This document shows, in pieces, positions 1 through 64,000 of a stretch of 64,000 nt of DNA (position 1 is the first letter of the stretch; each line of letters starts with the position of its first letter). The notes below the pieces were generated by a model, which worked only from the letters and a program-made list of their open reading frames with translations, was not told the DNA's origin and searched no databases. A program made the position numbers and the translations under genes. This DNA is from Malassezia japonica (lineage: Eukaryota; Basidiomycota; Malasseziomycetes; Malasseziales; Malasseziaceae): assembly GCF_029542785.1 (NCBI RefSeq), contig NC_083371.1, positions 1,178,001 to 1,242,000 on the forward strand, in the 5' to 3' direction.

Positions 1-473
1 CGGAATAAACCATGGCAGATCGCACGCTTGTACCCAGCCTATGGGTAGGCTTTCTATAGCATAGGTGAGGGGAGCTCTGGACTGAAATGGAGTTGCATCT
101 TTTTTTATATCTTGTTCGTCTACATAGAGGGGGCATTCGAGTAAGCACTCGCAAGACTGCATCGTGCGAGGCCAAAGAAGAGGTCAGAGAAGGGATCTTG
201 GGGACGTAGGTCGCAAATGGAACCCCTTCCTGCCACCTCGGCAAGTCCGCCAGCAAGGCCCACCCCCACCCAAGGCACAAGCACTCACTATCCAAGTTCA
301 CTAGGAGTATAAGTTTCGATTCTGGATTGGTATGGACTATCCTTTCATAGGCGCGGCCTGCGCCACAGACAGACAGGGAAGTATAATGTACCAACAGACC
401 ACCGGAGCACGGCTCGGGTAATACAAGTCCGCCATCACAGAATCATCTTTTGGGGCCATGCACGTCAAGATAT
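1..473. other. Left-edge non-coding stretch
   Basis: I see no protein gene here in either strand; short frames have no family resemblance. It holds the 3' flank of RPS11, which reads leftwards. A small perfect inverted repeat, six-base arms AGCCTA and TAGGCT around TGGG, lies at 36-51 and is followed by TTTCT. It could be a terminator-like hairpin or chance. No snRNA or tRNA consensus was recognised. Confidence 0.5.
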
Positions 474-1053
474 TTAGAAACGGTTGAACGCCTTGGCGCG
501 CTCAGTGCTCTTGTTCTTGATCACCTTGAGGGTGTTGAAACGCACGGTCTTCGACAGGGGGCGGCACTGGCCTGAAGGTTAGCAAAAAAAGGAAAAGAGG
601 AGTACGTACCAGCCACGATAATGTCACCGACCTCGACACGGAACGCGGGCGAAACGTGCACGGGAAGGTTCTTGTGGCGCCGCTCGTAACGGTTGTACTT
701 GGGGACGTAGTGCAGGTACTCCCGGCGGATGATCACGGTGCGGGTCATCTTGGTCGAGACAACCTTGCCGCTCAGCAGACGGCCACGGATCGAGACGAGA
801 CCAGTCCAGGGGCACTTCTTGTCTGCAACAGTGTTAGTACGCGTTCAAAGAAACAGAAACGGCGCAGTACGCCGTGAGGATACGTACCAATGTAAGTACC
901 GTTGATGGCAGCGCCGGGGGTCTTGAAGCCCAGACCGACGTCCTTGTACCACCGGCGGGTACGGGTGGTCTTGCGAGCCGCCTTCGAGTTAAGGAAAAGG
1001 GGCTGCTTCTGGAAAGCCTTCTCCGTCTGCACACCGAGCTCCACGTTAGACAT
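474..1053 (-). CDS. RPS11: 40S ribosomal protein S11 (uS17)
   Basis: Structural protein of the small ribosomal subunit. Three exons join to 158 residues, the usual length for eukaryotic uS17: 1053-888, 822-610 and 571-474. The spliced product carries the family hallmarks [11 protein letters not shown], the DKKCPWTG segment created across the first junction, [17 protein letters not shown] and [11 protein letters not shown]. Introns are 823-887 (65 nt) and 572-609 (38 nt). Both start GTACGT and are much longer than the 22-nt introns of most genes in this window. The ATG is fixed by the conserved N-terminus ([18 protein letters not shown]). It diverges from RPS12 over 213 bp, so the two ribosomal protein genes probably share a bidirectional promoter with two CACGTGAC sites. 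Confidence 0.96.
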
Positions 1054-1266
1054 TGTGAGTTGAGAGAACGACGAGCGCCGGCCCCGAAGAAGCAAACGCG
1101 CCGCCAGAAAACTATAGAAAATGCACGTGACAAAATAATTTGACGGCACGTGACGGACACCTTCTGGCCGGCGTCGGTCGCCTGGACTCTTCCTTACCCC
1201 TGAGCTGAGTCGGATCTGCCTTGCGGACCTTTCGAAGAAGCGCTCACTTAACTTTTAAAACTAATC
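1054..1266. promoter_or_regulatory. Shared RPS11/RPS12 promoter with paired CACGTGAC
   Basis: This 213-bp gap separates the start codons of two divergent ribosomal protein genes. The palindrome CACGTG occurs at 1124-1129 and 1147-1152, each time within GCACGTGAC, 23 bp apart in the same orientation. CACGTG is the classical bHLH (Cbf1-type) site. A regulatory role here is inference. Confidence 0.6.
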
Positions 1267-1716
1267 ATGTCTGACGTTGAGGAAACCCCCGTGGATGTCC
1301 AGGTCGAGGAGACCGAGCAGGCCCCTGCTGCTGCCGCTGGCGGCCCCATGAGCATTGAGGATGCTCTCCAGCAGGTCCTCAAGAAGGCTCTCGTCCACGA
1401 CGGTCTTGCCCGCGGTCTCCGTGAGGCTGCCAAGGCCCTCGACCGCCGCCAGGCTCACCTGTGTGTGCTCGTCGAGACCTGCAACGAGGCCGAGTACATC
1501 AAGCTCATCGAGGCTCTCTGCAACAAGTACGACATCAACCTCCTCAAGGTGTCGGACCCCAAGACCCTCGGTACCTGGGCCGGTCTCTGCAAGATTGACC
1601 GTGAGGGCAACCCCCGGAAGGTCGTCGGCTGCTCGTGCGTTGTCGTCCGCGACTTCGGTGAGGACTCGGAGGGCCTGAACGTGCTCCTCGAGTACTTCAA
1701 GAGCCAGCGCGCCTAA
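1267..1716 (+). CDS. RPS12: 40S ribosomal protein S12 (eS12)
   Basis: Small-subunit ribosomal protein of the L7Ae/L30e/S12e fold. It is a single uninterrupted frame of 149 residues, normal for the family. An acidic, Ala-rich N-terminal tail (about 1-28) precedes the conserved core with [50 protein letters not shown] and [12 protein letters not shown], and the C-terminal Cys pair in [14 protein letters not shown]. The start is the first ATG, shortly after a T-rich stretch. Codon use is strongly biased to C-ending codons, as expected for a highly expressed gene. It diverges from RPS11 and converges on the SAP18-like gene, whose stop is 183 bp away. Confidence 0.97.
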
Positions 1717-1899
1717 TTCGGATAGGAGTGTCACATTCCAGCTGTCTCACTTCTACCTGCTGCGGTACTCGCAGTGCTCCAAAATTGCGACATTTGTGCT
1801 TCTCTATACATTTGAATAGTCAATGATGCTTTGTCGCTACCGAAAACCCACTCTGCCCTGGTCCACCCAATCAGATGATCATGACGGTTCGCGTTTGGG

Positions 1900-2561
1900 T
1901 TAGGGCGGACGCTCGTGCCATCGCCCTCCACTGCGACCGGCACGCTGGCGCGAATCAGGAGATCGTTCGCGCCTGCGTTCCCGAGGCTCGCTTGAACGTA
2001 TGGCGCATTCCAAAACGTCTCCCGGCGTGAACCCGAGGTCCAACAAAGTGTGCATAGCGGGGTCCTGTTCAGGTACCTTAACGTGGTCGCGGTCTGCGCC
2101 TTTCAGGATGGCGCGCGCATCTTTTGGGGCGTCAAAAGGCTGAAGCAAGGCGTCTTTTTGCTCAGATGTGATCCGTGTAACGCCCAATACGGGCACAGTA
2201 GCCTTGGGCTCTCCCGCTACGCGATTTTGATAGATAAGACGAAAGTCATGAAGGGAAGTAGGGCGCGAAGTCGAAGGTTCTGCGACATATAATAGGTTCG
2301 CTAGCTCTCGGAGAGTTGTCGTGGGCCTGGGGTCAACTAAGCCTGCGTACCAAACAAAAAGGCCCCGCTCCTGGGCATATGCAGGTCCATCGGCGCGGAA
2401 CTCTCCGAGCCGTCTGTAGGTTAGGCGAAAAAGGACCGAGTCGCGTACCGAAAGTCTCCGCGTGACACCACACAGGGTACCAAAAAGGGAGTAAGCTGCA
2501 CGATTAGCGTTTGGCGCCCAGTACCTACATCTTCGTCGGGCGGCGGTGCACGAACAATCAT
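1900..2561 (-). CDS. SAP18: SAP18-like protein (Sin3-associated, p18 family)
   Basis: SAP18 is a ubiquitin-like-fold subunit of Sin3 histone-deacetylase and ASAP/PSAP splicing complexes. The resemblance rests on the N-terminal RLTYRRLGEF, the LFVWYA...TLRELANLLY block, FRLIYQNR, and the terminal TLLDLGFTPGDVLECAI, which matches the family's closing strand. A charged Arg/Ser-rich tail follows. The continuous frame has no ATG at its 5' end. I therefore place the start at 2561 (MIVRAPPPDED) and infer a 29-nt intron at 2496-2524, giving 210 residues. The exact 5' splice site is uncertain because an upstream GTAGGT competes, so the first 15 or so residues are provisional. CACGTG at 2577-2582 lies just upstream. 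Confidence 0.62.
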
Positions 2562-3085
2562 GGTTACATGCAGGGTCACGTGTCACTCGTTAAATGGAAC
2601 CAACAGGGCGCGATGCCAAGAGAGCAGCGCAATGCGAGTGGGCAAGCGAAATCGAACATTGCGACGCGGTGCCTAATTTATGGATTTCGCTGTGGTAGAG
2701 ACTAAATTGAGCATGGCATGCAGCTGGCCATAGTTTGCAGAGAATGTGTCAATTGGGCTTCCCACGGTGGCAAAGCCTTGCGGGGTAGGTGAGATATTAT
2801 ATAGGGGCCCTCCAGGGCCCCGTTGACACCACCCGTGGCCTGGGCACGTCGGGGCTCATGTGCGACGCGAAGTGGATCGTGACACGCGATAATGATCCAT
2901 TCGCGACTCAGGCGCACTTACGAGCCACTGAACGACGTTCGTGTGCCCCTGGGTTTACATCAACGCATAATACAACCTGCACGAGTGCATCACCAACCGG
3001 AATTCGCTTTGCAAATGAGCTGAACGGCAAGTATATAGTGCCACTGCCGCACTGCAACCCCACGCTATCCGCACCTTGCACGCAG
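2562..3085. promoter_or_regulatory. Divergent promoter region, SAP18 / RRM gene
   Basis: This 524-bp gap lies between two outward-reading genes. It contains CACGTG at 2577-2582 near the SAP18 start and a TATATA element at 3032-3037, 54 bp before the RRM-protein ATG. An open frame upstream of 3086 lacks family similarity and begins with GTG, so I treat it as non-coding. Confidence 0.5.
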
Positions 3086-4504
3086 ATGTCTCGCACATTG
3101 CCAAATCCCACTGGTGTGGACTCGCGCTCTACGCTTAATGTCGATCCCCTCGCATTCCCGCGCACAGGGGCTTGGCTCCCGAGCGACCTGGCCGTCAGCT
3201 GTGGCATCGACGGCGAGGGGACCTCGCTGAGCCCCGAGCCTCCCTCGTCTCATGGGCGCTTGGATATCTGGAACTCTGTGCAAACTCCTCCCAACAACGA
3301 GATGCAGGTGGATGACACCCCATCGCAACTGGTATCGCTCAATTCGCACCAAGCTAACCGTCAACCGTCCACTACTCCCTCGTCGCCGTTCCCCCCCCTG
3401 AACCTCGAGCCTTCGGGTGGATGGCCGTCTACCCCTGAGAACCGCGCCAAGCTGGACAAAAGCTGGCTGGGTGACAAGAACCGCCCCCCCAGCGCACCGC
3501 CCGCCCCCAGGGAGATGCTCCCCGCCGGGGAGGGCTTCCCCAGCAACGCGCGCTGGGCCCGTCCGGAGACGACCACTCCCAAGAACAGTCCGCGTGCACC
3601 CGAGGCCGGTCCCTGTACGCTTGTGATTGAGCGCCTGGACGGCAATGTGACCGAGGAGGACATTGAACGCCACTTTACGAACCCCCCCGAATGGCCCACG
3701 AGCCACCCCATCCGCCGTGCCTACACGCAGGTGTCGGAGAAGATGGGCACATTCCTCCCGCTCCACCCTCAGGCCTTTGGCGTGCAATCGGTCCGCCTGA
3801 CGCGTTCTCCGAACCTTCAGGCTGAGGTGCGCTTTGTGACCTCTGAGGACGCCGAGCGTGCTCTGGTCGAGATGCAGCACTCGATGCTGGTCCCGCAGCG
3901 TACTCCTTGGCGCTCCATCCGCGTCTCGCTCTCGACGACGGCGACTGCCGGTGCAGAGCGGCGCCAGCGTCCGGGCCGTATCCAGCGCAGTGCCACGGCA
4001 CCGACGGAGCCCACGCGCCGTCCCGGTCCCAAGAGGCGCACGTCGGACTCGCAGGCCTCGCGTGGACGCCCGGGAAGCACCTCGCCGCAGCGCGTCCCCA
4101 CTACGCTGACCTTTGTCCAAGACGAGGACAGCGAAGGCAAGCCGGCTGCCGGTGCTCCGATGCTCGCCTCGGCCCTGGCTGTGGCCCACACGTCCAGCGC
4201 GCTGGACCCCAACAACACCACTGTATTTGTCGGAAGCCTTTTCTCGATGGCTTCTGAGGCAACGCTCTATTCGCTGTTTTCGCCTTTTGGCCCCATCCTC
4301 TCGGTCAACATTCCCCGCGGCCAAGACTGTGGCTTTGTCCAGTTCGCACACAAGGAAGATGCGGCCCGTGCCATTGCTGAGATGCAAAACTGCCCCGTGG
4401 CCGGTGGAAGCCTGCGCCTCAGCTGGGGCCGCAGCGTGGGCGAAAAGGCCGCAGCGCGTGCCGCGACCCGCGCAGGTTTACGCTGGGTCGAAGACGCCTC
4501 GTAG
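3086..4504 (+). CDS. RNA-binding protein with two RRMs (Nam8/Ngr1/Csx1-like)
   Basis: Predicted 472-residue RNA-binding protein without introns. The first ~170 residues are Pro/Ser-rich and probably disordered. RRM1 (about 175-285) starts at CTLVIERLDGNVTEEDIE and has a long insert before VRFVTSEDAERAL. RRM2 (about 370-450) has RNP2 TVFVGSLF and RNP1 CGFVQFAHK followed by AARAIAEMQN and LRLSWGR. The RRM2 block is typical of the last RRM of Nam8, Ngr1, Csx1 and TIA1-type proteins, which act in splicing or mRNA stability. Those usually have three RRMs; only two are evident. The start was chosen at the ATG 54 bp after a TATATA box; the frame upstream is open but starts with GTG. The hydrolase gene follows 58 bp downstream. 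Confidence 0.8.
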   Translation: MSRTLPNPTGVDSRSTLNVDPLAFPRTGAWLPSDLAVSCGIDGEGTSLSPEPPSSHGRLDIWNSVQTPPNNEMQVDDTPSQLVSLNSHQANRQPSTTPSSPFPPLNLEPSGGWPSTPENRAKLDKSWLGDKNRPPSAPPAPREMLPAGEGFPSNARWARPETTTPKNSPRAPEAGPCTLVIERLDGNVTEEDIERHFTNPPEWPTSHPIRRAYTQVSEKMGTFLPLHPQAFGVQSVRLTRSPNLQAEVRFVTSEDAERALVEMQHSMLVPQRTPWRSIRVSLSTTATAGAERRQRPGRIQRSATAPTEPTRRPGPKRRTSDSQASRGRPGSTSPQRVPTTLTFVQDEDSEGKPAAGAPMLASALAVAHTSSALDPNNTTVFVGSLFSMASEATLYSLFSPFGPILSVNIPRGQDCGFVQFAHKEDAARAIAEMQNCPVAGGSLRLSWGRSVGEKAAARAATRAGLRWVEDAS

Positions 4505-4562
4505 TGGAGAGAAATTGCGTGTGGTGGATTCGTGTGGAGGTCTGCCCTTGATCAGCCCCGCG

Positions 4563-5711
4563 ATGCGCGACGCTCAGTCGTTGCTGTTGGTGTTTGTTCA
4601 TGGGTAGGTAGCTCGTATTTACAAAAGTTTCAAGGGAAGTGCTGAATCTACGTTTGATCAATTCCCTGATCGTCTAAAGCACTTGCTGTTGCAGACATAT
4701 CCGAATACGGCAATCGAAGCACGTGTGTATCCAACGTATGAGACGCGCGGCTCGCTGGCGCGTGCTGTCGACGGACTCATAGAGTGGCTGACGGCGGAGG
4801 TGACCGAGTATGAGTCCAAGAATGGTGCGACAGCTGTCGTGCTCTGCGGCCATTCTATGGGTGGCATTGTTTCGCTAGACACTGCCCTCGAACTGCATCG
4901 GTCTACGCCACGGAACAAGACACCTTGGCCGGATGTGTGCGGCGTGCTTGCCTATGACACACCCTATCTCGGAGGTATGTAACTGATCTGATACAGTGCA
5001 CCCCCATGTTTTCAAGCACCAGTTTTCTACGTTGCATGGCTACGCCGACTCGGCCTTGAAATTGGGGGCGGTCCTTGCGCCGGTGGCCGGAGGCCTTGTG
5101 GCGCAGTTTGCATCGCAAACAAAACGCGGAAGCGAGCCAAGCACGTCGCGTGTTTCACGCGCGACGTGGCTTGGCGTTGGGACTGCGGCGGTCGCCGCAA
5201 TCGGTACCGCGGCCGCCACCACGGTGATGAGCAACGTGGGATCGGAAAATGATCCTTACCGGTGGATCACGGAACATCTCATGTTTGTGCGCGCGCTGTG
5301 GGATACAGAGGCGAACAAAAGGCGCCTCGAGGCGTGCGCCACCTTCAAGATCCCTTTCCACTGCTTCTATACACGGATCGTGCCTCCCCCTCAAGCACTG
5401 GGGACAAATCCCACCACGATGCTGGACCCCACGACACGTACCTTTATTTTGGTGCCGGACGAAAAGGAGGCGTACGCACCGTACTTTTCACCTCTCGATT
5501 CCGTATGTGCTATGGCTGACTTAGAGCGCCGCCGACGAAATCGTGGCACATACGACCATGTTCCGGGGACGAACCAGCCAATCGTACTTTAGCATGGGAC
5601 TCGGTACGTCTCTCTGCTGACCTAGACTCGGCGCATCTCGTGACAGAGTGGTTTGGACAGCCCAAACTCCTCGGCAGTGCTGCGCGGCCGATTTCGCTGG
5701 ATTTGGACTAG
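4563..5711 (+). CDS. DUF676-like alpha/beta hydrolase (putative lipase)
   Basis: Putative serine hydrolase of 352 residues, rebuilt from five exons: 4563-4603, 4628-4974, 4997-5502, 5525-5603 and 5626-5711. Introns are 24, 22, 22 and 22 nt, and the spliced length is an exact multiple of three. Near the N-terminus LLLVFVHGFKG is the usual oxyanion-hole strand. GHSMGG (about residue 97) is the nucleophile elbow; LAYDTPYLG follows. A hydrophobic Ala-rich segment near residue 190 (WLGVGTAAVAAIGTAAA) could be a membrane span. The substrate is unknown; DUF676 enzymes include lipases. The last exon gives LVTEWFGQPKLLG and ends in TAG at 5709-5711, overlapping by four bases the stop of the convergent TBCE gene. 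Confidence 0.8.
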
Positions 5712-7178
5712 CGTACCACTACAATCACATCGTTCTCTTGTACTCCATAGTCATCCAACGTGCCTGCATCATCGTCCAGCGGAACGACCACCGCTTCCGT
5801 TTCGGCGCGCAGCACTGCGTACAGCTCGCCCGTGGGGGGTATATGTGCAGCCGTGCAGATTCGGCGACGTGCAAGACGCAAAGGCATGGTGCGCAGGAGT
5901 GATGCGTGCACCGGTGCCGCATCGAGCCACTGCGCGCCTTCGTCGGAAGTGGGGACGTGATCTGAGCATACAACACCGATTTCGACGAGCTTGACACGCA
6001 GTGTCGGCGGTGCTTGGGCTTGGGCGGGTGCGCCGTGCACTTTGCACAGCGCCTGATAACGCAGCGTGGCTTGATCTTGTGGTGTTTGTGCGAGATAGTA
6101 CCGCTCGGCATCGACACGCTCCTGCGTCGAAATCGGGGTATGTTCCAACGTGCCCAACGTGCCCAATCGCCCAATCGCCATCCAGCGCAACGTACGCTCA
6201 TCCGGTGCGATCATCGCATGGCCCAGCTGCAAGGACCATGGTGCGACGAGAAGTGCTTCGAGTGCCTCGAGAGATGCCCAGTCGCGGATAGGATTGCCCT
6301 GCAAGCTGATGGAGTGCAGCGCCGGAAATCGAGTATCGGACGGCGGAATATGTGCGATGGCATTGTCCAAGAGGACGAGGTGTGCGAGCCGCGGCAGGGT
6401 ATGTAGGGATTTCACGATCTCGACAAAATCGCCGAGCGCGTTTCCTTGTAGATTCAGAGTCTCTAGCGCCTGAAACGTGCCTGTGGGCGTCTCGCCGAGT
6501 GTCGACAGGCCATTATGCGCCAAACGCAGCGACGCGAGCTGCGGCATGTGCCTGCCCAGCTTTACGATCTGGTGAGCCGTGCAACGTACCTCGTTCCAGG
6601 ACACCCCCGTGGCGTCCATCTGCAAGTCACGCAGCGTCGCGAGCGAAAAAGGACGCGTCGGCGGCGCGAAGCGCGTATAGTGCAGCACCAGCGTTTCGAG
6701 TGCGAGCTCGTCGGTGATGCGTGTGAGCTCATCCCAGGACGAGATCAGAGAGCGCGACAAGTCAAGCGATGTGACGTGTGCGCACTCTTCGCGAACCCTT
6801 TCCGGGTCGCTTGCCTCGGCCACGTATACTGCCGAAGGATCGGCGAGGGCGGGCGGAGGCGGCGCGCCCGTGAGACTCACGACGCTATGAACCCGCCCCT
6901 CATACTTTTCGTGCAATGCATCGAGGAACGGCACGCCCCACTCGATGCGCGCCGATTCGCGCAGGAACGCGCTGCTGTTGGGTGGCCTGGGTGAGCTGGC
7001 GCACGTACGCGTCAAAGTAGCGTGTCCCGTCCGGCGCCACGCCGTCGTGCTTCCCCCGCCCCGGCTGGTCCCACTGGACTCCAATCCATACGCCGGTCTG
7101 CGACGCAAGCGGTCCTATGTACCGCACTGTTCCATACTCGCCCTTGTACACCAAACGGCCGCCAGGCGGCTTTCCCAT
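5708..7178 (-). CDS. TBCE: Tubulin-folding cofactor E
   Basis: Cofactor that helps assemble the alpha/beta-tubulin dimer. Two exons (7178-7009 and 6986-5708), joined over a 22-nt intron, give 482 residues. The order is as in the family: an N-terminal CAP-Gly domain (GRLVYKGEYGTVRYIGP ... GVWIGVQWD ... RGKHDG), a leucine-rich-repeat middle (SLRLAHNGLSTL, LNLQGNALGDF, LVLLDNAIAHI), and a C-terminal ubiquitin-like domain ending DYGVQENDVIVVVR. The N-terminal segment MGKPPGG is short, so the ATG at 7178 was preferred. The stop of the upstream same-strand gene is only 11 bp away. Its own stop overlaps that of the convergent hydrolase gene. Confidence 0.9.
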
Positions 7179-7189
7179 GTGGAGGCTAT

Positions 7190-10100
7190 TTAAGAAACAC
7201 GAACGACCACGACGCCGGCGGTCTTGTCCGCTTCGCCGTCGTCCTCGAGCGCGCGCGCTGCGTCTTCGAGCGGGAGGATCGACTGGATGCGAGGGCAGAT
7301 TGCGCCGCGCTGGGCGGCCGTCTTGACCGACTCGAGCGCGATACGGCAATCCGGCCCCGCGTCGATGCCGATCCACTCGTAGCCGATTCCCTTGCGGTCC
7401 TTGCGGAAGAAGGAGCGGCGGAGCGAGCGCAGATGCGAGCGGTATGTCGGCGTCGGGAGTGCTTGGTCGTCACCAAAGCACGTCACAAACTGCCCTTGGT
7501 GCGCGAGGATGCGGCGGCACGCGTCGTAGATCTGGCGGCCGCCGACCGTGTCGACGATCAAGTTGAAGCTCGACTCGTGCAAGAGGTTGATGGCCCAGAG
7601 CGCGTCGCCGGTAATCACCTCGGTCGCGCCGTTGGCCTCACAGATCGACACGCCGTCGGCGGCGTGCACCGGCACATGGGCGATAATAATCAAGCCCAAG
7701 CGTGACGCCTCTTGCATCGCCAAGAGACCGATGCTGTCGTGGGCGTTGAGGATCAGCACACGCGAACCACGCGGAAGCATCATGCAGTGGTTCTGCACGA
7801 TCTGGTGCACCATCACACCCGTGCTCGGCAGCGCGGCAATCTGCTCGGCGCTCAGCCGGCCTTCGGGGGCACGGGCCACCAGGTCCTGGTCGATGCTCAT
7901 AAACTCAGCCAGCGCACCGCACTTGCGGTAGTCCTGTAGACCAAAGACAGTATCGCCTTTGCGGATCTTCTTCACGTCCCAGCCGCTCTCGACCACACGG
8001 CCACAGAAACTGCGGCCAGGAACAAAGGGCGTGCTGGGGTCGGTCGCGGCACGCTCACGAAGCAACGCACGGTCGATATTGTCGATGGCCACCGCAATAA
8101 TCTGCACCAAAACCTGCGTCGGACTGATCTTGCGGGGAGGCGCGGTGTGCGACGAGAGCGCGACCGTCGACTGCACGGGCTGGTCTGAGCCGGCCTCGGA
8201 GCCGCGGCGCCGGCGGCCGGCGTCGCTCGAGGCGGTCGACAGCTTGCGGCGCAGCGCACTGCCAGAGGGCGGGGGGCCACCGCTCGTGACATTCACCGTG
8301 ACCATGGTCGGGCGGCTGCGCAGCAGATCCTTGGTCGAAATACGCGTGCGGCTCACCGACGAAGAGATGCTGGGGGGGCTCATTACGCTCTCCGTCTCGG
8401 ATGACAGGCCCAGGACCTGGTTCGTCGACGCACCGAGCGGCGCCTTTTTCATCACCGACGCAGTCGAGGGGTTCAGCACCGAGGTGCTCGCCACGAGTGA
8501 CGGCTCACGCGTACCGAGGGGCGAGCCTGCGTATTGCCGCAGCGTCGTGACGGTGCTTTGTGCGTCGACGTCGGGGCTGTGGCGCATACGCGACTCGGTC
8601 AGGCGGCCACGAGCATCGTACCAGTTTGACTGGCCGCCGACCGACCCGGGGGGGCTCGCGTACTCGCCACTCTCGATCTGCGCGAGAGTGGGCGAACTGC
8701 GGTGCATACGTCCGCCGAGCGCAACGTCGGGCGTCGACGAAATACGGCGCATGCCTCCGATTTGAGGCATGTCTTCCAGCGGCGACGAGGGGCGCGACGT
8801 GCTGCGCTCGCCCGGGGGTAGCACCATCTGCGCACGAGGGGGGGCGTGACGCACCGGCGCCCGCCCCGCACGCTGCTGCATATCGGGAGCAGGTGCATAG
8901 TCGGGGCGAGGGCGGGGCGGGGGCCGCGCGTAGCCTTGAGGGTAGGCTTGGGGGCGGGGGTACGGAGGGCGCGGCGCGTACGGCGACGTCGGCGCGCTGC
9001 CGGGGCCCATCGAGCCATAGGCGGGCGCGGGGGGGGCAAAGCCTTGAGGCGCCTGCGGCGAGGCGTGCGGAGCGTAGCCTTGCGGCTGCGGCGACGATGC
9101 AGAGCCCTGAGGGGCGTGCGGCTGCGCATAGCCTTGCGACTGCGGCGAAGTATAGCCCTGCGGGGCCTGGGGCGGCGCGTAGCCTTGAGGAGGCTGCGTG
9201 TAACCCTGAGGAGGCGGCGCATAGCCCTGCGGGCCCTGCGTATATCCCTGGGGAGCCTGTGTGTATCCCTGAGGCGGTTGCGACGCGTATCCCTGCGGCG
9301 CTTGCGTCGGCGGGGGACGCACGCCGGGCGGGGGACGGCCGTAGGGACGCACGTATCCTCGCGGCGATGCAATGCCGGGACCCTGCGGACCCTGCGGACC
9401 CTGGGGCGACGCAAAGCCGGGGCCGTATCCCTGCATCTGCGATGGCATCGAAGGCGACTTCGGCGGGCGTTGCATGGGCGGGCGCTGCATGGGCGGGCGT
9501 TGCATCGGAGGACGCTGCATAGGCGGGCGCTGCATCGGTGGCCGCTGCATCGGTGGCCGCTGCATCGGCGGACCCTGCATTCCTGCGGACGGGCGTGCGG
9601 GCGAGTAGCCTGCTGGCGCAGGGTGCACCGGCGGCGATCCGGGGGGACCGACAGGGCGTGCCGGCGAGTAGTTTGCCGGCGGGCGCTGTGCATACACCGG
9701 CTGGGCCGGCGACCGTGCCGGAGTCTGAGCGGCCGACGGAGCAATGCTGCTCTCGCTCGGCTCGTACTCGAGCACCTCGCCGTTGATCTCAAGCAGGACC
9801 TGGCGCGGCGCAGCGGCCGCGGCGCGGTCCGGCGTCGATGGCAGCGCCTTTTCGCTCTCCGCCACACCCTCGACGTACGAGGCCGGGTGCATGACCGGCG
9901 TGGAAGACATCTGGGCCGGCGCCGTGGCGAGCTCCTGCGCGGCGTACGGGCTGATGGAGCCCTTGCTTGGCGTTGTCTGGAGGTACGCGAGGCGCGGCAT
10001 TTCTTCGGCTTCCGGCGCGGCCTGCGCGGCCTGCGCGACTTGCGTGGCCTGCGTGGCCTCGGGCTGCGCACGCGCCGCCGCCGCCTTCTCCGCCAGTTCG

Positions 10101-13078
10101 GGGTTCCACACCGGCAAGGGGTCGGCGGGCGTCACCTTGTAGCGCGTCGACGACGAGCTCGAGGGGTTGCGTTGCAGGATCGGCTCCTCCTCGACCTTGG
10201 GCTCGACCTTGGGCTCGTTCTTGGGCTCGTTCTTATAAGCAAAGAGCGTGTCGGCGAGCGAGCGCGAGGCAGGGAGCTCGGGCACGTCGTTGAATTGGAA
10301 CGCAAGAGGGTCGCCGCCGGCCGCCGGCGCATCGACGTACGTCACCGAGTCGGTCGACGTGTCCTCCTCGCGCGCGGCCAGCGCGTGGCTCGCCGAGGCA
10401 AAGCGGCTCGCGGGCAGCGGCGGAACCGGGGGGAAACGCGCGCTGTCCGACGTGCTGCGCAGCTGGCGGGGCCCGGGGCTCTGCGCAGGCAGCGAGCCGT
10501 GTGCGATCGCAATGCCGCCCATCTCGGTCGGGCGGGGACCGCGGTTGCGGGGGCGGTCGAGGACGCTGCGGCCCGGCGTCGCCGCAGGCGTGTTCGAGGC
10601 GGCATACGCGTGCGGCGTATCCGGTGCCTTGGCAGGAGCCGGCGTCGCCAGGTCGCGGCCCGGCGCACGCGGCGTCATTTCTGGCGTGTTCAGGTCGGTG
10701 CCGTGGAGTTCCGAGCGGTCATAGTGGCCGACCTCGCTCGTCATGGTCCACGGCGCATTATTCGGGTCCAGGTCCAGGATATCAGAGTCGGCGATCGAGA
10801 TGGCCGACATGCGTTGGGCGGCACGGCTGGGGCCCGACGCGTTGCGCGTCATGAACGGCGCAAGCGTCCGCTCGGGCTGAGGCGCAGAGACGAGGCGCGT
10901 CGCACTCGTCACTGGGCGCGCGCTCGGCTGGGTGGGCGCACGCACAGGCGTGGGCTTGACCTGACGCGGCGAGCCGAGGCGCTCGGGCTGCTGGGGCCAG
11001 TTGTTCAGCGGGCTCTTGTATTTCGCGCCGAGGCCTTTGCTCGTGCCGTGCGACAGGCCCTGGCTCGTGGTCGCCTCGGCACGCTGCGGCGCATACGACG
11101 CGGGCTGCTTCAGGCCACGCAGCTTGGACGGCGACGTGCTGCTCGTCACGCTCGGAGCAGGCTTGGACTCCTCATACCGGTCGAATGCCGAGACAAAGTT
11201 ACCTGCCGTCGACGTCGCGCCGTCGTCGTGCTTGTCGAGCGCCGAGACAAAGTTGCTCGCGTTCGATGTGGCACCGTCGTGAAGCATCGGCGACGGGGCA
11301 AGCGCGTCGGACGGCTCGGGCGCGGCGGCAGACAGGCCCTCGCCTTCCTGCGCATAGTACAACGCAGGCGACCAGGACAAGCGCAAAAGGTCGGGGTCCG
11401 CCACGGGCTCGTCGAGCGTCGCCTTGGGGGCCTTGGCGCCTTCTTGGAACAGGCCGCCCTCGGGCTGCGGCGTAGGGTACGTCTTTTGTGTACGCGGCTT
11501 GGCGGGGGTCGGCGGCGCAATGATCGGCGGCGCGATGGGCGCGACGGGCGCAGGCGCGGGTGCGGGCGCCGGGGCCAGCGTTGCGGCCGGCTTGGGCTGT
11601 GTAGCCTGGACCGGCTGGGGCTGCGGAGCCTGGGCCGGCCGCGCCCATGCCTGTGGCGGCGGTCCAGCGCGTTCGACACGCGGAGGAACCGGCTCGGTGC
11701 GCTCGACACGCACAGGGGCCGTCTCGGTGCGTTGAACGCGCGCCGGAACCGGCTCTGCACGTTCGACACGCGGCGCACTTGCCTTGGGCTCCTGCGAGGG
11801 ACTCGCGTCGAGCAGCGGCGGTGCAAGGCCCGGCAGACTTGCGCTCGGCGACATGACCGGCGGCGCAAGCATGCCGATCGGCGAGCGCGGCAGCGACGCA
11901 ACGCTCATCGTTCCCGGCGTGGGGGTCGTCTTGGCCTCGCTTGTCGGTGCCGACGTAGTGGATGTCTTGACGTCGCTCGCCGGTGCCGGAGTCTTGGGCT
12001 TCTCCGGCATCGGGTCCGAAAAAGCGATGCCGATGCGCGACGCGTTTTCGTCCTCCTCCGACACCGCAGCGAGGCGTTCGGCACCCTTGTTTGCAACCGG
12101 CGGGAATACAGAGAAGTAAGGCAACTTGGCGTCGATCGGCGGTGCCAGGTCTGGGATCGAGCTGACCGACGCGTCCATCGATACAGCGTATCCCATTTCG
12201 GACACGTCGCCTTCTGGCTCGCGTTCCTGCGCCGTGTTCGTTTCCGTGCTCGGCTTGGGGCGCGTCTCGGTTTGGGGTGCGCTAGGCTCGGCACGCGAGT
12301 CTGTGTCCTTGGCGCGCCGCGCGGCGTCGCGCTGCTCCAAGCTGCGCACGAACTCGTACCACTGACCCGAGTCACGCGTCCGTGTGACGGTCGGCGATGT
12401 CATATGTTCCGAGTGAGCGAGCGCGGGCGACGGCACATTCGACGACCGCTTGGGCGGCGTGCTCTGTTCGCTCTTGGACTGCGAGCGCTTATGAACCGGG
12501 GCGAGGAGCGACGGCGTGGACTGGCCAAGCGGCGCGACGGCCGGCTCGCTTTTCTTGAATGAATTAGGGAACGGTGGAGCCGGCGGAGCCGGGCTTGATG
12601 ATGCCGACGAGGGCCCTTCCAATTCGCTGCGTGCCCCCCGAGGCGGCTGCGCAAAGTCGCGGCGCCAGCGTTCTGAGAAGGATTCGCCCGGCTCACTAAA
12701 GAGGCTACCCGGCCCTGGGCGCATCATGCTGCGGTTTTCCCACCAGGAGGAAAAGGTATTCGGCGAGCTTGCGTCGGGCACCTGCAGTGCGCTGTCCGAC
12801 ACGTCGCGCACGCGGGGTTTGCTTCGTTTACGGCCCAGGCGCGACCGCAGCGAGGTCGAGGCACTCATGGTATCGCTCTGCTCATCGATTGAACCCCGTG
12901 CAAGGTGCGACTTGCCGCGCGGGCTCGTCAGTGGGTTGGCCAAACTCGAGGCCGTCAGTACCTTTTTAGGACTCACGTCCGACGCGACGCGCTCCGCGTC
13001 GCTGCCGGACGGCGCATCGGGCGCATACGTCTGTGACGGGCGCCCGAGGATCGAGTCCAGGAACGTCGTCTTGGGCAT
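7190..13078 (-). CDS. Giant low-complexity protein with C-terminal MDR reductase-like domain
   Basis: Single open frame of 1,962 residues. Residues 1 to about 1,640 are Pro/Ser/Ala-rich and predicted disordered, starting MPKTTFLDSILGR. They contain several internal repeats: alternating VERTEPVP/VQRTETAP units, a doubled NFVSALD/NFVSAFD block, eight MQxPP pentapeptides and a run of PPQGY/APQGY units. The last ~320 residues resemble the medium-chain dehydrogenase/quinone oxidoreductase fold: a GroES-like part (FVPGRSFCGRVVESG ... KGDTVFGL) and a Rossmann part (GSRVLILNAHDSIGLLAMQ, FNLIVDTVGG). No catalytic zinc ligand set is evident. The yeast Ast1/Ast2 membrane-trafficking factors are also MDR-related non-enzymes, so a scaffold role is possible but unproven. 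TBCE starts 11 bp downstream on the same strand. Confidence 0.75.
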   Translation of the reverse strand: MPKTTFLDSILGRPSQTYAPDAPSGSDAERVASDVSPKKVLTASSLANPLTSPRGKSHLARGSIDEQSDTMSASTSLRSRLGRKRSKPRVRDVSDSALQVPDASSPNTFSSWWENRSMMRPGPGSLFSEPGESFSERWRRDFAQPPRGARSELEGPSSASSSPAPPAPPFPNSFKKSEPAVAPLGQSTPSLLAPVHKRSQSKSEQSTPPKRSSNVPSPALAHSEHMTSPTVTRTRDSGQWYEFVRSLEQRDAARRAKDTDSRAEPSAPQTETRPKPSTETNTAQEREPEGDVSEMGYAVSMDASVSSIPDLAPPIDAKLPYFSVFPPVANKGAERLAAVSEEDENASRIGIAFSDPMPEKPKTPAPASDVKTSTTSAPTSEAKTTPTPGTMSVASLPRSPIGMLAPPVMSPSASLPGLAPPLLDASPSQEPKASAPRVERAEPVPARVQRTETAPVRVERTEPVPPRVERAGPPPQAWARPAQAPQPQPVQATQPKPAATLAPAPAPAPAPVAPIAPPIIAPPTPAKPRTQKTYPTPQPEGGLFQEGAKAPKATLDEPVADPDLLRLSWSPALYYAQEGEGLSAAAPEPSDALAPSPMLHDGATSNASNFVSALDKHDDGATSTAGNFVSAFDRYEESKPAPSVTSSTSPSKLRGLKQPASYAPQRAEATTSQGLSHGTSKGLGAKYKSPLNNWPQQPERLGSPRQVKPTPVRAPTQPSARPVTSATRLVSAPQPERTLAPFMTRNASGPSRAAQRMSAISIADSDILDLDPNNAPWTMTSEVGHYDRSELHGTDLNTPEMTPRAPGRDLATPAPAKAPDTPHAYAASNTPAATPGRSVLDRPRNRGPRPTEMGGIAIAHGSLPAQSPGPRQLRSTSDSARFPPVPPLPASRFASASHALAAREEDTSTDSVTYVDAPAAGGDPLAFQFNDVPELPASRSLADTLFAYKNEPKNEPKVEPKVEEEPILQRNPSSSSSTRYKVTPADPLPVWNPELAEKAAAARAQPEATQATQVAQAAQAAPEAEEMPRLAYLQTTPSKGSISPYAAQELATAPAQMSSTPVMHPASYVEGVAESEKALPSTPDRAAAAAPRQVLLEINGEVLEYEPSESSIAPSAAQTPARSPAQPVYAQRPPANYSPARPVGPPGSPPVHPAPAGYSPARPSAGMQGPPMQRPPMQRPPMQRPPMQRPPMQRPPMQRPPMQRPPKSPSMPSQMQGYGPGFASPQGPQGPQGPGIASPRGYVRPYGRPPPGVRPPPTQAPQGYASQPPQGYTQAPQGYTQGPQGYAPPPQGYTQPPQGYAPPQAPQGYTSPQSQGYAQPHAPQGSASSPQPQGYAPHASPQAPQGFAPPAPAYGSMGPGSAPTSPYAPRPPYPRPQAYPQGYARPPPRPRPDYAPAPDMQQRAGRAPVRHAPPRAQMVLPPGERSTSRPSSPLEDMPQIGGMRRISSTPDVALGGRMHRSSPTLAQIESGEYASPPGSVGGQSNWYDARGRLTESRMRHSPDVDAQSTVTTLRQYAGSPLGTREPSLVASTSVLNPSTASVMKKAPLGASTNQVLGLSSETESVMSPPSISSSVSRTRISTKDLLRSRPTMVTVNVTSGGPPPSGSALRRKLSTASSDAGRRRRGSEAGSDQPVQSTVALSSHTAPPRKISPTQVLVQIIAVAIDNIDRALLRERAATDPSTPFVPGRSFCGRVVESGWDVKKIRKGDTVFGLQDYRKCGALAEFMSIDQDLVARAPEGRLSAEQIAALPSTGVMVHQIVQNHCMMLPRGSRVLILNAHDSIGLLAMQEASRLGLIIIAHVPVHAADGVSICEANGATEVITGDALWAINLLHESSFNLIVDTVGGRQIYDACRRILAHQGQFVTCFGDDQALPTPTYRSHLRSLRRSFFRKDRKGIGYEWIGIDAGPDCRIALESVKTAAQRGAICPRIQSILPLEDAARALEDDGEADKTAGVVVVRVS
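9020..9310 (-). repeat. Gln-Gly-Tyr coding repeats
   Basis: Imperfect in-frame repeats encode about a dozen QGY-containing units such as APQGYT, PPQGYA and GPQGYA, around residues 1256-1353 of the giant protein. Units vary from 6 to 11 residues and codons differ between copies. Such QGY/PQGY tracts are typical of disordered, condensate-prone proteins (family knowledge). Confidence 0.8.
9461..9580 (-). repeat. 15-bp minisatellite encoding MQRPP x7 plus MQGPP
   Basis: Eight contiguous 15-bp units, 120 bp in all, encode seven MQRPP pentapeptides and one MQGPP (about residues 1167-1206 of the giant protein). Units differ at third positions (for example GGCGGG versus GGTGGC), so the array is not a fresh slippage product. 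A unit length divisible by three keeps copy-number changes in frame, which makes it a likely polymorphic locus. Confidence 0.9.
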
Positions 13079-13361
13079 CGCGGCCGTACACTACGTGTAG
13101 AGTCCACCTGCCCTGGGCTGCTTCTTCGCAGACGACCTTTACAAGAAAAGGACCAGGGGAGCGAGCGAGCCGCTGCGACGCCCCGATCGTCCGTCTGTCC
13201 TCGCGTTCGCCCGGGCGCGTGCCTGCCGCGGTCTCGGCGCCAGGGGGCCCGGCGCAACGGACTCCTGCAGCACGCTGCATGCAGGAGGGTTTTTTCCTGC
13301 AGATCGTGCAGAACACGGCGCCGTCCCACGCTACGATCGTCTTATCTAAGCACCACCTCCA
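13079..13361. other. Intergenic, giant-protein promoter / RIA1 3' flank
   Basis: This 283-bp gap lies between two minus-strand genes. It must carry the promoter of the giant protein and the 3' end of RIA1. A self-complementary CTGCAGCACGCTGCATGCAG-type segment lies near 13265-13285, which could fold. I see no further gene. Confidence 0.4.
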
Positions 13362-16300
13362 CTAGTTCGACTTGAGCGTGCGCTGCTTCTCGGCGGCGGC
13401 GACAATGCGGCGATTGGTAAAGAGACCCTTGCGCTTGCGCACCGTGTCCATGTAGCGCTTGGCGACGTTTTCGCGGTCGCCCTTTTCGCCGAGGTCTTCG
13501 AGCTCCTCTTCCGTAGTCGGCACCCAGAAGGGGTCCAGATCGTAGAGCTGGAAGCCGGCAAACAGCAGCTGCGGACTCGCGGCGCCCGACGTGCGCTTGC
13601 GGATTTCTGTGTGAGATGGAGAACGTACCGTCTGAGAAGCCGAACGACTCGACGACGGGGAGGAGCGAGCCGATGGTGAAAAAGAGCGTGCCCTCGTTCA
13701 TCTCCTCCGACACAATCTTGCCGCGGCGGCGCGAAAGGACCGCGTGCACCTTGCCTTGTACCTCGGCTGGGTAAGTAGGGATACGTACGTGCTGCTTGGA
13801 TATCACACGAATACATAGCAAGCATGAGGCGCGGCGACCAGTCCAGCAGACCCGCACGACACGCCTCGCGCATGCTCGAAATCACCGCCGAGGTGACCTG
13901 CGACGAACGCACTTTCACGCTTTCGCTCTCCTCGATTCCGACGTGCTCCACAAAGAAGGCCATGCCTTGCATCGGCTCCGCACACAGGGGGCCGCTGCCG
14001 GTCGCGAGCTGGAACCCATTCTCCACCGCATCGCACATCTCACGCGGCAGCGCATCGTCCAGCGACGCCTGCGCCAGCTGCTGCGACACGTCGTCCTCGG
14101 CAAAGCGGCTCTTGAGCGAGCGGCGCAGCACGCTGCCGCCTTGGTCGATCAGCAGATTCGCGCCAGTGTTGCGGGGGCCAAATGCGCAGATGTGCTCCGC
14201 CACACCGCTCCAGGTGGGGCCGGCACGCTCGAGGAGCTTGGTAAGCTCGCTCCAAAAGAGGCGCACAGGCACGCGCTTCGCACGCTCCGCATTCTCGCCG
14301 TGGCGCGCGCCGACGTGCTCGTCGCCTTCGTCGCCGCCGCCGTCGTCATCGTGGCGGCGGCCGCCGCGGCGCAGGCGGCGGATCGTCGGCTGGTTCACCG
14401 CGAGGAACTCAGCAATGTTGTGGGGGAGCGGCATCGCACGCACCGTGTACGTCAGCGCACCGTTCAATGCAGAGCCACTGATTGTGCCGCGCGCCGCGCC
14501 AGGCGTCTTGGGAGGCGCCATGGCGCTGCCCTTTACCGCCGTCTCGCGGAAAGGAACCAGCGGGGGGGACTGCTGGATCTTGCAGCGCGCAAACCGGTCG
14601 CGGAGATCCTTCATGCAGCGCTCCAGGTGGAGTTCGCCGGCGGTGAGGATGACATGCTCGCCATTCTCTTCGACCATCACCTCGACGCACGGATCGGCCT
14701 GGTTCAGCAGACGCAGACCCTCGACCAGCTTGGGCATCTCGGCGGGATTTTTGGGCTCGAGCGCGACTCGCACGATCGGCGTCGCGGTGCGCCGCACGCC
14801 GGCCAGATTCACTACCTCGCTCGGGGGCGTGTCGTCGGCCGCGTTCGGCACGCGAATCAGCGTGCCGTTGCGCAGCACCGTGCCGTCCAGGCCACGGACC
14901 GCAAAGAGGTTTCCGGCCGGCACACGTTGCACGGCCAGCAGGTCGCGGCCCATCATCATGTACAGCGCTGCGATCTTGACCTGCTTCAGGTGGGGCACGT
15001 TCGAAGGGTGCGTTGGCGGCAGGTGCACGTCGTACTTGGGCAGCACGGCCCACACCGTGTCGCCCGCCTGCAGGCAGCCGCTGTACAAGCGCGCAAAAGC
15101 CAGCACGACTTCCGACGGCGGCGCCTTTTCGGGCTCTGCGGCCGGCTCCTTTTCCGCTTCGCTCTGCGCGAGCGCCGCGCCGGTCGCGTTCAGCGTCGAC
15201 TCGACCTCTGCGGCGCGCTCGCGCAGCTCGCGGCCGCGCTCGCGCATCTCGTCCGCGGTGAGCTGGACGCGCTTGTTCTCCGGCAGGTCTTCTGAGCTCA
15301 CGGCAAACATCTTACTAATGTACGCCACGACCGTTGCTTCCGGGCTCGATCGCGCCGAGAAGAGGTCGCGCTCGAGGTCAGTGTGCGGTGCGAGTTCCTC
15401 GTCCGTGGCAAAGTAGCCGAGATCGCTGCGGATCATACGGGGCACGCGCAGGCGCTGTGCGTCGCCCGGCGCCGGGAGGTTGTGCACGATCGCCGAAAAG
15501 GTCGTCGCCGACAGCGGCAGCCACTGGCTCATGATGGCAAGCATCAGCGCCGACGCGTCCTTAGCCTTCAGGTCGCGCGGGTGTACGGTAAGCCCCAGTG
15601 CCGAGATGATCTTTTCGACCTTGTCCATGTTGCGTGCTTCGACCGTGTTTTCGTACACGCTCCATACATTATCCAAGACAAACTGCACAAACATGGGCTT
15701 CAAGTTGCGGTTTTCCTTGTCGTGCTGCTTCTGCGTCAGGACGCGCTTCGTCTTGGGGTCCAGGTAGTAGTTACCCCACAGAAACTGGCGGATGTTCTTT
15801 TCCTTGATGCCGAGCTTTTGCGCGTAGAGGTGCGAGAACTTTTCCAGACGAAAGGCCCAGTGGTCCATGGCGCTCGCAAAGATCACATTTCCCTTGGACG
15901 GGTCAAAGTACAGGTCCTCGTCCCCTCCCTCTTCGTAGTCCGGCAGGTCTCCCGCCTCTTCTTCGCCCTTGGCGCGCTTTTCCTCGAGGATGCGCTCGCG
16001 CTCATCGTGCCAGCGCTGGTCCTGCTCCATCTTTTCGGCCGCAAAGAATCCACCGAGCACCGCGTTCGCCTGCTCGACGAGCTGGAGGAGGCGGTGGTGT
16101 GCCTCTTCAGGCGTGAGTTTCAGCTCGGTGATCAGGCGGTCCATTTTGTTCACCACGAGGATCGTGCGCAGGCCATCGAGCCATGCCTGGCGCAGCACAG
16201 CGACGGTCTGCGAGCAGACGCCCTCGATCACATCGACAATGACCAGCGCGCCGTCGCACAGGCGGGCGGCCGTCGAGACCTCGCTCGAAAAGTCGACGTG

Positions 16301-16594
16301 CCCCGGCGTGTCGACCAGGTTCAGGGTATAGTCTTGCACTTCGGACACCTCTCCGTCTGACTGCAGCATGCGCAGCTTGAATGTGAGTGAGACGGCGCTC
16401 GACTCCATCGTAATGCCACGCTCCTGCTCGTCTTCGCGCGAGTCCAAGTAGCGTACCTGGCCCGCGGAGCGCGACGAAATGATGCCGTTTGCTGCGAGCA
16501 GCGAATCGGCGTACGACGACTTGCCATGGTCTACATGGCCGATCAGCGTACAATTCCGTATGTTTTGCGCGCCAAACGCCTTCTGGGGCGGCAT
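13362..16594 (-). CDS. RIA1: Elongation-factor-like GTPase, 60S ribosome maturation
   Basis: EFL1/Ria1 releases the anti-association factor Tif6 from pre-60S subunits together with Sdo1. The N-terminal GTPase has G1 GHVDHGKSS, switch segments [17 protein letters not shown]3 DTPGHVDF and G4 NKMDR; EF2-like domains II-V follow. The long frame goes out of register near its 3' end. Removing two 22-nt introns (13767-13788 and 13607-13628) restores the conserved [30 protein letters not shown] and [15 protein letters not shown] blocks and an end at 13362. The product is 1,062 residues, close to yeast Ria1. It diverges from SNRNP40 with 62 bp between start codons. Confidence 0.94.
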
Positions 16595-16656
16595 GCTGCG
16601 TCCGAGCGTCGAGTGGCAAAATAAGATTAGTCAGCTTCGTCGGTTCGCGATCCACC

Positions 16657-17751
16657 ATGGCGGACAAACGCAAGGTGCCGCCGATGGCGGGCGCGGCCGG
16701 CGACGCGACGTCGGTCGTGAAGCGCGTGCGGCAAGGCGAAGGCGCATTGACGCAGACGCAGCGGCGCACTAGTGCGCTCTCGAGTGCCGTGATTTCGCTC
16801 CAAGGCGCGCACACTGCCGAAGTGCTCGACGTCAAGTTTTCGCCGTGCGGCGAAAAGATCGCGGCCGCGTCCGCGGATCATAGTGTCTCGCTGTGGGAGA
16901 CGTACAAAGGGAACCGCAACCTGGGCCTGCTCACGAGCCACTCGCGCGCCGTGACATGCGTCGCGTGGGCCCCGACGGCCGAGGGGGACGTCGTCGTGTC
17001 GGGCTCGGCGGACAATACGGTCATTGCATGGAATGCCAAGACGGGACAAAAGCTGCGCCGCTTCCGGGGGCACAAGGGAATTGTGAACGGCGTCGCATGC
17101 ACGCGCACTGGGCGCCCGCTCATTGCGTCGGCTTCCGACGACGGCCGCGTGCTCGTGTGGGACCTGGACGAGCGGCACTTTGTCGACGCGCTGGATTTCG
17201 GATACCCCGTCACCGCCGTGGCGTTCTCGGAAGATGCGACGCAGCTCTTTGTCGGCGGCGTCGACAATGCGATCCACGCGATGGACCTCACGACCAAGCA
17301 GCGGCAGTACTCGCTGCGGGGGCACCTCGACTCGATCGCCTCGCTCGCTCTCTCGCGCTCGGGCACGCACCTCTTGTCCTCGGCGCTGGACGACGCGGTA
17401 CGCATCTGGGATGTGCGCCCGTTTGCGCCGGAAGCACGGCCGGGCGACACTGGCAGCCCACGGCTCTACCGCACGCTCACGGGGCAGCCGAGCGGCTTCG
17501 AAAACATCCTGATCAAGGCGGCCTGGAGCATGGACGGCGAGCGCGTCGCGAGCGGCGGCGCGGACCGCACATGCACCATCTGGGACGTGGAAAAGGGCGC
17601 TATCCTGTACAAGCTGCCGGGGCACCGCGGGACGTGCACCGCAGTCGATATGCACCCGCTCGAGCCGATCGGTACGTATACCACTACTCACCCAGTCGTC
17701 TCCGCCTCCACCGACCGCACATTGCTCCTGGGTGAAATCGAGCCGGAATAG
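16657..17751 (+). CDS. SNRNP40: U5 snRNP 40-kDa WD40 protein
   Basis: Spliceosome component that binds Prp8 in the U5 snRNP. It has 356 residues with a short N-terminal extension and seven WD repeats. Signatures include LQGAHTAEVLDVKFSPCGEKIAAASAD, VVSGSADNTVIAWN, ASASDDGRVLVWDLD and the family-typical end EPIVVSASTDRTLLLGEI. That last block appears only after removing a 24-nt intron at 17672-17695. The intron length is a multiple of three and has no stop, so unspliced RNA would add eight residues. The ATG sits in CCACCATGG, a strong start context. VPS17 begins 25 bp downstream on the same strand, the first link in a head-to-tail trio with ALE1. Confidence 0.93.
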   Translation: MADKRKVPPMAGAAGDATSVVKRVRQGEGALTQTQRRTSALSSAVISLQGAHTAEVLDVKFSPCGEKIAAASADHSVSLWETYKGNRNLGLLTSHSRAVTCVAWAPTAEGDVVVSGSADNTVIAWNAKTGQKLRRFRGHKGIVNGVACTRTGRPLIASASDDGRVLVWDLDERHFVDALDFGYPVTAVAFSEDATQLFVGGVDNAIHAMDLTTKQRQYSLRGHLDSIASLALSRSGTHLLSSALDDAVRIWDVRPFAPEARPGDTGSPRLYRTLTGQPSGFENILIKAAWSMDGERVASGGADRTCTIWDVEKGAILYKLPGHRGTCTAVDMHPLEPIGTYTTTHPVVSASTDRTLLLGEIEPE

Positions 17752-17776
17752 GACATAGCAATTCCTCCACACGGCG

Positions 17777-19611
17777 ATGAGCGCAGCGCCCGAGCCGCCG
17801 CCGAAGCCGGCGGGCCCTACGTTGCCCGCGCCGCGCACGCGGCCGCAGTGGCACATCACTCTAGCCGAGCTGCAGGTAACGCGCTCCGCGCACGAGCTGG
17901 GGATCCGCTTCGACTGCCAAGTAGGTGCCGTGGCTGACGCAGACAAACATGCCGAGCTTCTTTCGGTCGCAGTTCCGCAACGTCGAGCGCACGTACCGCG
18001 AGCTCGCCCTATACGCCTCGGCGCTGTCGATGACCGGGCCGACGATCATTGTGCCGGCACTGCCGCTGCCGACGCCGGCGATGGTGCACATGCCCGATGC
18101 GGGGTATGAAGGCGAGGTGTGCGAGCTGCACGAGCTGCGCGAGATGCTTGCGCACTGGTTCGAGCGGGTGTTTAGCGAGCCGACGCTGCGTGCACACAAA
18201 GAGACGCGCCGCTTTATCGAGTCTAACTACAGCTACGAGCCCGAAAAGGTGCACGTACACGCGCCGAGCGGCAGCCGGAAGCAATTTGCGCACTCTCAAG
18301 CGCACATCCAGTCGCTCACGCACGTCTTTAACGGCGAGATGTTTAGCCAGACGCCAAGCGTTGGGAAGTCGGGCGTCGCGTCGATGCTCGGCCTGCGCGC
18401 ACAGCCCAAGCCGACGCCGGCGGCCTTGGTGCCGGCGCACCTCGCCGCGACGTCGGCGATCGGCGTGAGCGACCCGGACGAGCAGCTATCGCTCGCACGC
18501 AGCGAGCTTACGCGCCTCGAGAAGCAGCTCGGCGATGTGGTACACGCGAGTGCGGGTGTATCGGCAGCACGCAGCGCCGTGCACGCGGCGATGAAGGACG
18601 TCGCCAGCGCGCTGCTACCCCTTGCGACGCTCGAAGAGGCGCGGGGCGAGTCGCTGCGTGGCCGCCTGCCGCGCACGCTGCGCAGTGCGAATGGTATGTT
18701 TGCCAATGTCGCGCAGCTCTCCGACACCATTGTACGTTTTCCAACTCACCCAGATGCACGCCGAAGACGTGACGCTGCGCGATGCGATCGCCTACCAGGA
18801 ACTGAATATGCGCGCGGCGCGCATGGTGCTCCAGGAGCGCACCGCGATTGTCGTTGAACACGATATAGCCAAGCGCGTCACGGCGAACAAGCGACACGAC
18901 GCCGAGCAGATGCGGATCGCACGAACCCACCGCGTGGACCGCGTCGACGCGGCGATCGAAGAGGTGCGCGAGGCTCACCACCACGAACAGCTCCTCGAGC
19001 GCTACCTCGCACAGGTGAGCAAATCGCTGCGCGAGAGCTTGCAGCGCCACAGCGTGCAGACGCACCACGATCTGCAGCACCTCATTCTGGAGCATGCGCG
19101 GATCAGCGGCGTGTATGAGCGGCGTGTTCTCGATATGCTGGGCCTATTTGATATGGACCTTAGTGCTGCAGCACAGGAGGCACAGAGCGCCGCGATGCTC
19201 AAGGCAAACGTCAAGCGCAAAATGACCCCGGCGCAGGCCGCCGCGGCGCGTGTCGTGCGCGGCGAGGCGGACGAGCTTCCGGCCGACCATGCGCCCCTCT
19301 CGCTCGCGGCGACGCCCGAGCAAGAAGAGGAAGAGGAAGAGGAATGGGAGGAAGAGGAGGAGCATGCGGCTGTGCCGTCGGTGCCGGCGATGGAAGAGCC
19401 ACAGTGGCTCGAGGACGAGCCAGAAGCCCCGGCGCCGATCGCCGCGCCCGAGCCCGAGCCATCGACGGCCGAGTGGCTGCCGCAGCCTGAGCCCGCGAAT
19501 GAGCCGGAGGAAGAGCCCCCGTCGCTCTTCCGCTCGCGCATGACCGGCGGGCGCGGATTCGGCGGCCTGTCGGCCTCCGACGCGGCCAAGTCCCTCGCCG
19601 GTACCTTTTAA
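17777..19611 (+). CDS. VPS17: Vps17-type sorting nexin (PX-BAR), retromer
   Basis: Sorting nexin that pairs with Vps5 to bend endosomal membrane and recycle cargo. Three exons (17777-17920, 17943-18731, 18754-19611) joined over two 22-nt introns give 596 residues. A proline-rich start leads to a PX domain whose sequence is continuous only after splicing: RFDCQ-TNMPSFFRSQFRNVERTYRELALY and TIIVPALPLPTP, then RFIESNYSYEP. A coiled-coil BAR-like region covers about 235-430. The C-terminus is very acidic, with a run of Glu/Trp residues (EQEEEEEEEWEEEEE), then ends FGGLSASDAAKSLAGTF. Assignment to Vps17 rather than Vps5 rests on the PX block and is moderately firm. Confidence 0.82.
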
Positions 19612-19662
19612 TCGTGGCCCGTGCATTCGGCCGACATAGCATCCCGCCAGGTTCTTGCGACG

Positions 19663-21173
19663 ATGATCGACTACGTTTTCCATTCGCTGTCGTCGCAGTA
19701 CGGCATCCCGTCCGACTATCTAAAGTTGGCGGCATGTCTGTTTGTGTCATATGCGTTGAGTCCGCTGCTGCCACTGCTGCCGTCAGCGTCGCTCCGTCAT
19801 CTGATGAATATTAGCTTGTCGATGTTTTTCCTGGTCAGCGTCATGAAGCTGTACAGCGGCACGGCGCAGCTCGTTGCGACCTCGCTCGTTGTATACGGTA
19901 TTGTCAAGTTCCGCATTGGTGGCAAAAACATGCCGTGGGTCGCCTTCATCTTCGAGATGGCCCATATGCTCTTTACGTACGTACCGCAACTTACCCAGAC
20001 ACCTCGCGCGCCAGCTGAACAATGTGCCGTTGACCACAATCGAGATCTCGGCGATGCACATGGTTCTGTGCATGAACCTCACCGCGTTCGCATGGGAGTG
20101 CTACGACGGCCAAATGCGCACAGTCGACGAGTGCGACGAGGCGCAGCGAAAAGACCGCATCACCGAGATGCCTTCGCTCCTTGCCTTTTTCGGATACTGG
20201 TACGTGGCGCGACTCATCCAGCTTCTATTTCCCTGGTGTGCTGGTCGGCCCCTCGACGCGCTTCGAGGACTACAACCGGTGGGCGAAAGGAGAACTGTAC
20301 CTCCCGTCCAAGACGCCTCCGCCGGGCCGGCTGTGGTACTCGCTCAAGGATGTCGCCTTTGGCGTGCTGTGCCTCGGCCTGCAGGCGCTCACCATGGACA
20401 AACTTAGCTACGCTCGTCTCGCCAATGCGGCCGACCCGATCCAAAAGACCTCGCTGCTGAACCGCATCTGGTTCGTCCAGCTGTGTGGGCTCGGCGCGCG
20501 TTTCCGTTACTATGGCATTTGGAGTCTGTCGAACGCGGCGTGTGTCCTCTCGGGCCTCGGCTACAACGGCATGAGCTCCGAGACAAACACGGCGCTCTGG
20601 ACGCGCTGCAAGAACGTGTTTGTGATCCGCATCGAGTTTGCCAACAACTGGAAGGAGCTCATGGACTCGTGGAACGCCAACACGAACGTGTGGTTGCGCA
20701 ACAATGTGTACAAGCGCATAGTTATCCCTGGCAAGCGCCCCGGTTTCAAGAGCACGATGACGACCTTTATGGTGAGCGCCTTTTGGCACGGCATCTCGCC
20801 GGGCTACTACCTGACGTTTTTGCTTGGCGGCCTGTACCTGTATGTCGCGCGCCTCCTGCGCCACAGCCTGCGCCCCGTCTTTTTCGCCAACACACGGACG
20901 CCGAACCCGACGCTGTTTACGCTCGACAAATACACAGTTTCTCAGGTTCTCTACTCGCTCGCATCGGTGATGGTCGTCCAGATGTCGGTCAACTTTGCCG
21001 CCCTCTCGTTCCTGGTGCTCTCTGCCAAGGCCTCGGTGCGGGCTTGGGCGAATGCAGGCTACTACGGCATCATCCTGCTCGTCGTGCCCATCATTGCCTT
21101 CCAGCTCGGCCTCGGCAAGGCGCTCAAGCGATTCCACCAAGCTCCGGAGGCGATCCCCAAGAAGAAGAACTAA
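19663..21173 (+). CDS. ALE1: Lysophospholipid acyltransferase, MBOAT family
   Basis: ER enzyme that re-acylates lysophospholipids (Lands cycle). Exons 19663-19976, 19999-20199 and 20222-21173, with two 22-nt introns, give 488 residues. The MBOAT markers are present: the conserved Asn region NNWKELMDSWNANTNVWLRN and the catalytic His in FMVSAFWHGISPGYY; GVLVGPSTRFEDYNRW is typical of Ale1/LPCAT. Many hydrophobic spans are visible and the C-terminus is a dilysine-like KKKN. The open frame upstream begins with GTG, so the first ATG (MIDYVFHSLSSQYGIP) was chosen. Its TAA at 21171-21173 overlaps the TAG of convergent PPT1 by three bases within the tetramer CTAA. Confidence 0.93.
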
Positions 21174-22303
21174 TACTTCTCCGTTCCTTCGGCTGTGCCC
21201 TCAGGCAGCTGTACATAGGCGCTGCGTGACCGCATGACTTTTCTTCCGACTCCCAGCACGACCAGGACCATGACCGCAACGAGTGCCACCAGGGCATGCG
21301 GCGGCGCACGGTGGTGCGCTTGCTCCGTGGCAAACCACGGGCCGGGGATGCGTGGGCGGCCGACGTACTGTCCAAGCGTGAGCGTGAGGCACGCCGGCGA
21401 CAGGTGCATGTGCATGCCCGAGCACTCGTGAAAGACAATCGCCCCCTTGCGGTCGAGCGCCCGGAGGCCGATCCAGTCCTCCTGGTAGATAGGACTGTGT
21501 CGCATCGGGATGGTCTCGTTCATGCACCCCTTGCGCGTATCGGGGTCCTCGTATGCGCCAAACCACGCCGAGGCCCATGGAACGACCGTCGTGTCCAGCT
21601 GGAAGCGGACCATCACAAACTTGTCGAGGCGCTCCAGGTTGGCCTTGTACGTCGCATTCTTCTCGGCCCCCTCGTTGTTGATGTCGTAGAGGAACTCGTT
21701 GCGCTCTTTGTACAGCGCAAACTGGTTCTTGGTGCGCGTGTCGCGGAAGTATTGCGCGGTCACGACATTGTTCTGGCTGTAGTCCGAATAGGCCTGGCCG
21801 GTGAGCAGGTGGTGCACCGTGTGGCAGATGGCGTCGTACGGGAGGCACGTGGGCAGGTCCGTGATGCCCATATGCTGCGACCCAAAGGTGATCAGGTTGC
21901 GGACGCGCGGCGTGTTGTAGCGCTCGACATACGCACGCAAAAACTGGCCGCCTTGCGAGAAGCCGACCGCGTCAAAGCCGTGGCGCAGCTCGGGGGTGTC
22001 ACGCAGGGTCTGGTAGACCTGCTCAATCTGGTCGTTCACATTGCCAAAGATCGACGCCTGTCGGTCTGCATAGAGCGTCGGCTTGATAGCAACGAGGTGG
22101 ACATAGATGCCGGGGTACATTTTCCCCAGATTCTCCTTGAGCACCTTGAGGCCTTGGGACTGCGCCGAGTCGCCGAGGCCGTGCCAGATGACGACCGGCA
22201 ACGGTTGGAAGAGGTCATCCGGAAACTTGGGCACTTTCGGGAGCGCGTCGACGACCGACAGCAGCGCTGCGACGACGATACTCAGCCACACCAGGCACCG
22301 CAT
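21170..22303 (-). CDS. PPT1: Palmitoyl-protein thioesterase with C-terminal membrane anchor
   Basis: Thioesterase that removes palmitate from cysteines of proteins in the lysosome/vacuole. It has 377 residues in one exon. An N-terminal signal peptide (MRCLVWLSIVVAALLSVVDA) is followed by PVVIWHGLGDSAQS (oxyanion region), GFSQGGQFLRAY with the catalytic Ser, ITFGSQHMGITDLP, and a final His region CSGMHMHLSP. After the catalytic domain a hydrophobic stretch HALVALVAVMVLVVLGVG with basic flank suggests a membrane anchor, unlike soluble animal PPT1. Its promoter must sit in the 22 bp before the ATG and in the end of the upstream phosphodiesterase gene. Its stop overlaps that of ALE1. Confidence 0.9.
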   Translation of the reverse strand: MRCLVWLSIVVAALLSVVDALPKVPKFPDDLFQPLPVVIWHGLGDSAQSQGLKVLKENLGKMYPGIYVHLVAIKPTLYADRQASIFGNVNDQIEQVYQTLRDTPELRHGFDAVGFSQGGQFLRAYVERYNTPRVRNLITFGSQHMGITDLPTCLPYDAICHTVHHLLTGQAYSDYSQNNVVTAQYFRDTRTKNQFALYKERNEFLYDINNEGAEKNATYKANLERLDKFVMVRFQLDTTVVPWASAWFGAYEDPDTRKGCMNETIPMRHSPIYQEDWIGLRALDRKGAIVFHECSGMHMHLSPACLTLTLGQYVGRPRIPGPWFATEQAHHRAPPHALVALVAVMVLVVLGVGRKVMRSRSAYVQLPEGTAEGTEKY

Positions 22304-22325
22304 CGTGGCAAAGGTCCGAGCGCTA

Positions 22326-23391
22326 TCACGTGGCTACGAAACTGGGACCGGGGCACTGCCCTGCTCGAAGGACATCTGGGTCAGTCGGTGTACGTACACC
22401 CGCGTGCTTTACGACCTCGTTCACGCAGAGGTACCGGTACAGCTGCGCGTACGGGGTGTAGTATTTGTAGTACGTCCAGCGGAAGTAGGGCGCGACGTAT
22501 TTCTTTTCGGTGCCCAAAAAGTCGGCCGCCATCTCCTTGCGCAGGTTCTGCAGGCCGTCCGTGTGGTCAGTGAGGATCGCCTTGACGCCCCAGCGCGTCG
22601 CCTCGACCATCTCGTCTATGCGGTTCACGGTCCAAACCATGACGTCCTTCTTCTCCTCCTTGGCACGCTGCAGGAAGCGCTGGCCCTCGTCGGTGGCGAG
22701 GGCAGGGAAGTTGAGCGAGAACGTGGAGCAGTCCTTCCAGAAGTAGCGCAGCGCATCCGCAGGCGACGAGCCGATATGCGCGAGCGACAGCGTGGGGACG
22801 TGCTTCTTGGCCGGCTCGATAAACTTGGGGTGCCACAGGCCGAGGATAAGGCGCGGCGCGAGCTGCGTCTCGTAGCCCGGAAATTTGCGCACGATCTTGT
22901 CCATGATCGAAAAGAGGCGCTCGGGGTCGTTGTTCGGCTTGATATCGACCTGCATAAGACGAAAAACGTACGTTAAGCTTCACATGGCGGTTCTCCTCCT
23001 TCATCAGCAGCTCACACAGCTGCTCAAACGTGGGGATCTGCTGCACAGGCTTCTCAAGCGTGCGCACATGCTCGATGCCGTCCGCACCAAAGTAGGGCCG
23101 TGCGCTGATAAGGCCTTTCCCATCCGTCGTACGGTCGAGCGTCGTGTCGTGGAACATGACAATGACATCGTCGGCAGTGACATGCACGTCTGCGTTAGCA
23201 CGTCTACCTACCGCTCTCAATACCCTCCGAGCCATCACGGATGGCCTGCGCAAAGGAGCTCAGGGTGTTCTCGGGGAACGCCGCCGAGGCCTGTGGTCAG
23301 AAGGGAAACGTACACCGCGGTGGCCCCTGCGCGTTAGCATCGATACGTACCAGCACTCGGGCAAAGCAGGACGGAATGCTTCGCTGGCCAT
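22326..23391 (-). CDS. PGC1: Glycerophosphodiester phosphodiesterase, Pgc1-like
   Basis: GDPD-family phosphodiesterase; the closest type is yeast Pgc1, a phosphatidylglycerol phospholipase C. Five exons: 23391-23351, 23326-23314 (13 nt), 23290-23212, 23189-22972, 22949-22326, with introns of 24, 23, 22 and 22 nt. The spliced length is 975 nt, or 324 residues. Splicing alone assembles the catalytic core WGHRGASAAFPENTLSSF, then IESDVHV (metal-binding Glu/Asp), VMFHDTTLDRTTDGKG, and later KLNVDIKPNN and the barrel end MVWTVNRIDEM. The ATG lies in CCACCATGG. The micro-exon encodes most of the HRG motif. The first 24-nt intron has no in-frame stop. PPT1 follows 22 bp downstream on the same strand. 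Confidence 0.9.
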
Positions 23392-23691
23392 GGTGGAGAT
23401 CACGTTAAGTAAGCGTCGAGAAGCAGCAAATGGACCTGAAATGGTCGTGAGAAATGGTCGTGAGAGTGGCGCGGCTGCGTGGCCTGACCCAGACGCGAAC
23501 GGGCCAGGCGTTGCGCCCGCCTTAGCGTGGCCACGTGGGAAAAAGGTCCTCAACGCCGTTCATTAGTTCCACGTGCGCGCGTAAACCAATTGACGCGCAT
23601 CAGGGTGCAGCGCGCGGCGACGCGGTGCTGTCGGCAGCGCAGCGCATCTGCAGCGGACGTCCTACAGAGTGTGTGTTGCGTGGCTACGCGG
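23392..23691. promoter_or_regulatory. PGC1 promoter / STIMATE-family gene 3' flank
   Basis: This 300-bp gap lies between two minus-strand genes. Two CACGTG palindromes (23532-23537 and 23570-23575) sit 140-185 bp upstream of the PGC1-like ATG. No open frame with family similarity is present. Confidence 0.45.
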
Positions 23692-24496
23692 CTACGACTC
23701 GAGTTCGGACTCGGAACGGGGCATGGGCATATCGGCCGTGTACACACGTGAATAGGACGTCTGGCCGGGCTGGTGCTGGAGAATCGAGTCAATGAGCCAG
23801 AACTGGAGCGTGTTCATAGCAAGGGGAAAGATCGCCATAGCGAAAACGACTTGCCAGCCGCGGTGCGCGCCAAAGAGACCGAGCAGCCAGTCGCCAAACG
23901 TGGTGAGGAAGGGGAGGAGTCCAAGCATGGCAAGCACGAGCAGCTTCATTAGCGAGAGCGCCAAAACGTAGACAGCCGTCTGGCGCACCCAACACTGCCA
24001 CGGCTCCAGCGGCGTGTGGGGGGGCGGAGGGTCGTCTTGATAGTCGCCCGATACAAGGCCACGGATCGCGAGCCTCGTCTCAAAGAGGTAGGTGAGACTC
24101 TGCATGAAGTAGTAGAGGATCGCAACACCTGCGTCAGTAGTACGACGTACCTAGCGTTGAATCCAGGAGAATATTTAAAAAGTACAGCGAGCAGGGATTG
24201 CTGTGCCCATCCATCGAGCCGGCCGTGCTCAGGGCAACATTCAGGACATGCACCATCAGCTGACCGGCCAGCTGCTTCGTGATATCCAGCATCCACGTAC
24301 GCCACGGCCGCTGTGGCCGCTCGCACTGACGTTTGTACGCGAGACTGCCCAGGACCAATACGCCCATCAGCAGCTGCACACCGATCGCAATTGGGCCAAA
24401 GAGACGGCAGTTGTGTTTATCGATAGGCTTTCCCAAGTGCGGCAGCACGGCCTGGCTCACCGGGGCCGAAGCCCGCTCCACCCATCGCTGCGCCAT
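23692..24496 (-). CDS. STIMATE/TMEM110-family membrane protein (YPL162C-like)
   Basis: Multi-pass membrane protein of 260 residues in two exons (24496-24151 and 24128-23692) across a 22-nt intron. Family features are CRLFGPIAIGVQLLMGVLVLGSLAYKR, the helix with WMLDITKQLAGQLMVHVLN, NPCSLYFLNILLDSTLGVAILYYFM (assembled by splicing), and WVRQTAVYVLALSLMKL. A final hydrophobic pair is followed by an acidic tail ESELES. Animal STIMATE regulates ER-plasma membrane contacts; the yeast YPL162C protein is vacuolar with unknown role. Location and role here are inferred only from family. The start is the first ATG; the upstream RTP1 gene ends 38 bp before it. Confidence 0.8.
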
Positions 24497-24534
24497 GCAC
24501 AGGACTGTGGGGAAAGAGATACCAGTGTGGAGGT

Positions 24535-27500
24535 CTACGAAAGGCCGGCGGCGCGTGCCGAGATGTGCGCCGACTCGAGCAGGCGCACCTCGTCCAGGCA
24601 GTCGCTCGCCTGTTGGCGCACCAGTGCGTCAACGTCTTCTGTAGCCACATAGCTCATCACAGGGACCAGGTGCTGCGCCGCCTGCATCGAGAGCAAGGGG
24701 ACCGGCGCCGGCACCTTGGATGTCGTCTGGCGTGTCTCGGGCAGCATTCCGCCGCCAGGCAGACGCAGCGCCGAGAGCGATTCGGGCTCGGGCGTTTCTT
24801 CGAGCTGGTGTTGGCGGGCGTCGAGGAAGGCATCGAGTTGGTGGCGCGTCGAGCGCAGCAGCACGGCCAGGAGCAGGAGCGCGGCGCGGCGGAGCTGCGG
24901 CAGCTTGGGGTCCACGTCGGTGCCCGCATGTCCCTCTTTTTCCGCCATCTTTTCGCACTCGTCGTCGTCGTCGTCAATCGCCGTGCGCTTTTGCTCGCCT
25001 GTGGCGTCCTTGCCGGTGACGTGTGCCGTGACGTGCGCTTTGCGCATCATCGGGCGACGGACGCTCTCGACCTGGACGAGCTCACGACAGAGGCGGGCCA
25101 TGTCTTCGGACGCCCCGCTCGAAGCGAGCGCCGTCGGCGCGACCTCGACGCACGTCCCGAGGATCGAGATAAACGAGCTGCGCAGCGTCGCGGAAAACAC
25201 TGGATTGCGCACCGCCGTCAGGAGCGGATTCACAATCAGGGCCACGGCCGGCACAATTGCCTCGCCGCAGTGCTGCAGCACTTGCAGAAGTGCCTCGCCG
25301 ATGCGCAAACGCTTGTCCGTTTCGCGTTGGCTGAGTTCCTGGCCGTACTCGAGCGCACAGGCCATGCCGTTCTGTGTCTTGTCGCCGCCGACGTACAGTG
25401 CAACGAGCGGACGGAGCGTCGCATCGCGCCAGTGCGCCGCCATCTGCGCCAGACCTTTGACCGCGTTCAAGTAGAGGAAACTCTCCTCGTCTTGGATCGC
25501 ATTCATAAAGATGTCAAAGATCGCAGGGAGCAAGGCAGGATCGAGCTCGTCGCCGTAGCACTCGCTGTGTACTTTCTTGTCCTTGGACACAAGCTGCGAC
25601 AAGAGGTGCAGACCATGCGCACGCACGGGGATAATCGGGTCTTGCAGGTACTGCAGCGCCTCTTGGTACACATCGAGGTACTTGGGCCGAACGGCCGTAC
25701 TGCTTGGAGGCGCTGCTTGCTGCTGCCGTGCGCTGAGGACCAGTACGACTTCTTGCGACAGCGCACGTACCTCGGCATCGGGCGCATCGCGGAGGCCCTC
25801 GACCTTGTGGCGCAGGACCTGGAGCATCGGCGTAGTCTGCGGCACGAGCTCCGTGTGCCCTTCGAGCAGTGACAAGAAGAGGTTCAGTGCAGTGTTGACC
25901 AGCTCCCAGTCGTGCTCGGCGCCGGGCGCGTCCTCTTCTTGGTCCTGAATATTGCGCAGCGCATCGAGCGTGCTCGGTGCTTCCTTTGTGTCTGCCGGCG
26001 TATGAGGGGTATGTTGCGTGCATGCATAGTCGATAAAGCGCAAGACACGATCGATATCTCCGTCGAGCAGCTTGGCGCCAAACGCCTCGAGAAGTTGGCC
26101 GATGAGCTGCAGGTAGTAGACCGAGCGCTGCTCCAGCTCAGCAGGACTTGCTTCGTCGACCGTGATCTGGGACGTGGCCTGCGTCTGGGTCCGTGAATAG
26201 CTCTCGAGCGAGGTGAGGAGGAGAGAGCTGGCCACATCCTGGCGCTGCGCCCGTTTCAGAAGCGCACTCACGCGCTGCGGAAGCACAGGGAACGAGAGCG
26301 ACTGCACCAGGTCGGCTGGCATATGGGGCTCGTCGCCCTCAGTCAAGGACAGCTGCTGCTGGAGCTGCTCAATGGTCAGTACGGTGCCTTTGAGGAGGCC
26401 ACGGAAATCGACGTCAGAGCGAGGGCTGGGTCAGGACACCGACGTACTCTTCCGGGACGATCTCGACGCCGTCATTCGTATCATGCCAAGCTGCGCCATC
26501 TGACGTGCACGCAGCCTGAAGCGCCGTGCTGATCGCTTGTGCCGTCTCGGCAGCCGCGCCGAGGCGCAGCCAGATGTGCAGCGTTTCGTTCACCTCGTTC
26601 TTTTGGGTCGCTCGCGAGCGTGCATCGTCCGACATCGTCTCGACTTTTGCCTTGGGGTCGCTCTCGAAGAACGTGTCCAGTTTCAAGAGTCGGAGCGCCA
26701 GAGGGGCTACCATAAAATGGATAAAGTCCGCCGAAGGCGGCGCAAGCAAGACGGCTGAAGCAAGCAGACGCAGCGCACGGTCGACGTCCGCAGCGCCGGC
26801 CACCTTGGCCAGCAGCACGCCGCCAATCACCGGATCAAGCGAGGCATGCACCGCCGTCGGGCTGCGCTCAACCATGCGCATCAGCGTAAAGGCAGCAGCA
26901 CGACGGTGCATGCCATGCACAGGCGTCGTGTTTGGCTGCGTGACTGGGTCGAGCACCGACAAAACGTGCGGGATCATTTCAGCATAGTAGCGGCTGCGCT
27001 CCATTCCTTTTGGCGGTGTCGTCAGCAGCTTTGTCGCGCCCTCCAGACGTTTAAAGGTGGCTGGGTAAGTATGGTAACGTACTATCACCCTCGCCGAGCT
27101 CGTCGCCGATATCGCCACTGAGCATGTCGGCCTCGTTCGCGCCGAGCATGCCAATGAGCAACGTACGCACGCCCTCGGGCCGGAGCAGCTGCAGCGAAAG
27201 CAGGCGCGCACAGTGCTCACGCACAAACCTGGGCGTGCTCGGTGCGCCGCTGCGCAGATGCGACGATAGCGCGCTGACTGTCGGCACGCTGCGCAGTGCG
27301 GCGAGGTCGATCGATGTCGGCAAAGCTTCGAGCAGTCCGTGCAGTTCGTCTTGAGCCGCCTCCACGGGCGCGGTGAGGCCGCTGGTCGCAGGCCCAAATG
27401 CAATGCGGACGAGCACGCGGAGCACGTCTACAAAGTAGATGCGCAGGACCAGCACAGCGACGTCGGTCCGGGCCACCTGGGAGACCGGCAGCGCCGTGTT

Positions 27501-28134
27501 GGACACCGGATCGGTGGCGCGCCGGAACAAGTTGGCAAAGATGCCGATGATACGCGCGAGCTGCTTGTTTACCGTATCCCATAGTGCGTCGTCATCGTCG
27601 GCCTCGTGCAAGCGTGTGCTGTCTGACATGTCTTCGTGCAGCGTCGACGGATGCATGACCTCGAACGTTGTGTCGTACAGCTCGATGAGCGGTACAACGA
27701 GCCACGCAAAGCTCGCAGTGAGCAGCTGTTTGATCACTGCCAGGTCGCGCGCACCCAGCAGCGCCACGGGTTCTTTTCCTGGCGTGGGTGTCTGTGGTGT
27801 CTGTGCGACTGTGTGGATCCGGTCCGTGCATGCGAGAGCGAACCAGCCCGTATTCCGCTGCACCTGCTCGAGTGTCGCATCCTCTTTTGCATACAGCACG
27901 CCCCCCAGCTCGCCAGCCAGTTCTGTGTAGAGCGGTGTCTTGGCAAAGTGGTCGAGGCGCTGCTGCAAAGTGTGTCGCATGCCGGCTGCGTGAGAATCGG
28001 CACGTACCTTCGCGTCCCTCGCCCGTAGCTATCTGTTCGCGCGTGCGCTTCGCACGCTCAATGTGCAAAGCAGCATCGCGGTCGCCCGTGAGGATCGCGG
28101 CAGCGTCGAGCAGCCCCCGCACGGCATCCTGCAT
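24535..28134 (-). CDS. RTP1: Rtp1/TANGO6-like HEAT-repeat protein
   Basis: Large helical-repeat protein of 1,177 residues. The family (yeast Rtp1, animal TANGO6/TMCO7) helps nuclear import or assembly of RNA polymerase II and has been linked to secretory-pathway organisation. Four exons: 28134-28008, 27985-27083, 27060-26448 and 26425-24535, with three introns of exactly 22 nt. The C-terminal part carries HEAT-like blocks (YLQDPIIPVRAHGLHLLSQLV, SFLYLNAVKGLAQMAAHW) and ends with the Rtp1 C2-type VMSYVATEDVDALVRQQASDCLDEVRLLE. The long upstream frame starts with TTG; the first suitable ATG is MQDAVRGLLDAAAIL. It diverges from PPIL3 with 77 bp between start codons. Confidence 0.82.
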
Positions 28135-28211
28135 CGTGGCGGCGGCCGTGCGTAAAATTGCCCAAATTCCCTTTGGCTGACAAAGCAGCAAGCTTCTCGG
28201 CGCAGGCGACG

Positions 28212-28803
28212 ATGAGTGTGACGCTGCACACGACGCTCGGTGATCTCAAGGTACGCTTCCGCGCTAATCCAGATCGAGGTCTTTTGCGAGACAGTTCCCC
28301 GTGCGGCGGAGAATTTCCTTGGGCATTGTGCGGCTGGGACGTACGATGAGGTGAAATGGCACCGGAACATGCGCGACTTTATGATCCAAGTACGTTGCCT
28401 CGCTAATGCAGACCGGCGACCCTACTGGCACCGGCAAAGGCGGCCAATCGATCTGGGGCGAGCCATTCCAGGACGAGATCTGCGCGACGCTCAAGGTACG
28501 TATCGCCGCTAATGCAGTTTAATGCGCGTGGTATTGTCGCCATGGCGAACGGCGCGCCGAACACGAACAAGTCGCAGGTGCGTGTTTGTTCTGACGCAGT
28601 TCTTTATCACATACAGCAAGCAGTCGCACCTTGATGGCAAGTACACCATCATCGGCAAGGTGATTGACGGTGCGGAGCTTGGCGGCACGCTCGATACTAT
28701 GGAAAAAGTTCCGGTCGACGCAAAGCACCGTCCGCTAGACGAAATCCGCATGACGGGCGTCACGATCCATGCGAACCCCATTGCGCAGCGTGCGCTTCCG
28801 TGA
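28212..28803 (+). CDS. PPIL3: Cyclophilin, PPIL3 type (spliceosomal peptidyl-prolyl isomerase)
   Basis: Small cyclophilin of 167 residues. Five exons (28212-28250, 28273-28389, 28412-28495, 28518-28577, 28600-28803) are separated by four introns of exactly 22 nt. The spliced protein reads [19 protein letters not shown] at the start, then [41 protein letters not shown] and [23 protein letters not shown]. This is a close match to PPIL3, including the short GTYDEV loop and the ending TIHANPIAQ. In this subfamily the canonical catalytic Arg is kept (HRN, equivalent to FHR). PPIL3 is found in spliceosomes in other eukaryotes. With four introns in 592 bp it is the densest example of the 22-nt intron class. 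Confidence 0.95.
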
Positions 28804-28995
28804 GCGCTCGCGCTGCTCGCGCGTCTTGTCGCGTCGGCCGTTGTCGCATCGATGGCCTGCCGCGTGAGCCGCCCATCGCATTGTGCTGGCCGCCGTGCAC
28901 AACCACCCGATACCCCTATGCTAGACATAAGCCTCTGTTAGTCGAGATCGACGATTTCCGCCTATAAAATGAAGACTGCAGGTGTGCTGCGTAGT

Positions 28996-29440
28996 TTACT
29001 CGTTGAAGCGGAGTACAAAGTTGACGACGATCGCCGTCAGGAGGAGGACCGAGAGCACCGTAGGGCCTGCTGTCAGCCATGAGCCACATACCGAGACGGT
29101 CATCGTAAGGGCCGCTGCCGCGGTTGCGGATCGCGTTCGCACGCCAGTGGTAGGTGACGAGGGCGTAGAGCATGATAGCGATGGCTGCGTAAGATCCCAC
29201 ACCTATACATACCGACGAAGCTGAACAGCGCAGCGCTGACACGGCCGACGCGGTCACCGAAGTTGAGCAGACCCGCGGCGAGCGCCGAGAGGGTCACGGT
29301 GAAGCTGAGCCACGAGAGGACTGGGTAAGCCAGGGGGACGTACAGGTACGCTCGTTAGCGAAGAAAACCTTGGGCTCAACACGAACGGGAAGCGCAATAC
29401 GCTTGCCCGCCGTACGCTGCAGAAGAGGCTGCGTCGACAT
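28996..29440 (-). CDS. VTC1: Vacuolar transporter chaperone subunit 1 (DUF202)
   Basis: Membrane subunit of the VTC polyphosphate polymerase. Exons 29440-29344, 29320-29213, 29184-29092 and 29069-28996, with introns of 23, 28 and 22 nt, give 123 residues. The product matches Vtc1 closely: [27 protein letters not shown], then ANERTFLSWLSF made by the first junction, [28 protein letters not shown], and [11 protein letters not shown] before the third membrane span. Three hydrophobic segments are visible. The second intron (28 nt) is longer than the local norm. Two CACGTG elements lie upstream at 29513-29518 and 29537-29542. It converges on PPIL3 with 192 bp between stops. Confidence 0.95.
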
Positions 29441-29566
29441 GGTGCCAGAGGTAGCCGGAAGCAGGCGTTGCCGCGACCGGGCGGCCTGGCCCGGCCGTGC
29501 TCTCTTTGGCCACACGTGCGCACGATCTGCATGGACCACGTGGCTATTCATTAATCCTGCCTCGGC

Positions 29567-30217
29567 TTATGTACGCCACTGCACGCGCTGGTGGGTGCAC
29601 TGTTCGTGGAGGAGCGCGCGGCGGTGGTAGAGTGTGCGGAGCGCACGGTAGTGCCGCACAAAGGTCGTGTCCTGCATAAGTAGAGGTACATACGTCAATC
29701 ATATCGAGCGAGTCGGTCGCCGGGAGTCCCTCGACATAGGCGTTCGCAAGCGCCTCGCTCTCGTCGTGCGCGTGCGCTGCGGCAAGCTGCAGGCGCGTCT
29801 GGAGTGCCATGGGCGAGAAGCGCTGCGTTAAGAGCGGCACATACCTTGTACGCCTCGTTCATCTCGCGCTCGACCGCCGGCCAGGCCGCGTCGGCGGCGC
29901 GCGCGTGCTCGTACGCAGCGCGCGTGGCGGCACGCACGGCCTCGAGCTTCGGACGCAGCTCCGCATTGCGCGCTGGGTCAGAAATGCGACTTACCTGCCT
30001 GCTCCTCGACGCGCTCGAGGAGCGCCTTGTGCTCGTCGTACAGGTCGCGCACCTCCGGGAGGCTGTGCAGAAGCGCATCAAAGTACGCCGCCTGGTCTTC
30101 TTGGATGCGTGGATCGTGCGACTCGCCAAGCACCTCGCGCATCTCATCGCGCGAGAGCTGCGCAATGCTCGGGAACTCGGCCGCGAGGCGCGCAGAGGAT
30201 GCCCCACGCCCGGCCAT
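29567..30217 (-). CDS. VPS37: ESCRT-I subunit Vps37 (Mod(r) domain)
   Basis: Component of ESCRT-I, which sorts ubiquitinated cargo into multivesicular bodies. Exons 30217-29995, 29972-29845, 29822-29692 and 29669-29567, separated by three 22-nt introns, give 194 residues. The helical Mod(r) pattern is evident: IAQLSRDEMREVLGESHDPRIQED, AAYFDALLHSLPEVRDLYDEHKALLERVEEQA, then ARNAELRPKL and a C-terminal FVRHYRALRTLYHRRALLHEQ. The frame extends upstream to a GTG only, so the ATG at 30217 (MAGRGASSARLAAEFPS) was taken. That leaves just 26 bp to the ATG of the divergent SVP26 gene, which is remarkable; an unseen 5' exon cannot be excluded. Confidence 0.85.
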
Positions 30218-30243
30218 GGAAGCGAGACGTACCTCCACATACG

Positions 30244-30812
30244 ATGCCCAGCGTGCTGGCCGTGTACAGCGCGGTAGCTTTGTGCGGTGCGCTGGTGCTG
30301 CTCGTGGCGGCGATCGGTGCGTGGCAAGACTAATTCAGCGCATGCGCTCATGCACCTCAGCGGCTGGATTGACGCGCACCCTGAAAAAGCACGCCGCCTC
30401 GGCGTGCGCTACGCGCTGGTAGGTCCTTCTTCTGCTGACTCAGGTGAACCTCGCGGCGCTCGCGACCTTTACTGTGCTGGGCTATTTGCCATGGGCGAGC
30501 GCACTACTCTCCCTTTCATCGACCCTGTATACCCTGTGGAGCCTTGCGTGGCGGCGGCAGCCGTCGCTCGTGCTGCTTGGCCTCGCGCTGTGCCTACCGC
30601 TCGGCGCGCACCTCTCGCTTACGTCGCACTACGCGACGGCGCAGGCGGCGTGGGCCGCGCATACCTTTGGCTTCCAAGACGCGCCGCAGCTCCCCCGCGC
30701 GACGCCGCACGAGGTCGTGGCGCTCCTGGGCGGCGTTGTCTGGACGCTGCCCATCTGGCACGGCCTGTGCGTCACGACCGAGAGTCTCGCGCTCCCTACG
30801 CAGTCCACATAA
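30244..30812 (+). CDS. SVP26: Svp26/TEX261-family ER cargo-receptor membrane protein
   Basis: Four-span membrane protein of 173 residues from exons 30244-30316, 30339-30418 and 30444-30812 (introns 22 and 25 nt). The layout matches Svp26/TEX261: a first span (AVALCGALVLLVAAIGA), a short polar loop IDAHPEKARRLGVRYAL, two further spans, the TSHYA motif where the family has NHYFW, and the closing block ATPHEVVALLGGVVWTLPIW, corresponding to the family's FAEVASFFGICVWxIPF. Svp26 packages type II Golgi mannosyltransferases into COPII vesicles. The match is by eye and is weaker in the middle. It shares a 26-bp gap with divergent VPS37 and ends 8 bp before the convergent Myb gene. Confidence 0.68.
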
Positions 30813-30820
30813 CGCATGTT

Positions 30821-33010
30821 CTAACTATATAGCGCCGGTCCTACGCGCCCCCGCGCAAACGCCTGGGGCGAGGAACTGGCGCGGTGGTGTGTGGGATGCG
30901 GCGGCGCGTACCGCGCGTGCGGCGAGGTAAACACTGGCTGCGGCGGCACAGGCACCGGCGCGGCGTGCGCCTGCCCCTCGGCGTCGTAGGACGACGATTC
31001 CGAGGAGCCATGCTCTTCCTCCGGCGGCGGCGGCGGCGCCTCGCGCGTCTCGGCAAACGGCGTGGGGTGCGTCGAGTGTGTCGGGCGCGCCTGGGTGCGC
31101 ACCGGGGTGCGTGCGCCGGTGCTCTTGCTCGGCGATGCGAGGCCGTTGGCGGCCGCCTCCTTGCGCCGCATGAGCAGGTAGCGCTGGCGGCACTGGTGGT
31201 AGGAACGCGTGCCGACCGCCCGCGCGACGTGCTCCCACCGCTGGCCGTGCTCTTTGATGGCCTTGCGCAGCTTTGTATCTTCCTCCGCCGACCAGCGTAC
31301 GTAGGGCAAGCGCTTTTCGGGGCTCTGGTTCCCCCCCACGCCCCGCGGCTTGACGGCCGACTGGCTCGTCTTGGGCTGCGACACGGGCGTCCAGCTCGGC
31401 TGGTCCAACGAAGGGTGCGACGAGGAGTGCGTGCGGCGGTGGTGCGCCTCGCTCGGCGTCTTTGGGGGGCTGCGCTCGGGCGCCTCGTGTGTCGCAGCCT
31501 GATCGGCAAGCACATCGAGCGCCGACAGGCGGTCCGTGCCGGGTGTGCGCGCATGTCCGGCGTGCTCTTCGATGTCCATCGCCGAGGGCGACACGCGCCG
31601 GCGCTTTGGGCTGCCAAAGACCGGCGCAGACGCCGGCGGAGCTTGCCACGCGGGGCGCGTCGGCGAGGCGCGCGCAGGGGACTCGTAGTGTGTTGACCCC
31701 TCCGAGTGCCGGTAGCCGACGCGCGGCGACGTGTTTTCCGTTTCCGAGCCACGCAGGGACTGCGCGGCGTGCAGCAGCTCGTCGATCCCGCTCAGCGGCG
31801 CGCTGCCCGCCCACTCGCGCGGCGCAAGCGCCTGCTCGTCGGTCACGACGCGGGGGCGCACCGCACTCTTGGGCGTCGTGGGGTACTCGCGCGTGCGGGG
31901 GGTATGCGGCCCGTCCAGCGCGTCCGTCTTGTACTTGGTCGGGGAATTATCCGTGAGCGTCGAGCCCGGCGAGGCGTGGCCGCGCGCCGCGTGCCGCAGC
32001 GTGCGCAGCATGCGCGCGGCGAGCAGGAGGTGCTCCGACTTGGCGTCGCCCATCACCGCTTCGCGGTGGCGGCGCGGCGTGCGCGGCGTGCGGCTCGGCG
32101 CGATCGGCGGCTCGTCGTGCGAGTGGCGGAGGAGCACCGGGCGCAGCGCCTCGAGTTCGGATTCGAGGCGCGCGACCTGCGCTTCCGCGTCGTGCACGCG
32201 CTGGCGGAGGTAGCGCTTATCGGCCAGGAGCTTGTTGCGCTCGGCGGCGGCGGGCGGCGTCGGCGGGGGCCGGCGCTCATCGTCCGGGACGTCGCTTGCA
32301 CGCTGCGGCGTCGTGCGGCGCTCGTCGTCGTGGGTGAGCGAGGCGCGCGAGACCATGTCGCTCAGCATGCGCGACTGGCTCTTGGAGCCGGACAGCTCGA
32401 CCTCGAGGCGCGAGTTGATATCGCGCTCGGCATGCAGCATATGTGAGTAGGAAATGCGCAAGGAAGAGAGGAGAGAGAGCGACGCGAGGCGCGTTACGCG
32501 CACCAGGTGGCGCAGCTTCTCACGCGACTCTTGCTGCTGCTGCACACGCTGCGCCAGGGTCTCGACCATCGTGGTGAGCTCGGCTTGGTGCGGCGAGGGT
32601 GCATTTTCATCGCGGCGGATCGCGGCGAGGCGCTCGAGCATCTCGGACGCGAGGTTATCGGTCTCGGCGCGCTCTGCCGGCGCGTCCGCCTCTTCGAGGT
32701 CCTCGAGCGAAGTGAGCAGCTGCATCTCTTGCTCCATCGTCCCGAGGCCAACCTGCGGAAAGGTAAGGTGCCCTGGTGTCGCGACGCGCTCGGCGTCTGT
32801 ACCGCCGAGTATGGGCGAGGGTGTGCGTGGCGAGTCGGAAGACTGCTCTTCCATGCTCTCGGGCTCACGCGGCGCCTGCATCGGCGCAACAGCCGCGGGG
32901 GGCGCGACGCGTGGCACGGCGTAGATCGGCCACGCAGCGGGCGTGCCCTGCGGCGCCGCACTACTAGGCACGTCGTACAGCCGCGCAGCAGGTGCGTCGC
33001 TCATGTTCAT
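30821..33010 (-). CDS. Myb/SANT-domain protein, mostly disordered
   Basis: Protein of 729 residues with no introns. A single Myb/SANT domain lies at about 570-615: YVRWSAEEDTKLRKAIKEHGQRWEHVARAVGTRSYHQCRQRYLLMR, with the regularly spaced tryptophans and the terminal RYL. Upstream are a leucine-rich helix (TMVETLAQRVQQQQESREKLRHLVRV) and a basic coiled coil (NKLLADKRYLRQRVHDAEAQVARLESELEALR). A conserved-looking patch RLSALDVLADQA and basic RRRVSPS precede the SANT domain. Long Pro/Ser/Thr-rich stretches with many TP/SP sites suggest cyclin-dependent or MAP kinase targets. The start is the first ATG (MNMSDAPAARLYDVP); the frame further up begins with TTG. A transcription or chromatin role is likely; the target is unknown. 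Confidence 0.75.
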   Translation of the reverse strand: MNMSDAPAARLYDVPSSAAPQGTPAAWPIYAVPRVAPPAAVAPMQAPREPESMEEQSSDSPRTPSPILGGTDAERVATPGHLTFPQVGLGTMEQEMQLLTSLEDLEEADAPAERAETDNLASEMLERLAAIRRDENAPSPHQAELTTMVETLAQRVQQQQESREKLRHLVRVTRLASLSLLSSLRISYSHMLHAERDINSRLEVELSGSKSQSRMLSDMVSRASLTHDDERRTTPQRASDVPDDERRPPPTPPAAAERNKLLADKRYLRQRVHDAEAQVARLESELEALRPVLLRHSHDEPPIAPSRTPRTPRRHREAVMGDAKSEHLLLAARMLRTLRHAARGHASPGSTLTDNSPTKYKTDALDGPHTPRTREYPTTPKSAVRPRVVTDEQALAPREWAGSAPLSGIDELLHAAQSLRGSETENTSPRVGYRHSEGSTHYESPARASPTRPAWQAPPASAPVFGSPKRRRVSPSAMDIEEHAGHARTPGTDRLSALDVLADQAATHEAPERSPPKTPSEAHHRRTHSSSHPSLDQPSWTPVSQPKTSQSAVKPRGVGGNQSPEKRLPYVRWSAEEDTKLRKAIKEHGQRWEHVARAVGTRSYHQCRQRYLLMRRKEAAANGLASPSKSTGARTPVRTQARPTHSTHPTPFAETREAPPPPPEEEHGSSESSSYDAEGQAHAAPVPVPPQPVFTSPHARYAPPHPTHHRASSSPQAFARGRVGPALYS

Positions 33011-33202
33011 CGAGCGCCAGACTGCGCGTGAACTCCTCGAACGCGGCCGCGGAAAACGCCCGAGGACAACCAACAGCCCACTGTTGGTGTTGGAGTCTAC
33101 AAAGGGTCGCCTACTAGGGTCACCAACATGTTTTGCCGAGCCCTCGTCGAGACGTCACGTGCCAACACGTGGGCGGCGCCGCGGGGCCCTCCGACCGACA
33201 CG

Positions 33203-35692
33203 ATGCCCATGCTGCTGGACATCCAACGGAAGTTCTTCTCGCGCTCGGAGCGTGTGAAGTCCGTCGACTTCCACCCTACCGAGCCGTGGCTGCTGGCTGG
33301 GCTGTACAATGGTACCGTGTTCATTTGGAACTACGAGACGAGCGCGGTGGTCAAGACCTTCGAGGTAGCCGACGTGCCTGTGCGCTGCGTGCGCTTTATT
33401 GCGCGCAAGAACTGGTTTCTTGCCGGCTCGGACGACTACTACCTGAGGTGCTACAACTACAACACGCACGAAAAGGTCATTGCGTTCGAGGCACATCCGG
33501 ACTATGTTCGCAGCATTGCCGTGCACGCGACGCACCCGTACGTGCTCACCGGCGGTGACGACATGACTGTCAAGCTCTGGGACTGGGACAAGAACTGGCG
33601 CCTGATGCAGACCTTTGAGGGACACACGCACTTTATCATGAACCTGTGCTTCAACCCGAAGGACTCGAATTCGTTCGCCTCCGCCTCGCTCGATCGCACC
33701 GTCAAGGTCTGGACGCTCGGCGCGAGCCAGGCCAACTTTACCCTCGAGGCGCACGAGAAGGGCGTGAACTACGTGGACTACTACCACGGCAGCGACAAGC
33801 CCTATATGATCACGACCGGCGACGACAAGACCGTCAAGATCTGGGACTATCTCTCCAAGTCGTGCGTGCAGACGCTCTCGGGCCACTCGTCGATCGTGTC
33901 GTTCGCCATCTTCCACCCCTCGCTCCCGCTGATCATCTCGGGCTCGGAGGACGGGACGGTGAAGCTGTGGCACGCTAATACCTACCGCCTCGAGTCGACG
34001 CTCGACTACGCGCTCGAGCGCGTCTGGTGCATTGCTTACCAAAAGAACAAGAACGATATCGCGCTGGGCTACGACGAGGGCGCAGTCGTCGTCAAGCTCG
34101 GCAAGGAGGAGCCGAGCGTGAGCATGGACGTCAGCGGCAAGGTCGTCTGGGCACGCAACGCCGAGGTCCTCAGCACGAACCTCGCGACACTCACCGACCA
34201 GGAGCTCGTCGACGGCGAGCGCATCCGCATCCAGACGCGCGAGATGGGCAACACGGAAATCTTCCCCCAGCTCCTGCAGCACTCGCCGAACGGCCGCTTT
34301 GTGACGGTGTGCGGCGACGGCGAATATACGATCTACACCGCGCTGGCGTGGCGCAACAAGGCATTTGGCGCCGCGCTCGGCTTTGCGTGGGCCGCCGACT
34401 CCAACACGTACGCGATCCGCGAGAACTCGACGACGCGCGTGCGCCTGTTTAAAAACTTCAAGGAGCAGTCCGGCCTGGTCCTGGTCAACTACGTCGTGGA
34501 GGGCATTGCGGGCGGCGCGCTCTTGGCCGTGATTGGCGTTGGGTTCGTGTGCTTCTACGACTGGAATACGGGCGCAATGGTGCGCCGCATCAACGTCGAG
34601 GCGCGCCAGGTGCTCTGGTCGCAGACGAATCAGCTCGTGGCAATCGCGACCGACGACTCGTACTACGTCCTGCGCTTCAACCGCGAGGCGTACGACGAGT
34701 ACGCCGCGAGCGGCATGGCGTCGGACGACGACGGCTTTGAGGACGCGTTCGAAGTCCTCGCCGAGGTGTCCGAGACCGTGCGCACCGGAAAGTGGACCGG
34801 CGAGTGCTTTGTGTACACCAATGCGGCGAACCGCCTGCAGTACTTTATCGGCGAGCAGGCGTACACCATCCGCCCGCTCGACCACGAGCTGTACGTGCTC
34901 GGGTACCTGCCCCAGCTGAGCCGCGTGTTTGCCGCAGACAAGGATCTGAACGTCTACTCGTTTGCGCTCTCGCTCGCTGTGATTGAGTACCAGACCGCCA
35001 TCTTGCAGCAGGACTTTGCGCACGCCGCCGAGCTCCTGCCGACGATTCCCGCGCAGCAGCGCAACAAGGTGGCCAAGTTCCTAGAGGCACAGGAGATGCA
35101 CGACCTCGCGCTCGACGTCGCTGTCGACGCCGACCACAAGTTCGACCTCGCCGTGTCGCTCGACAAGTTTGACGTGGCGCTTGAGATCGCACGCACGGCG
35201 CCGGCGTCGGGCGCCGAGACGCGCTGGCGCACGATTGGCGACCGCGCCCTCGCGCGCTGGAACGTGGCGTTGGCGCAAGAGTGCTTCGAGATGGCGAACG
35301 ACGTGCACTCGCTCCTGCTCATTGCGACCGCCAAGAAGGACGCCGCGCTTCTGCGGGACGTCGGCCAGAAGGCGCGCGCCAAGGGCGACATGAACCTCGC
35401 TTTTGCCGCCTTCCTTCAGGTCCAGGACGTGGCGCAGTGCATCGAGATCCTGAAGGAGACGAAGCGCTTTGCCGAGGCGGCGCTCTTTGCCCGCACCTAC
35501 GCCCCGAGCCAGGTTCCGGCGCTGGTCCAGAGCTGGAAGCAGGAGTTTGAGGTGCAGCCGAGCCAGAAGCAGCAGCAGATGGGCGCACGCATCGGCGACC
35601 CGAGCCTCGACCCGGCGCTCTTCCCCGAGGGCTGGGACGCGACGCTCGCCCGCGAGGCGAGCCTGCGCCCGCAGGCCAACCTGCTCGACTAG
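33203..35692 (+). CDS. SEC27: COPI coat subunit beta-prime
   Basis: Subunit of the coatomer that coats Golgi-to-ER vesicles and reads dilysine retrieval signals. One exon, 829 residues, the expected size. MPMLLDIQRKFFSRSERVKSVDFHPTEPW opens the first of two beta propellers (repeats KLWDWDKNW, VKVWTLG, VKIWDYLSKSC, VKLWHANTYRLEST). A coatomer WD-associated region and alpha-solenoid follow (NAEVLSTNLATL, LGYLPQLSRVFAADKDL, FAEAALFARTY). An in-frame ATG at 33128 would add 25 residues without family support. The two CACGTG elements at 33156 and 33166 fall in that stretch, so I treat it as promoter or 5' UTR. It converges on GRR1, 17 bp between stops. Confidence 0.94.
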   Translation: MPMLLDIQRKFFSRSERVKSVDFHPTEPWLLAGLYNGTVFIWNYETSAVVKTFEVADVPVRCVRFIARKNWFLAGSDDYYLRCYNYNTHEKVIAFEAHPDYVRSIAVHATHPYVLTGGDDMTVKLWDWDKNWRLMQTFEGHTHFIMNLCFNPKDSNSFASASLDRTVKVWTLGASQANFTLEAHEKGVNYVDYYHGSDKPYMITTGDDKTVKIWDYLSKSCVQTLSGHSSIVSFAIFHPSLPLIISGSEDGTVKLWHANTYRLESTLDYALERVWCIAYQKNKNDIALGYDEGAVVVKLGKEEPSVSMDVSGKVVWARNAEVLSTNLATLTDQELVDGERIRIQTREMGNTEIFPQLLQHSPNGRFVTVCGDGEYTIYTALAWRNKAFGAALGFAWAADSNTYAIRENSTTRVRLFKNFKEQSGLVLVNYVVEGIAGGALLAVIGVGFVCFYDWNTGAMVRRINVEARQVLWSQTNQLVAIATDDSYYVLRFNREAYDEYAASGMASDDDGFEDAFEVLAEVSETVRTGKWTGECFVYTNAANRLQYFIGEQAYTIRPLDHELYVLGYLPQLSRVFAADKDLNVYSFALSLAVIEYQTAILQQDFAHAAELLPTIPAQQRNKVAKFLEAQEMHDLALDVAVDADHKFDLAVSLDKFDVALEIARTAPASGAETRWRTIGDRALARWNVALAQECFEMANDVHSLLLIATAKKDAALLRDVGQKARAKGDMNLAFAAFLQVQDVAQCIEILKETKRFAEAALFARTYAPSQVPALVQSWKQEFEVQPSQKQQQMGARIGDPSLDPALFPEGWDATLAREASLRPQANLLD

Positions 35693-35709
35693 TTGTTTCA
35701 TAGCGTACG

Positions 35710-37512
35710 CTACTTCCTCTGTGCGATGCTACTTTCCAGCGCACGCTGGATATCGGGGTGCAGCGCGCCAAACTGCGCAGCGAGCGTCTCGTCGCTGTAC
35801 ACGCGTGCAAGGTATCGCCGCAGCTCGCCGACGCCCCGGCCACTGTACACGCAGAATGACTGGCGCTGGTGCTGGTTGAACTCCTTCGGGGGCGGACGGC
35901 ACATGCTCTGCAGCTCGTTGTGCCGAAAGGCGGGCACACCGGTCAGACTCAGGTGCGTCAGTCGCGACAGACGCTGCGTCAGCCAGAATACGGCCGGCAC
36001 GCTGATATTTTCGCAATAGGACAGGTGGATGCGCTCGAGGCTCATGTAGCGCTCCACGAGGCTGTAGATGGCCGCATCGGTCAGGTTCGCGACACGCACA
36101 AGCCCGATGCGCCGCAGCTTGGGCAGGTTCGCGGCGAGCACCACGACACTGGCGTCCGTCAGCAGCACACAGCACGCAAGGTCCAAGTACCGGATGCGGG
36201 TGCAGTGGTGCGCCAGGTGAATGATCGCACGGTCGGTCAAGCTGTGTGAGAAGAAAAAAACGTACTGGGTAATGTGGGCCAAGTGCAAGTACTGCAAGTT
36301 GCGCCCGAGTTTGGAAATCGCATAGACACTCTCATCGGTGAGCTGCGCGCACTTGGCCAGCGACAGGTTGCGCAGCTTGGGCGCCTGCGCCACAATGCCA
36401 CGTACCGTCTCGTCGGTGAGGTGCACGCAGTTGGTAAGGTCGAGGATGCGCAGCTGCTCGCACACCGGGAACACGCGGGGGTTCGCCAGCAGCGTCGGCG
36501 CACTGCCCAGCTCGGCCACCGGGGGATTCCGCTGCAGGTCCTCCAGCAGGGCCGGCGTGGGAAACGCACGGTCGGTCAGGGCGACACAGTGCGCGAGCTT
36601 CAGCTCACGAAGGAGCGTCGGCTGCAGCCACACCTCGCGCACGCTCGTGTCTTGGATGCGGGGGCAGCCCACAAAGTCGGCCTCGAGCAGGATGGGGCAG
36701 CACCGGATGAGCTGCACAAACGCACGGCCGTCGATATCCTCACACGTCCCCAGCTTGATGCGGCGCAGCGAGCGGCACTGCTGCGCGAGCTGCACAACGC
36801 CGTCCGAGGTAACCTGCTTGCACCCCGACAGATTCGCGCCTTGCAGCCGGGTGCAGTGCTTGGCGAGCACATGCAGCGTGGCGTCCGTCAACTGTACGAC
36901 GCCGCTCAGGTCGACGGCGACGAGCTGCGGCGTCTGACTCAGGACACGTGCAAGCGTCGCATCAGTTACCTGCGAGCATCCAGCAAGCGTCAGGCGCTCG
37001 AGGCGGTGACACAGGTCCATACGGCCAAAGAGCTGGTCGTCCAAATCGCCGGCCAGCAGGCTAAAGTTGAGGCGCCGCACGTACGACGCGTACGGAAACG
37101 AGGCATCCGGCTGGATCATCACATGAATCAACTTAAACAGCGATGAAAGCTTGTGGAAAGACGGCCGGTGCCACAGCAGCTGTACGCCGCACACGCACCA
37201 CCGGCGACACACGAGCAGGCACGCCTGCAGGTCCTGCTGCGATCCCATTACATATCGGAACACATGCAGCAGAATTTCATGAGGGAGGTCTGCATACGAC
37301 GAAGTTGGCTGCCACGGCGCCTGCGCCTCAGCATCAGCTGCGTCAGAAAGCATCTCTTGTGTATTATGCAGATCGTAAAATTCGTCCTGCATCGTCTCCG
37401 AGCCGGAGCTCGCAGTGGGCGACGCAGGCGGCGTAGACTGCGCAGATGTATCGTGCAATCCAACGCCAAGCTCTGGAATCATGCCCGGCATCGCGCCGGG
37501 CGGAAAACTCAT
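35710..37512 (-). CDS. GRR1: F-box/leucine-rich-repeat protein Grr1
   Basis: Substrate receptor of an SCF ubiquitin ligase that targets cyclins and nutrient-signalling proteins. It has 592 residues after removing a 24-nt intron at 36242-36265. An F-box (about 65-110) reads YADLPHEILLHVFRYVMG ... CLLVCRRWCVCGVQLLW. At least twelve cysteine-containing leucine-rich repeats follow, for example LERLTLAGCSQVTDATL, LVAVDLSGVVQLTDATL, LRIKLG-type and IRYLDLACCVLLTDASV. The intron is inferred because splicing turns an odd HITQYVFFFSHSLTD into the regular repeat HITHLTDRAI. Both versions keep the frame, so retention would insert eight residues in one repeat. The start is the first ATG (MSFPPGAMPGM); upstream the frame begins with GTG. 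Confidence 0.9.
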   Translation of the reverse strand: MSFPPGAMPGMIPELGVGLHDTSAQSTPPASPTASSGSETMQDEFYDLHNTQEMLSDAADAEAQAPWQPTSSYADLPHEILLHVFRYVMGSQQDLQACLLVCRRWCVCGVQLLWHRPSFHKLSSLFKLIHVMIQPDASFPYASYVRRLNFSLLAGDLDDQLFGRMDLCHRLERLTLAGCSQVTDATLARVLSQTPQLVAVDLSGVVQLTDATLHVLAKHCTRLQGANLSGCKQVTSDGVVQLAQQCRSLRRIKLGTCEDIDGRAFVQLIRCCPILLEADFVGCPRIQDTSVREVWLQPTLLRELKLAHCVALTDRAFPTPALLEDLQRNPPVAELGSAPTLLANPRVFPVCEQLRILDLTNCVHLTDETVRGIVAQAPKLRNLSLAKCAQLTDESVYAISKLGRNLQYLHLAHITQYVFFFSHSLTDRAIIHLAHHCTRIRYLDLACCVLLTDASVVVLAANLPKLRRIGLVRVANLTDAAIYSLVERYMSLERIHLSYCENISVPAVFWLTQRLSRLTHLSLTGVPAFRHNELQSMCRPPPKEFNQHQRQSFCVYSGRGVGELRRYLARVYSDETLAAQFGALHPDIQRALESSIAQRK

Positions 37513-37596
37513 CACAGAAGGCGTCGAGGCAAACGCACGCACCCCACGCCAAGGCGTAACGAAAGCCTCCGGGTTCCTTTGCTGACTAAATAGAAA

Positions 37597-40560
37597 CTAG
37601 GGACGGAGGCTCGTGAGGCGCTCCTGGAGCGACTCGTACTCGGGCGTGTCGTCAAACGAGTCGCGCGTGCGCGAGAGGAAGCTGCGCACGAGCGTCCGTG
37701 CTTGGAAGCGCCAGTCGGGCATCGCCTCCTCTTCACTGCCGGGCTCGGCGGGGCGCTGCCCGATGTTCTCGAGCGCATCGACGAGCTCCTCAAGCTCCTC
37801 CTGCGCGAGGCGGAAGGTCGCCACGTCCGTCACGACCTCTGTCGAGTCGGGGTTACCCAGACCGAAGCGGAAGCTCTTGATGCGCGCATCGAGCATCTTG
37901 CGGAAATCGCCACTCCAAAAGAGGAAGCGCGCATAGCTCTGTAGAATCGCAGCATCGGTCGAAAAGTTGGTTAGCAGCGTCTGCTCAAAGAGGCGCTGCA
38001 GCGCGGGGCGTAGGCCGTGGCCCTCGTTGGGGTTGTGCACAACTTGGCCACCGGCAGGCGCGTTGTCCTCAACCGCATCCTCCTCGCGCGATGGCGCACG
38101 CGTCACGGCACCAACCAGGCGATTGAGCACCGCAAGGTCCACAATCTCGTCCGAGCCGCGCTCCGATGTGCTCCGACTCGCTTCGCGGCACCGGATCTCG
38201 ACGACACGCGCAAGCGCACGCGCAGCTTCGCTCAGCATACCGACATCAACCGAGACCATCATGTAGTTGGACCAAACGCGCCACGACTCAAAGTTGTACT
38301 TGAGCGCAATGCCAAGCGCTTTGTGCGCGAGCGTCCGCAGCTCGTATCCGGCGTTCTCGCGCACCGGCGCAGAACTCTCCTCATCAGAGTCCACCTCGAT
38401 GCCCGAGTCCCGCGCGGTGCTGCCGCTGTGGATACTCGACGCGTCATCGTCGTCCTCCAGGACCCGGTCCAGCTGGTCGACCTGCGACTGGTGCATGCGG
38501 AGGTAGCAGCTCGCAAGGTTGTTCCAGCTCTCGCCGTCCTCCTCCTCGAGCGCAGTGCACTTGCGGAAGGACGCAGCCGCCTCCAGCCACCGCTCCAAGC
38601 GCATGTAGCTGCAACCGAGCATGAAAAAGCTGCGCGAAAAGAGTGAGTTGATGCGCACGGCTCGCCGCAGCCACTGCACGGCCTCGTCAAAGTTCTGCAT
38701 CGCAAAGTAATAGCCACCGAGAGAGCGCGCAGCACGCGCGGACGAGGACTGCGATACATCCCAGGCTTTCAGGTAGTGCTCCTCGCACTTTTCCGGCTCA
38801 AGGTCGCCCAACAGACACCACAGCTTCGCCTCGCGCGCACGCGCAAAGCGCGCATGCGGAATGCTGCTCGCCTCGTTCTCGATACGCTTCTGCTGCAGCA
38901 TCACATCGGCCTCGAGCTTGCGGCCGGCAAGCAGATCGCGCAGCACCTCGATTGCTTCGGCTTGGCGCGCAAGCAGGCCCAGGCACTGCACGACCTCCTC
39001 CCAGAGCTCGATGCGCTCAAAGATCTCCAATGCACTGCGCAGCACACCCAGCGACACAAAGCGCCGCGCAAGCTCGGCCTGCATCTCCCACCGCGCAGGA
39101 AGGCTCAAGGCATGGAAGAAGCGCAGACGCTCACGCAGGCTCGAGTCGTTCGTGGGCATCTGGTCGATGAGTGCCTGCAACTGGAGTGTAGAGCGCTCAA
39201 CGGTACGCGTGCGGCTCGCCTCGAGACGCGAGCGCAGCAGCAGGCTCATTGTATGCACACTCCAGTTGAGCGGATGCGAAATGACTCGTGCGACAAACGC
39301 GCCCATCTGCTCGGACGTCAGGCCATGTGCGGGCTGGGTATTGTGGATGTTGAGACACAGTGCAAGAAGCGTGCACTGATCGGTCACGGCCAGAGGCGGC
39401 TGCTCGCCAGGGCGGAGGTGCGACAGCTTGTTCTGCTCGGACGCACTCGACGTGGCGGTGAACTTGGTCTGCTCCAGGAGCGTGTCGTCGTTCAGCGCAT
39501 ACGTCGCGGGCTGGTGGTCGACCTGCGTCTCGGGATCGACCGACGCCTGCCAGCCCATATTGTCGGGGTTTTCAGCCGCAGCCGAGGTGCCCTGTGCTTG
39601 TTGGGCGCTCTGTTCCTCGTCCTCGGCACGGTCCTTGCCCTCTTCACGCGACTCGGCAAGGAGCACAAGCTGTGTCTTGTCTGTCTTTTGGTACTTGGTC
39701 CGCTTGCCCAGCGCGCCGGTCAGCTCAAACTCGAGGCCATTCACTTTGGCCGCGTCGACGAGGTGCTCGGATGCTTCCTTGTCAAGACCCGCGCGCTGGA
39801 ATGCCAGCGCATTTTCAAGAATTGCACGCGATGCGAGGTTGTCCCATTCGTACTTTGCACTCGTATTGGCCGCACCGCGCTTCTGGCACTCGTCGGCGAG
39901 CGCCGCGACACGCTGCACCGCCTTGGCATCGTGCGAAACGGCCTCGTCGAGAATGCGGCGATGCACTTCGCCCGCACGCAGCTGCCACCACGGAAGCGTG
40001 ACGATCGACTCATTGCCTTCCAATGCACGCAGGATCTCGAGCGCATAGACAAGGAAAAAGGGCGACTGGCTCAGGTGATAGGCTGGCTCGCCGTGCATGG
40101 TGAGCAGTTCGAGGCAGACTGCATGCAGCGCACGCGCGTACTCAGCATCCCCGTCATCCTCGGCATCGACAGAGCGTGGGGGAAAGACTTGAGGAGCGCT
40201 CGCACGCAACAGCGATGCCGGCACGACGTCCAGATCGGGGCCCGTCCAGTTCAGTTGCACAAACGCATGGAGCGCGGCAATCGCCGTGCACAGCGCCTCG
40301 AAGGCGTCAATGCCGGTGATAGACAGCTTCCTATGGTTCCATGCAGCGACTGCGCGGCCTTGCTCAGCTGCCGGCGTCTGCATCAGCGCCTGCATCTGCT
40401 CGGCAAACTGCGCCAGGAACTTCTTGCTTGTGCCAGAGGACAGCAAGGCGCCAAAGTCGCCATTCACCACTTTGTACGCGAGGGACTCCTTCTCATGTGG
40501 CAGCTCACCACGTATGAGCTGCCACTCGGCATGCGACGGTGTGCTCCAGGCCGTCGTCAT
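37597..40560 (-). CDS. EMW1: TPR protein Emw1/TTC27
   Basis: Tetratricopeptide-repeat protein of 987 residues in a single exon. TTC27 (yeast Emw1) is essential for cell-wall maintenance and has been linked to RNA-processing complexes; its biochemical role is not settled. The N-terminal half is helical with few motifs (MTTAWSTPSHAEWQLIRGE at the start). The C-terminal half holds TPR units: RFARAREAKLWCLLGDLEPEKCEEHYLKAW, ARAARSLGGYYFAMQNFDEAVQWLRRAV, RSFFMLGCSYMRLERWLEAAASFRKC and ESWNNLASCYLRMHQ, a characteristic series. An acidic insertion (EDDDDASSIHSG) lies between TPRs. The ATG at 40560 is taken because upstream residues of the open frame lack similarity. It starts 73 bp downstream of the disordered-protein gene stop. 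Confidence 0.88.
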   Translation of the reverse strand: MTTAWSTPSHAEWQLIRGELPHEKESLAYKVVNGDFGALLSSGTSKKFLAQFAEQMQALMQTPAAEQGRAVAAWNHRKLSITGIDAFEALCTAIAALHAFVQLNWTGPDLDVVPASLLRASAPQVFPPRSVDAEDDGDAEYARALHAVCLELLTMHGEPAYHLSQSPFFLVYALEILRALEGNESIVTLPWWQLRAGEVHRRILDEAVSHDAKAVQRVAALADECQKRGAANTSAKYEWDNLASRAILENALAFQRAGLDKEASEHLVDAAKVNGLEFELTGALGKRTKYQKTDKTQLVLLAESREEGKDRAEDEEQSAQQAQGTSAAAENPDNMGWQASVDPETQVDHQPATYALNDDTLLEQTKFTATSSASEQNKLSHLRPGEQPPLAVTDQCTLLALCLNIHNTQPAHGLTSEQMGAFVARVISHPLNWSVHTMSLLLRSRLEASRTRTVERSTLQLQALIDQMPTNDSSLRERLRFFHALSLPARWEMQAELARRFVSLGVLRSALEIFERIELWEEVVQCLGLLARQAEAIEVLRDLLAGRKLEADVMLQQKRIENEASSIPHARFARAREAKLWCLLGDLEPEKCEEHYLKAWDVSQSSSARAARSLGGYYFAMQNFDEAVQWLRRAVRINSLFSRSFFMLGCSYMRLERWLEAAASFRKCTALEEEDGESWNNLASCYLRMHQSQVDQLDRVLEDDDDASSIHSGSTARDSGIEVDSDEESSAPVRENAGYELRTLAHKALGIALKYNFESWRVWSNYMMVSVDVGMLSEAARALARVVEIRCREASRSTSERGSDEIVDLAVLNRLVGAVTRAPSREEDAVEDNAPAGGQVVHNPNEGHGLRPALQRLFEQTLLTNFSTDAAILQSYARFLFWSGDFRKMLDARIKSFRFGLGNPDSTEVVTDVATFRLAQEELEELVDALENIGQRPAEPGSEEEAMPDWRFQARTLVRSFLSRTRDSFDDTPEYESLQERLTSLRP

Positions 40561-40633
40561 CGTGGCGTCCAACGGTCGGTTTAAAGATCGGGCGCCCAAA
40601 AAAATTCCTATGGAAGCGTCTAGACACTCCACA

Positions 40634-41329
40634 CTAGCGCGCCACGCGCACTGGCCGCGCCGGCGGAGGGCCCATGCGCGCACTGCCCACAGCCTCGGGG
40701 TGGGTTCGTGCTGGGCCGTGCATGGCCTTGGATGCGTCTGCAAACTGTACTGTGCGCTGCGGTGGAGCTAGTGTGTAGATGAAAGGCACATTGAGTGCGG
40801 GGCAAGGCACAATGTCTTCTTTATCTTCTTCAGAGCACGCGTCGCCATAGTCCGACTCGGACGACACGTCCTCCGGCACGTCGCTCGCGGCAGGGCGGGA
40901 GGGGAGAGGCAGGACGGGCGGAGGCAAGCGTGGAGGAACCTGAGGCCGTGCGGTGGGTGGGGGCGAGGTCAGTGTCTTTGGTCCGTCGTACGGTCGAAAC
41001 ACGGGCGGGGTCTGTGGAGCGTGCGGTGTCGTGGGTGGGCTGTGCGACGGTGATCGGAACCCCCCCCGCTTCTCTGAGCGAGGTGTGCGGGGCGAGTCGG
41101 GCATGATCCGTGACGATCGCTGTGAGCTTGGTCTTGGCCTGGCCTTGGGTGTGGCGGTGCCTCCCCGGTCACTTGTGCGTGCGGACCCTCCCAGGAACCG
41201 ATTCACCTCGCCCACCCACTCGTCCATCGCCTTTTGTGCGTCGCCTGCGTCGCCCTCATCGTCGCTCCAAGCGCTGACCTCTTCCCAGTGGGTAGACAGA
41301 GGCAAGGAGAGTGTCCTTCCCCCTTCCAT
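40634..41329 (-). CDS. Hypothetical disordered protein (231 aa)
   Basis: Open frame of 231 residues with a genuine ATG (MEGGRTLSLPLSTHWEEVSAWSDDEGDAGDAQKAMDEWVGEVNRFLGG). I do not recognise it. The first 45 residues could form an amphipathic helix; the remainder is Pro/Ser/Thr-rich with several SPRTP/TPPP sites and an acidic patch (SSESDYGDACSEEDKEDIVPCPALNVPFIYTL). The conserved look of DIVPCPALNVPF suggests a short functional motif. It lies between EMW1 (73 bp downstream) and a 389-bp divergent promoter shared with the aldo-keto reductase. Coding status is supported by frame length, position filling the only gap, and codon use, but not by homology. Confidence 0.6.
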   Translation of the reverse strand: MEGGRTLSLPLSTHWEEVSAWSDDEGDAGDAQKAMDEWVGEVNRFLGGSARTSDRGGTATPKARPRPSSQRSSRIMPDSPRTPRSEKRGGFRSPSHSPPTTPHAPQTPPVFRPYDGPKTLTSPPPTARPQVPPRLPPPVLPLPSRPAASDVPEDVSSESDYGDACSEEDKEDIVPCPALNVPFIYTLAPPQRTVQFADASKAMHGPARTHPEAVGSARMGPPPARPVRVAR

Positions 41330-41718
41330 AGCGTTCCCTACGTTCCTCCCATCCCTTATCTATATTCCTAGGGTACACGCGAAAGTGCGGGAATTCATTG
41401 TTCCCTGTCCTTTGTCGATCACTTGACAATGCACAGATCCGTCGGTTGTCTTTGCATCCATGCCCAGCGCTCGTAAGCAAGAGTAATCTCGGTACGTCTG
41501 TGCGGTTTGTCCTGCATGTTTTTCTGCACTAAGACCCTTGTGGATTGGACCCTGCAGGGCCTGCACCCTACCGAATGGGCGAATTATGTAATTATAATGG
41601 GTGGGTGCCCGCACCGGCCGGGGTGGCGTGGGGTGAAGCGTCATCGGGACGGGCCAGCTGACCCTATATAAGTGCGGTCGGGCCCGGTCGATCCTGTCCA
41701 GCTTACTTGACGAACAAC
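41330..41718. promoter_or_regulatory. Divergent promoter, disordered protein / aldo-keto reductase
   Basis: This 389-bp gap lies between opposite genes and contains a clear TATATAAG element at 41665-41672, about 54 bp before the reductase ATG. An AT-rich patch (TATGTAATTATAAT) lies near 41585-41598. No gene was found in it. Confidence 0.6.
41665..41671 (+). promoter_or_regulatory. TATA box of aldo-keto reductase gene
   Basis: TATATAA lies in a GC-rich setting 54 bp upstream of the reductase ATG. The same spacing separates TATATA at 3032 from the RRM-gene ATG. TATAAA at 58561 lies 48 bp before its gene. A consistent core-promoter distance is therefore suggested. Confidence 0.65.
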
Positions 41719-42690
41719 ATGTCGACTCAGCCGACTTTCGCTTCCGGTGTTACCAAGGGAAACATTTCCACCCAGAAGGTGAAGCTGAACTCTGGCTTCG
41801 ACATCCCCCAGGTTGCCCTGGGTGTGTACAAGGCCCCCAACGATGGCACTACCGAGCAGGCGGTGAAGTGGGCGTTTGACGCCGGCTACCGTCACATCGA
41901 CTCTGCTGCCCGCTACAACAACGAGGAGGCCGTCGGCCGTGCCCTGAAGGAGTGGACCCAGGAGAACGGTGTTCCCCGTGAGGAGATCTTCATCACCACC
42001 AAGCTCTGGGACGCGGACCAGACCAAGACCACCGAGGCCATTGAGGAGTCGCTGCGCAAGCTGCAGGTCGACTACATCGACCTCTACCTCATCCACTCGC
42101 CTGAGCCCGGCCATGAGTCGTTCAACAAGGCCTGGAAGGACATGGAGGCCGCCGTCGACGCCGGCAAGATCAAGTCGATCGGTGTGTCGAACTTTGACGC
42201 GGAGCACCTCGACGCGCTCCTGCCCAACGTCCGCATCAAGCCCGCGGTGAACCAGATCGAGTCGCACCCCTTCTTTGCCCACGAGGCGCTGCGTGAGCAG
42301 ACGCTCTCGCGCGGTATCCAGATTGAGGCCTACTCGCCGATGGCCCAGGGTGCTGCCCTCGACCGTGAGGAGATCAAGGCGATCGCCTCCAAGCACGGCA
42401 AGACCTCGGCGCAGGTGCTCCTTCGGTGGGGTATCCAGCTGGGCAACATCATCCTGCCCAAGTCGCTCACCAAGCACCGCATCGAGGCCAACGCCCAGCT
42501 CTTTGACTTCGAGCTCGACCAGGACGACATGGACGTCCTGAACAACCTCGACGAGGGCATGAAGATGGGCAAGCTTGGCCCGCCCGGCACGTCTGCGCCT
42601 GCTTCGCCCGGTGCGACGCGCCCTGGCTCCCGCCGCACCTCGGGCAGCAGCGGTCTTGCTGGCAACAAGCTGCAAATGAGCAGCAGCTAA
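41719..42690 (+). CDS. NADPH-dependent aldo-keto reductase
   Basis: Cytosolic reductase of 323 residues in one exon. The AKR tetrad is visible: Asp and Tyr in DAGYRHIDSAARYNNEEAVG, Lys in ITTKLWD and His in LIHSP. GVSNF, NQIESHP and the NADP-binding ILPKSLTKHRI motif near residue 252 are also present. It resembles Gcy1/Ypr1-type glycerol or carbonyl reductases; the substrate is not determined. Residues 288-323 form a Ser/Pro/Gly-rich tail (SAPASPGATRPGSRRTSGSSG) that ordinary AKRs lack. Codons are strongly biased and a TATA box is present, so high expression is likely. The start is ATG at 41719; a TTG upstream is not credible. Confidence 0.93.
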   Translation: MSTQPTFASGVTKGNISTQKVKLNSGFDIPQVALGVYKAPNDGTTEQAVKWAFDAGYRHIDSAARYNNEEAVGRALKEWTQENGVPREEIFITTKLWDADQTKTTEAIEESLRKLQVDYIDLYLIHSPEPGHESFNKAWKDMEAAVDAGKIKSIGVSNFDAEHLDALLPNVRIKPAVNQIESHPFFAHEALREQTLSRGIQIEAYSPMAQGAALDREEIKAIASKHGKTSAQVLLRWGIQLGNIILPKSLTKHRIEANAQLFDFELDQDDMDVLNNLDEGMKMGKLGPPGTSAPASPGATRPGSRRTSGSSGLAGNKLQMSSS

Positions 42691-42827
42691 TTGTGCCTAT
42701 GCATGCAATGGCATCGCGAATGCGAAGCACGATACCTTTTATCTAGCAAGCCATAGGAAGCACTCCTTACTTATTGCACCGCGCTTGGGGCGAGGACACG
42801 TGACGTGGTCGTTTGCGTCGAACGCTC

Positions 42828-45392
42828 ATGTCCAGTGCCGCGGGGAAAGCCGACCTGGCGAGCGGCGATGCGGATCCCGCCCGCAAGACGGACGCGGATG
42901 CCGAGTCGTCGTCTGTGATCGAGTATTTGCGCTCGCGTGGCTTTGGTAAAGCGCTTGCTGCGCTCCAGGCCGAGATGGACGCGACGGCGAAAGGCGCCTC
43001 GCCGCAGGAAGCGATCGAGGCGCGCGATGCCAAGTTTGGCAGCCATGTCGTGAGCATGGCCGAAATCGCCAGCAAAAACGTCCCCCGCGACCCCCGCGAC
43101 AAGGACGCACCTGAAACGGGTCCCAGCAGCGCGCTCGAGCAGGCCGGCGCGCAGGCGCTGCTGCTCGACCCGACGGACACCGCGCGTGGCTTTGGGATGA
43201 TCAAGACGTGGTGCGGAGGCAGTCTGGACATTTACCAGCCTGAGCTGCTGCCTCTTTTGCTTCCCCTCTTTGTACACAGCTACTTGAACCTCGTCGATAT
43301 GGGCCTTGGCTCGGCCGCCGAAGAGTTTTACACCGCGCACGCTGAGTTTTTCCTGCCGATCCACTCGACGCTGCTGGCGCACCTGCGCTCGCTCGGACTC
43401 CCTTCGCAGCTCGCAACGGACGAAATGGCACAGCGCTTCCGCACGGAGCGCTACGTGCTGAAAATGTCGCCCAACGTCTTTGGCCTCTTGATCGGCTGGC
43501 TGACCGACGGGACGAGCCCGGTCGGGTTTGCCAGCATGGACGATGCGTCGCTCATTGACAACATGCTAGAGCCGTCGCGTCGTGGACGCGAGGCGATGCT
43601 CAAAATCATCAACGAGCGCTGCCGCTTGCAAGTGCTCCGCTCGGCGCTCTTCCAGCTGGATCCCGCCGAGCTCGAGGAGGGAACGGGCTTGACCGGTGCA
43701 GGGCCGAGCTTCTCCAACACGGCGAGCCTCGGTGCATCGCGCATTAATTCCGCGCTGCAGGCGCAGGCTGTCTCGGAGACGGACGCGATCGCCGACTTTA
43801 ACGCACACGCCGCCGGGCCACAGCTGAAGCTGCATCCTCGCATCCCCCTCGCCGAGGACCTCAAGGAAGAGGTCGAACATATCCTGCGCGAGGAGCAGAC
43901 GCAGCTCCGGCGCTCGACGCCGAGCCAGGAGGCCAAGGGCACGCCCACCCCGGGTGCGGACGACGGGTCGGAGCGCGAGTCGTCGGCGCCGCCCAAGTCG
44001 CGTTCGCAGTCACTCGCCCCGACTGGGCGCGAGGAGAGCGCAATGGAAGAAGACGCGCCGCGGTCCGAGGCTGATCCCAGCGCTGGCCTGCACGAGGCGA
44101 CGCTTGCCGATCTGCCGCCGCACCCCTCGGCATTCCGCACGGTCGACCTTTTGCGCGAAGTCGAGCGTGTGCGCGACGCACGCAAGTGCCTGCACATTGA
44201 CCCGAAGCTCGCGCCCGAGCCCGCATCGGCGACCGGCGACGCGGCCAAGCATGCGGCGCAGTGGCCCGGCGTCCCGCGCACGGTCGGCCTGCCGAGCGTG
44301 TGCATGTACACGTTCTACGATGCAGAGGACGGCCTGACGTGCTCCAAGGTGTCGGAGGACCTCACGCTGATGGCGGCTGGCTTTGAGGAAAGCTACGTAC
44401 AACTGTGGAGCCTAAAAGGCGAGCCGCTGCGTGAGCTCGAGAGCGACTTTTCGCTGTCGGCGATCCGCGACCGCCGCTCGCTGAACAAGCACCGCGTGCC
44501 ATATCCCCACTCGACGCGCAAGCTCGTCGGGCACAGCGCGCCGGTCTATGGCGTGGCCTTTGACCCGGTCGGCGGCAGCGGCTCAAGCCCGCGGCACCTG
44601 CTGAGCTGCTCGGCAGACGGTACGACGCGGCTGTGGAGCCTGGATACCTATGCAGCGCTCGTCGCGTACCGCGGGCACCAGTACCCCGTGTGGGACGTGT
44701 CGTGGGGCCCCCTCGGCACCTACTTTGCGACCGCGAGCGCGGACCGCACTGCGCGTCTGTGGAGTGCGGAGCGTATCAACCCCCTGCGCATCTACGCCGG
44801 GCACCTGTCGGACGTGGACTGCGTGCGCTTCCACCCCAACTCGCTGTACCTCGCTACGGGCTCGTCGGACCGCTCGTGCCGCCTGTGGGATGTGCAGCGT
44901 GGCGCGTGTGTGCGTCTGTTTGTGGGCCACCAGTCGCCCATCTCGTGTGTACGCATTTCGTCCGACGGCCGCTACCTTGCCTCGGCGAGTGCCGGAAACA
45001 CGATGGGCTCCTTTGTGCAGGCGTCCGAAGGCGGATCAGATGCCTACTCTATCTCCCTGTGGGACCTCGCGAGCGGGCGGCGCATCAAGAAAATGTGGGG
45101 CCACACGGCGACGATCCACGAGATGGACTTTTCCTCGGACGGCGCAGTACTCGTCACGGGCTCTGCCGATGCAACGGTGCGTTGCTGGGACGTGCGTAGC
45201 GCCGGCCAGGAGCCGACGCCTGTCCACGAGCAAGCGCCGTCGTTCCACGCCGACGCACGCGACACCAAGGCCAGCGCCGACTGCGTCGCGACCTACTACA
45301 CCAAGTCGACGCCGGTGTACGACATCCACTTCTCGCCGCGCAACCTGTGCCTCGCATCGGGCGTGCACAGCGCAACGGGTACTGCACAGTAG
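42828..45392 (+). CDS. TAF5: TFIID subunit TAF5 (WD40)
   Basis: Scaffold subunit of TFIID (and SAGA). 854 residues in one exon. A LisH-like helix VIEYLRSRGFGKALAALQ opens the protein. The TAF5 NTD2 domain follows (IKTWCGGSLDIYQPELLPLLLPLFVHSYLNLVDMG ... AEEFYTAHAEFF), then an acidic, Ser-rich linker, then a C-terminal propeller (RKLVGHSAPVYGVAFDP, WSLDTYAALVAYRGHQYPVWDVSWGPLG, YFATASADRTARLWS, CVRLFVGHQSPISCV, KMWGHTATIHEMDFS). CACGTGAC lies about 30 bp before the ATG. The start was chosen at MSSAAGKADL because the frame above begins with TTG. It converges on LCB1, 29 bp between stops. Confidence 0.94.
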   Translation: MSSAAGKADLASGDADPARKTDADAESSSVIEYLRSRGFGKALAALQAEMDATAKGASPQEAIEARDAKFGSHVVSMAEIASKNVPRDPRDKDAPETGPSSALEQAGAQALLLDPTDTARGFGMIKTWCGGSLDIYQPELLPLLLPLFVHSYLNLVDMGLGSAAEEFYTAHAEFFLPIHSTLLAHLRSLGLPSQLATDEMAQRFRTERYVLKMSPNVFGLLIGWLTDGTSPVGFASMDDASLIDNMLEPSRRGREAMLKIINERCRLQVLRSALFQLDPAELEEGTGLTGAGPSFSNTASLGASRINSALQAQAVSETDAIADFNAHAAGPQLKLHPRIPLAEDLKEEVEHILREEQTQLRRSTPSQEAKGTPTPGADDGSERESSAPPKSRSQSLAPTGREESAMEEDAPRSEADPSAGLHEATLADLPPHPSAFRTVDLLREVERVRDARKCLHIDPKLAPEPASATGDAAKHAAQWPGVPRTVGLPSVCMYTFYDAEDGLTCSKVSEDLTLMAAGFEESYVQLWSLKGEPLRELESDFSLSAIRDRRSLNKHRVPYPHSTRKLVGHSAPVYGVAFDPVGGSGSSPRHLLSCSADGTTRLWSLDTYAALVAYRGHQYPVWDVSWGPLGTYFATASADRTARLWSAERINPLRIYAGHLSDVDCVRFHPNSLYLATGSSDRSCRLWDVQRGACVRLFVGHQSPISCVRISSDGRYLASASAGNTMGSFVQASEGGSDAYSISLWDLASGRRIKKMWGHTATIHEMDFSSDGAVLVTGSADATVRCWDVRSAGQEPTPVHEQAPSFHADARDTKASADCVATYYTKSTPVYDIHFSPRNLCLASGVHSATGTAQ

Positions 45393-45421
45393 ACGTTTGT
45401 ACAAATAGGAATGGATGCGTC

Positions 45422-47066
45422 CTATGTACGACGGTCGCCTAGCACCGACACAATGCTCGCCCGCAGGATGTCGGCCGCCTGGGCCACCTCGCCCTCGCTC
45501 ATCTCTGACGTGACGATCACGCGCAGGCTCGGCAGGTCGATCGGCGCAGAGAGCGCAGTCACCGGCTTGATGCTTTGCAGGCGGCGCGAGCGACACACAA
45601 ACACGCCCTGGTTCAGCGCGCGGGTGACAATGTCCTGCAAGAGGCGCTCCTGCTGCTCCGTAGTCAGGTCGTGCTCTGCAGTGGCGATCGCCATGTCCGT
45701 GCCGGGCAGGTTCAGCGCACGGCTGTTGTTGGGCGCGTACTTGCTGCGGATCTCGACGTGGATCATGGCGCTCTCGGGCGCACTCGGGATCATCACGCTG
45801 TCGATCCGGTCCAGGACGGCGCGGATCGCACGCACGTTCTTCTGGAGACTGGTCAGCCGATGCGGCTGCGTGCTGAGCAAGTGCATCGCGGTCGTCGCAC
45901 CGTTCGCGATCATCACGGGCATTGCCGCAGAGAAGATGAACGAGAGACCGTTGATGCGCTGGTGGCGCACTGCAAACGCAGTCGACGCACAGAAACCGCC
46001 GCCCGCGCCAAACGCGATCGCCATGTTGCCAATGATAAAGTCAATGTCGTCCGCGCTGACGTTAAAGTGCTCCGTCAGGCCACGACCAGTGCGGCCGAGC
46101 GAGCCGATGCTGAACGACTCGTCCAAAAAGATGCGGAACTTGAAGCGCTTCGCCAACTCAACCACCTTGGGGAGGTAGGGAATTGCACCGTCGTCCTCGA
46201 AGAGACCCTCGGTCACGATAAAACGGCGGCGCAGCGGCTCATTGCGCCCTTTCGTCTGCGTGGAAATGCGCTGCAGCACGGCCTCGAGCGAGTCGAGGCT
46301 GTTGTGGTCGTACCAGTAGATTGTGCTGCGCGACAGCTGCAGCGCGCCTTGAATGGCAAAGTTCACGCCCGAATCCGCGACAATAATGTCGCCACGCTTG
46401 CAAAAGGCGGGGATGACACCGGTGGCGGTACTAAATCCCTGGCTGTACACGATTGAACTCTCTTTTTTGAGGAACTCGGCAACAGTATTCTCGAGTTTGA
46501 TGTGCATATCACTCGTACCGTAGAAGCCTGGGGGGGAACAGCTGCCCACACCGTACTCGCGCAGGACGCTTTGCGCCTGCGCCGTCATTTCGGGGGCATC
46601 GGCCATGCCGGTAAAGTTGTAACTGGCAAGGTTGAGCACTTCGCGCGGCTGCGTTCCGGAGAGCACCGGCGACTGGACCTTGACGCGGGGACCGGTATGG
46701 CCCACAATCAGCGGGATTTCATCCAGGTCTTTGTGCTCCTCTGCATTGAGGGGCTTACAGAGCGGCTCGGGATGGAACTCCTTGACCAGGTAGTCGATTT
46801 CCTGCGTTAGACGGTCCACACACCTTGTCGTCCAGCTGCACAAAGTTGGACCTGCTCTGGTTGCTGCGCGTACGGTTCTGCAGAATGGTGCGCACGGCAA
46901 AGATCAGAAGAATCAGCTCCAGAAGCGAGCGCACAGGGTCGTTCTGGTAGCTGCTCGCAATGTAGCGCATCACAATGTCCCGGCCCGGAATGAGACTCAA
47001 GAGGCCCGTCAGCGAGTTCGCCAAATCCGAGACGGGATCATTGAACGTCCGCGTTTCGTTTTCCAT
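45422..47066 (-). CDS. LCB1: Serine palmitoyltransferase subunit 1
   Basis: First enzyme of sphingolipid synthesis, in the ER, as the non-catalytic partner of Lcb2. Two exons (47066-46824 and 46801-45422) over a 22-nt intron give 540 residues. A membrane span LLELILLIFAVRTIL precedes the alpha-oxoamine synthase fold. Family blocks include LNLASYNFTGMADAPE, GVGSCSPPGFYGTSDMHIKLE and the segment RIFLDESFSIGSLGRTGRG, where the PLP lysine of Lcb2 is absent, as is normal for Lcb1. The intron junction DDK-EIDYLVKEF is typical. The N-terminus MENETRTFNDPVSDLANS fixes the ATG. The RAD6 gene lies upstream on the same strand, 284 bp away. Confidence 0.94.
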
Positions 47067-47350
47067 TTTTGTTTGTTGCGGCAGAGCCCCGAGTCCTCGA
47101 GCAAGGTACCCCCGAGGTATTCGCGACGAGAGAGGAGCGCCAGCGGCTGCCTTGGAATTAATGTCGGGGCTTTTAGCAGTCCGCCTGATTTGGGGTGCGT
47201 CACGGGATGTAGAGTGCCTGACGTGAGGGGTTTGAAGCAAGCCGCGCGGCAGCCAGGCGTCCGCGGCACCCTACAAGGCACATTGGAGACGGAAGGTCTT
47301 GTCGGAACACACTATTCATTTTGGACAGAGTCGGTCGTAATCAGTTCTAT

Positions 47351-47953
47351 CTAGTCCGCAGCCGGTGCCGGGGTAGACTCTTCGCTTTCGTCAATCCAAC
47401 TTTGCTCCACAGTGAGCTTCACACGACGGACATATTCCTTCATGTTTTCGCGGTATAGAGAGGCGGCCTCTGCATTGGCGGGGCTGGGTCAGCATTCTTC
47501 AACATACCTGTTTGGGTTGGGATCGTGTAGCAGGCTTTGGATACTGGTCAGGATCGCCGCGACATCATAGGTCGGGCTCCAGCGGTTTTGGAGAATGTCC
47601 AAGCAGAGCTCGCCATTCGCGTAGACATTCGGGTGGAACATTTTGCTGAGAAATTTCACAGTGGGGGGCTTGTTGGGATAGGACTCGTCAAACGTGAGGA
47701 GCAGCTTGAACGTGCCGTCCTCAAACGGCGTATCCGCTGCAGTTAGTCCTGTGGGCGTGCACCGGGATACGTACCCGGACCAAAAATCACGGCATTCCAT
47801 ACAAGCAGGTTATCGGCACATGGCGCGCCAGAAATGCCGCCGGGGGGGTCGGAGGAAAGGCGCTTAAAATCGCGAATCAGCCTCCTTTTGGACGGTGTCG
47901 ACTGCGTCCGTGTTAGCCATCGTTCGTTGTAGCACAGCGTGTCAACGAACCAT
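47351..47953 (-). CDS. RAD6: Ubiquitin-conjugating enzyme E2 Rad6/Ubc2
   Basis: E2 that ubiquitinates PCNA and histone H2B. Exons 47901-47775, 47736-47508 and 47483-47351 encode [22 protein letters not shown], then [24 protein letters not shown], the active-site block [27 protein letters not shown] and [21 protein letters not shown]. Introns are 38 nt (47737-47774) and 24 nt (47484-47507). The coding frame begins exactly at a CAG|TCGACACCG junction, so the Met must come from another exon. The only candidate I find is ATG at 47951-47953 directly followed by GTTCGT, a 49-nt intron (47902-47950). That makes exon 1 the start codon alone. With it the product is 163 residues, including a short acidic/Pro tail. 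The first exon is inferred. Confidence 0.88.
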
Positions 47954-48273
47954 TTATGTCTCCAGATATTTACGCTCTCCTAGAGCTTTTCCTACAGGCG
48001 CGCGCCGCTTTTTAACACTCCTGTAGCAACGCTGGTTGCTGGTCGCGTCGGTGAAGCTGCGCAGGCGCCACGCAAGCCCTGAGCACGTGGCGTAGGCAGG
48101 TCGCAACACGGCCTAATGGGTCGAGCCGACGCCGTGATGCGCCACGACGCCACGGCGAAAGGCTACGACTAGAGATCCGTTTGCTATTATTCGGGACTAA
48201 ATGCACTTTTGACCTACTATCCCGGAGGACAGAGGACAGTATGAGTATGTAACAGAATAGCGTCTTGGAGAAA
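47954..48273. promoter_or_regulatory. RAD6 upstream region
   Basis: This 320-bp gap lies between minus-strand genes. CACGTG at 48084-48089 is about 130 bp upstream of the RAD6 start. Near 48015-48075 GC-rich inverted segments may fold. No gene was recognised. Confidence 0.4.
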
Positions 48274-48695
48274 TTACGCCTTGCCGCCCATGGCCGGTTG
48301 GGGCTGGAAGCCGCCATCGCGCGGCGCGCGCCACTGGCAGATACCACACAGCCAAATGTGCGATGACGAGAAAGGAATCTAGCGTAAGCACCACACCACA
48401 TACCAGAGGAACCCAGCACAGCTCGAACCAGGTGCGCGTCTTGGCCTCCACCACCTGGGCGTTGTGGCACCGGGGGCAGACGTAGGGGGTGCCGTCACCC
48501 TCCTGCTTCGTCTTCTCCGGGCAGCCAAAGACAATGGGGATACAGAAGAAGAAGTCCTGGCAAGGTTAGTCACAGCCCTGGTAGTGCACGCAGCGAGTCA
48601 CACGACTCCCATGCAAGTCCATCGGCACAAGTATTGCGAGAACCCTTTGCATATCGAATCACGACGCCTCACTGCTCATGTATACGTACTCCCAT
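48274..48695 (-). CDS. Small zinc-ribbon protein (zinc-ribbon_15 type)
   Basis: Protein of 87 residues hidden from simple frame searches by two introns. Exon 1 (48695-48690) is only ATGGGA. Intron 1 is 133 nt (48557-48689), exon 2 is 48556-48404, intron 2 is 25 nt (48379-48403), and exon 3 is 48378-48274. The spliced sequence DFFFCIPIVFGCPEKTKQ, YVCPRCHNAQVVEAKTRTWFELCWVPL and IPFSSSHIWLCGICQWRAP is the fungal zinc-ribbon_15 pattern. Two CxxC knuckles (CPRC, CGIC) presumably bind one zinc. The hydrophobic FFFCIPIVFG and WFELCWVPLIPF segments suggest membrane association. Function is unknown. Exon 1 is inferred from GTACGT at its end and CTAAC...CAG before exon 2. Confidence 0.78.
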
Positions 48696-48837
48696 GGTGA
48701 TTTAGAAACTGCTCGTGGTAGTTGTACGGAGCAGATCACGATCCTGCCCGTGCCTAGCAAGCCGAGGGCGCCAGGGTTGCCCCAGTTCGCCCGGCCGAAT
48801 ATAATGCCCGCTTGCGTCATTCTGACTAAAAATGCAT

Positions 48838-49671
48838 TCAGGGAGGCGCGGCGCTATGGCTCAGGAACACGGCGAGGGCCTTGAACTTGTAGCCCAGCCA
48901 AAGCTCTTCTGCGTGGATCGCGAGCGGCGTGTCGGGCACGAGTTGGGCGAGCCGCGCCACTTCGTCGAGATTGACATTGCGCGGCAGGTACAGGACGATT
49001 TTGTCGCAGATGCCGTAGGCGAGTTGGAAGAGCTTTTGGCCGCCGACAGGACGCAGCTCGCGTAGGGGGTATAGGTCCGTGTAGGAAGACGTGTTTACTT
49101 TGAGTGCTTTTTCGGGAGTAAGGAGGTCGGGATTTAGGTAGTCGACACCGCCCCACGGAGGCGACAAAAAAACGACGTCGATGGCTTCTCGGTGCCAGCC
49201 CTGCCAGCAGCCGTCTGCATCGACACCGCTGGCATGTGCCTCGGCAAACGCGCAAAAGTCACCGCAAAGGAACGTAATGCGGTCCTCGACACCATAGATC
49301 GAGGCATTATGGTGCGCCATGGCCAGCTTCACCGGGTCAATATCAATAGCAATGACGCGCTTGCATGTCATCGCAAACTGAATTGCGTTGCCGCCAGCAC
49401 CGCAAAATGCATCCAGGACCACATCACTGGCACACTGAACGGCGATGCGATAAGCTACTGCCTCAGGCGTAACAGAGAACCACGACTCTTCGTCCAGAAG
49501 AATCCCTTCCGAGAACTGAGAGAAAAGATCGTGCCGTGCGTTCCAGTACTTGAGCATATTTCCGGGGAGGTCATTGCGCGTACGTATAGCACTCTGATTC
49601 GCGCGGCGAACCAGATCCTCTGTGTACCATTCCGGCACTTGCTCGTCCGCACGCGAGAATCCGGCCGCCAT
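48838..49671 (-). CDS. TGS1: Trimethylguanosine synthase
   Basis: Methyltransferase that turns the m7G cap of snRNAs and snoRNAs into m2,2,7G in the nucleus. 277 residues in one exon, comparable to yeast Tgs1. The family start LKYWNARHDLFSQFSEGILLDEESWFSVTPE is followed by motif I VVLDAFCGAGGNAIQFA, IAIDIDPVKLAMAHHNASIYGV, DRITFLCGDF and the catalytic motif IV VVFLSPPWGGVDY. Trp in SPPWGG stacks on the cap in known structures. The ATG (MAAGFSRADEQVPEWY) starts 63 bp downstream of the MTR3 stop on the same strand. Confidence 0.94.
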   Translation of the reverse strand: MAAGFSRADEQVPEWYTEDLVRRANQSAIRTRNDLPGNMLKYWNARHDLFSQFSEGILLDEESWFSVTPEAVAYRIAVQCASDVVLDAFCGAGGNAIQFAMTCKRVIAIDIDPVKLAMAHHNASIYGVEDRITFLCGDFCAFAEAHASGVDADGCWQGWHREAIDVVFLSPPWGGVDYLNPDLLTPEKALKVNTSSYTDLYPLRELRPVGGQKLFQLAYGICDKIVLYLPRNVNLDEVARLAQLVPDTPLAIHAEELWLGYKFKALAVFLSHSAAPP

Positions 49672-49734
49672 TCGCCTGGGCGCCAGTGCGAAAAAGTCGC
49701 GGCGAATTGGGTCACTCCACTTTTTCTATGCGGA

Positions 49735-50762
49735 CTACGAGAGTTTATACAGCGCCTGCGCCGTGATGCTGTGCAGCTTGCTGGTCGCTTCGACGAGCGC
49801 ATTGGAGACCTGGATAAGAAATAGCAACTTACCTCTTGCACCTTTCCAAAGTCGTGCGCAGGGCCTTGCAGGGAATAGCACGTCGTGCGGCCCAGAGCAG
49901 GCATCGTGCACACAATAAGATGGGCACTCGCATGCGCCGCCTCTTCCTGCGACGGATCCACGAGCCATTGCTGCTGGACCTCGCCTTTGAACGGCAGAGA
50001 AGGGATAGCAGACTGCGTCAGTCATACCACGTACCGCCGTAGCACCTGCGACCAGGCCGTACATCTCAATGCCGGCCTCGGCCAGGGCAGCGCTCGCGGC
50101 CGTCACGGCAAGCGCAACGCACCCTGCGGTCGACGTGTCCATGTCGAGGACCGTTATGTACACATCGATAGAGGCCTTTGGGAGTAAATCCAGGCGAATC
50201 GCAGGAAGTAGCGCCTGTTCGACGAGCGCCGCAGAGCTGTGCGACTCGACGTCCTTGCCCGGCTTGAAGCGCTGCACGTCGCAAAACGGCGCCATATTAA
50301 AGTTGACGTTCAGTTCGGCCTGGCCGGCATACTGCCGTCCACGCACTTGGCGGGGTCCATGTCTGGGTTAGAACATACACGTACACAGCGCAGGCCAGCT
50401 TGGTCCGCCCCGATTCGAGCAGCGCGCTGCCGCTGGCGTTGGGCACAAGGCCAATTTGCACGACTGCGTCAGCTTTACCACATACACATCGGCCGGGGAT
50501 CCAAGATGCCGCGGTTTTCGGTGCGCTTGGAAAATTCGCGACGCGCAATACGCGGCACCGGGAGCTTGTCGTCACCAAGGACCATGGTCGTCAACTCCAG
50601 CTGGTCCGCCGACGACGACTCGGGGTCGACGAGCAAGCGCTGCTCATCGAGCGCCCACACAGGCGCATCTGTCGTGCTTCCCTCGCGCGTCTCTACATTG
50701 TACAGAGGAAGGAATGTGTCTTCCGGGCCGTTCACACGCCGCCGGTCGAATTGCGCCGTCAT
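49735..50762 (-). CDS. MTR3: Exosome RNase PH-like subunit Mtr3
   Basis: Ring subunit of the RNA exosome. Five exons (50762-50486, 50463-50385, 50362-50035, 50012-49833, 49809-49735) with introns of 22, 22, 22 and 23 nt give 312 residues. The RNase PH fold shows as [40 protein letters not shown] (two junctions inside), NVNFNMAPF, LVEQALLPAIRLDLLPKASIDVYITVLD, and AGIEMYGLVAGATAS. A long N-terminal extension with LPLYNVETREG and acidic segments precedes it. Mtr3 is preferred over Rrp41 or Rrp46 because of the [9 protein letters not shown]/VHGPR block and size, but the six paralogues are easily confused. A second in-frame ATG at 50807 would add 15 residues. Confidence 0.82.
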
Positions 50763-50843
50763 GTTGCACGAAGCAGACAAAGTCGCCCGGCGTCGCCACC
50801 TCCACATCGCACAGGAAAAGTGTCTGTCGTCGCTACGGACTAC

Positions 50844-51939
50844 TTAGGCAAAGAGTGTGAGACCCACGAGCGCCGCCGCGGCAAGGTACGCCAGCATGGG
50901 CAGCGCAAGCGACGCGGCCGAGGAGGCCGAGTCGGTCTGGTACACGTACAGGTTCTGGACCTGCCAGTAGGCATCGTCGAAGCTCGAGCCAGCGTTGCCC
51001 ACTTGGTTGCTGCACGCCTGGTACTTGGACGGGCACTGTGTCTGGTTGTACGCACCGTCAGCCCAGTCACCGCAGAGCGTGATATCAAATACAATCTTGT
51101 GGTCGTCAAACTGGCTCGCACCGTCCGCACCGCCCGTGCACGAGAGCTTGCCAAAGTTGGCGGCCGGCGTGCCCCAGCTGTCGGGGTTCACCGTCTTGCC
51201 CGGCTTCGAGATATCGCTTGGCATGTTTTGCGTGCGGTCCCAGTACCACATACGGATACCCTTGCCATTCTGGCTGAAATCGCGGTGCATTGCAACGACA
51301 CCGCCGCCCTTGGAGTTCACCTTAGAACCCCACGTAGCCGACTTGGTGCCGTTCATCGCAATACGGCAGCCGCTTTGCTCATTCGCCTGGTAGTTGCAGT
51401 TGGGGAAGACGGTCGTACCCGACTGATCGCCATTAGCCACCGAGCACTGGTCCTTGACGTGGAGCGAGGCCAGGTTGTACGCGTACTGGTCGTTGACGTT
51501 CTCCATAATATCGATTTCACCACCCGTAGGCCACTTTGACACATCCGACGTCACCGTCCAGAACGCAGGCCAGACGGCACAGCCAGTCGGAATGTGGGAC
51601 ATTTGGAGACTGCGTTAGCATTGACACGTACATGATCACCGAATCGCCGTAGTTTGCCTTGGACTGGAGGCGCACACTCGGACGGCCCTCGGCGCGCGTC
51701 TTGGTCGTGTCGACGCGGATGACGAAATCTTCGCCATGCGCGTAGGTCAGGTTCAGCTGCTGGGCCTGCTGCTGGTTTTGGTAGACCACAAGGCCGTTAG
51801 TAGGGTCCTTGTCCGTGAAGTAATCAAACTTGTCCATGTACGAGTTTCCATTGATGGTGTCCTTCAGGTTCCAGGTCACTGCATTCACCGTGGCGACCGC
51901 CCCTACGGCCACCACCGCCAAGCTCGTCCAAACCTTCAT
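50844..51939 (-). CDS. GPI-type GH16 endo-beta-1,3(4)-glucanase
   Basis: Secreted glucanase of the concanavalin-A-like GH16 family, 357 residues, in exons 51939-51632 and 51609-50844 with a 22-nt intron. A signal peptide (MKVWTSLAVVAVGAVATVNA) opens it. The catalytic motif is complete: GEIDIMENVN (ExDxxE), preceded by IPTGCAVWPAFWTV and followed by VVAMHRDFSQNGKGIRMWYWDR. The C-terminus is a Ser/Ala-rich spacer and hydrophobic tail (LALPMLAYLAAAALVGLTLFA), a likely GPI-attachment signal. It probably trims or remodels cell-wall glucan at the surface. The start was set at MKVW since the frame above begins with TTG. It diverges from RAD54 with 117 bp between ATGs. Confidence 0.93.
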
Positions 51940-52056
51940 AATGGCTCGTGCCAAGCCTCGCTGCTGCTTGGCACTGCCACATCCCTTCGCGCTGACAAAG
52001 TATGACTAATACTGTTGGTCGCTGCGCGCGGGTGGCAAAGTGTTGCTTGGAACGCG

Positions 52057-54586
52057 ATGCGTCGAAGCGCGATCGCGTCGGTGCTGCGCGACCGGTCGAA
52101 TGACCAGAAAGACGATTCTTCGCGGCGGCAGCTGGCTAGTGGTGGCGGGTTTGGGCCACTGCTAGGACAGAAGCCTTTTAAACCCCCAGGCGTCGCGCGT
52201 CGCGAGGGTGCGATGAACTCGCTCCGGAAGCGCGCTCGCGTCAACTACGCCGGGCTAGCTGGCGAGGGCGAGGCAAACGATGGCGAGGCGACGATAGAAG
52301 CACCACGCAAAAAGAGCTCGCTCGAGGGCGTGTACAAAGGCATCGATGCGTCGGGCGTGTCGCTCAATGCCGACCGCCGGAAATGGGCTGTTTACCAGCC
52401 CAAGCCCGACGCGCTGGGCCGGCGCTTTTTGATCCCTACTATGCAAAACGAAAAAGGCGATATCATTGATGCGCGTATGACATATGCTGCGCTGGGCGTG
52501 CGCCGTGCCGTCGAGGTTCCTCCTCGCCCACTGCACGATCCTATGGGCGAGCACTCGATTGTTCTGTTTGACCCCACAATTGACGACAGGGACTTTGAGC
52601 GCGAGAAAGAGAAGTTGCATCAGGAACAGGCGGAGCACGAGGCCAAGGTTATAGCTTCTGGGCCGCACAAGAGTCTGGCGGCGATGCTTGGTCTCGACAA
52701 GCCCAAAGTGCAGATCCAAGAAAAGGTGCCGGTCGTGATTGATCCCCGCCTGGGCAAGATTTTGCGTCCCCACCAAGTGGAAGGTGTCAAGTTTTTGTAC
52801 AAATGCACCACGGGTATGATCCAGGAGAACGCGCACGGCTGCATCATGGCCGACGAAATGGGTCTGGGCAAAACGCTGCAGTGCATTGCGCTGATGTGGA
52901 CGCTCTTGCGACAGTCGCCCATTGCGGGCAAAAGCACCATCCAAAAGTGCATTATCGTGTGCCCTTCGAGTCTAGTGCGCAACTGGGCGAACGAGCTAGG
53001 TACGTGGATTTGCTTACCCAGTAAAATGGCTTGGAACATCGGCGCCTGGCGCGCTTGCGCTCGACGGCAAGCTCAGCCGCGAGCAGATGTTTGAGACGGT
53101 GCAGCGCTGGTGCGAGTGCACTGGCCGTGCGATTACGCACCCCGTCATGATCGTTTCGTACGAGACGCTGCGTAATCTGCAAGAGCTCCTGGGCAACACG
53201 GAAGTCGGCCTTTTGCTGTGTGACGAAGGCCATCGTCTCAAGAACGCAGACTCGCTCACGTTTCAGACGCTCGATATGATTAAGGTCAAGCGCCGCGTGA
53301 TCCTGTCGGGTACGCCGATCCAGAACGATCTGTCCGAGTACTTTTCACTGATCAACTTTGCCATTCCCGACGTGCTTGGCAGCCGCACCGAGTTCCGCAA
53401 GCAGTTTGAGCTGGATATTCTGCGTGGCCGCGACGCGGAGGCTACCGAGAAGCAGCAGCAGGTCGGCCGCGAAAAGCTGCAGCAGCTGTCGGGACTTGTT
53501 AGCCAGTTCATTATCCGGCGCACGAACGATATCCTGTCCAAGTACCTCCCAGTGAAGCACGAGCATGTGGTCTTTTGTAATCTTTCGCCTTTCCAGCTCT
53601 CGCTGTATGACCTCTTTGTCAAGTCGCCGTCGATCAAAAAGCTCCTGCGCGGTGTCGGCTCGCAGCCGCTCAAGGCGATTGGCATCCTCAAGAAGTTGTG
53701 CAACCACCCAGACCTGCTCAATCTTCCGGAAGACCTCGACGGGAGCGAGGACCTCTTCCCGGAAGGCTACAAGCCGCGCGACCGCCGCCACGTTCCGGTG
53801 GAGCTTTCGGGAAAGATGGCCGTTCTCGAGCGCTTCCTCACGTCGATTCGCACGACGACGGACGACAAGATTGTACTCATCAGCAACTATACCCAAACGC
53901 TCGATATCTTTGAGCGCCTGTGCCGCTCGAAGCGCTGGGGCTGCTTCCGCCTTGACGGCACGATGAACATAAACAAGCGCCAGCGCCTTGTCGACCGCTT
54001 CAACGACCCCGAGTCGCCCGAGTTTGTGTTCCTTCTCAGCTCCAAGGCCGGCGGCTGCGGCTTGAACTTGATCGGTGCAAACCGACTTGTGCTCTTTGAC
54101 CCGGACTGGAACCCTGCGTCCGACCAGCAAGCGCTCGCGCGTGTGTGGCGTGACGGGCAGAAGAAGTCGTGTACGTCGCTCTACTAACCCAGGCTTTGTC
54201 TATCGCTTTATTGCCACCGGCTCGATCGAGGAAAAGATACTGCAGCGGCAGTCGCACAAGCAGTCGCTCTCGTCGTGTGTCGTCGACGACGCATTGGACG
54301 CAGAGCGCCACTTTTCCGGCGAGGATCTCCGTGCGCTCTTCCAGTTCAAGGATAATACGATCTGCGATACGCACGACACCTACAAGTGCAAGCGGTGCCG
54401 CGACGGAAAGCAGATGGCGCCTTCGTCGGCAATGCTCTACGGTGACACGAGCACGTACGTACTCAATCTAACACCAGGTGGAACCACTACGCGCACAGCC
54501 ATCTCGGCGAGCTACACGACGATCTACTACGTGCAGAGATCATGCACAGCGACGTTTCGTACGTCTTTCAATACTGTAGCCATTAG
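52057..54586 (+). CDS. RAD54: Recombinational repair translocase Rad54
   Basis: Swi2/Snf2 ATPase that works with Rad51 in homologous recombination. Four exons (52057-52999, 53022-54170, 54193-54454, 54478-54586) with introns of 22, 22 and 23 nt give 820 residues. RPLHDPMGEHSIVLFDPTIDD is the Rad54 N-terminal mark. Motif I reads ADEMGLGKTLQ, motif II LLCDEGHRLKN, motif III LSGTPIQNDLSEYF, and motifs V-VI AGGCGLNLIGANRLVLFDPDWNPASDQQALARVWRDGQKK. The end includes FIATGSIEEKILQRQSHKQSLSSCVVD, CKRCRDG and a final HLGELHDDLLR. The ATG chosen (MRRSAIASVLRDRSN) is the first in frame. TFB2 begins 67 bp downstream on the same strand. Confidence 0.96.
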
Positions 54587-54653
54587 TTTATTCCATCGGG
54601 CCCGATCGCATGCACCCCGCCGCGCTTCGCTTGGGTCGCCATCCGCCGGCGAG

Positions 54654-56113
54654 ATGAGTGCCGCGGAGCTGCCGATTGAGGCGTTTCTCAAGACCCAGCC
54701 GCGGTCTGTGCTGAATAGGCTGTATGAGAAGCCGGCAAGCTGCTTGGCAGTGTTTCGGTACGCGCCCTGACTGACGCAGTTTGCTCCCCATGGTGGCCAG
54801 GCAGATTATTATGAACATGCTTTTTCTCGATGGCCCCCTGTCGATTGAGGACTCGCTCAAGTTCTTTAAGCATGATACCTCGAAAGAGCACGATGCTCCG
54901 CTGCGCCGCATGGAAGGGCTGTCCATCGTCAAGATTCGTGACGAAAAGCTGCACATGAACGACATCTTCCGTAAAGGCATTGTCGGCGCGCTCAACGGAA
55001 GGTACGTATCCTCGCTCACGCAGTGGCGACTTTCACTCGTTCGGCACTCCCTGCACCAAGAACCAGAGCGAAAAGGTCAGCGTCGAGTTCCTCGACCAAT
55101 ACGCGCGAACGCAGTGGGAGACGATCCTCTACTTTATGGTCGGCAGCGAGCAGTCGGCGACGCCGCGCAACACAGTGCTCTTTCTCTTGCAGCGCGCAGG
55201 CCTCATGCAGCGCGATGTGGCCAACTCCAAGCACCTCAACATTACTTCGGCTGGCTTCCAGTTTCTACTGCAGGATGTCAATTCCCAGCTGTGGGCGCTG
55301 TTGTTGCAGTACCTGCGCATGGCTGAGGAGAGGAATATGGACCTTGTCGAAGTGCTTGCCTTTTTCTTCACAGTCGGCGGTCTGGAGCTTGGTCGCGCGT
55401 ACGAAACGCGTGGCCTCTCGTTGACGCAGATGCAGACGCTCGAAGAGCTGAGCGACTATGGGCTGGTGTACCGTACGAGCAAAAACGCGGGCTTTTATTT
55501 CCCGACGCGACTTGCAGCAACCTTGACGTCCACCGCGTCCTCCCTGCTCTCCACGCTCGACGAGCAAGAAGAGCAGGGCTACCTGATCCTCGAGACAAAC
55601 TACCGTGTCTATGCCTATACCTGTACGTGTCCCTTCTCACCCAGCGAATCTCTTGCGCATTGCCATTCTCAACCTGTTTGTCACGCTCAAGAGTCGTCTG
55701 CCTAACCTTGTCGTCGGCCAGCTTACGCGCGAGAGCGTCAAGTCAGCGTTGAACAAGGGAATCACGGCGAATCAGGTCATTACCTACTTGACTCACCATG
55801 CCCACCCCCAAATGTACAAAAATGTACGTTGCACGTCTCACACAGGACCCCCTGCTCCCTGCCACCGTCTCAGACCAGGTCCGGCTATGGGAGCGCGAAA
55901 AGAACCGTGTTGCGACGTGTGTCGGTATGTGTTTCTGCTTACTCAGGCAACCTGTACACCGAGTTCACCTCCATCCACGACTATGAGCAGGTGCGCGACT
56001 ATGCCCAAAGTCTGGGTGTGTTGCAATGGGAGAGTGAGACGAAGCGGATGTTATTTGTCACTGCGGAAGGACACGAAAGTGTACGCGAATTTATCCAGCG
56101 ACGCCGTGTGTAA
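54654..56113 (+). CDS. TFB2: TFIIH core subunit p52 (Tfb2)
   Basis: Subunit of TFIIH that anchors XPB/Ssl2 in transcription and nucleotide excision repair. Six exons (54654-54757, 54780-55001, 55024-55622, 55645-55823, 55846-55924, 55947-56113) with five introns, every one exactly 22 nt, give 449 residues. Conserved parts are [129 protein letters not shown] and HPQMYKN-DPLLPATVSDQVRLWEREKNRV. The last aligns with the p52 C-terminal domain that binds p8/Tfb5. It follows RAD54 by 67 bp and converges on the GT31 gene. Confidence 0.96.
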
Positions 56114-56209
56114 GAGCTATATAACATGGTGTAATTCAAACGGGGGTAAAAAGATCGCAGTACAAGTAGACAGGGAGCAAAAACAATTGAGGAACGGCTG
56201 GGTAGCGGC

Positions 56210-58188
56210 TTACACGCGCCCCGACACAATCCTCGCGTAGCTGCGAGAGTAGGGCTGCACGATCGGGCTTCCGTTCATGCGCCATTCGCTGCCCGCGCCT
56301 CCGCTACCGCGGCGCCACGTACGCTCGCGCCCAAGAAGGGCGAGAGCAGTCTCGTAGAACCACTCGTTTTTCTTGCAGTAGTGCACCATGACAGTGCTTC
56401 CTACCTTGTAGTCTTGGTAGCGCCTGTTCATCAGGTCTTGTGTAAACTGTCCATAGGTTTCGCCATAAGGATTGGCAGTCGGTGCATAGGTGGGATGGTC
56501 AGCCGCTTTGGCAGTCAAGCTGCTGTTGGCGTATAGCGTCAGGCCATACTCGCCCACCATATTGACGGACTTGGCGGGTATCAGCTCCGCACTCGAGGTG
56601 CCGTACAGGCGGGGGTCGTTCGCGCCAAACACCACGACATCGTGCGGGAAGTACTTTTGCGAGTCTTCGTCGCTGCTCTGCCGGTACCACGTGTCGCGCC
56701 AACGCCCACCGCCCTCGACAAGCGCCTCAATGGTCTCTTCTGTGGAGAGGTCAGGGCGGGGCGGCTTGTACGGAACTTTCCACTTGCTCGTGGTCGAAAA
56801 GGAGCGCGCGTTGTAGGCTCCTCCACGACGCTGGATCTCGTCGGCACTGAGACCCTGCCGCTTCTCGCGGCGGATCTCTTCCACGTGATCCGGGAATAGG
56901 AAACCATGTGCGTATGGGGTACCCACACGTGGGTGGTCATAGATCCAACAGTGTTCCGAGATCCACTGGATCTCGGAGCTCCGAGGATGAATGGTCATGT
57001 ATTTGGCCATCTTGGTATCTTCTTTGCCGTGCCAAATGCTGGCAACTTCTTTCGATTGGGCCAAATACTGCACGAGATCGTGCGAGAGGGCGTATGCCTC
57101 GCCGGCCATAAACCAGCCGCGGACGAGATCTGGGTAAGTAAATAGTACGTACAGCCCCAATACACCATTTTCCTTGGGAGTGCTCTCAAGCGACGCTCCA
57201 ATTCATCCAGCACCAAAAAGGTATCGTCGTCGGCTTTCAGCACATAGTCTGCGAGTTTCCAATGCACGTCGTACTGGTCATCGAGCGCGGGCGCACCGAC
57301 CAATCCATGCTGGTCACGGGGCACTAATACAGGAACGGTGGCGTTCTCTGCGGCCCAGCGGAAGAAGCTCAGCGTCTTGTAGCTGCTTCCCGTTTCCTCC
57401 GCATCCAGGATGACCAGGTCGTTGTACATCTCCATCTCCAACGCGACGCTTTCAGCGTACTTCTTGAGCGGGCGGCCCAGGATAAACTTGACCTGAACAT
57501 TCCCCAAAGGGCGGCCCGTCTGCTCGTCGTGAGGCAGCGTCATTGTCGCGTACGTATTGCGGATTACGTTGCGGCGCTCAAACGCTTTGTCGTAGCTCAT
57601 GATACCGACAAACACGTCGACTGGGGCAAGGTGGTCGACGTCCGCATTCACAAACGGTGGTTGGAGCGCGCAGTCATCACGCCAGGGCATGCGCTCCTTG
57701 TCGGGGTCGAGGATGTACTTGACCGTGAACCCAATCGCGGTCCCGACCACAGCGAGGCCCATGAGCCCAAGAAGGCCCATGAGAGGGTGTTGTCTTAGTA
57801 GTAGCAAAAGTTTGCGAGTCCAAAGACTCAACAAACGCCCGACACTCATATGCTTCACCCGGTCTGCCCCATCGACGCGTGCATCGACGCGTCGTTTGGA
57901 CATCGCTCGGAAAGTCCGGGACTCGAAGGAAAGGTCGTGCGGTTGTTCGCAGTCAATGGAATAAGGAGTATCTGATGCGGTTGACACGGGAGCCTTCCAG
58001 CACTCTTCAAGGTCTGTTCCATCCTCGCTCAGGCCGATAAGAGGCTGGATTTGTTCCATATCGCGACCACGACTCGATTGGGCTGCACCGGGTGCTCCCA
58101 TGCTCATTTTTCGCGCCTCCTTGCCTCTCAACCTTTCTTTCGGTAGAGAGGTTGAGCTCGGCGTAGCCGACATGGAGGCTGTTATCAT
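56210..58188 (-). CDS. GT31-family glycosyltransferase (beta-1,3-galactosyltransferase-like)
   Basis: Type II Golgi membrane protein of 651 residues from exons 58188-57153 and 57129-56210 with a 23-nt intron. A long cytosolic tail (about 1-135, Ser-rich with basic RKLLLLLRQ) precedes the anchor MGLLGLMGLAVVGTAIGFTV. The luminal domain has the Galactosyl_T blocks DVFVGIMSYDKAFERRNVIRNTYA, YNDLVILDAEETGSSYKTLSFFRWA and the metal-binding DxD in VLKADDDTFLVLDEL. The splice junction assembles YWGCYLVRGWFMAGEAYALSHDLV, typical of the family. The acceptor is unknown; fungal GT31 members can add galactose or N-acetylglucosamine to glycans or glycolipids. The far C-terminus (about 490-651) is not recognisable. 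Confidence 0.82.
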
Positions 58189-58608
58189 TTCCTCCGGGGT
58201 ACGCCAGGCTTAATTAGCACAGCATCGGCTGCGCGCTTTGTTCGGCGCGAGACGACGCAGCTGCACGCGAGCAAAACCACGTGGGGGCTCAGTTTCAGCA
58301 CCGCCAAACTCGGATCGGCGTGAAAATGAGCGCTATGTACGTCTAAGTGCTGTTAAATATAGAGGGCCTCTTGTGGTTGGCTGTCGGATTACGTCACGTG
58401 TATCGGTTCCTGGTTCAACTCCACGTCCCGCGGCGCGCGCCACAATGAGAATAGACCACCGATCGGATCGTGTGTACGCCCGCGTGTGCCACCGCATCGA
58501 TGACGTAATCATTCTACGCTGCAGGAGCAATTCTCCGTCCGTGCACGCGTGTTGGGCTTTTATAAACGAGGGGTAAGGAAGAAGAGGCTTGGCAACACAC
58601 ACATCACA
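58189..58608. promoter_or_regulatory. Divergent promoter, GT31 / DUF7721-like gene
   Basis: This 420-bp gap contains CACGTG at 58278-58283 and 58395-58400, a TGACGTAA (CRE-like) element at 58501-58508, and TATAAA at 58561-58566, 48 bp before the plus-strand ATG. A tRNA B-box-like GGTTCAACTCC near 58411-58421 lacks a matching acceptor stem. No further gene is evident. Confidence 0.6.
58561..58566 (+). promoter_or_regulatory. TATA box of DUF7721-like gene
   Basis: TATAAA preceded by CTTT lies 48 bp upstream of the ATG. It fits the 48-54 bp TATA-to-ATG spacing seen at two other TATA-bearing genes in the window. Confidence 0.65.
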
Positions 58609-59193
58609 ATGGAGAACTTTGTGAACATGGGCAAGCAGTTCCTGCAAAACCAAGGCCAGGGCCAGGGCCAGGGCGGTATGCCCCAGGGCGGTGGCCAGCA
58701 GGGCGGCGGTGGCGGCGGCTTTGACCTCAACAGCATTATCGGCCACGCTACCCAGCACGACAACCAGCAGCAGGGCGGCGGCAACCAGCAGCTCTTTGGC
58801 CAGGTCGCGCAGTTCCTGCAGAACAAGCAGAGTAACGGCCAGATCGACGAGAATGTCGACGAGAACCAGCTCAAGAATGCCTTCCACAAGGTCATGGGCA
58901 ACGGTGGCGGCAGCAACAACTCGCAAGACATTGGCCAGGCTGCGGCTGTCAGCGCGGTCATGTCGCACTTTGGCGGAGGCGGCCAGCAGCAACAGGGTGG
59001 CATTGACTCGCTGGTCGGCAAGGCCATGTCCATGGCCGGCTCGGCGGCGAGCAAGAACGGCGGCAACCAACAGGACGCCATGAACCACGCCAGCGAGACG
59101 GTGATGAAGCTCGTCATGAAGCACAAGCTCCAAAGCATGATGGGCGGCGGCGGCGGCGGCAACGTGTCGCAGCTGATGAGCCTTCTTTCGTAG
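58609..59193 (+). CDS. Gly/Gln-rich DUF7721-like protein
   Basis: Protein of 194 residues in one exon, starting MENFVNMGKQFLQNQGQGQGQGG. Gln and Gly make up a large share (GQGQGQGG, QQGGGGGG, GGGGQQQQGG, MMGGGGGGG). Between the Gly tracts are helical units FDLNSIIGHATQH, LFGQVAQFLQNKQ, NVDENQLKNAFHKVMG, IGQAAAVSAVMSHFGGG and AMNHASETVMKLVMKHKLQSMM. This alternation resembles fungal DUF7721 proteins, whose role is unknown. Strong codon bias and a TATA box point to high or inducible expression; stress response is a guess. It converges on the proline-rich gene, with 28 bp between stops. Confidence 0.78.
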   Translation: MENFVNMGKQFLQNQGQGQGQGGMPQGGGQQGGGGGGFDLNSIIGHATQHDNQQQGGGNQQLFGQVAQFLQNKQSNGQIDENVDENQLKNAFHKVMGNGGGSNNSQDIGQAAAVSAVMSHFGGGGQQQQGGIDSLVGKAMSMAGSAASKNGGNQQDAMNHASETVMKLVMKHKLQSMMGGGGGGNVSQLMSLLS

Positions 59194-59221
59194 ATATCCT
59201 CTATAAATATGTATGCCTCAA

Positions 59222-60469
59222 TCAGTATGGCGGGGGGTTCATGTAACTCATACTGGGCGCTTGGCCTTGGACAATGCGTTGCTGCATAGGCGGTGCTGCT
59301 TGGGGAGCGTGACCATGGACCGGGGGAGGGGCGAACGATTGCTGCGGAGGCGGCGGGGCATGGCGAGGCGGGGGCGGAGGAAAATTGGGACCCGACGGCG
59401 GCGTCGGGGGAGGCGCGCCGCCCGCCGTCGGCGGGGGCGGCGGAAGCGCACGGCCCGTATCCAGGCCACCACCCGACGTTTCGGAAGACTCGCCCGTGGT
59501 GGCCACAATCGTGCTGGTGAGCACCAAGCCGGGCCATGGCGTAAAGGTGGTCGTCACAGCACCCGTTTGGCTGTCCATCGACACGTGCTCGGACGGGAGC
59601 GCAACGACGCTCGCCGAGGCCGGGTTGTCGGGGGCGAGCGAAACGCCCTCTGCGCCGTGCGTGTCTTTCAGGTTCATGCTCGACAGCGAGGTCTGTGCGG
59701 AGCCAATCGAGTCCGACACGTTAGGCTTGCGCCCGTCCGCAAACATATCGCGCTCGCGCTTGAGTTCCTCCTGGAATGCCTGCTGCGCCAGTTTTTCGGT
59801 ACGTTTTTCCTCTGCGGTCATTTCGCGCTTCTTCGACCAGCGGTCGAGGCTCTCTCCCGCGTTTTGAAGTCCGCTCTTGATGCCCTGGTGCGCCGCCTTG
59901 GCCGATGTTGTCGTGAAGCTCTGGGCCGAGCGCTGGCGAGAGGGGTCGGTAATCGCATTCGCGATGCGGTCCTGCGAAATCGACACGACCTGCACAATTG
60001 ACTGGCGCTGCGACGAGGAAAGTAGCGGCCCTGCGGCCACCGATAATGCAGCGTCGACCAGGTTCGGAAGCAGGTCCGAATTCGCGAGCACCTCGCGTGT
60101 CCACTTGTTCTTCGCCGAGAGGCTCTCCTTCTCCGATTTGGGAACGACCGCCGACTCGGTGCGCGCAGGAAGATCCGGCACACGGATCGTGGCCGTGTTC
60201 AGGAGCGACTCGAGCTGACGGCAGAGCATCGAGTCGAGCGCGCCAGTTGCAGACAGCTGCGCAACATTCTGGCGCGTTTGGTTCAACAAAAATTCAGCGT
60301 GAGACGGCGCGGCGGTCGGAGACGCGGTCTGCACCGGCACGCTACGCGTCGGGGGCGGCATGGGTCGGGCCATGGTGTCTGTGCGCGAGCGTGCATTTTT
60401 TCGGCCGAGACCGGAGTTGCCGGACAGTGGTGTTGGTCGTAAACCTCCGCGGCGGTTGATTCCCTGCAT
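59222..60469 (-). CDS. Proline-rich protein with Lsb-like N-terminal helix
   Basis: Open frame of 415 residues. Around residues 58-92, HAEFLLNQTRQNVAQLSATGALDSMLCRQLESLL resembles the helix that opens fungal Lsb1/Lsb4/Pin3-type actin regulators, which bind Las17/WASP. No SH3 domain follows. Instead there is a basic-charged helix (SLDRWSKKREMTAEEKRTEKLAQQAFQEELKRERDMF), a Thr/Ser/Val-rich stretch and a C-terminus rich in PPPPP blocks (ALPPPPPTAGGAPPPTPP). Such blocks could bind profilin or SH3 domains. It may thus act in actin or endocytosis, by inference only. An internal ATG at 60373 (MARPMPPPTRSVPV) could be the true start. It diverges from the flippase gene, 78 bp between ATGs if the long form is used. 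Confidence 0.62.
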   Translation of the reverse strand: MQGINRRGGLRPTPLSGNSGLGRKNARSRTDTMARPMPPPTRSVPVQTASPTAAPSHAEFLLNQTRQNVAQLSATGALDSMLCRQLESLLNTATIRVPDLPARTESAVVPKSEKESLSAKNKWTREVLANSDLLPNLVDAALSVAAGPLLSSSQRQSIVQVVSISQDRIANAITDPSRQRSAQSFTTTSAKAAHQGIKSGLQNAGESLDRWSKKREMTAEEKRTEKLAQQAFQEELKRERDMFADGRKPNVSDSIGSAQTSLSSMNLKDTHGAEGVSLAPDNPASASVVALPSEHVSMDSQTGAVTTTFTPWPGLVLTSTIVATTGESSETSGGGLDTGRALPPPPPTAGGAPPPTPPSGPNFPPPPPRHAPPPPQQSFAPPPVHGHAPQAAPPMQQRIVQGQAPSMSYMNPPPY

Positions 60470-60547
60470 TTTCGGCGAGGAGCGCGATTGTCGCTGTTGT
60501 TACCTGTGGCGCGTAACAAGTGTCTGGTCGCTGCATTGGATCCTGCC

Positions 60548-63500
60548 ATGACAGCCGATGCGAGTAGCCCTACTGGCGCACAGCGTGCGTCCGGGATGGC
60601 CTCCACGGTATGGCGGAAGCTCAAGGCGATCGACCTTAACCCCGAGACGGCCTTCAAGCCAAAGCGCCCCCCTCCCGCCACACGCGATGTGATGGTGAAC
60701 TTGGACTTACCACCCGAAGCCTTTGATGCGAAGGGACGCGTGAAGAAGAGCTGGGTGTACGTTACCAACCAGATCAAGTCGTCCAAATACACAATTTACA
60801 ACTTCGTGTTTAAAAACCTGCTGGAGCAGTTCCGACGTGTAGCCAATGTGTTCTTCTTGGGTATGTGGTGTGGCTCACACAGTCCTTGTCATTCTCCAGT
60901 TCTTCCCCGAGTTTACTACGATCAGTCCGGGTGTGGCTATGCTTCCTTTGCTCATTGTCTTGGCTATCACCATGATCAAGGACGGTTACGAGGACATTAA
61001 GCGTCACCAGTCCGACCGTGCGGTCAACCGGCAAAAGACATACGTGCTTCACGGTAGCGGATGGAAGAACCATAACCGCACCGAGGCCAAGTCACGCAGC
61101 ATCCGCGTGCTTCTGACGGTCGTGCGGCAGTACTTTTCGCCACGGAGCTGGGGCATCGGGAAAAAGCCCGCTGCCGCACGAGCACCCGAGGACCCTCATG
61201 TGGTGCACCGTGGCGCGCCCGACGCGCCCCGTGTCACGTCGCCGACGCCCATGTCGCCCATTGAGGAGAACGAGCCAGCAGAGTTTGCGACACCGATGCC
61301 CATGCCGCAGTCGCCGCATGCCGACACCGGGCCGTGGGAGCGCCATCCTGCACATGCCCGCCCCAGCCTCAATAGTGAGCGCAGCTTCTCCGAGCCGAGC
61401 AAGAAGCGCCACAGCTCCATGAGTGAGCGCTCGTTGCACCACTCTGGCAAAGGACTCCGCTGGCGCAACAAGCACTGGGAGGACCTGCACGTCGGCGACA
61501 TTGTCCGGCTCAATAACAACGACGAAGTTCCGGCTGATATTGTCATTTGCTCGACCAGCGAGGGCGACGGCAGCTGCTACGTCGAGACGCGCAATCTCGA
61601 CGGTGAGATCAATCTCAAGTCGCGCTATGCCGTCCCGGAGCTTACCGAGATGAACACACCCGAGGCCTGCGCCACGGTCCCGTTCCAGATCGAAGTGGAG
61701 CCGCAAAACACGGATATGTACCGCTTCAACGCGCGTGCGATTCTCCACGACGAGCTGAACGACGAGGGCGAGTACCTGCAGTGCCCCATCACCCTCAACC
61801 AGGTGCTCCTGCGTGGCTGTACAGTGCGCAACACCGACTGGGTGATTGGCGTGGTGACCATGACCGGTCTCGACTCCAAGATTGTGCTCAACTCGGGCGA
61901 TACGCCGAGCAAGCGCAGCCGCATGGAGTTCACCATGAACCGGATGGTATATGTGAACCTTGCCATCATTGCGGTTATTGCTGTCGTGTGCGCCATTGCT
62001 GATGCGCGCCTCGAGCAGTACTTTTTCCAGCGCACCGCGTACTGGCAGTATGGCGCGGTGCACGGCGACGATAATCCGAATATCAACGGTCTTATCGCCT
62101 TTGCCAACTCGCTCATTACCTTCCAGAACTTTGTCCCGATCTCACTGTACATCTCGTTCGAGGTCGTGCGCACTATTCAGGCTTTGTTTATTTTTGAGGA
62201 CCACGACATGTTCTACGAGAAGGCGTCGCGCCGCACGACGGCCAAGTCCTGGAATCTGAGTGACGAACTCGGCCAGATCCAGTACATTCTCAGTGACAAG
62301 ACGGGTGCCTTGACGCAGAACCTGATGATTTTCCGCGAATGCTCCATCGCCGGCACCGTCTACCACGGTGATGAGCCGCAGGATAAGGAGAAGGCGAGCA
62401 CCCAGGAAGAGGAGCCGCCGGCCAACAACCGCATGCGTGTGCGCCCATCGCTCGAGGATGTGCCGCCTTACAAGGATGCGCGGCTCACCGGGCTCCTCAA
62501 CAGCCCCTCAGAGAAGCAGTTTGGCGCGGCCGACGACTTCTTCCACTGTTTGTCGCTCTGTCACACGGTGCACATTGCCAAGACGGACGAGCGCAACGTG
62601 ATCATGTACAAGGCCGAGTCGCCCGACGAACAGGCGCTAGTGCAGACGGCTGCCGACAATGGCTACGTCTACTGCGGCCGCCACGTGAACACGGTCGAGC
62701 TCCAAGTACCGACCAAGGACAAGCGCGAGCGCTACGAGGTCCTGCATACGATCGAGTTCTCGTCCGCACGCAAGCGCATGAGCGTCATCTTGCGCCGCTA
62801 CTCGGACAATGAGATCATCATGTATTCCAAGGGTGCTGATGCCATGATCTACTCGCGCATGGGCCCAGGCCAGGAGGACATGCAGAAGGCCACCGACGGC
62901 AACCTCGAGGAGTTTGCCAGCAAGGGTCTGCGTACGCTCTGCCTTGCGCAGCGCACACTGGATGTCAACGTCTATAAGACCTGGGCGCACAAGTACCAAG
63001 AAGCCTCGGTGTCGACCACCGACCGTGAGGAGCGCATGGAGGAGCTCGCCAGCGAGCTCGAGCAGGACCTGCAGCTGATTGGTGCGACGGCCATCGAGGA
63101 TCGTCTGCAGGACGGCGTCCCCGAAACGATTGCAGACTTGAAGCGCGCCGGTATCAACATCTGGGTCGCGACCGGTGACAAGCTCGAGACGGCCGTGGCG
63201 ATCGGATACAGTACCATGCTTCTGTCGCAAGACATGAACCTGGTCATTATCCGCGGCGGTGCGTACGGCACGACCGGCTCTGCGTACGAGCAGCTGGAGC
63301 GCGCGATTGAGCGCTTCTTTGGTGGTCGTGAGGCGCTTACTGACGTCAAGCACGAGCCGCCGCCTGCGCCCGATACGCAAGGCGTGTCGCGCACGTCGCA
63401 CGGTAGCCAGTTGTCGCTCGTGGGCGAGCACAATGGCGAGCGTCCCGGTGGCTACGCGCTGGTGATTGACGGTCACGCGCTCGGCTATGCGCTCGACGAG

Positions 63501-64000
63501 CCGTACAGCCGCGAGCTTCTTTTGAAGGTCGCAGTGCACTGCCGTGCTGTCGTCTGTTGCCGTGTGTCGCCGCTCCAAAAGGCGCTCATTGTGCGCCTGG
63601 TGCGTGACGGCCTCAAAGGCATGACGCTTGCGATCGGCGATGGTGCAAACGATGTCTCGATGATCCAGGCTGCGCACGTCGGTGTGGGTGTGGCAGGTGA
63701 AGAGGGTCTTCAGGCTGTGAACTCGTCCGACTATGCCATCGGCCAGTTCCGCTTCCTGAAGCGTCTCTTGCTTGTGCACGGCCACTGGTCGTTCTACCGG
63801 AACAGCAAGATGATCAACCTGTTCTTTTACAAGCAAGTGGTGCACACCGGTACGCTTTTCTGGTTCCAGATCTACTGTGCGTGGAGTACGACGCAGGCGA
63901 TGGACTATGTCTACCTGCTGCTCTACAATGCGATCTGGACTGTGGCGCCAGTCGTGGGCGTGGGCCTCTTTGACCGCAACGTGTCCGACCGTGTTCTGAT
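60548..64000 (+). CDS. P4-ATPase phospholipid flippase (partial, 3' end beyond window)
   Basis: Dnf1/2-like flippase that moves aminophospholipids to the cytosolic leaflet. Exon 1 is 60548-60860; after a 22-nt intron the frame runs open to the right edge. The sequence shows NQIKSSKYTIYNFVFKNLLEQFRRVANVFFL, the A-domain, PISLYISFEVVR in TM4, the P-site SDKTG, KGADAMIYSR, GATAIEDRLQDGVPETIADL, CRVSPLQKALIV and GDGANDVSMIQAAHVGVG. Two strongly conserved motifs deviate: the A-domain has DGEI (61599-61610) where DGET is usual, and the phosphorylation motif is DKTGA (62295-62309) rather than DKTGT. The phosphorylated Asp (residue 576) and the Glu are retained. A long Ser/Pro/His-rich insert sits between TM2 and the A-domain. 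Confidence 0.92.

Follow-up and report, generated by a model that had tools for sequence, protein, structure and literature searches.

Predicted introns of exactly 22 nucleotides form a dominant class in Malassezia japonica and sit on two geometric floors

The 64,000-nt stretch of Malassezia japonica DNA analyzed here (the window) encodes TFB2, VPS37, MTR3, a GDPD-domain protein, a UBC-like protein and a putative RTP1. It also contains three genes linked to the spliceosome, as the earlier note on this DNA had recognized: an SNRNP40-like gene with WD40 repeats, PPIL3 (Pro_isomerase) and a TGS1-like gene (Methyltransf_15). The genes are interrupted by very short predicted introns (Table 1). The final gene models, built with a length prior favoring 22–25 nt, contain 54 introns in the window, with 38 at 22 nt, 5 at 23 nt and 5 at 24 nt (48 at 22–25 nt). 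The earlier note had reconstructed 57, with 38 at 22 nt and 50 at 22–25 nt; its number of 22-mers is reproduced exactly and the other two figures are slightly reduced. The four genes that it described as having 22-nt introns only (PPIL3, TFB2, RTP1 and VPS37) have introns of no other length in the gene models either, with four, five, three and three, respectively. Longer introns coexist with the short class, for example in the gene at 474–1053, which has one of 38 nt and one of 65 nt.

Table 1. Predicted introns of the window, with their positions and the basis of each assignment
Feature	Length (nt)	Position	Strand	Basis
TFB2 intron 1	22	54758..54779	+	Gene model; junction within conserved FRLLPM block
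TFB2 intron 2	22	55002..55023	+	Gene model; alignment
TFB2 intron 3	22	55623..55644	+	Alignment; relative P0015: nine residues replace split codon
TFB2 intron 4	22	55824..55845	+	Alignment; relative P0024 reads into VR (GTNCGN)
TFB2 intron 5	22	55925..55946	+	Gene model; alignment
PPIL3 intron 1	22	28251..28272	+	Cyclophilin domain across junction; unspliced stops
PPIL3 intron 2	22	28390..28411	+	Cyclophilin domain across junction; unspliced stops
PPIL3 intron 3	22	28496..28517	+	Cyclophilin domain across junction; unspliced stops
PPIL3 intron 4	22	28578..28599	+	Cyclophilin domain across junction; unspliced stops
VPS37 intron	22	29672..29693	-	Final model; Mod_r domain across junction
VPS37 intron	22	29823..29844	-	Final model; Mod_r domain across junction
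VPS37 intron	22	29973..29994	-	Final model; Mod_r domain across junction
Putative RTP1 (name from the earlier note) intron	22	26426..26447	-	Final model
Putative RTP1 intron	22	27061..27082	-	Final model
Putative RTP1 intron	22	27986..28007	-	Final model
MTR3 intron 1	22	50464..50485	-	Final model; two sister-species models exit exon here
MTR3 intron 2	22	50363..50384	-	Final model; sister-species comparison
MTR3 intron 3	22	50013..50034	-	Three sister-species models restart at acceptor; naive ORF runs into intron
MTR3 intron 4	23	49810..49832	-	Final model
GDPD-gene intron, outside matched domain	22	22376..22397	-	Final model
GDPD-gene intron	22	22950..22971	-	Within GDPD domain (residues 16-248)
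GDPD-gene intron	22	23190..23211	-	Within GDPD domain
GDPD-gene intron	23	23291..23313	-	Within GDPD domain
GDPD-gene intron, just ahead of matched domain	24	23327..23350	-	Final model
Intron	22	4975..4996	+	Final model
Intron	22	5503..5524	+	Final model
Intron	22	5604..5625	+	Final model
Intron	22	6987..7008	-	Final model; flat-prior run picked 34-nt version
Intron	22	13607..13628	-	Final model; flat-prior run
Intron	22	13767..13788	-	Final model; flat-prior run
Intron at 3' end of WD40 (SNRNP40-like) gene	24	17672..17695	+	Final model
Intron	22	17921..17942	+	Final model
Intron	22	18732..18753	+	Final model
Intron	22	19977..19998	+	Final model; flat-prior run
Intron	22	20200..20221	+	Final model; flat-prior run
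Intron	22	24129..24150	-	Final model
Intron	Probably 25	29067..29091	-	Flat-prior run; final model had 29070-29091 (22 nt); 25-nt form preferred because it fits the branch rule
Intron	28	29185..29212	-	Final model; flat-prior run
Intron	23	29321..29343	-	Final model; flat-prior run
Intron	24	36242..36265	-	Final model
Intron	22	46802..46823	-	Final model
UBC-like gene intron	24	47484..47507	-	Final model
Intron	22	51610..51631	-	Final model
Intron	22	53000..53021	+	Final model
Intron	22	54171..54192	+	Final model
Intron	23	54455..54477	+	Final model; flat-prior run
Intron	23	57130..57152	-	Final model; flat-prior run
Intron	22	60861..60882	+	Final model
Doubtful intron, ends AAAAG	24	4604..4627	+	Final model
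Longer-class intron, TGCTAAC branch, 7 nt after branch A	38	572..609	-	Final model
Longer-class intron, TACTAAC branch, 11 nt after branch A	65	823..887	-	Final model

The pattern GT[AG]NGT...YTNAYNYAG matched the window 36 times at 22 nt, three times each at 23 and 24 nt and once at 25 nt, against a chance expectation of about 0.1 per length (20 Markov resamples); 35 of the 36 matches at 22 nt lie inside final gene models. Across the 8.43-Mb, nine-contig genome, a strict 22-base pattern has 1,784 copies and its reversed control none, which confirms the dominant 22-nt class of the earlier note and extends it genome-wide. By extrapolation, the genome seems to hold about 3,000 introns that are exactly 22 nt long. 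When the gene finder was run with no branch term and with a length prior that was flat over 15–300 nt, it predicted 155 introns in 264 kb: 53 at 22 nt, 17 at 23 nt, 3 at 24 nt, 9 at 25 nt, one at 15 nt and none at 16–21 nt. Lengths of 22–25 nt account for 82 of these 155 and lengths of 22–31 nt for 91, many of the longer ones being probably false; among the final-model introns 156/196 span 22–31 nt, lengths that the prior favors. A run that was set aside, having chained genes together, placed 51 of its 331 introns at 22 nt and 11 at 16–21 nt. Twenty-two bases seems to be about the shortest length that the splicing machinery tolerates.

Reading frames and protein continuity suggest that the 22-mers are excised in vivo. 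When 105 22-nt sites selected by motif only were subjected to a frame test, 45 were too weakly coding to judge; 57 of the 60 testable sites fitted excision, none fitted retention and three fitted neither. With the branch motif omitted (GTNNGT..YAG), the corresponding counts were 49, 13 and 2 at 22 nt and 11, 5 and 2 at 23 nt, with at most one excision each at 16, 17, 19 and 20 nt. Removal also restores a conserved frame in TFB2, PPIL3 and MTR3. Spliced TFB2, with its five 22-mers removed, matches TFB2 of M. pachydermatis at 79% over 100% and aligns over its full length with other Malassezia; when seven sequences, Ustilago among them, are aligned, all five junctions lie within blocks free of gaps. 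The TFB2 and MTR3 records of relatives suggest introns at corresponding positions, and one relative's TFB2 intron is readable as 24 nt. In PPIL3, a single cyclophilin domain bridges four junctions where the unspliced frame runs into stops, and the Mod_r domain of VPS37 (residues 41–180) bridges three.

GT and AG ends are given by construction in the final models, whose 93 22-mers have A17 in 91 cases and T15 in 90; both bases occur in 53/53 flat-prior 22-mers, although that model had no branch term. We infer that A17 is the branch nucleotide. The statement that the branch adenine is always base 17 holds closely within the class, and in longer introns the adenine lies farther along. A joint scan of adenine position (d5) and bases following it (d3) in 264 kb of one genome placed 104 sites in the cell with A at 17 and five bases after it, where about 0.1 was expected. 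Rows 15 and 16 were empty, and with A at 17 only one site had 3 nt after the adenine and one had 4 nt. Below the floor at base 17, at d5 10–14, 16 sites were spread over 60 cells against about 7 expected, which is near, but not exactly, background. The counts fall in a tail toward longer d5 and d3. The geometry is one of two one-sided limits rather than one favored length: the branch adenine is very rarely found upstream of base 17 and is very rarely followed by fewer than five bases, and the most frequent intron has both minimal values.

Between the splice site and the branch motif, the seven bases described as free in the earlier note prove to be biased. Base 9 is a pyrimidine in 82–87% of 22-mers (85/104, and 72/83 in an independent set) and G in 3–5%; base 8 is rarely A and is G in 49–57%; base 13 leans to purine, though in the second set only about 60% of sites have one. 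The preference for a purine four positions upstream of the branch adenine moves with the branch (79/104 in 22-mers, 55/78 in longer introns). The pyrimidine at +9 is weaker in longer introns (27/42 at d5 18–20 and 20/36 at d5 21–45, against 157/187); the set of longer introns includes chance matches. Base 16 is free (A28 T12 C23 G30 of 93). Only YNYAG follows the branch, so there is no space for a separate polypyrimidine tract, in agreement with the earlier note.

Those trans-acting components that were identified appear ordinary. The U2 gene keeps its GUAGUA contact sequence and the U6 gene keeps UACAGAGA. Genes for Slu7, SF1 and a METTL16-family protein are present, as is a U2AF65-like gene (E 3.9e-66, yet under the model's curated cut-off). 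Of the components that the earlier note singled out for comparison (U1, U2 and SF1/U2AF), U1 snRNA was not located in the genome despite repeated searching, which had no positive control. RED (RED_N) gave no match in a search that lacked a eukaryotic positive control.

At the level of sequence, the class, its counts, its effect on the frame, the floors, the branch motif and the intact U2 and U6 contacts are established. They are probably best explained as ordinary U2-type spliceosomal introns, shortened until two separate limits are reached, with the majority of the short introns at both limits and therefore 22 nt long; the GT...AG ends, the branch motif complementary to U2 and the GUAGUA of U2 are those of this type. 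The first limit, on the 5' side, may be set by two helices: the 5' splice site helix with U6 would cover approximately bases 1–9 and the branch helix with U2 approximately bases 12–18. About two bases would then be left between the helices on a 22-mer, and we propose that further shrinkage is impossible because they would collide. The second limit would be the minimal usable branch-to-AG distance (YNYAG) without a polypyrimidine tract. The pile-up at 22 nt would reflect deletion pressure in a compact genome, stopped by these limits; both this pressure and the helix footprints are inferred. Base 9, which is beyond the reach of U1 in U1–5' splice site pairing, would face a G in the U6 encoded by this genome if the helix with U6 continued that far. 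Against the footprints, the proposal predicts an equal +9 pyrimidine in longer introns, where it is weaker, and the G preferred at base 8 is no pairing partner for the A that it would face in U6. The low share of purine at base 13 in the second set also speaks against them.

In human B-complex geometry, about 50 nt are needed between the 5' splice site and the branch (PMC6692369), and the footprint model would therefore require a rearranged, hypothetical complex. We tentatively raise the possibility that a spliceosome with apparently normal parts accepts abutting U6 and U2 helices, some two bases apart, as its standard substrate, assembling through a compact or sequential intermediate. If so, the helix separation of ∼15 nm in the human B complex cannot exist on 22-mers, and the footprint of the catalytic core would be read directly from the two floors, 17 and 5. 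We know of no such intermediate described in fungi.

The floors need not be steric. Selection for efficient, self-defining introns might set the size, alone or alongside the shortening just described: the 93 22-mers carry 23.8 bits in their 22 bases, near the 24.0 given by log2 of both genome strands (2 × 8.43 Mb), and a retained 22-mer leads to a stop within 7 codons in 19/93 cases and within 100 in 79/93, so that mis-splicing would usually be punished. Since a soft fall-off would be expected where rows 15 and 16 are empty, we regard this explanation as unlikely. Distinctly unlikely, in our judgment, is a spliceosome rebuilt, with factors lost or altered, for the single 5' splice site–branch spacing that the earlier note suggested. 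The sharp mode at one length, the branch fixed at 17, the +4 position (C in 66/93 22-mers, A in only 2/93) and the failure to find RED and U1 would suit it. The scan, however, gives limits with tails toward longer d5 and d3, longer introns coexist, and the canonical U2 and U6 contacts and the factor genes listed above are present. The note's description of a spliceosomal-type, tract-less class with a fixed branch stands; the single-spacing machinery is not supported.

Recent insertion of an introner-like mobile element, always 22 nt long, would account for uniform length and shared ends, but is very improbable. Identical seven-base cores form 2 pairs against 1.2 in shuffles (n = 104), although cores that differ at one base or none show a slight excess (29 pairs versus 21.7, sd 4.3, in column shuffles). 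Neither similar copies nor a general target-site duplication is found: equal flanks occur at 9/104 sites for 2 bases (6.5 expected), 2/104 for 3 (1.6 expected) and none for 4 or 6, with 2/104 for 5 (0.1 expected), and introns seem to be present at corresponding positions in relatives, including the one readable as 24 nt. That the 22-mers stay in the mRNA and are bypassed by ribosomes, or are sequencing or assembly errors, is scarcely credible: GT–AG ends, a fixed U2-complementary branch and matching snRNA genes are needs of splicing rather than bypassing, and random errors cannot account for 1,784 copies that share one motif.

The shortening of ordinary introns to two limits has partial parallels elsewhere, as far as the available extracts of the cited reports go. 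Paramecium introns have a median of 24–25 nt (PMC12862383, PMC5014332) and likewise form a dominant class close to the minimum, in tens of thousands of copies. That ciliate has a spread of lengths (15–100 nt, median 24, in P. bursaria), whereas the GC-rich fungus has one exact length, a branch motif that is conserved and a constant distance from the branch to the AG. Mikrocytids have 224 introns of 16–17 nt and a strongly reduced spliceosome (PMC10245619, which also cites introns of 18–21 bp in another reduced genome and 15–16 bp in heterotrich ciliates). Their lengths are exceptionally narrow and their intron sequence conserved, as here, and a functional minimum with deletion bias is argued for the pile-up; the ∼3,000 (extrapolated) Malassezia introns differ in that the splicing factors found show no sign of reduction. 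The branch motif lies 2 nt from the AG in Yarrowia lipolytica and 4 nt in Trichomonas and Giardia (PMC2483917). The Malassezia 22-mers have the Yarrowia arrangement (CTNAC-NC-AG), also with no polypyrimidine tract. Those three organisms, however, are intron-poor with a stronger ACTAAC-type branch; the 22-mers have only CTNAC, their base 16 being free, and are also at a floor on the 5' side. Cryptococcus neoformans is, like Malassezia, a basidiomycete yeast rich in short introns, but they average 56 nt and the extract reports no dominant 22-nt class (PMC11913375). For Malassezia, a median of 30 nt in M. restricta (PMC9241646) and "very short introns" (PMC7426719) are in print; the portions of this literature available contain no statement of a 22-nt class, branch geometry or floors.

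If the 22-mers are excised, they provide some 3,000 (extrapolated) natural replicates of a minimal fungal intron beside normal-looking U2, U6 and several factors, a natural test of the minimum RNA that splicing requires. The smallest 5' splice site–branch and branch–3' splice site distances would become directly testable in this skin yeast. In MTR3, the one gene compared in detail, several sister species have public models that seem to put exactly these short introns in the wrong place, perhaps because annotation tools refuse introns so short; the annotation of other proteins of a common skin yeast may likewise be faulty, and some gene models of related yeasts are possibly wrong for the same reason.

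The earlier note had described a predominant class of 22-nt introns in the window. A search of the whole genome (8,433,779 bases in nine contigs; the window is positions 1,178,001–1,242,000 of contig C2) confirmed the class as genome-wide. The strict pattern GTACGTN7CTNACNCAG matched 922 times on the forward strand and 862 times on the reverse (1,784 in all), and the control, the same pattern read backwards, had no match in the whole genome. With a looser pattern, the window gave a sole peak at 22 nt (36 sites vs. ∼0.1 expected). The set for further analysis comprised 264 kb, namely the window and C1:1–200000. Codon preference on either side of each motif site was used to score the frame after excision against the frame after retention. 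The 22-nt motif sites with flanks numbered 105. At 60 of them, both flanks were coding; among these, 57 favored excision, none favored retention, and three fitted neither.

The frame test was also run with GTNNGT..YAG only, the branch motif being dropped. At 22 nt, 49 sites scored as excision, 13 as retention, and two as neither. The corresponding values were 11, 5, and 2 at 23 nt; 7, 13, and 1 at 25 nt; 1, 9, and 1 at 16 nt; 1, 8, and 0 at 17 nt; 0, 14, and 1 at 19 nt; and 1, 7, and 0 at 20 nt. Retention-type sites are what would be expected at any length from ordinary exon-internal GT..AG pairs. A gene finder in which all lengths of 15–300 nt were equally likely, with no branch term, returned 155 introns: 53 of 22 nt, 17 of 23 nt, three of 24 nt, and nine of 25 nt. 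Below 22 nt, it placed one 15-nt intron and none of 16–21 nt. T15 and A17 were present in all 53 of the 22-nt introns, neither being demanded by the model, which bears out the fixed branch position proposed earlier for this class. Two alternative penalty settings gave 58 introns of 22 nt among 199 and 54 among 138. A first run (50 genes; 331 introns, 51 of them 22 nt and 11 of 16–21 nt) was discarded because neighboring genes had been chained via false long introns, and the finder was rerun with other penalties.

The prior used in the final gene models favors 22–25 nt, so the flat-prior counts above are the safer guide to the shape of the length distribution. The final models hold 196 introns in the 264 kb, with at least one intron in 83 of 133 models. 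Ninety-three are 22 nt long, which extrapolates to ∼3,000 genome-wide. Retention of such an intron shifts the frame, and 79 of the 93 would meet a stop within 100 codons. One intron of 12 nt and one of 16 nt are presumably false, and the 15 of 156 introns of 22–31 nt from which the branch motif is absent may be false as well. Thirty-eight introns exceed 31 nt. Five of these (38–185 nt) have NCTAAC-, ACTAAT-, or ACTGAC-type branches with 7–13 bases after the branch A; most of the remainder are probably false.

In a joint scan of the 264 kb, each pairing of a 5′ splice site motif, a branch motif, and the first YAG was binned by the position of the branch A in the intron (d5) and the number of bases after it (d3). 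The mean expectation was 0.12 sites per cell. Cell (17,5) held 104 sites, (18,5) held 16, and (17,6) held 11, followed by a declining tail. Rows 15 and 16 of d5 were empty, rows 10–14 held 16 sites over 60 cells (vs. ∼7 expected), and cells (17,3) and (17,4) had one site each. The added length in longer introns falls on either side of the branch. The tail on both sides, together with the empty rows, indicates that the 22-nt intron sits where two one-sided limits meet. The earlier interpretation is thus only partly supported; the dominant class stands, but a spliceosome adapted to one 5′ splice site–branch spacing is not supported as proposed, and the two limits are the better reading.

Protein continuity was followed across individual junctions. 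TFB2 had been described as having 22-nt introns exclusively, and this holds for all five (junctions at residues 35, 109, 309, 369, and 395), each inside an ungapped block of a seven-sequence alignment that includes Ustilago, Thecaphora, and Basidiobolus. The 120 matches listed include two named Malassezia; spliced TFB2 shares 79% identity over its full length with M. pachydermatis TFB2 and 76% with that of Malassezia sp. CBS 17886. The single cyclophilin domain of PPIL3 (residues 3–155) crosses junctions 14, 53, 81, and 101, and the unspliced frame runs into stops. The VPS37 domain crosses all three junctions of its gene, and the GDPD domain crosses three of five. Some database proteins of relatives appear to bear traces of unspliced introns. 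At TFB2 junction 3, one of these (P0015, 75% identical) reads CEFPTLTLA where a split codon is expected; back-translation of this insert gives a retained 24-nt intron that starts with GT and contains CTNAC. Another (P0024, 76%) continues at junction 4 into VR (GTNCGN) and then out of frame.

The best named match of MTR3 is M. furfur MTR3 (74% identity). Judged from the protein sequences, the public sister-species models of this gene (P0121, P0125, P0128, and P0165) look mis-spliced at these junctions, and P0127 reproduces exactly the unspliced reading frame of the window across the MTR3 introns. Another protein, P0123 (56% identical), aligns through junctions 1–3 without gaps or inserts; at junction 4 it reads VRNQLAATLLTNQ. 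Back-translation of this stretch gives a 39-nt intron that carries YTNAC close to its end. If P0123 was called without introns, its species would lack MTR3 introns 1–3, and intron places and lengths would therefore vary within the genus. The M. furfur model is missing six residues directly before junction 3. Those of M. psittaci and M. brasiliensis use other donors and pick up again at the acceptor of junction 3, and those of M. yamatoensis and M. psittaci exit at the place of junction 1 and skip ∼60 residues. The M. brasiliensis record fuses MTR3 to an E2 enzyme resembling the UBC-like one of the window.

Features with coordinates (window positions, except the last two rows, which are positions in L045, both features lying near one of the U1-pattern sites)
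Feature	Position	Strand	Observation
Ribosomal-protein-like gene (presumed from its sequence)	474–1053	−	The two convincing longer introns of the window, 38 and 65 nt; stronger TGCTAAC/TACTAAC branches
Intronless ORF	7190–13078	−	1,963 codons including stop; run of QRPPM repeats; end presumably dehydrogenase-like
GC-rich stretch	8001–12000		GC 0.71
UBC-like model	47351–47800	−	Profile match starts at position 37 of 140; upstream exons probably missed
MTR3	49735–50762		
Gene model	58394–60361	−	Includes long introns of 191 and 253 nt, both dubious; model probably wrong
tRNA	1797–1879	−	13 extra bases
snR60-like snoRNA	788–894	+	

Minimal introns are of a known kind; in this fungus they form the main class, and their geometry can be read as two floors. 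In length they are comparable to introns of Paramecium, mikrocytids, and heterotrichs, and in their 3′ end to those of Yarrowia. In the excerpts consulted, Trichomonas vaginalis is credited with a single 23-nt intron, termed among the shortest known (PMC12316389), a Malassezia review mentions "very short introns" (PMC7426719), and a fungal intron survey names no such extreme (PMC8476143). Those on M. restricta give 2,150 introns with a mean of 37.2 nt and a median of 30 nt (PMC9241646), and in the annotation of its genome the minimum intron length was set to 20 and 15 (PMC6473144); those on M. japonica give a genome of 8.3 Mb (PMC4634964) and nine predicted chromosomes, in clade A with M. furfur (PMC7025860). 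Among the papers listed, our literature search found no account of a 22-nt class; most subscription journals lay outside its reach, and one may exist in print. The reading of the 22-nt elements as introners was rejected on comparison of core similarity and flank repeats, and ribosomal bypassing was also rejected.

The floor at 17 could reflect the footprint of two helices. Base 9 of the 22-nt introns is C or T at 85 of 104 sites and G at three, and 83 listed sites elsewhere on C1 replicate this (72 and four). U1 pairing is not known to reach +9. The U6 of this genome reads CGAUACAGAGA, and pairing extended from +5:C and +6:A would place base 9 opposite a U6 G. Base 13 is a purine at 79 of 104 sites and at ∼60% of the 83 second-set sites, as would be expected of pairing with U2, and in longer introns the purine bias follows the branch (55 of 78). 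Were both helices formed, only bases 10–11 would lie between them, and the floor at 17 would follow from this. The +9 pyrimidine is weaker in longer introns, and we therefore do not claim it as proof of the U6 extension; base 8 does not fit this extension, and both points count against the footprint idea. In human B complexes, the two helices are 15 nm apart, equivalent to ∼21 nt of RNA, so that ∼52 nt are required (PMC6692369). Introns of 22 nt cannot be held in the human arrangement.

Genes for U6, U2, Slu7, and SF1 were found, as were a METTL16-family methyltransferase gene (the family also matches bacterial proteins) and a U2AF65-like gene (E = 3.9e-66; 224 bits vs. a curated cut-off of 310, introns being ignored in the search). 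Slu7 is dispensable in yeast when the branch–3′ splice site distance is short; here it is kept despite such distances. There is no sign of a reduced spliceosome among the parts found. The 4-kb stretch with the U2AF65-like gene (L015) also encodes, on its minus strand, a protein that we take to be Prp40-like by its WW-like and FF-like stretches. Neither a search with the RED_N profile nor an Rfam search for U1 gave a match, and both were run without a positive control. ATACKTACCTG, tried as U1, occurs at six places, all ATACGTACCTG, the antisense of a CAGGTACGTAT donor, with no U1 match. A U1-loop pattern occurred at five places (vs. four in the control); one was rejected after an Rfam scan and fold, and one by eye. 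A search for the U1 5′ end together with an Sm-like site listed ten matches (vs. one in the control), and the one place examined had no Rfam match. At position +4, 66 of the 93 introns of 22 nt have C and two have A, despite the presence of the METTL16-family gene and of the normal U6 sequence UACAGAGA. In Saccharomycotina, a change of the +4 base from A to U accompanies loss of METTL16 and SNRNP27K (PMC11732430). Since METTL16 is seemingly present here, +4 A may have been lost by a different route.
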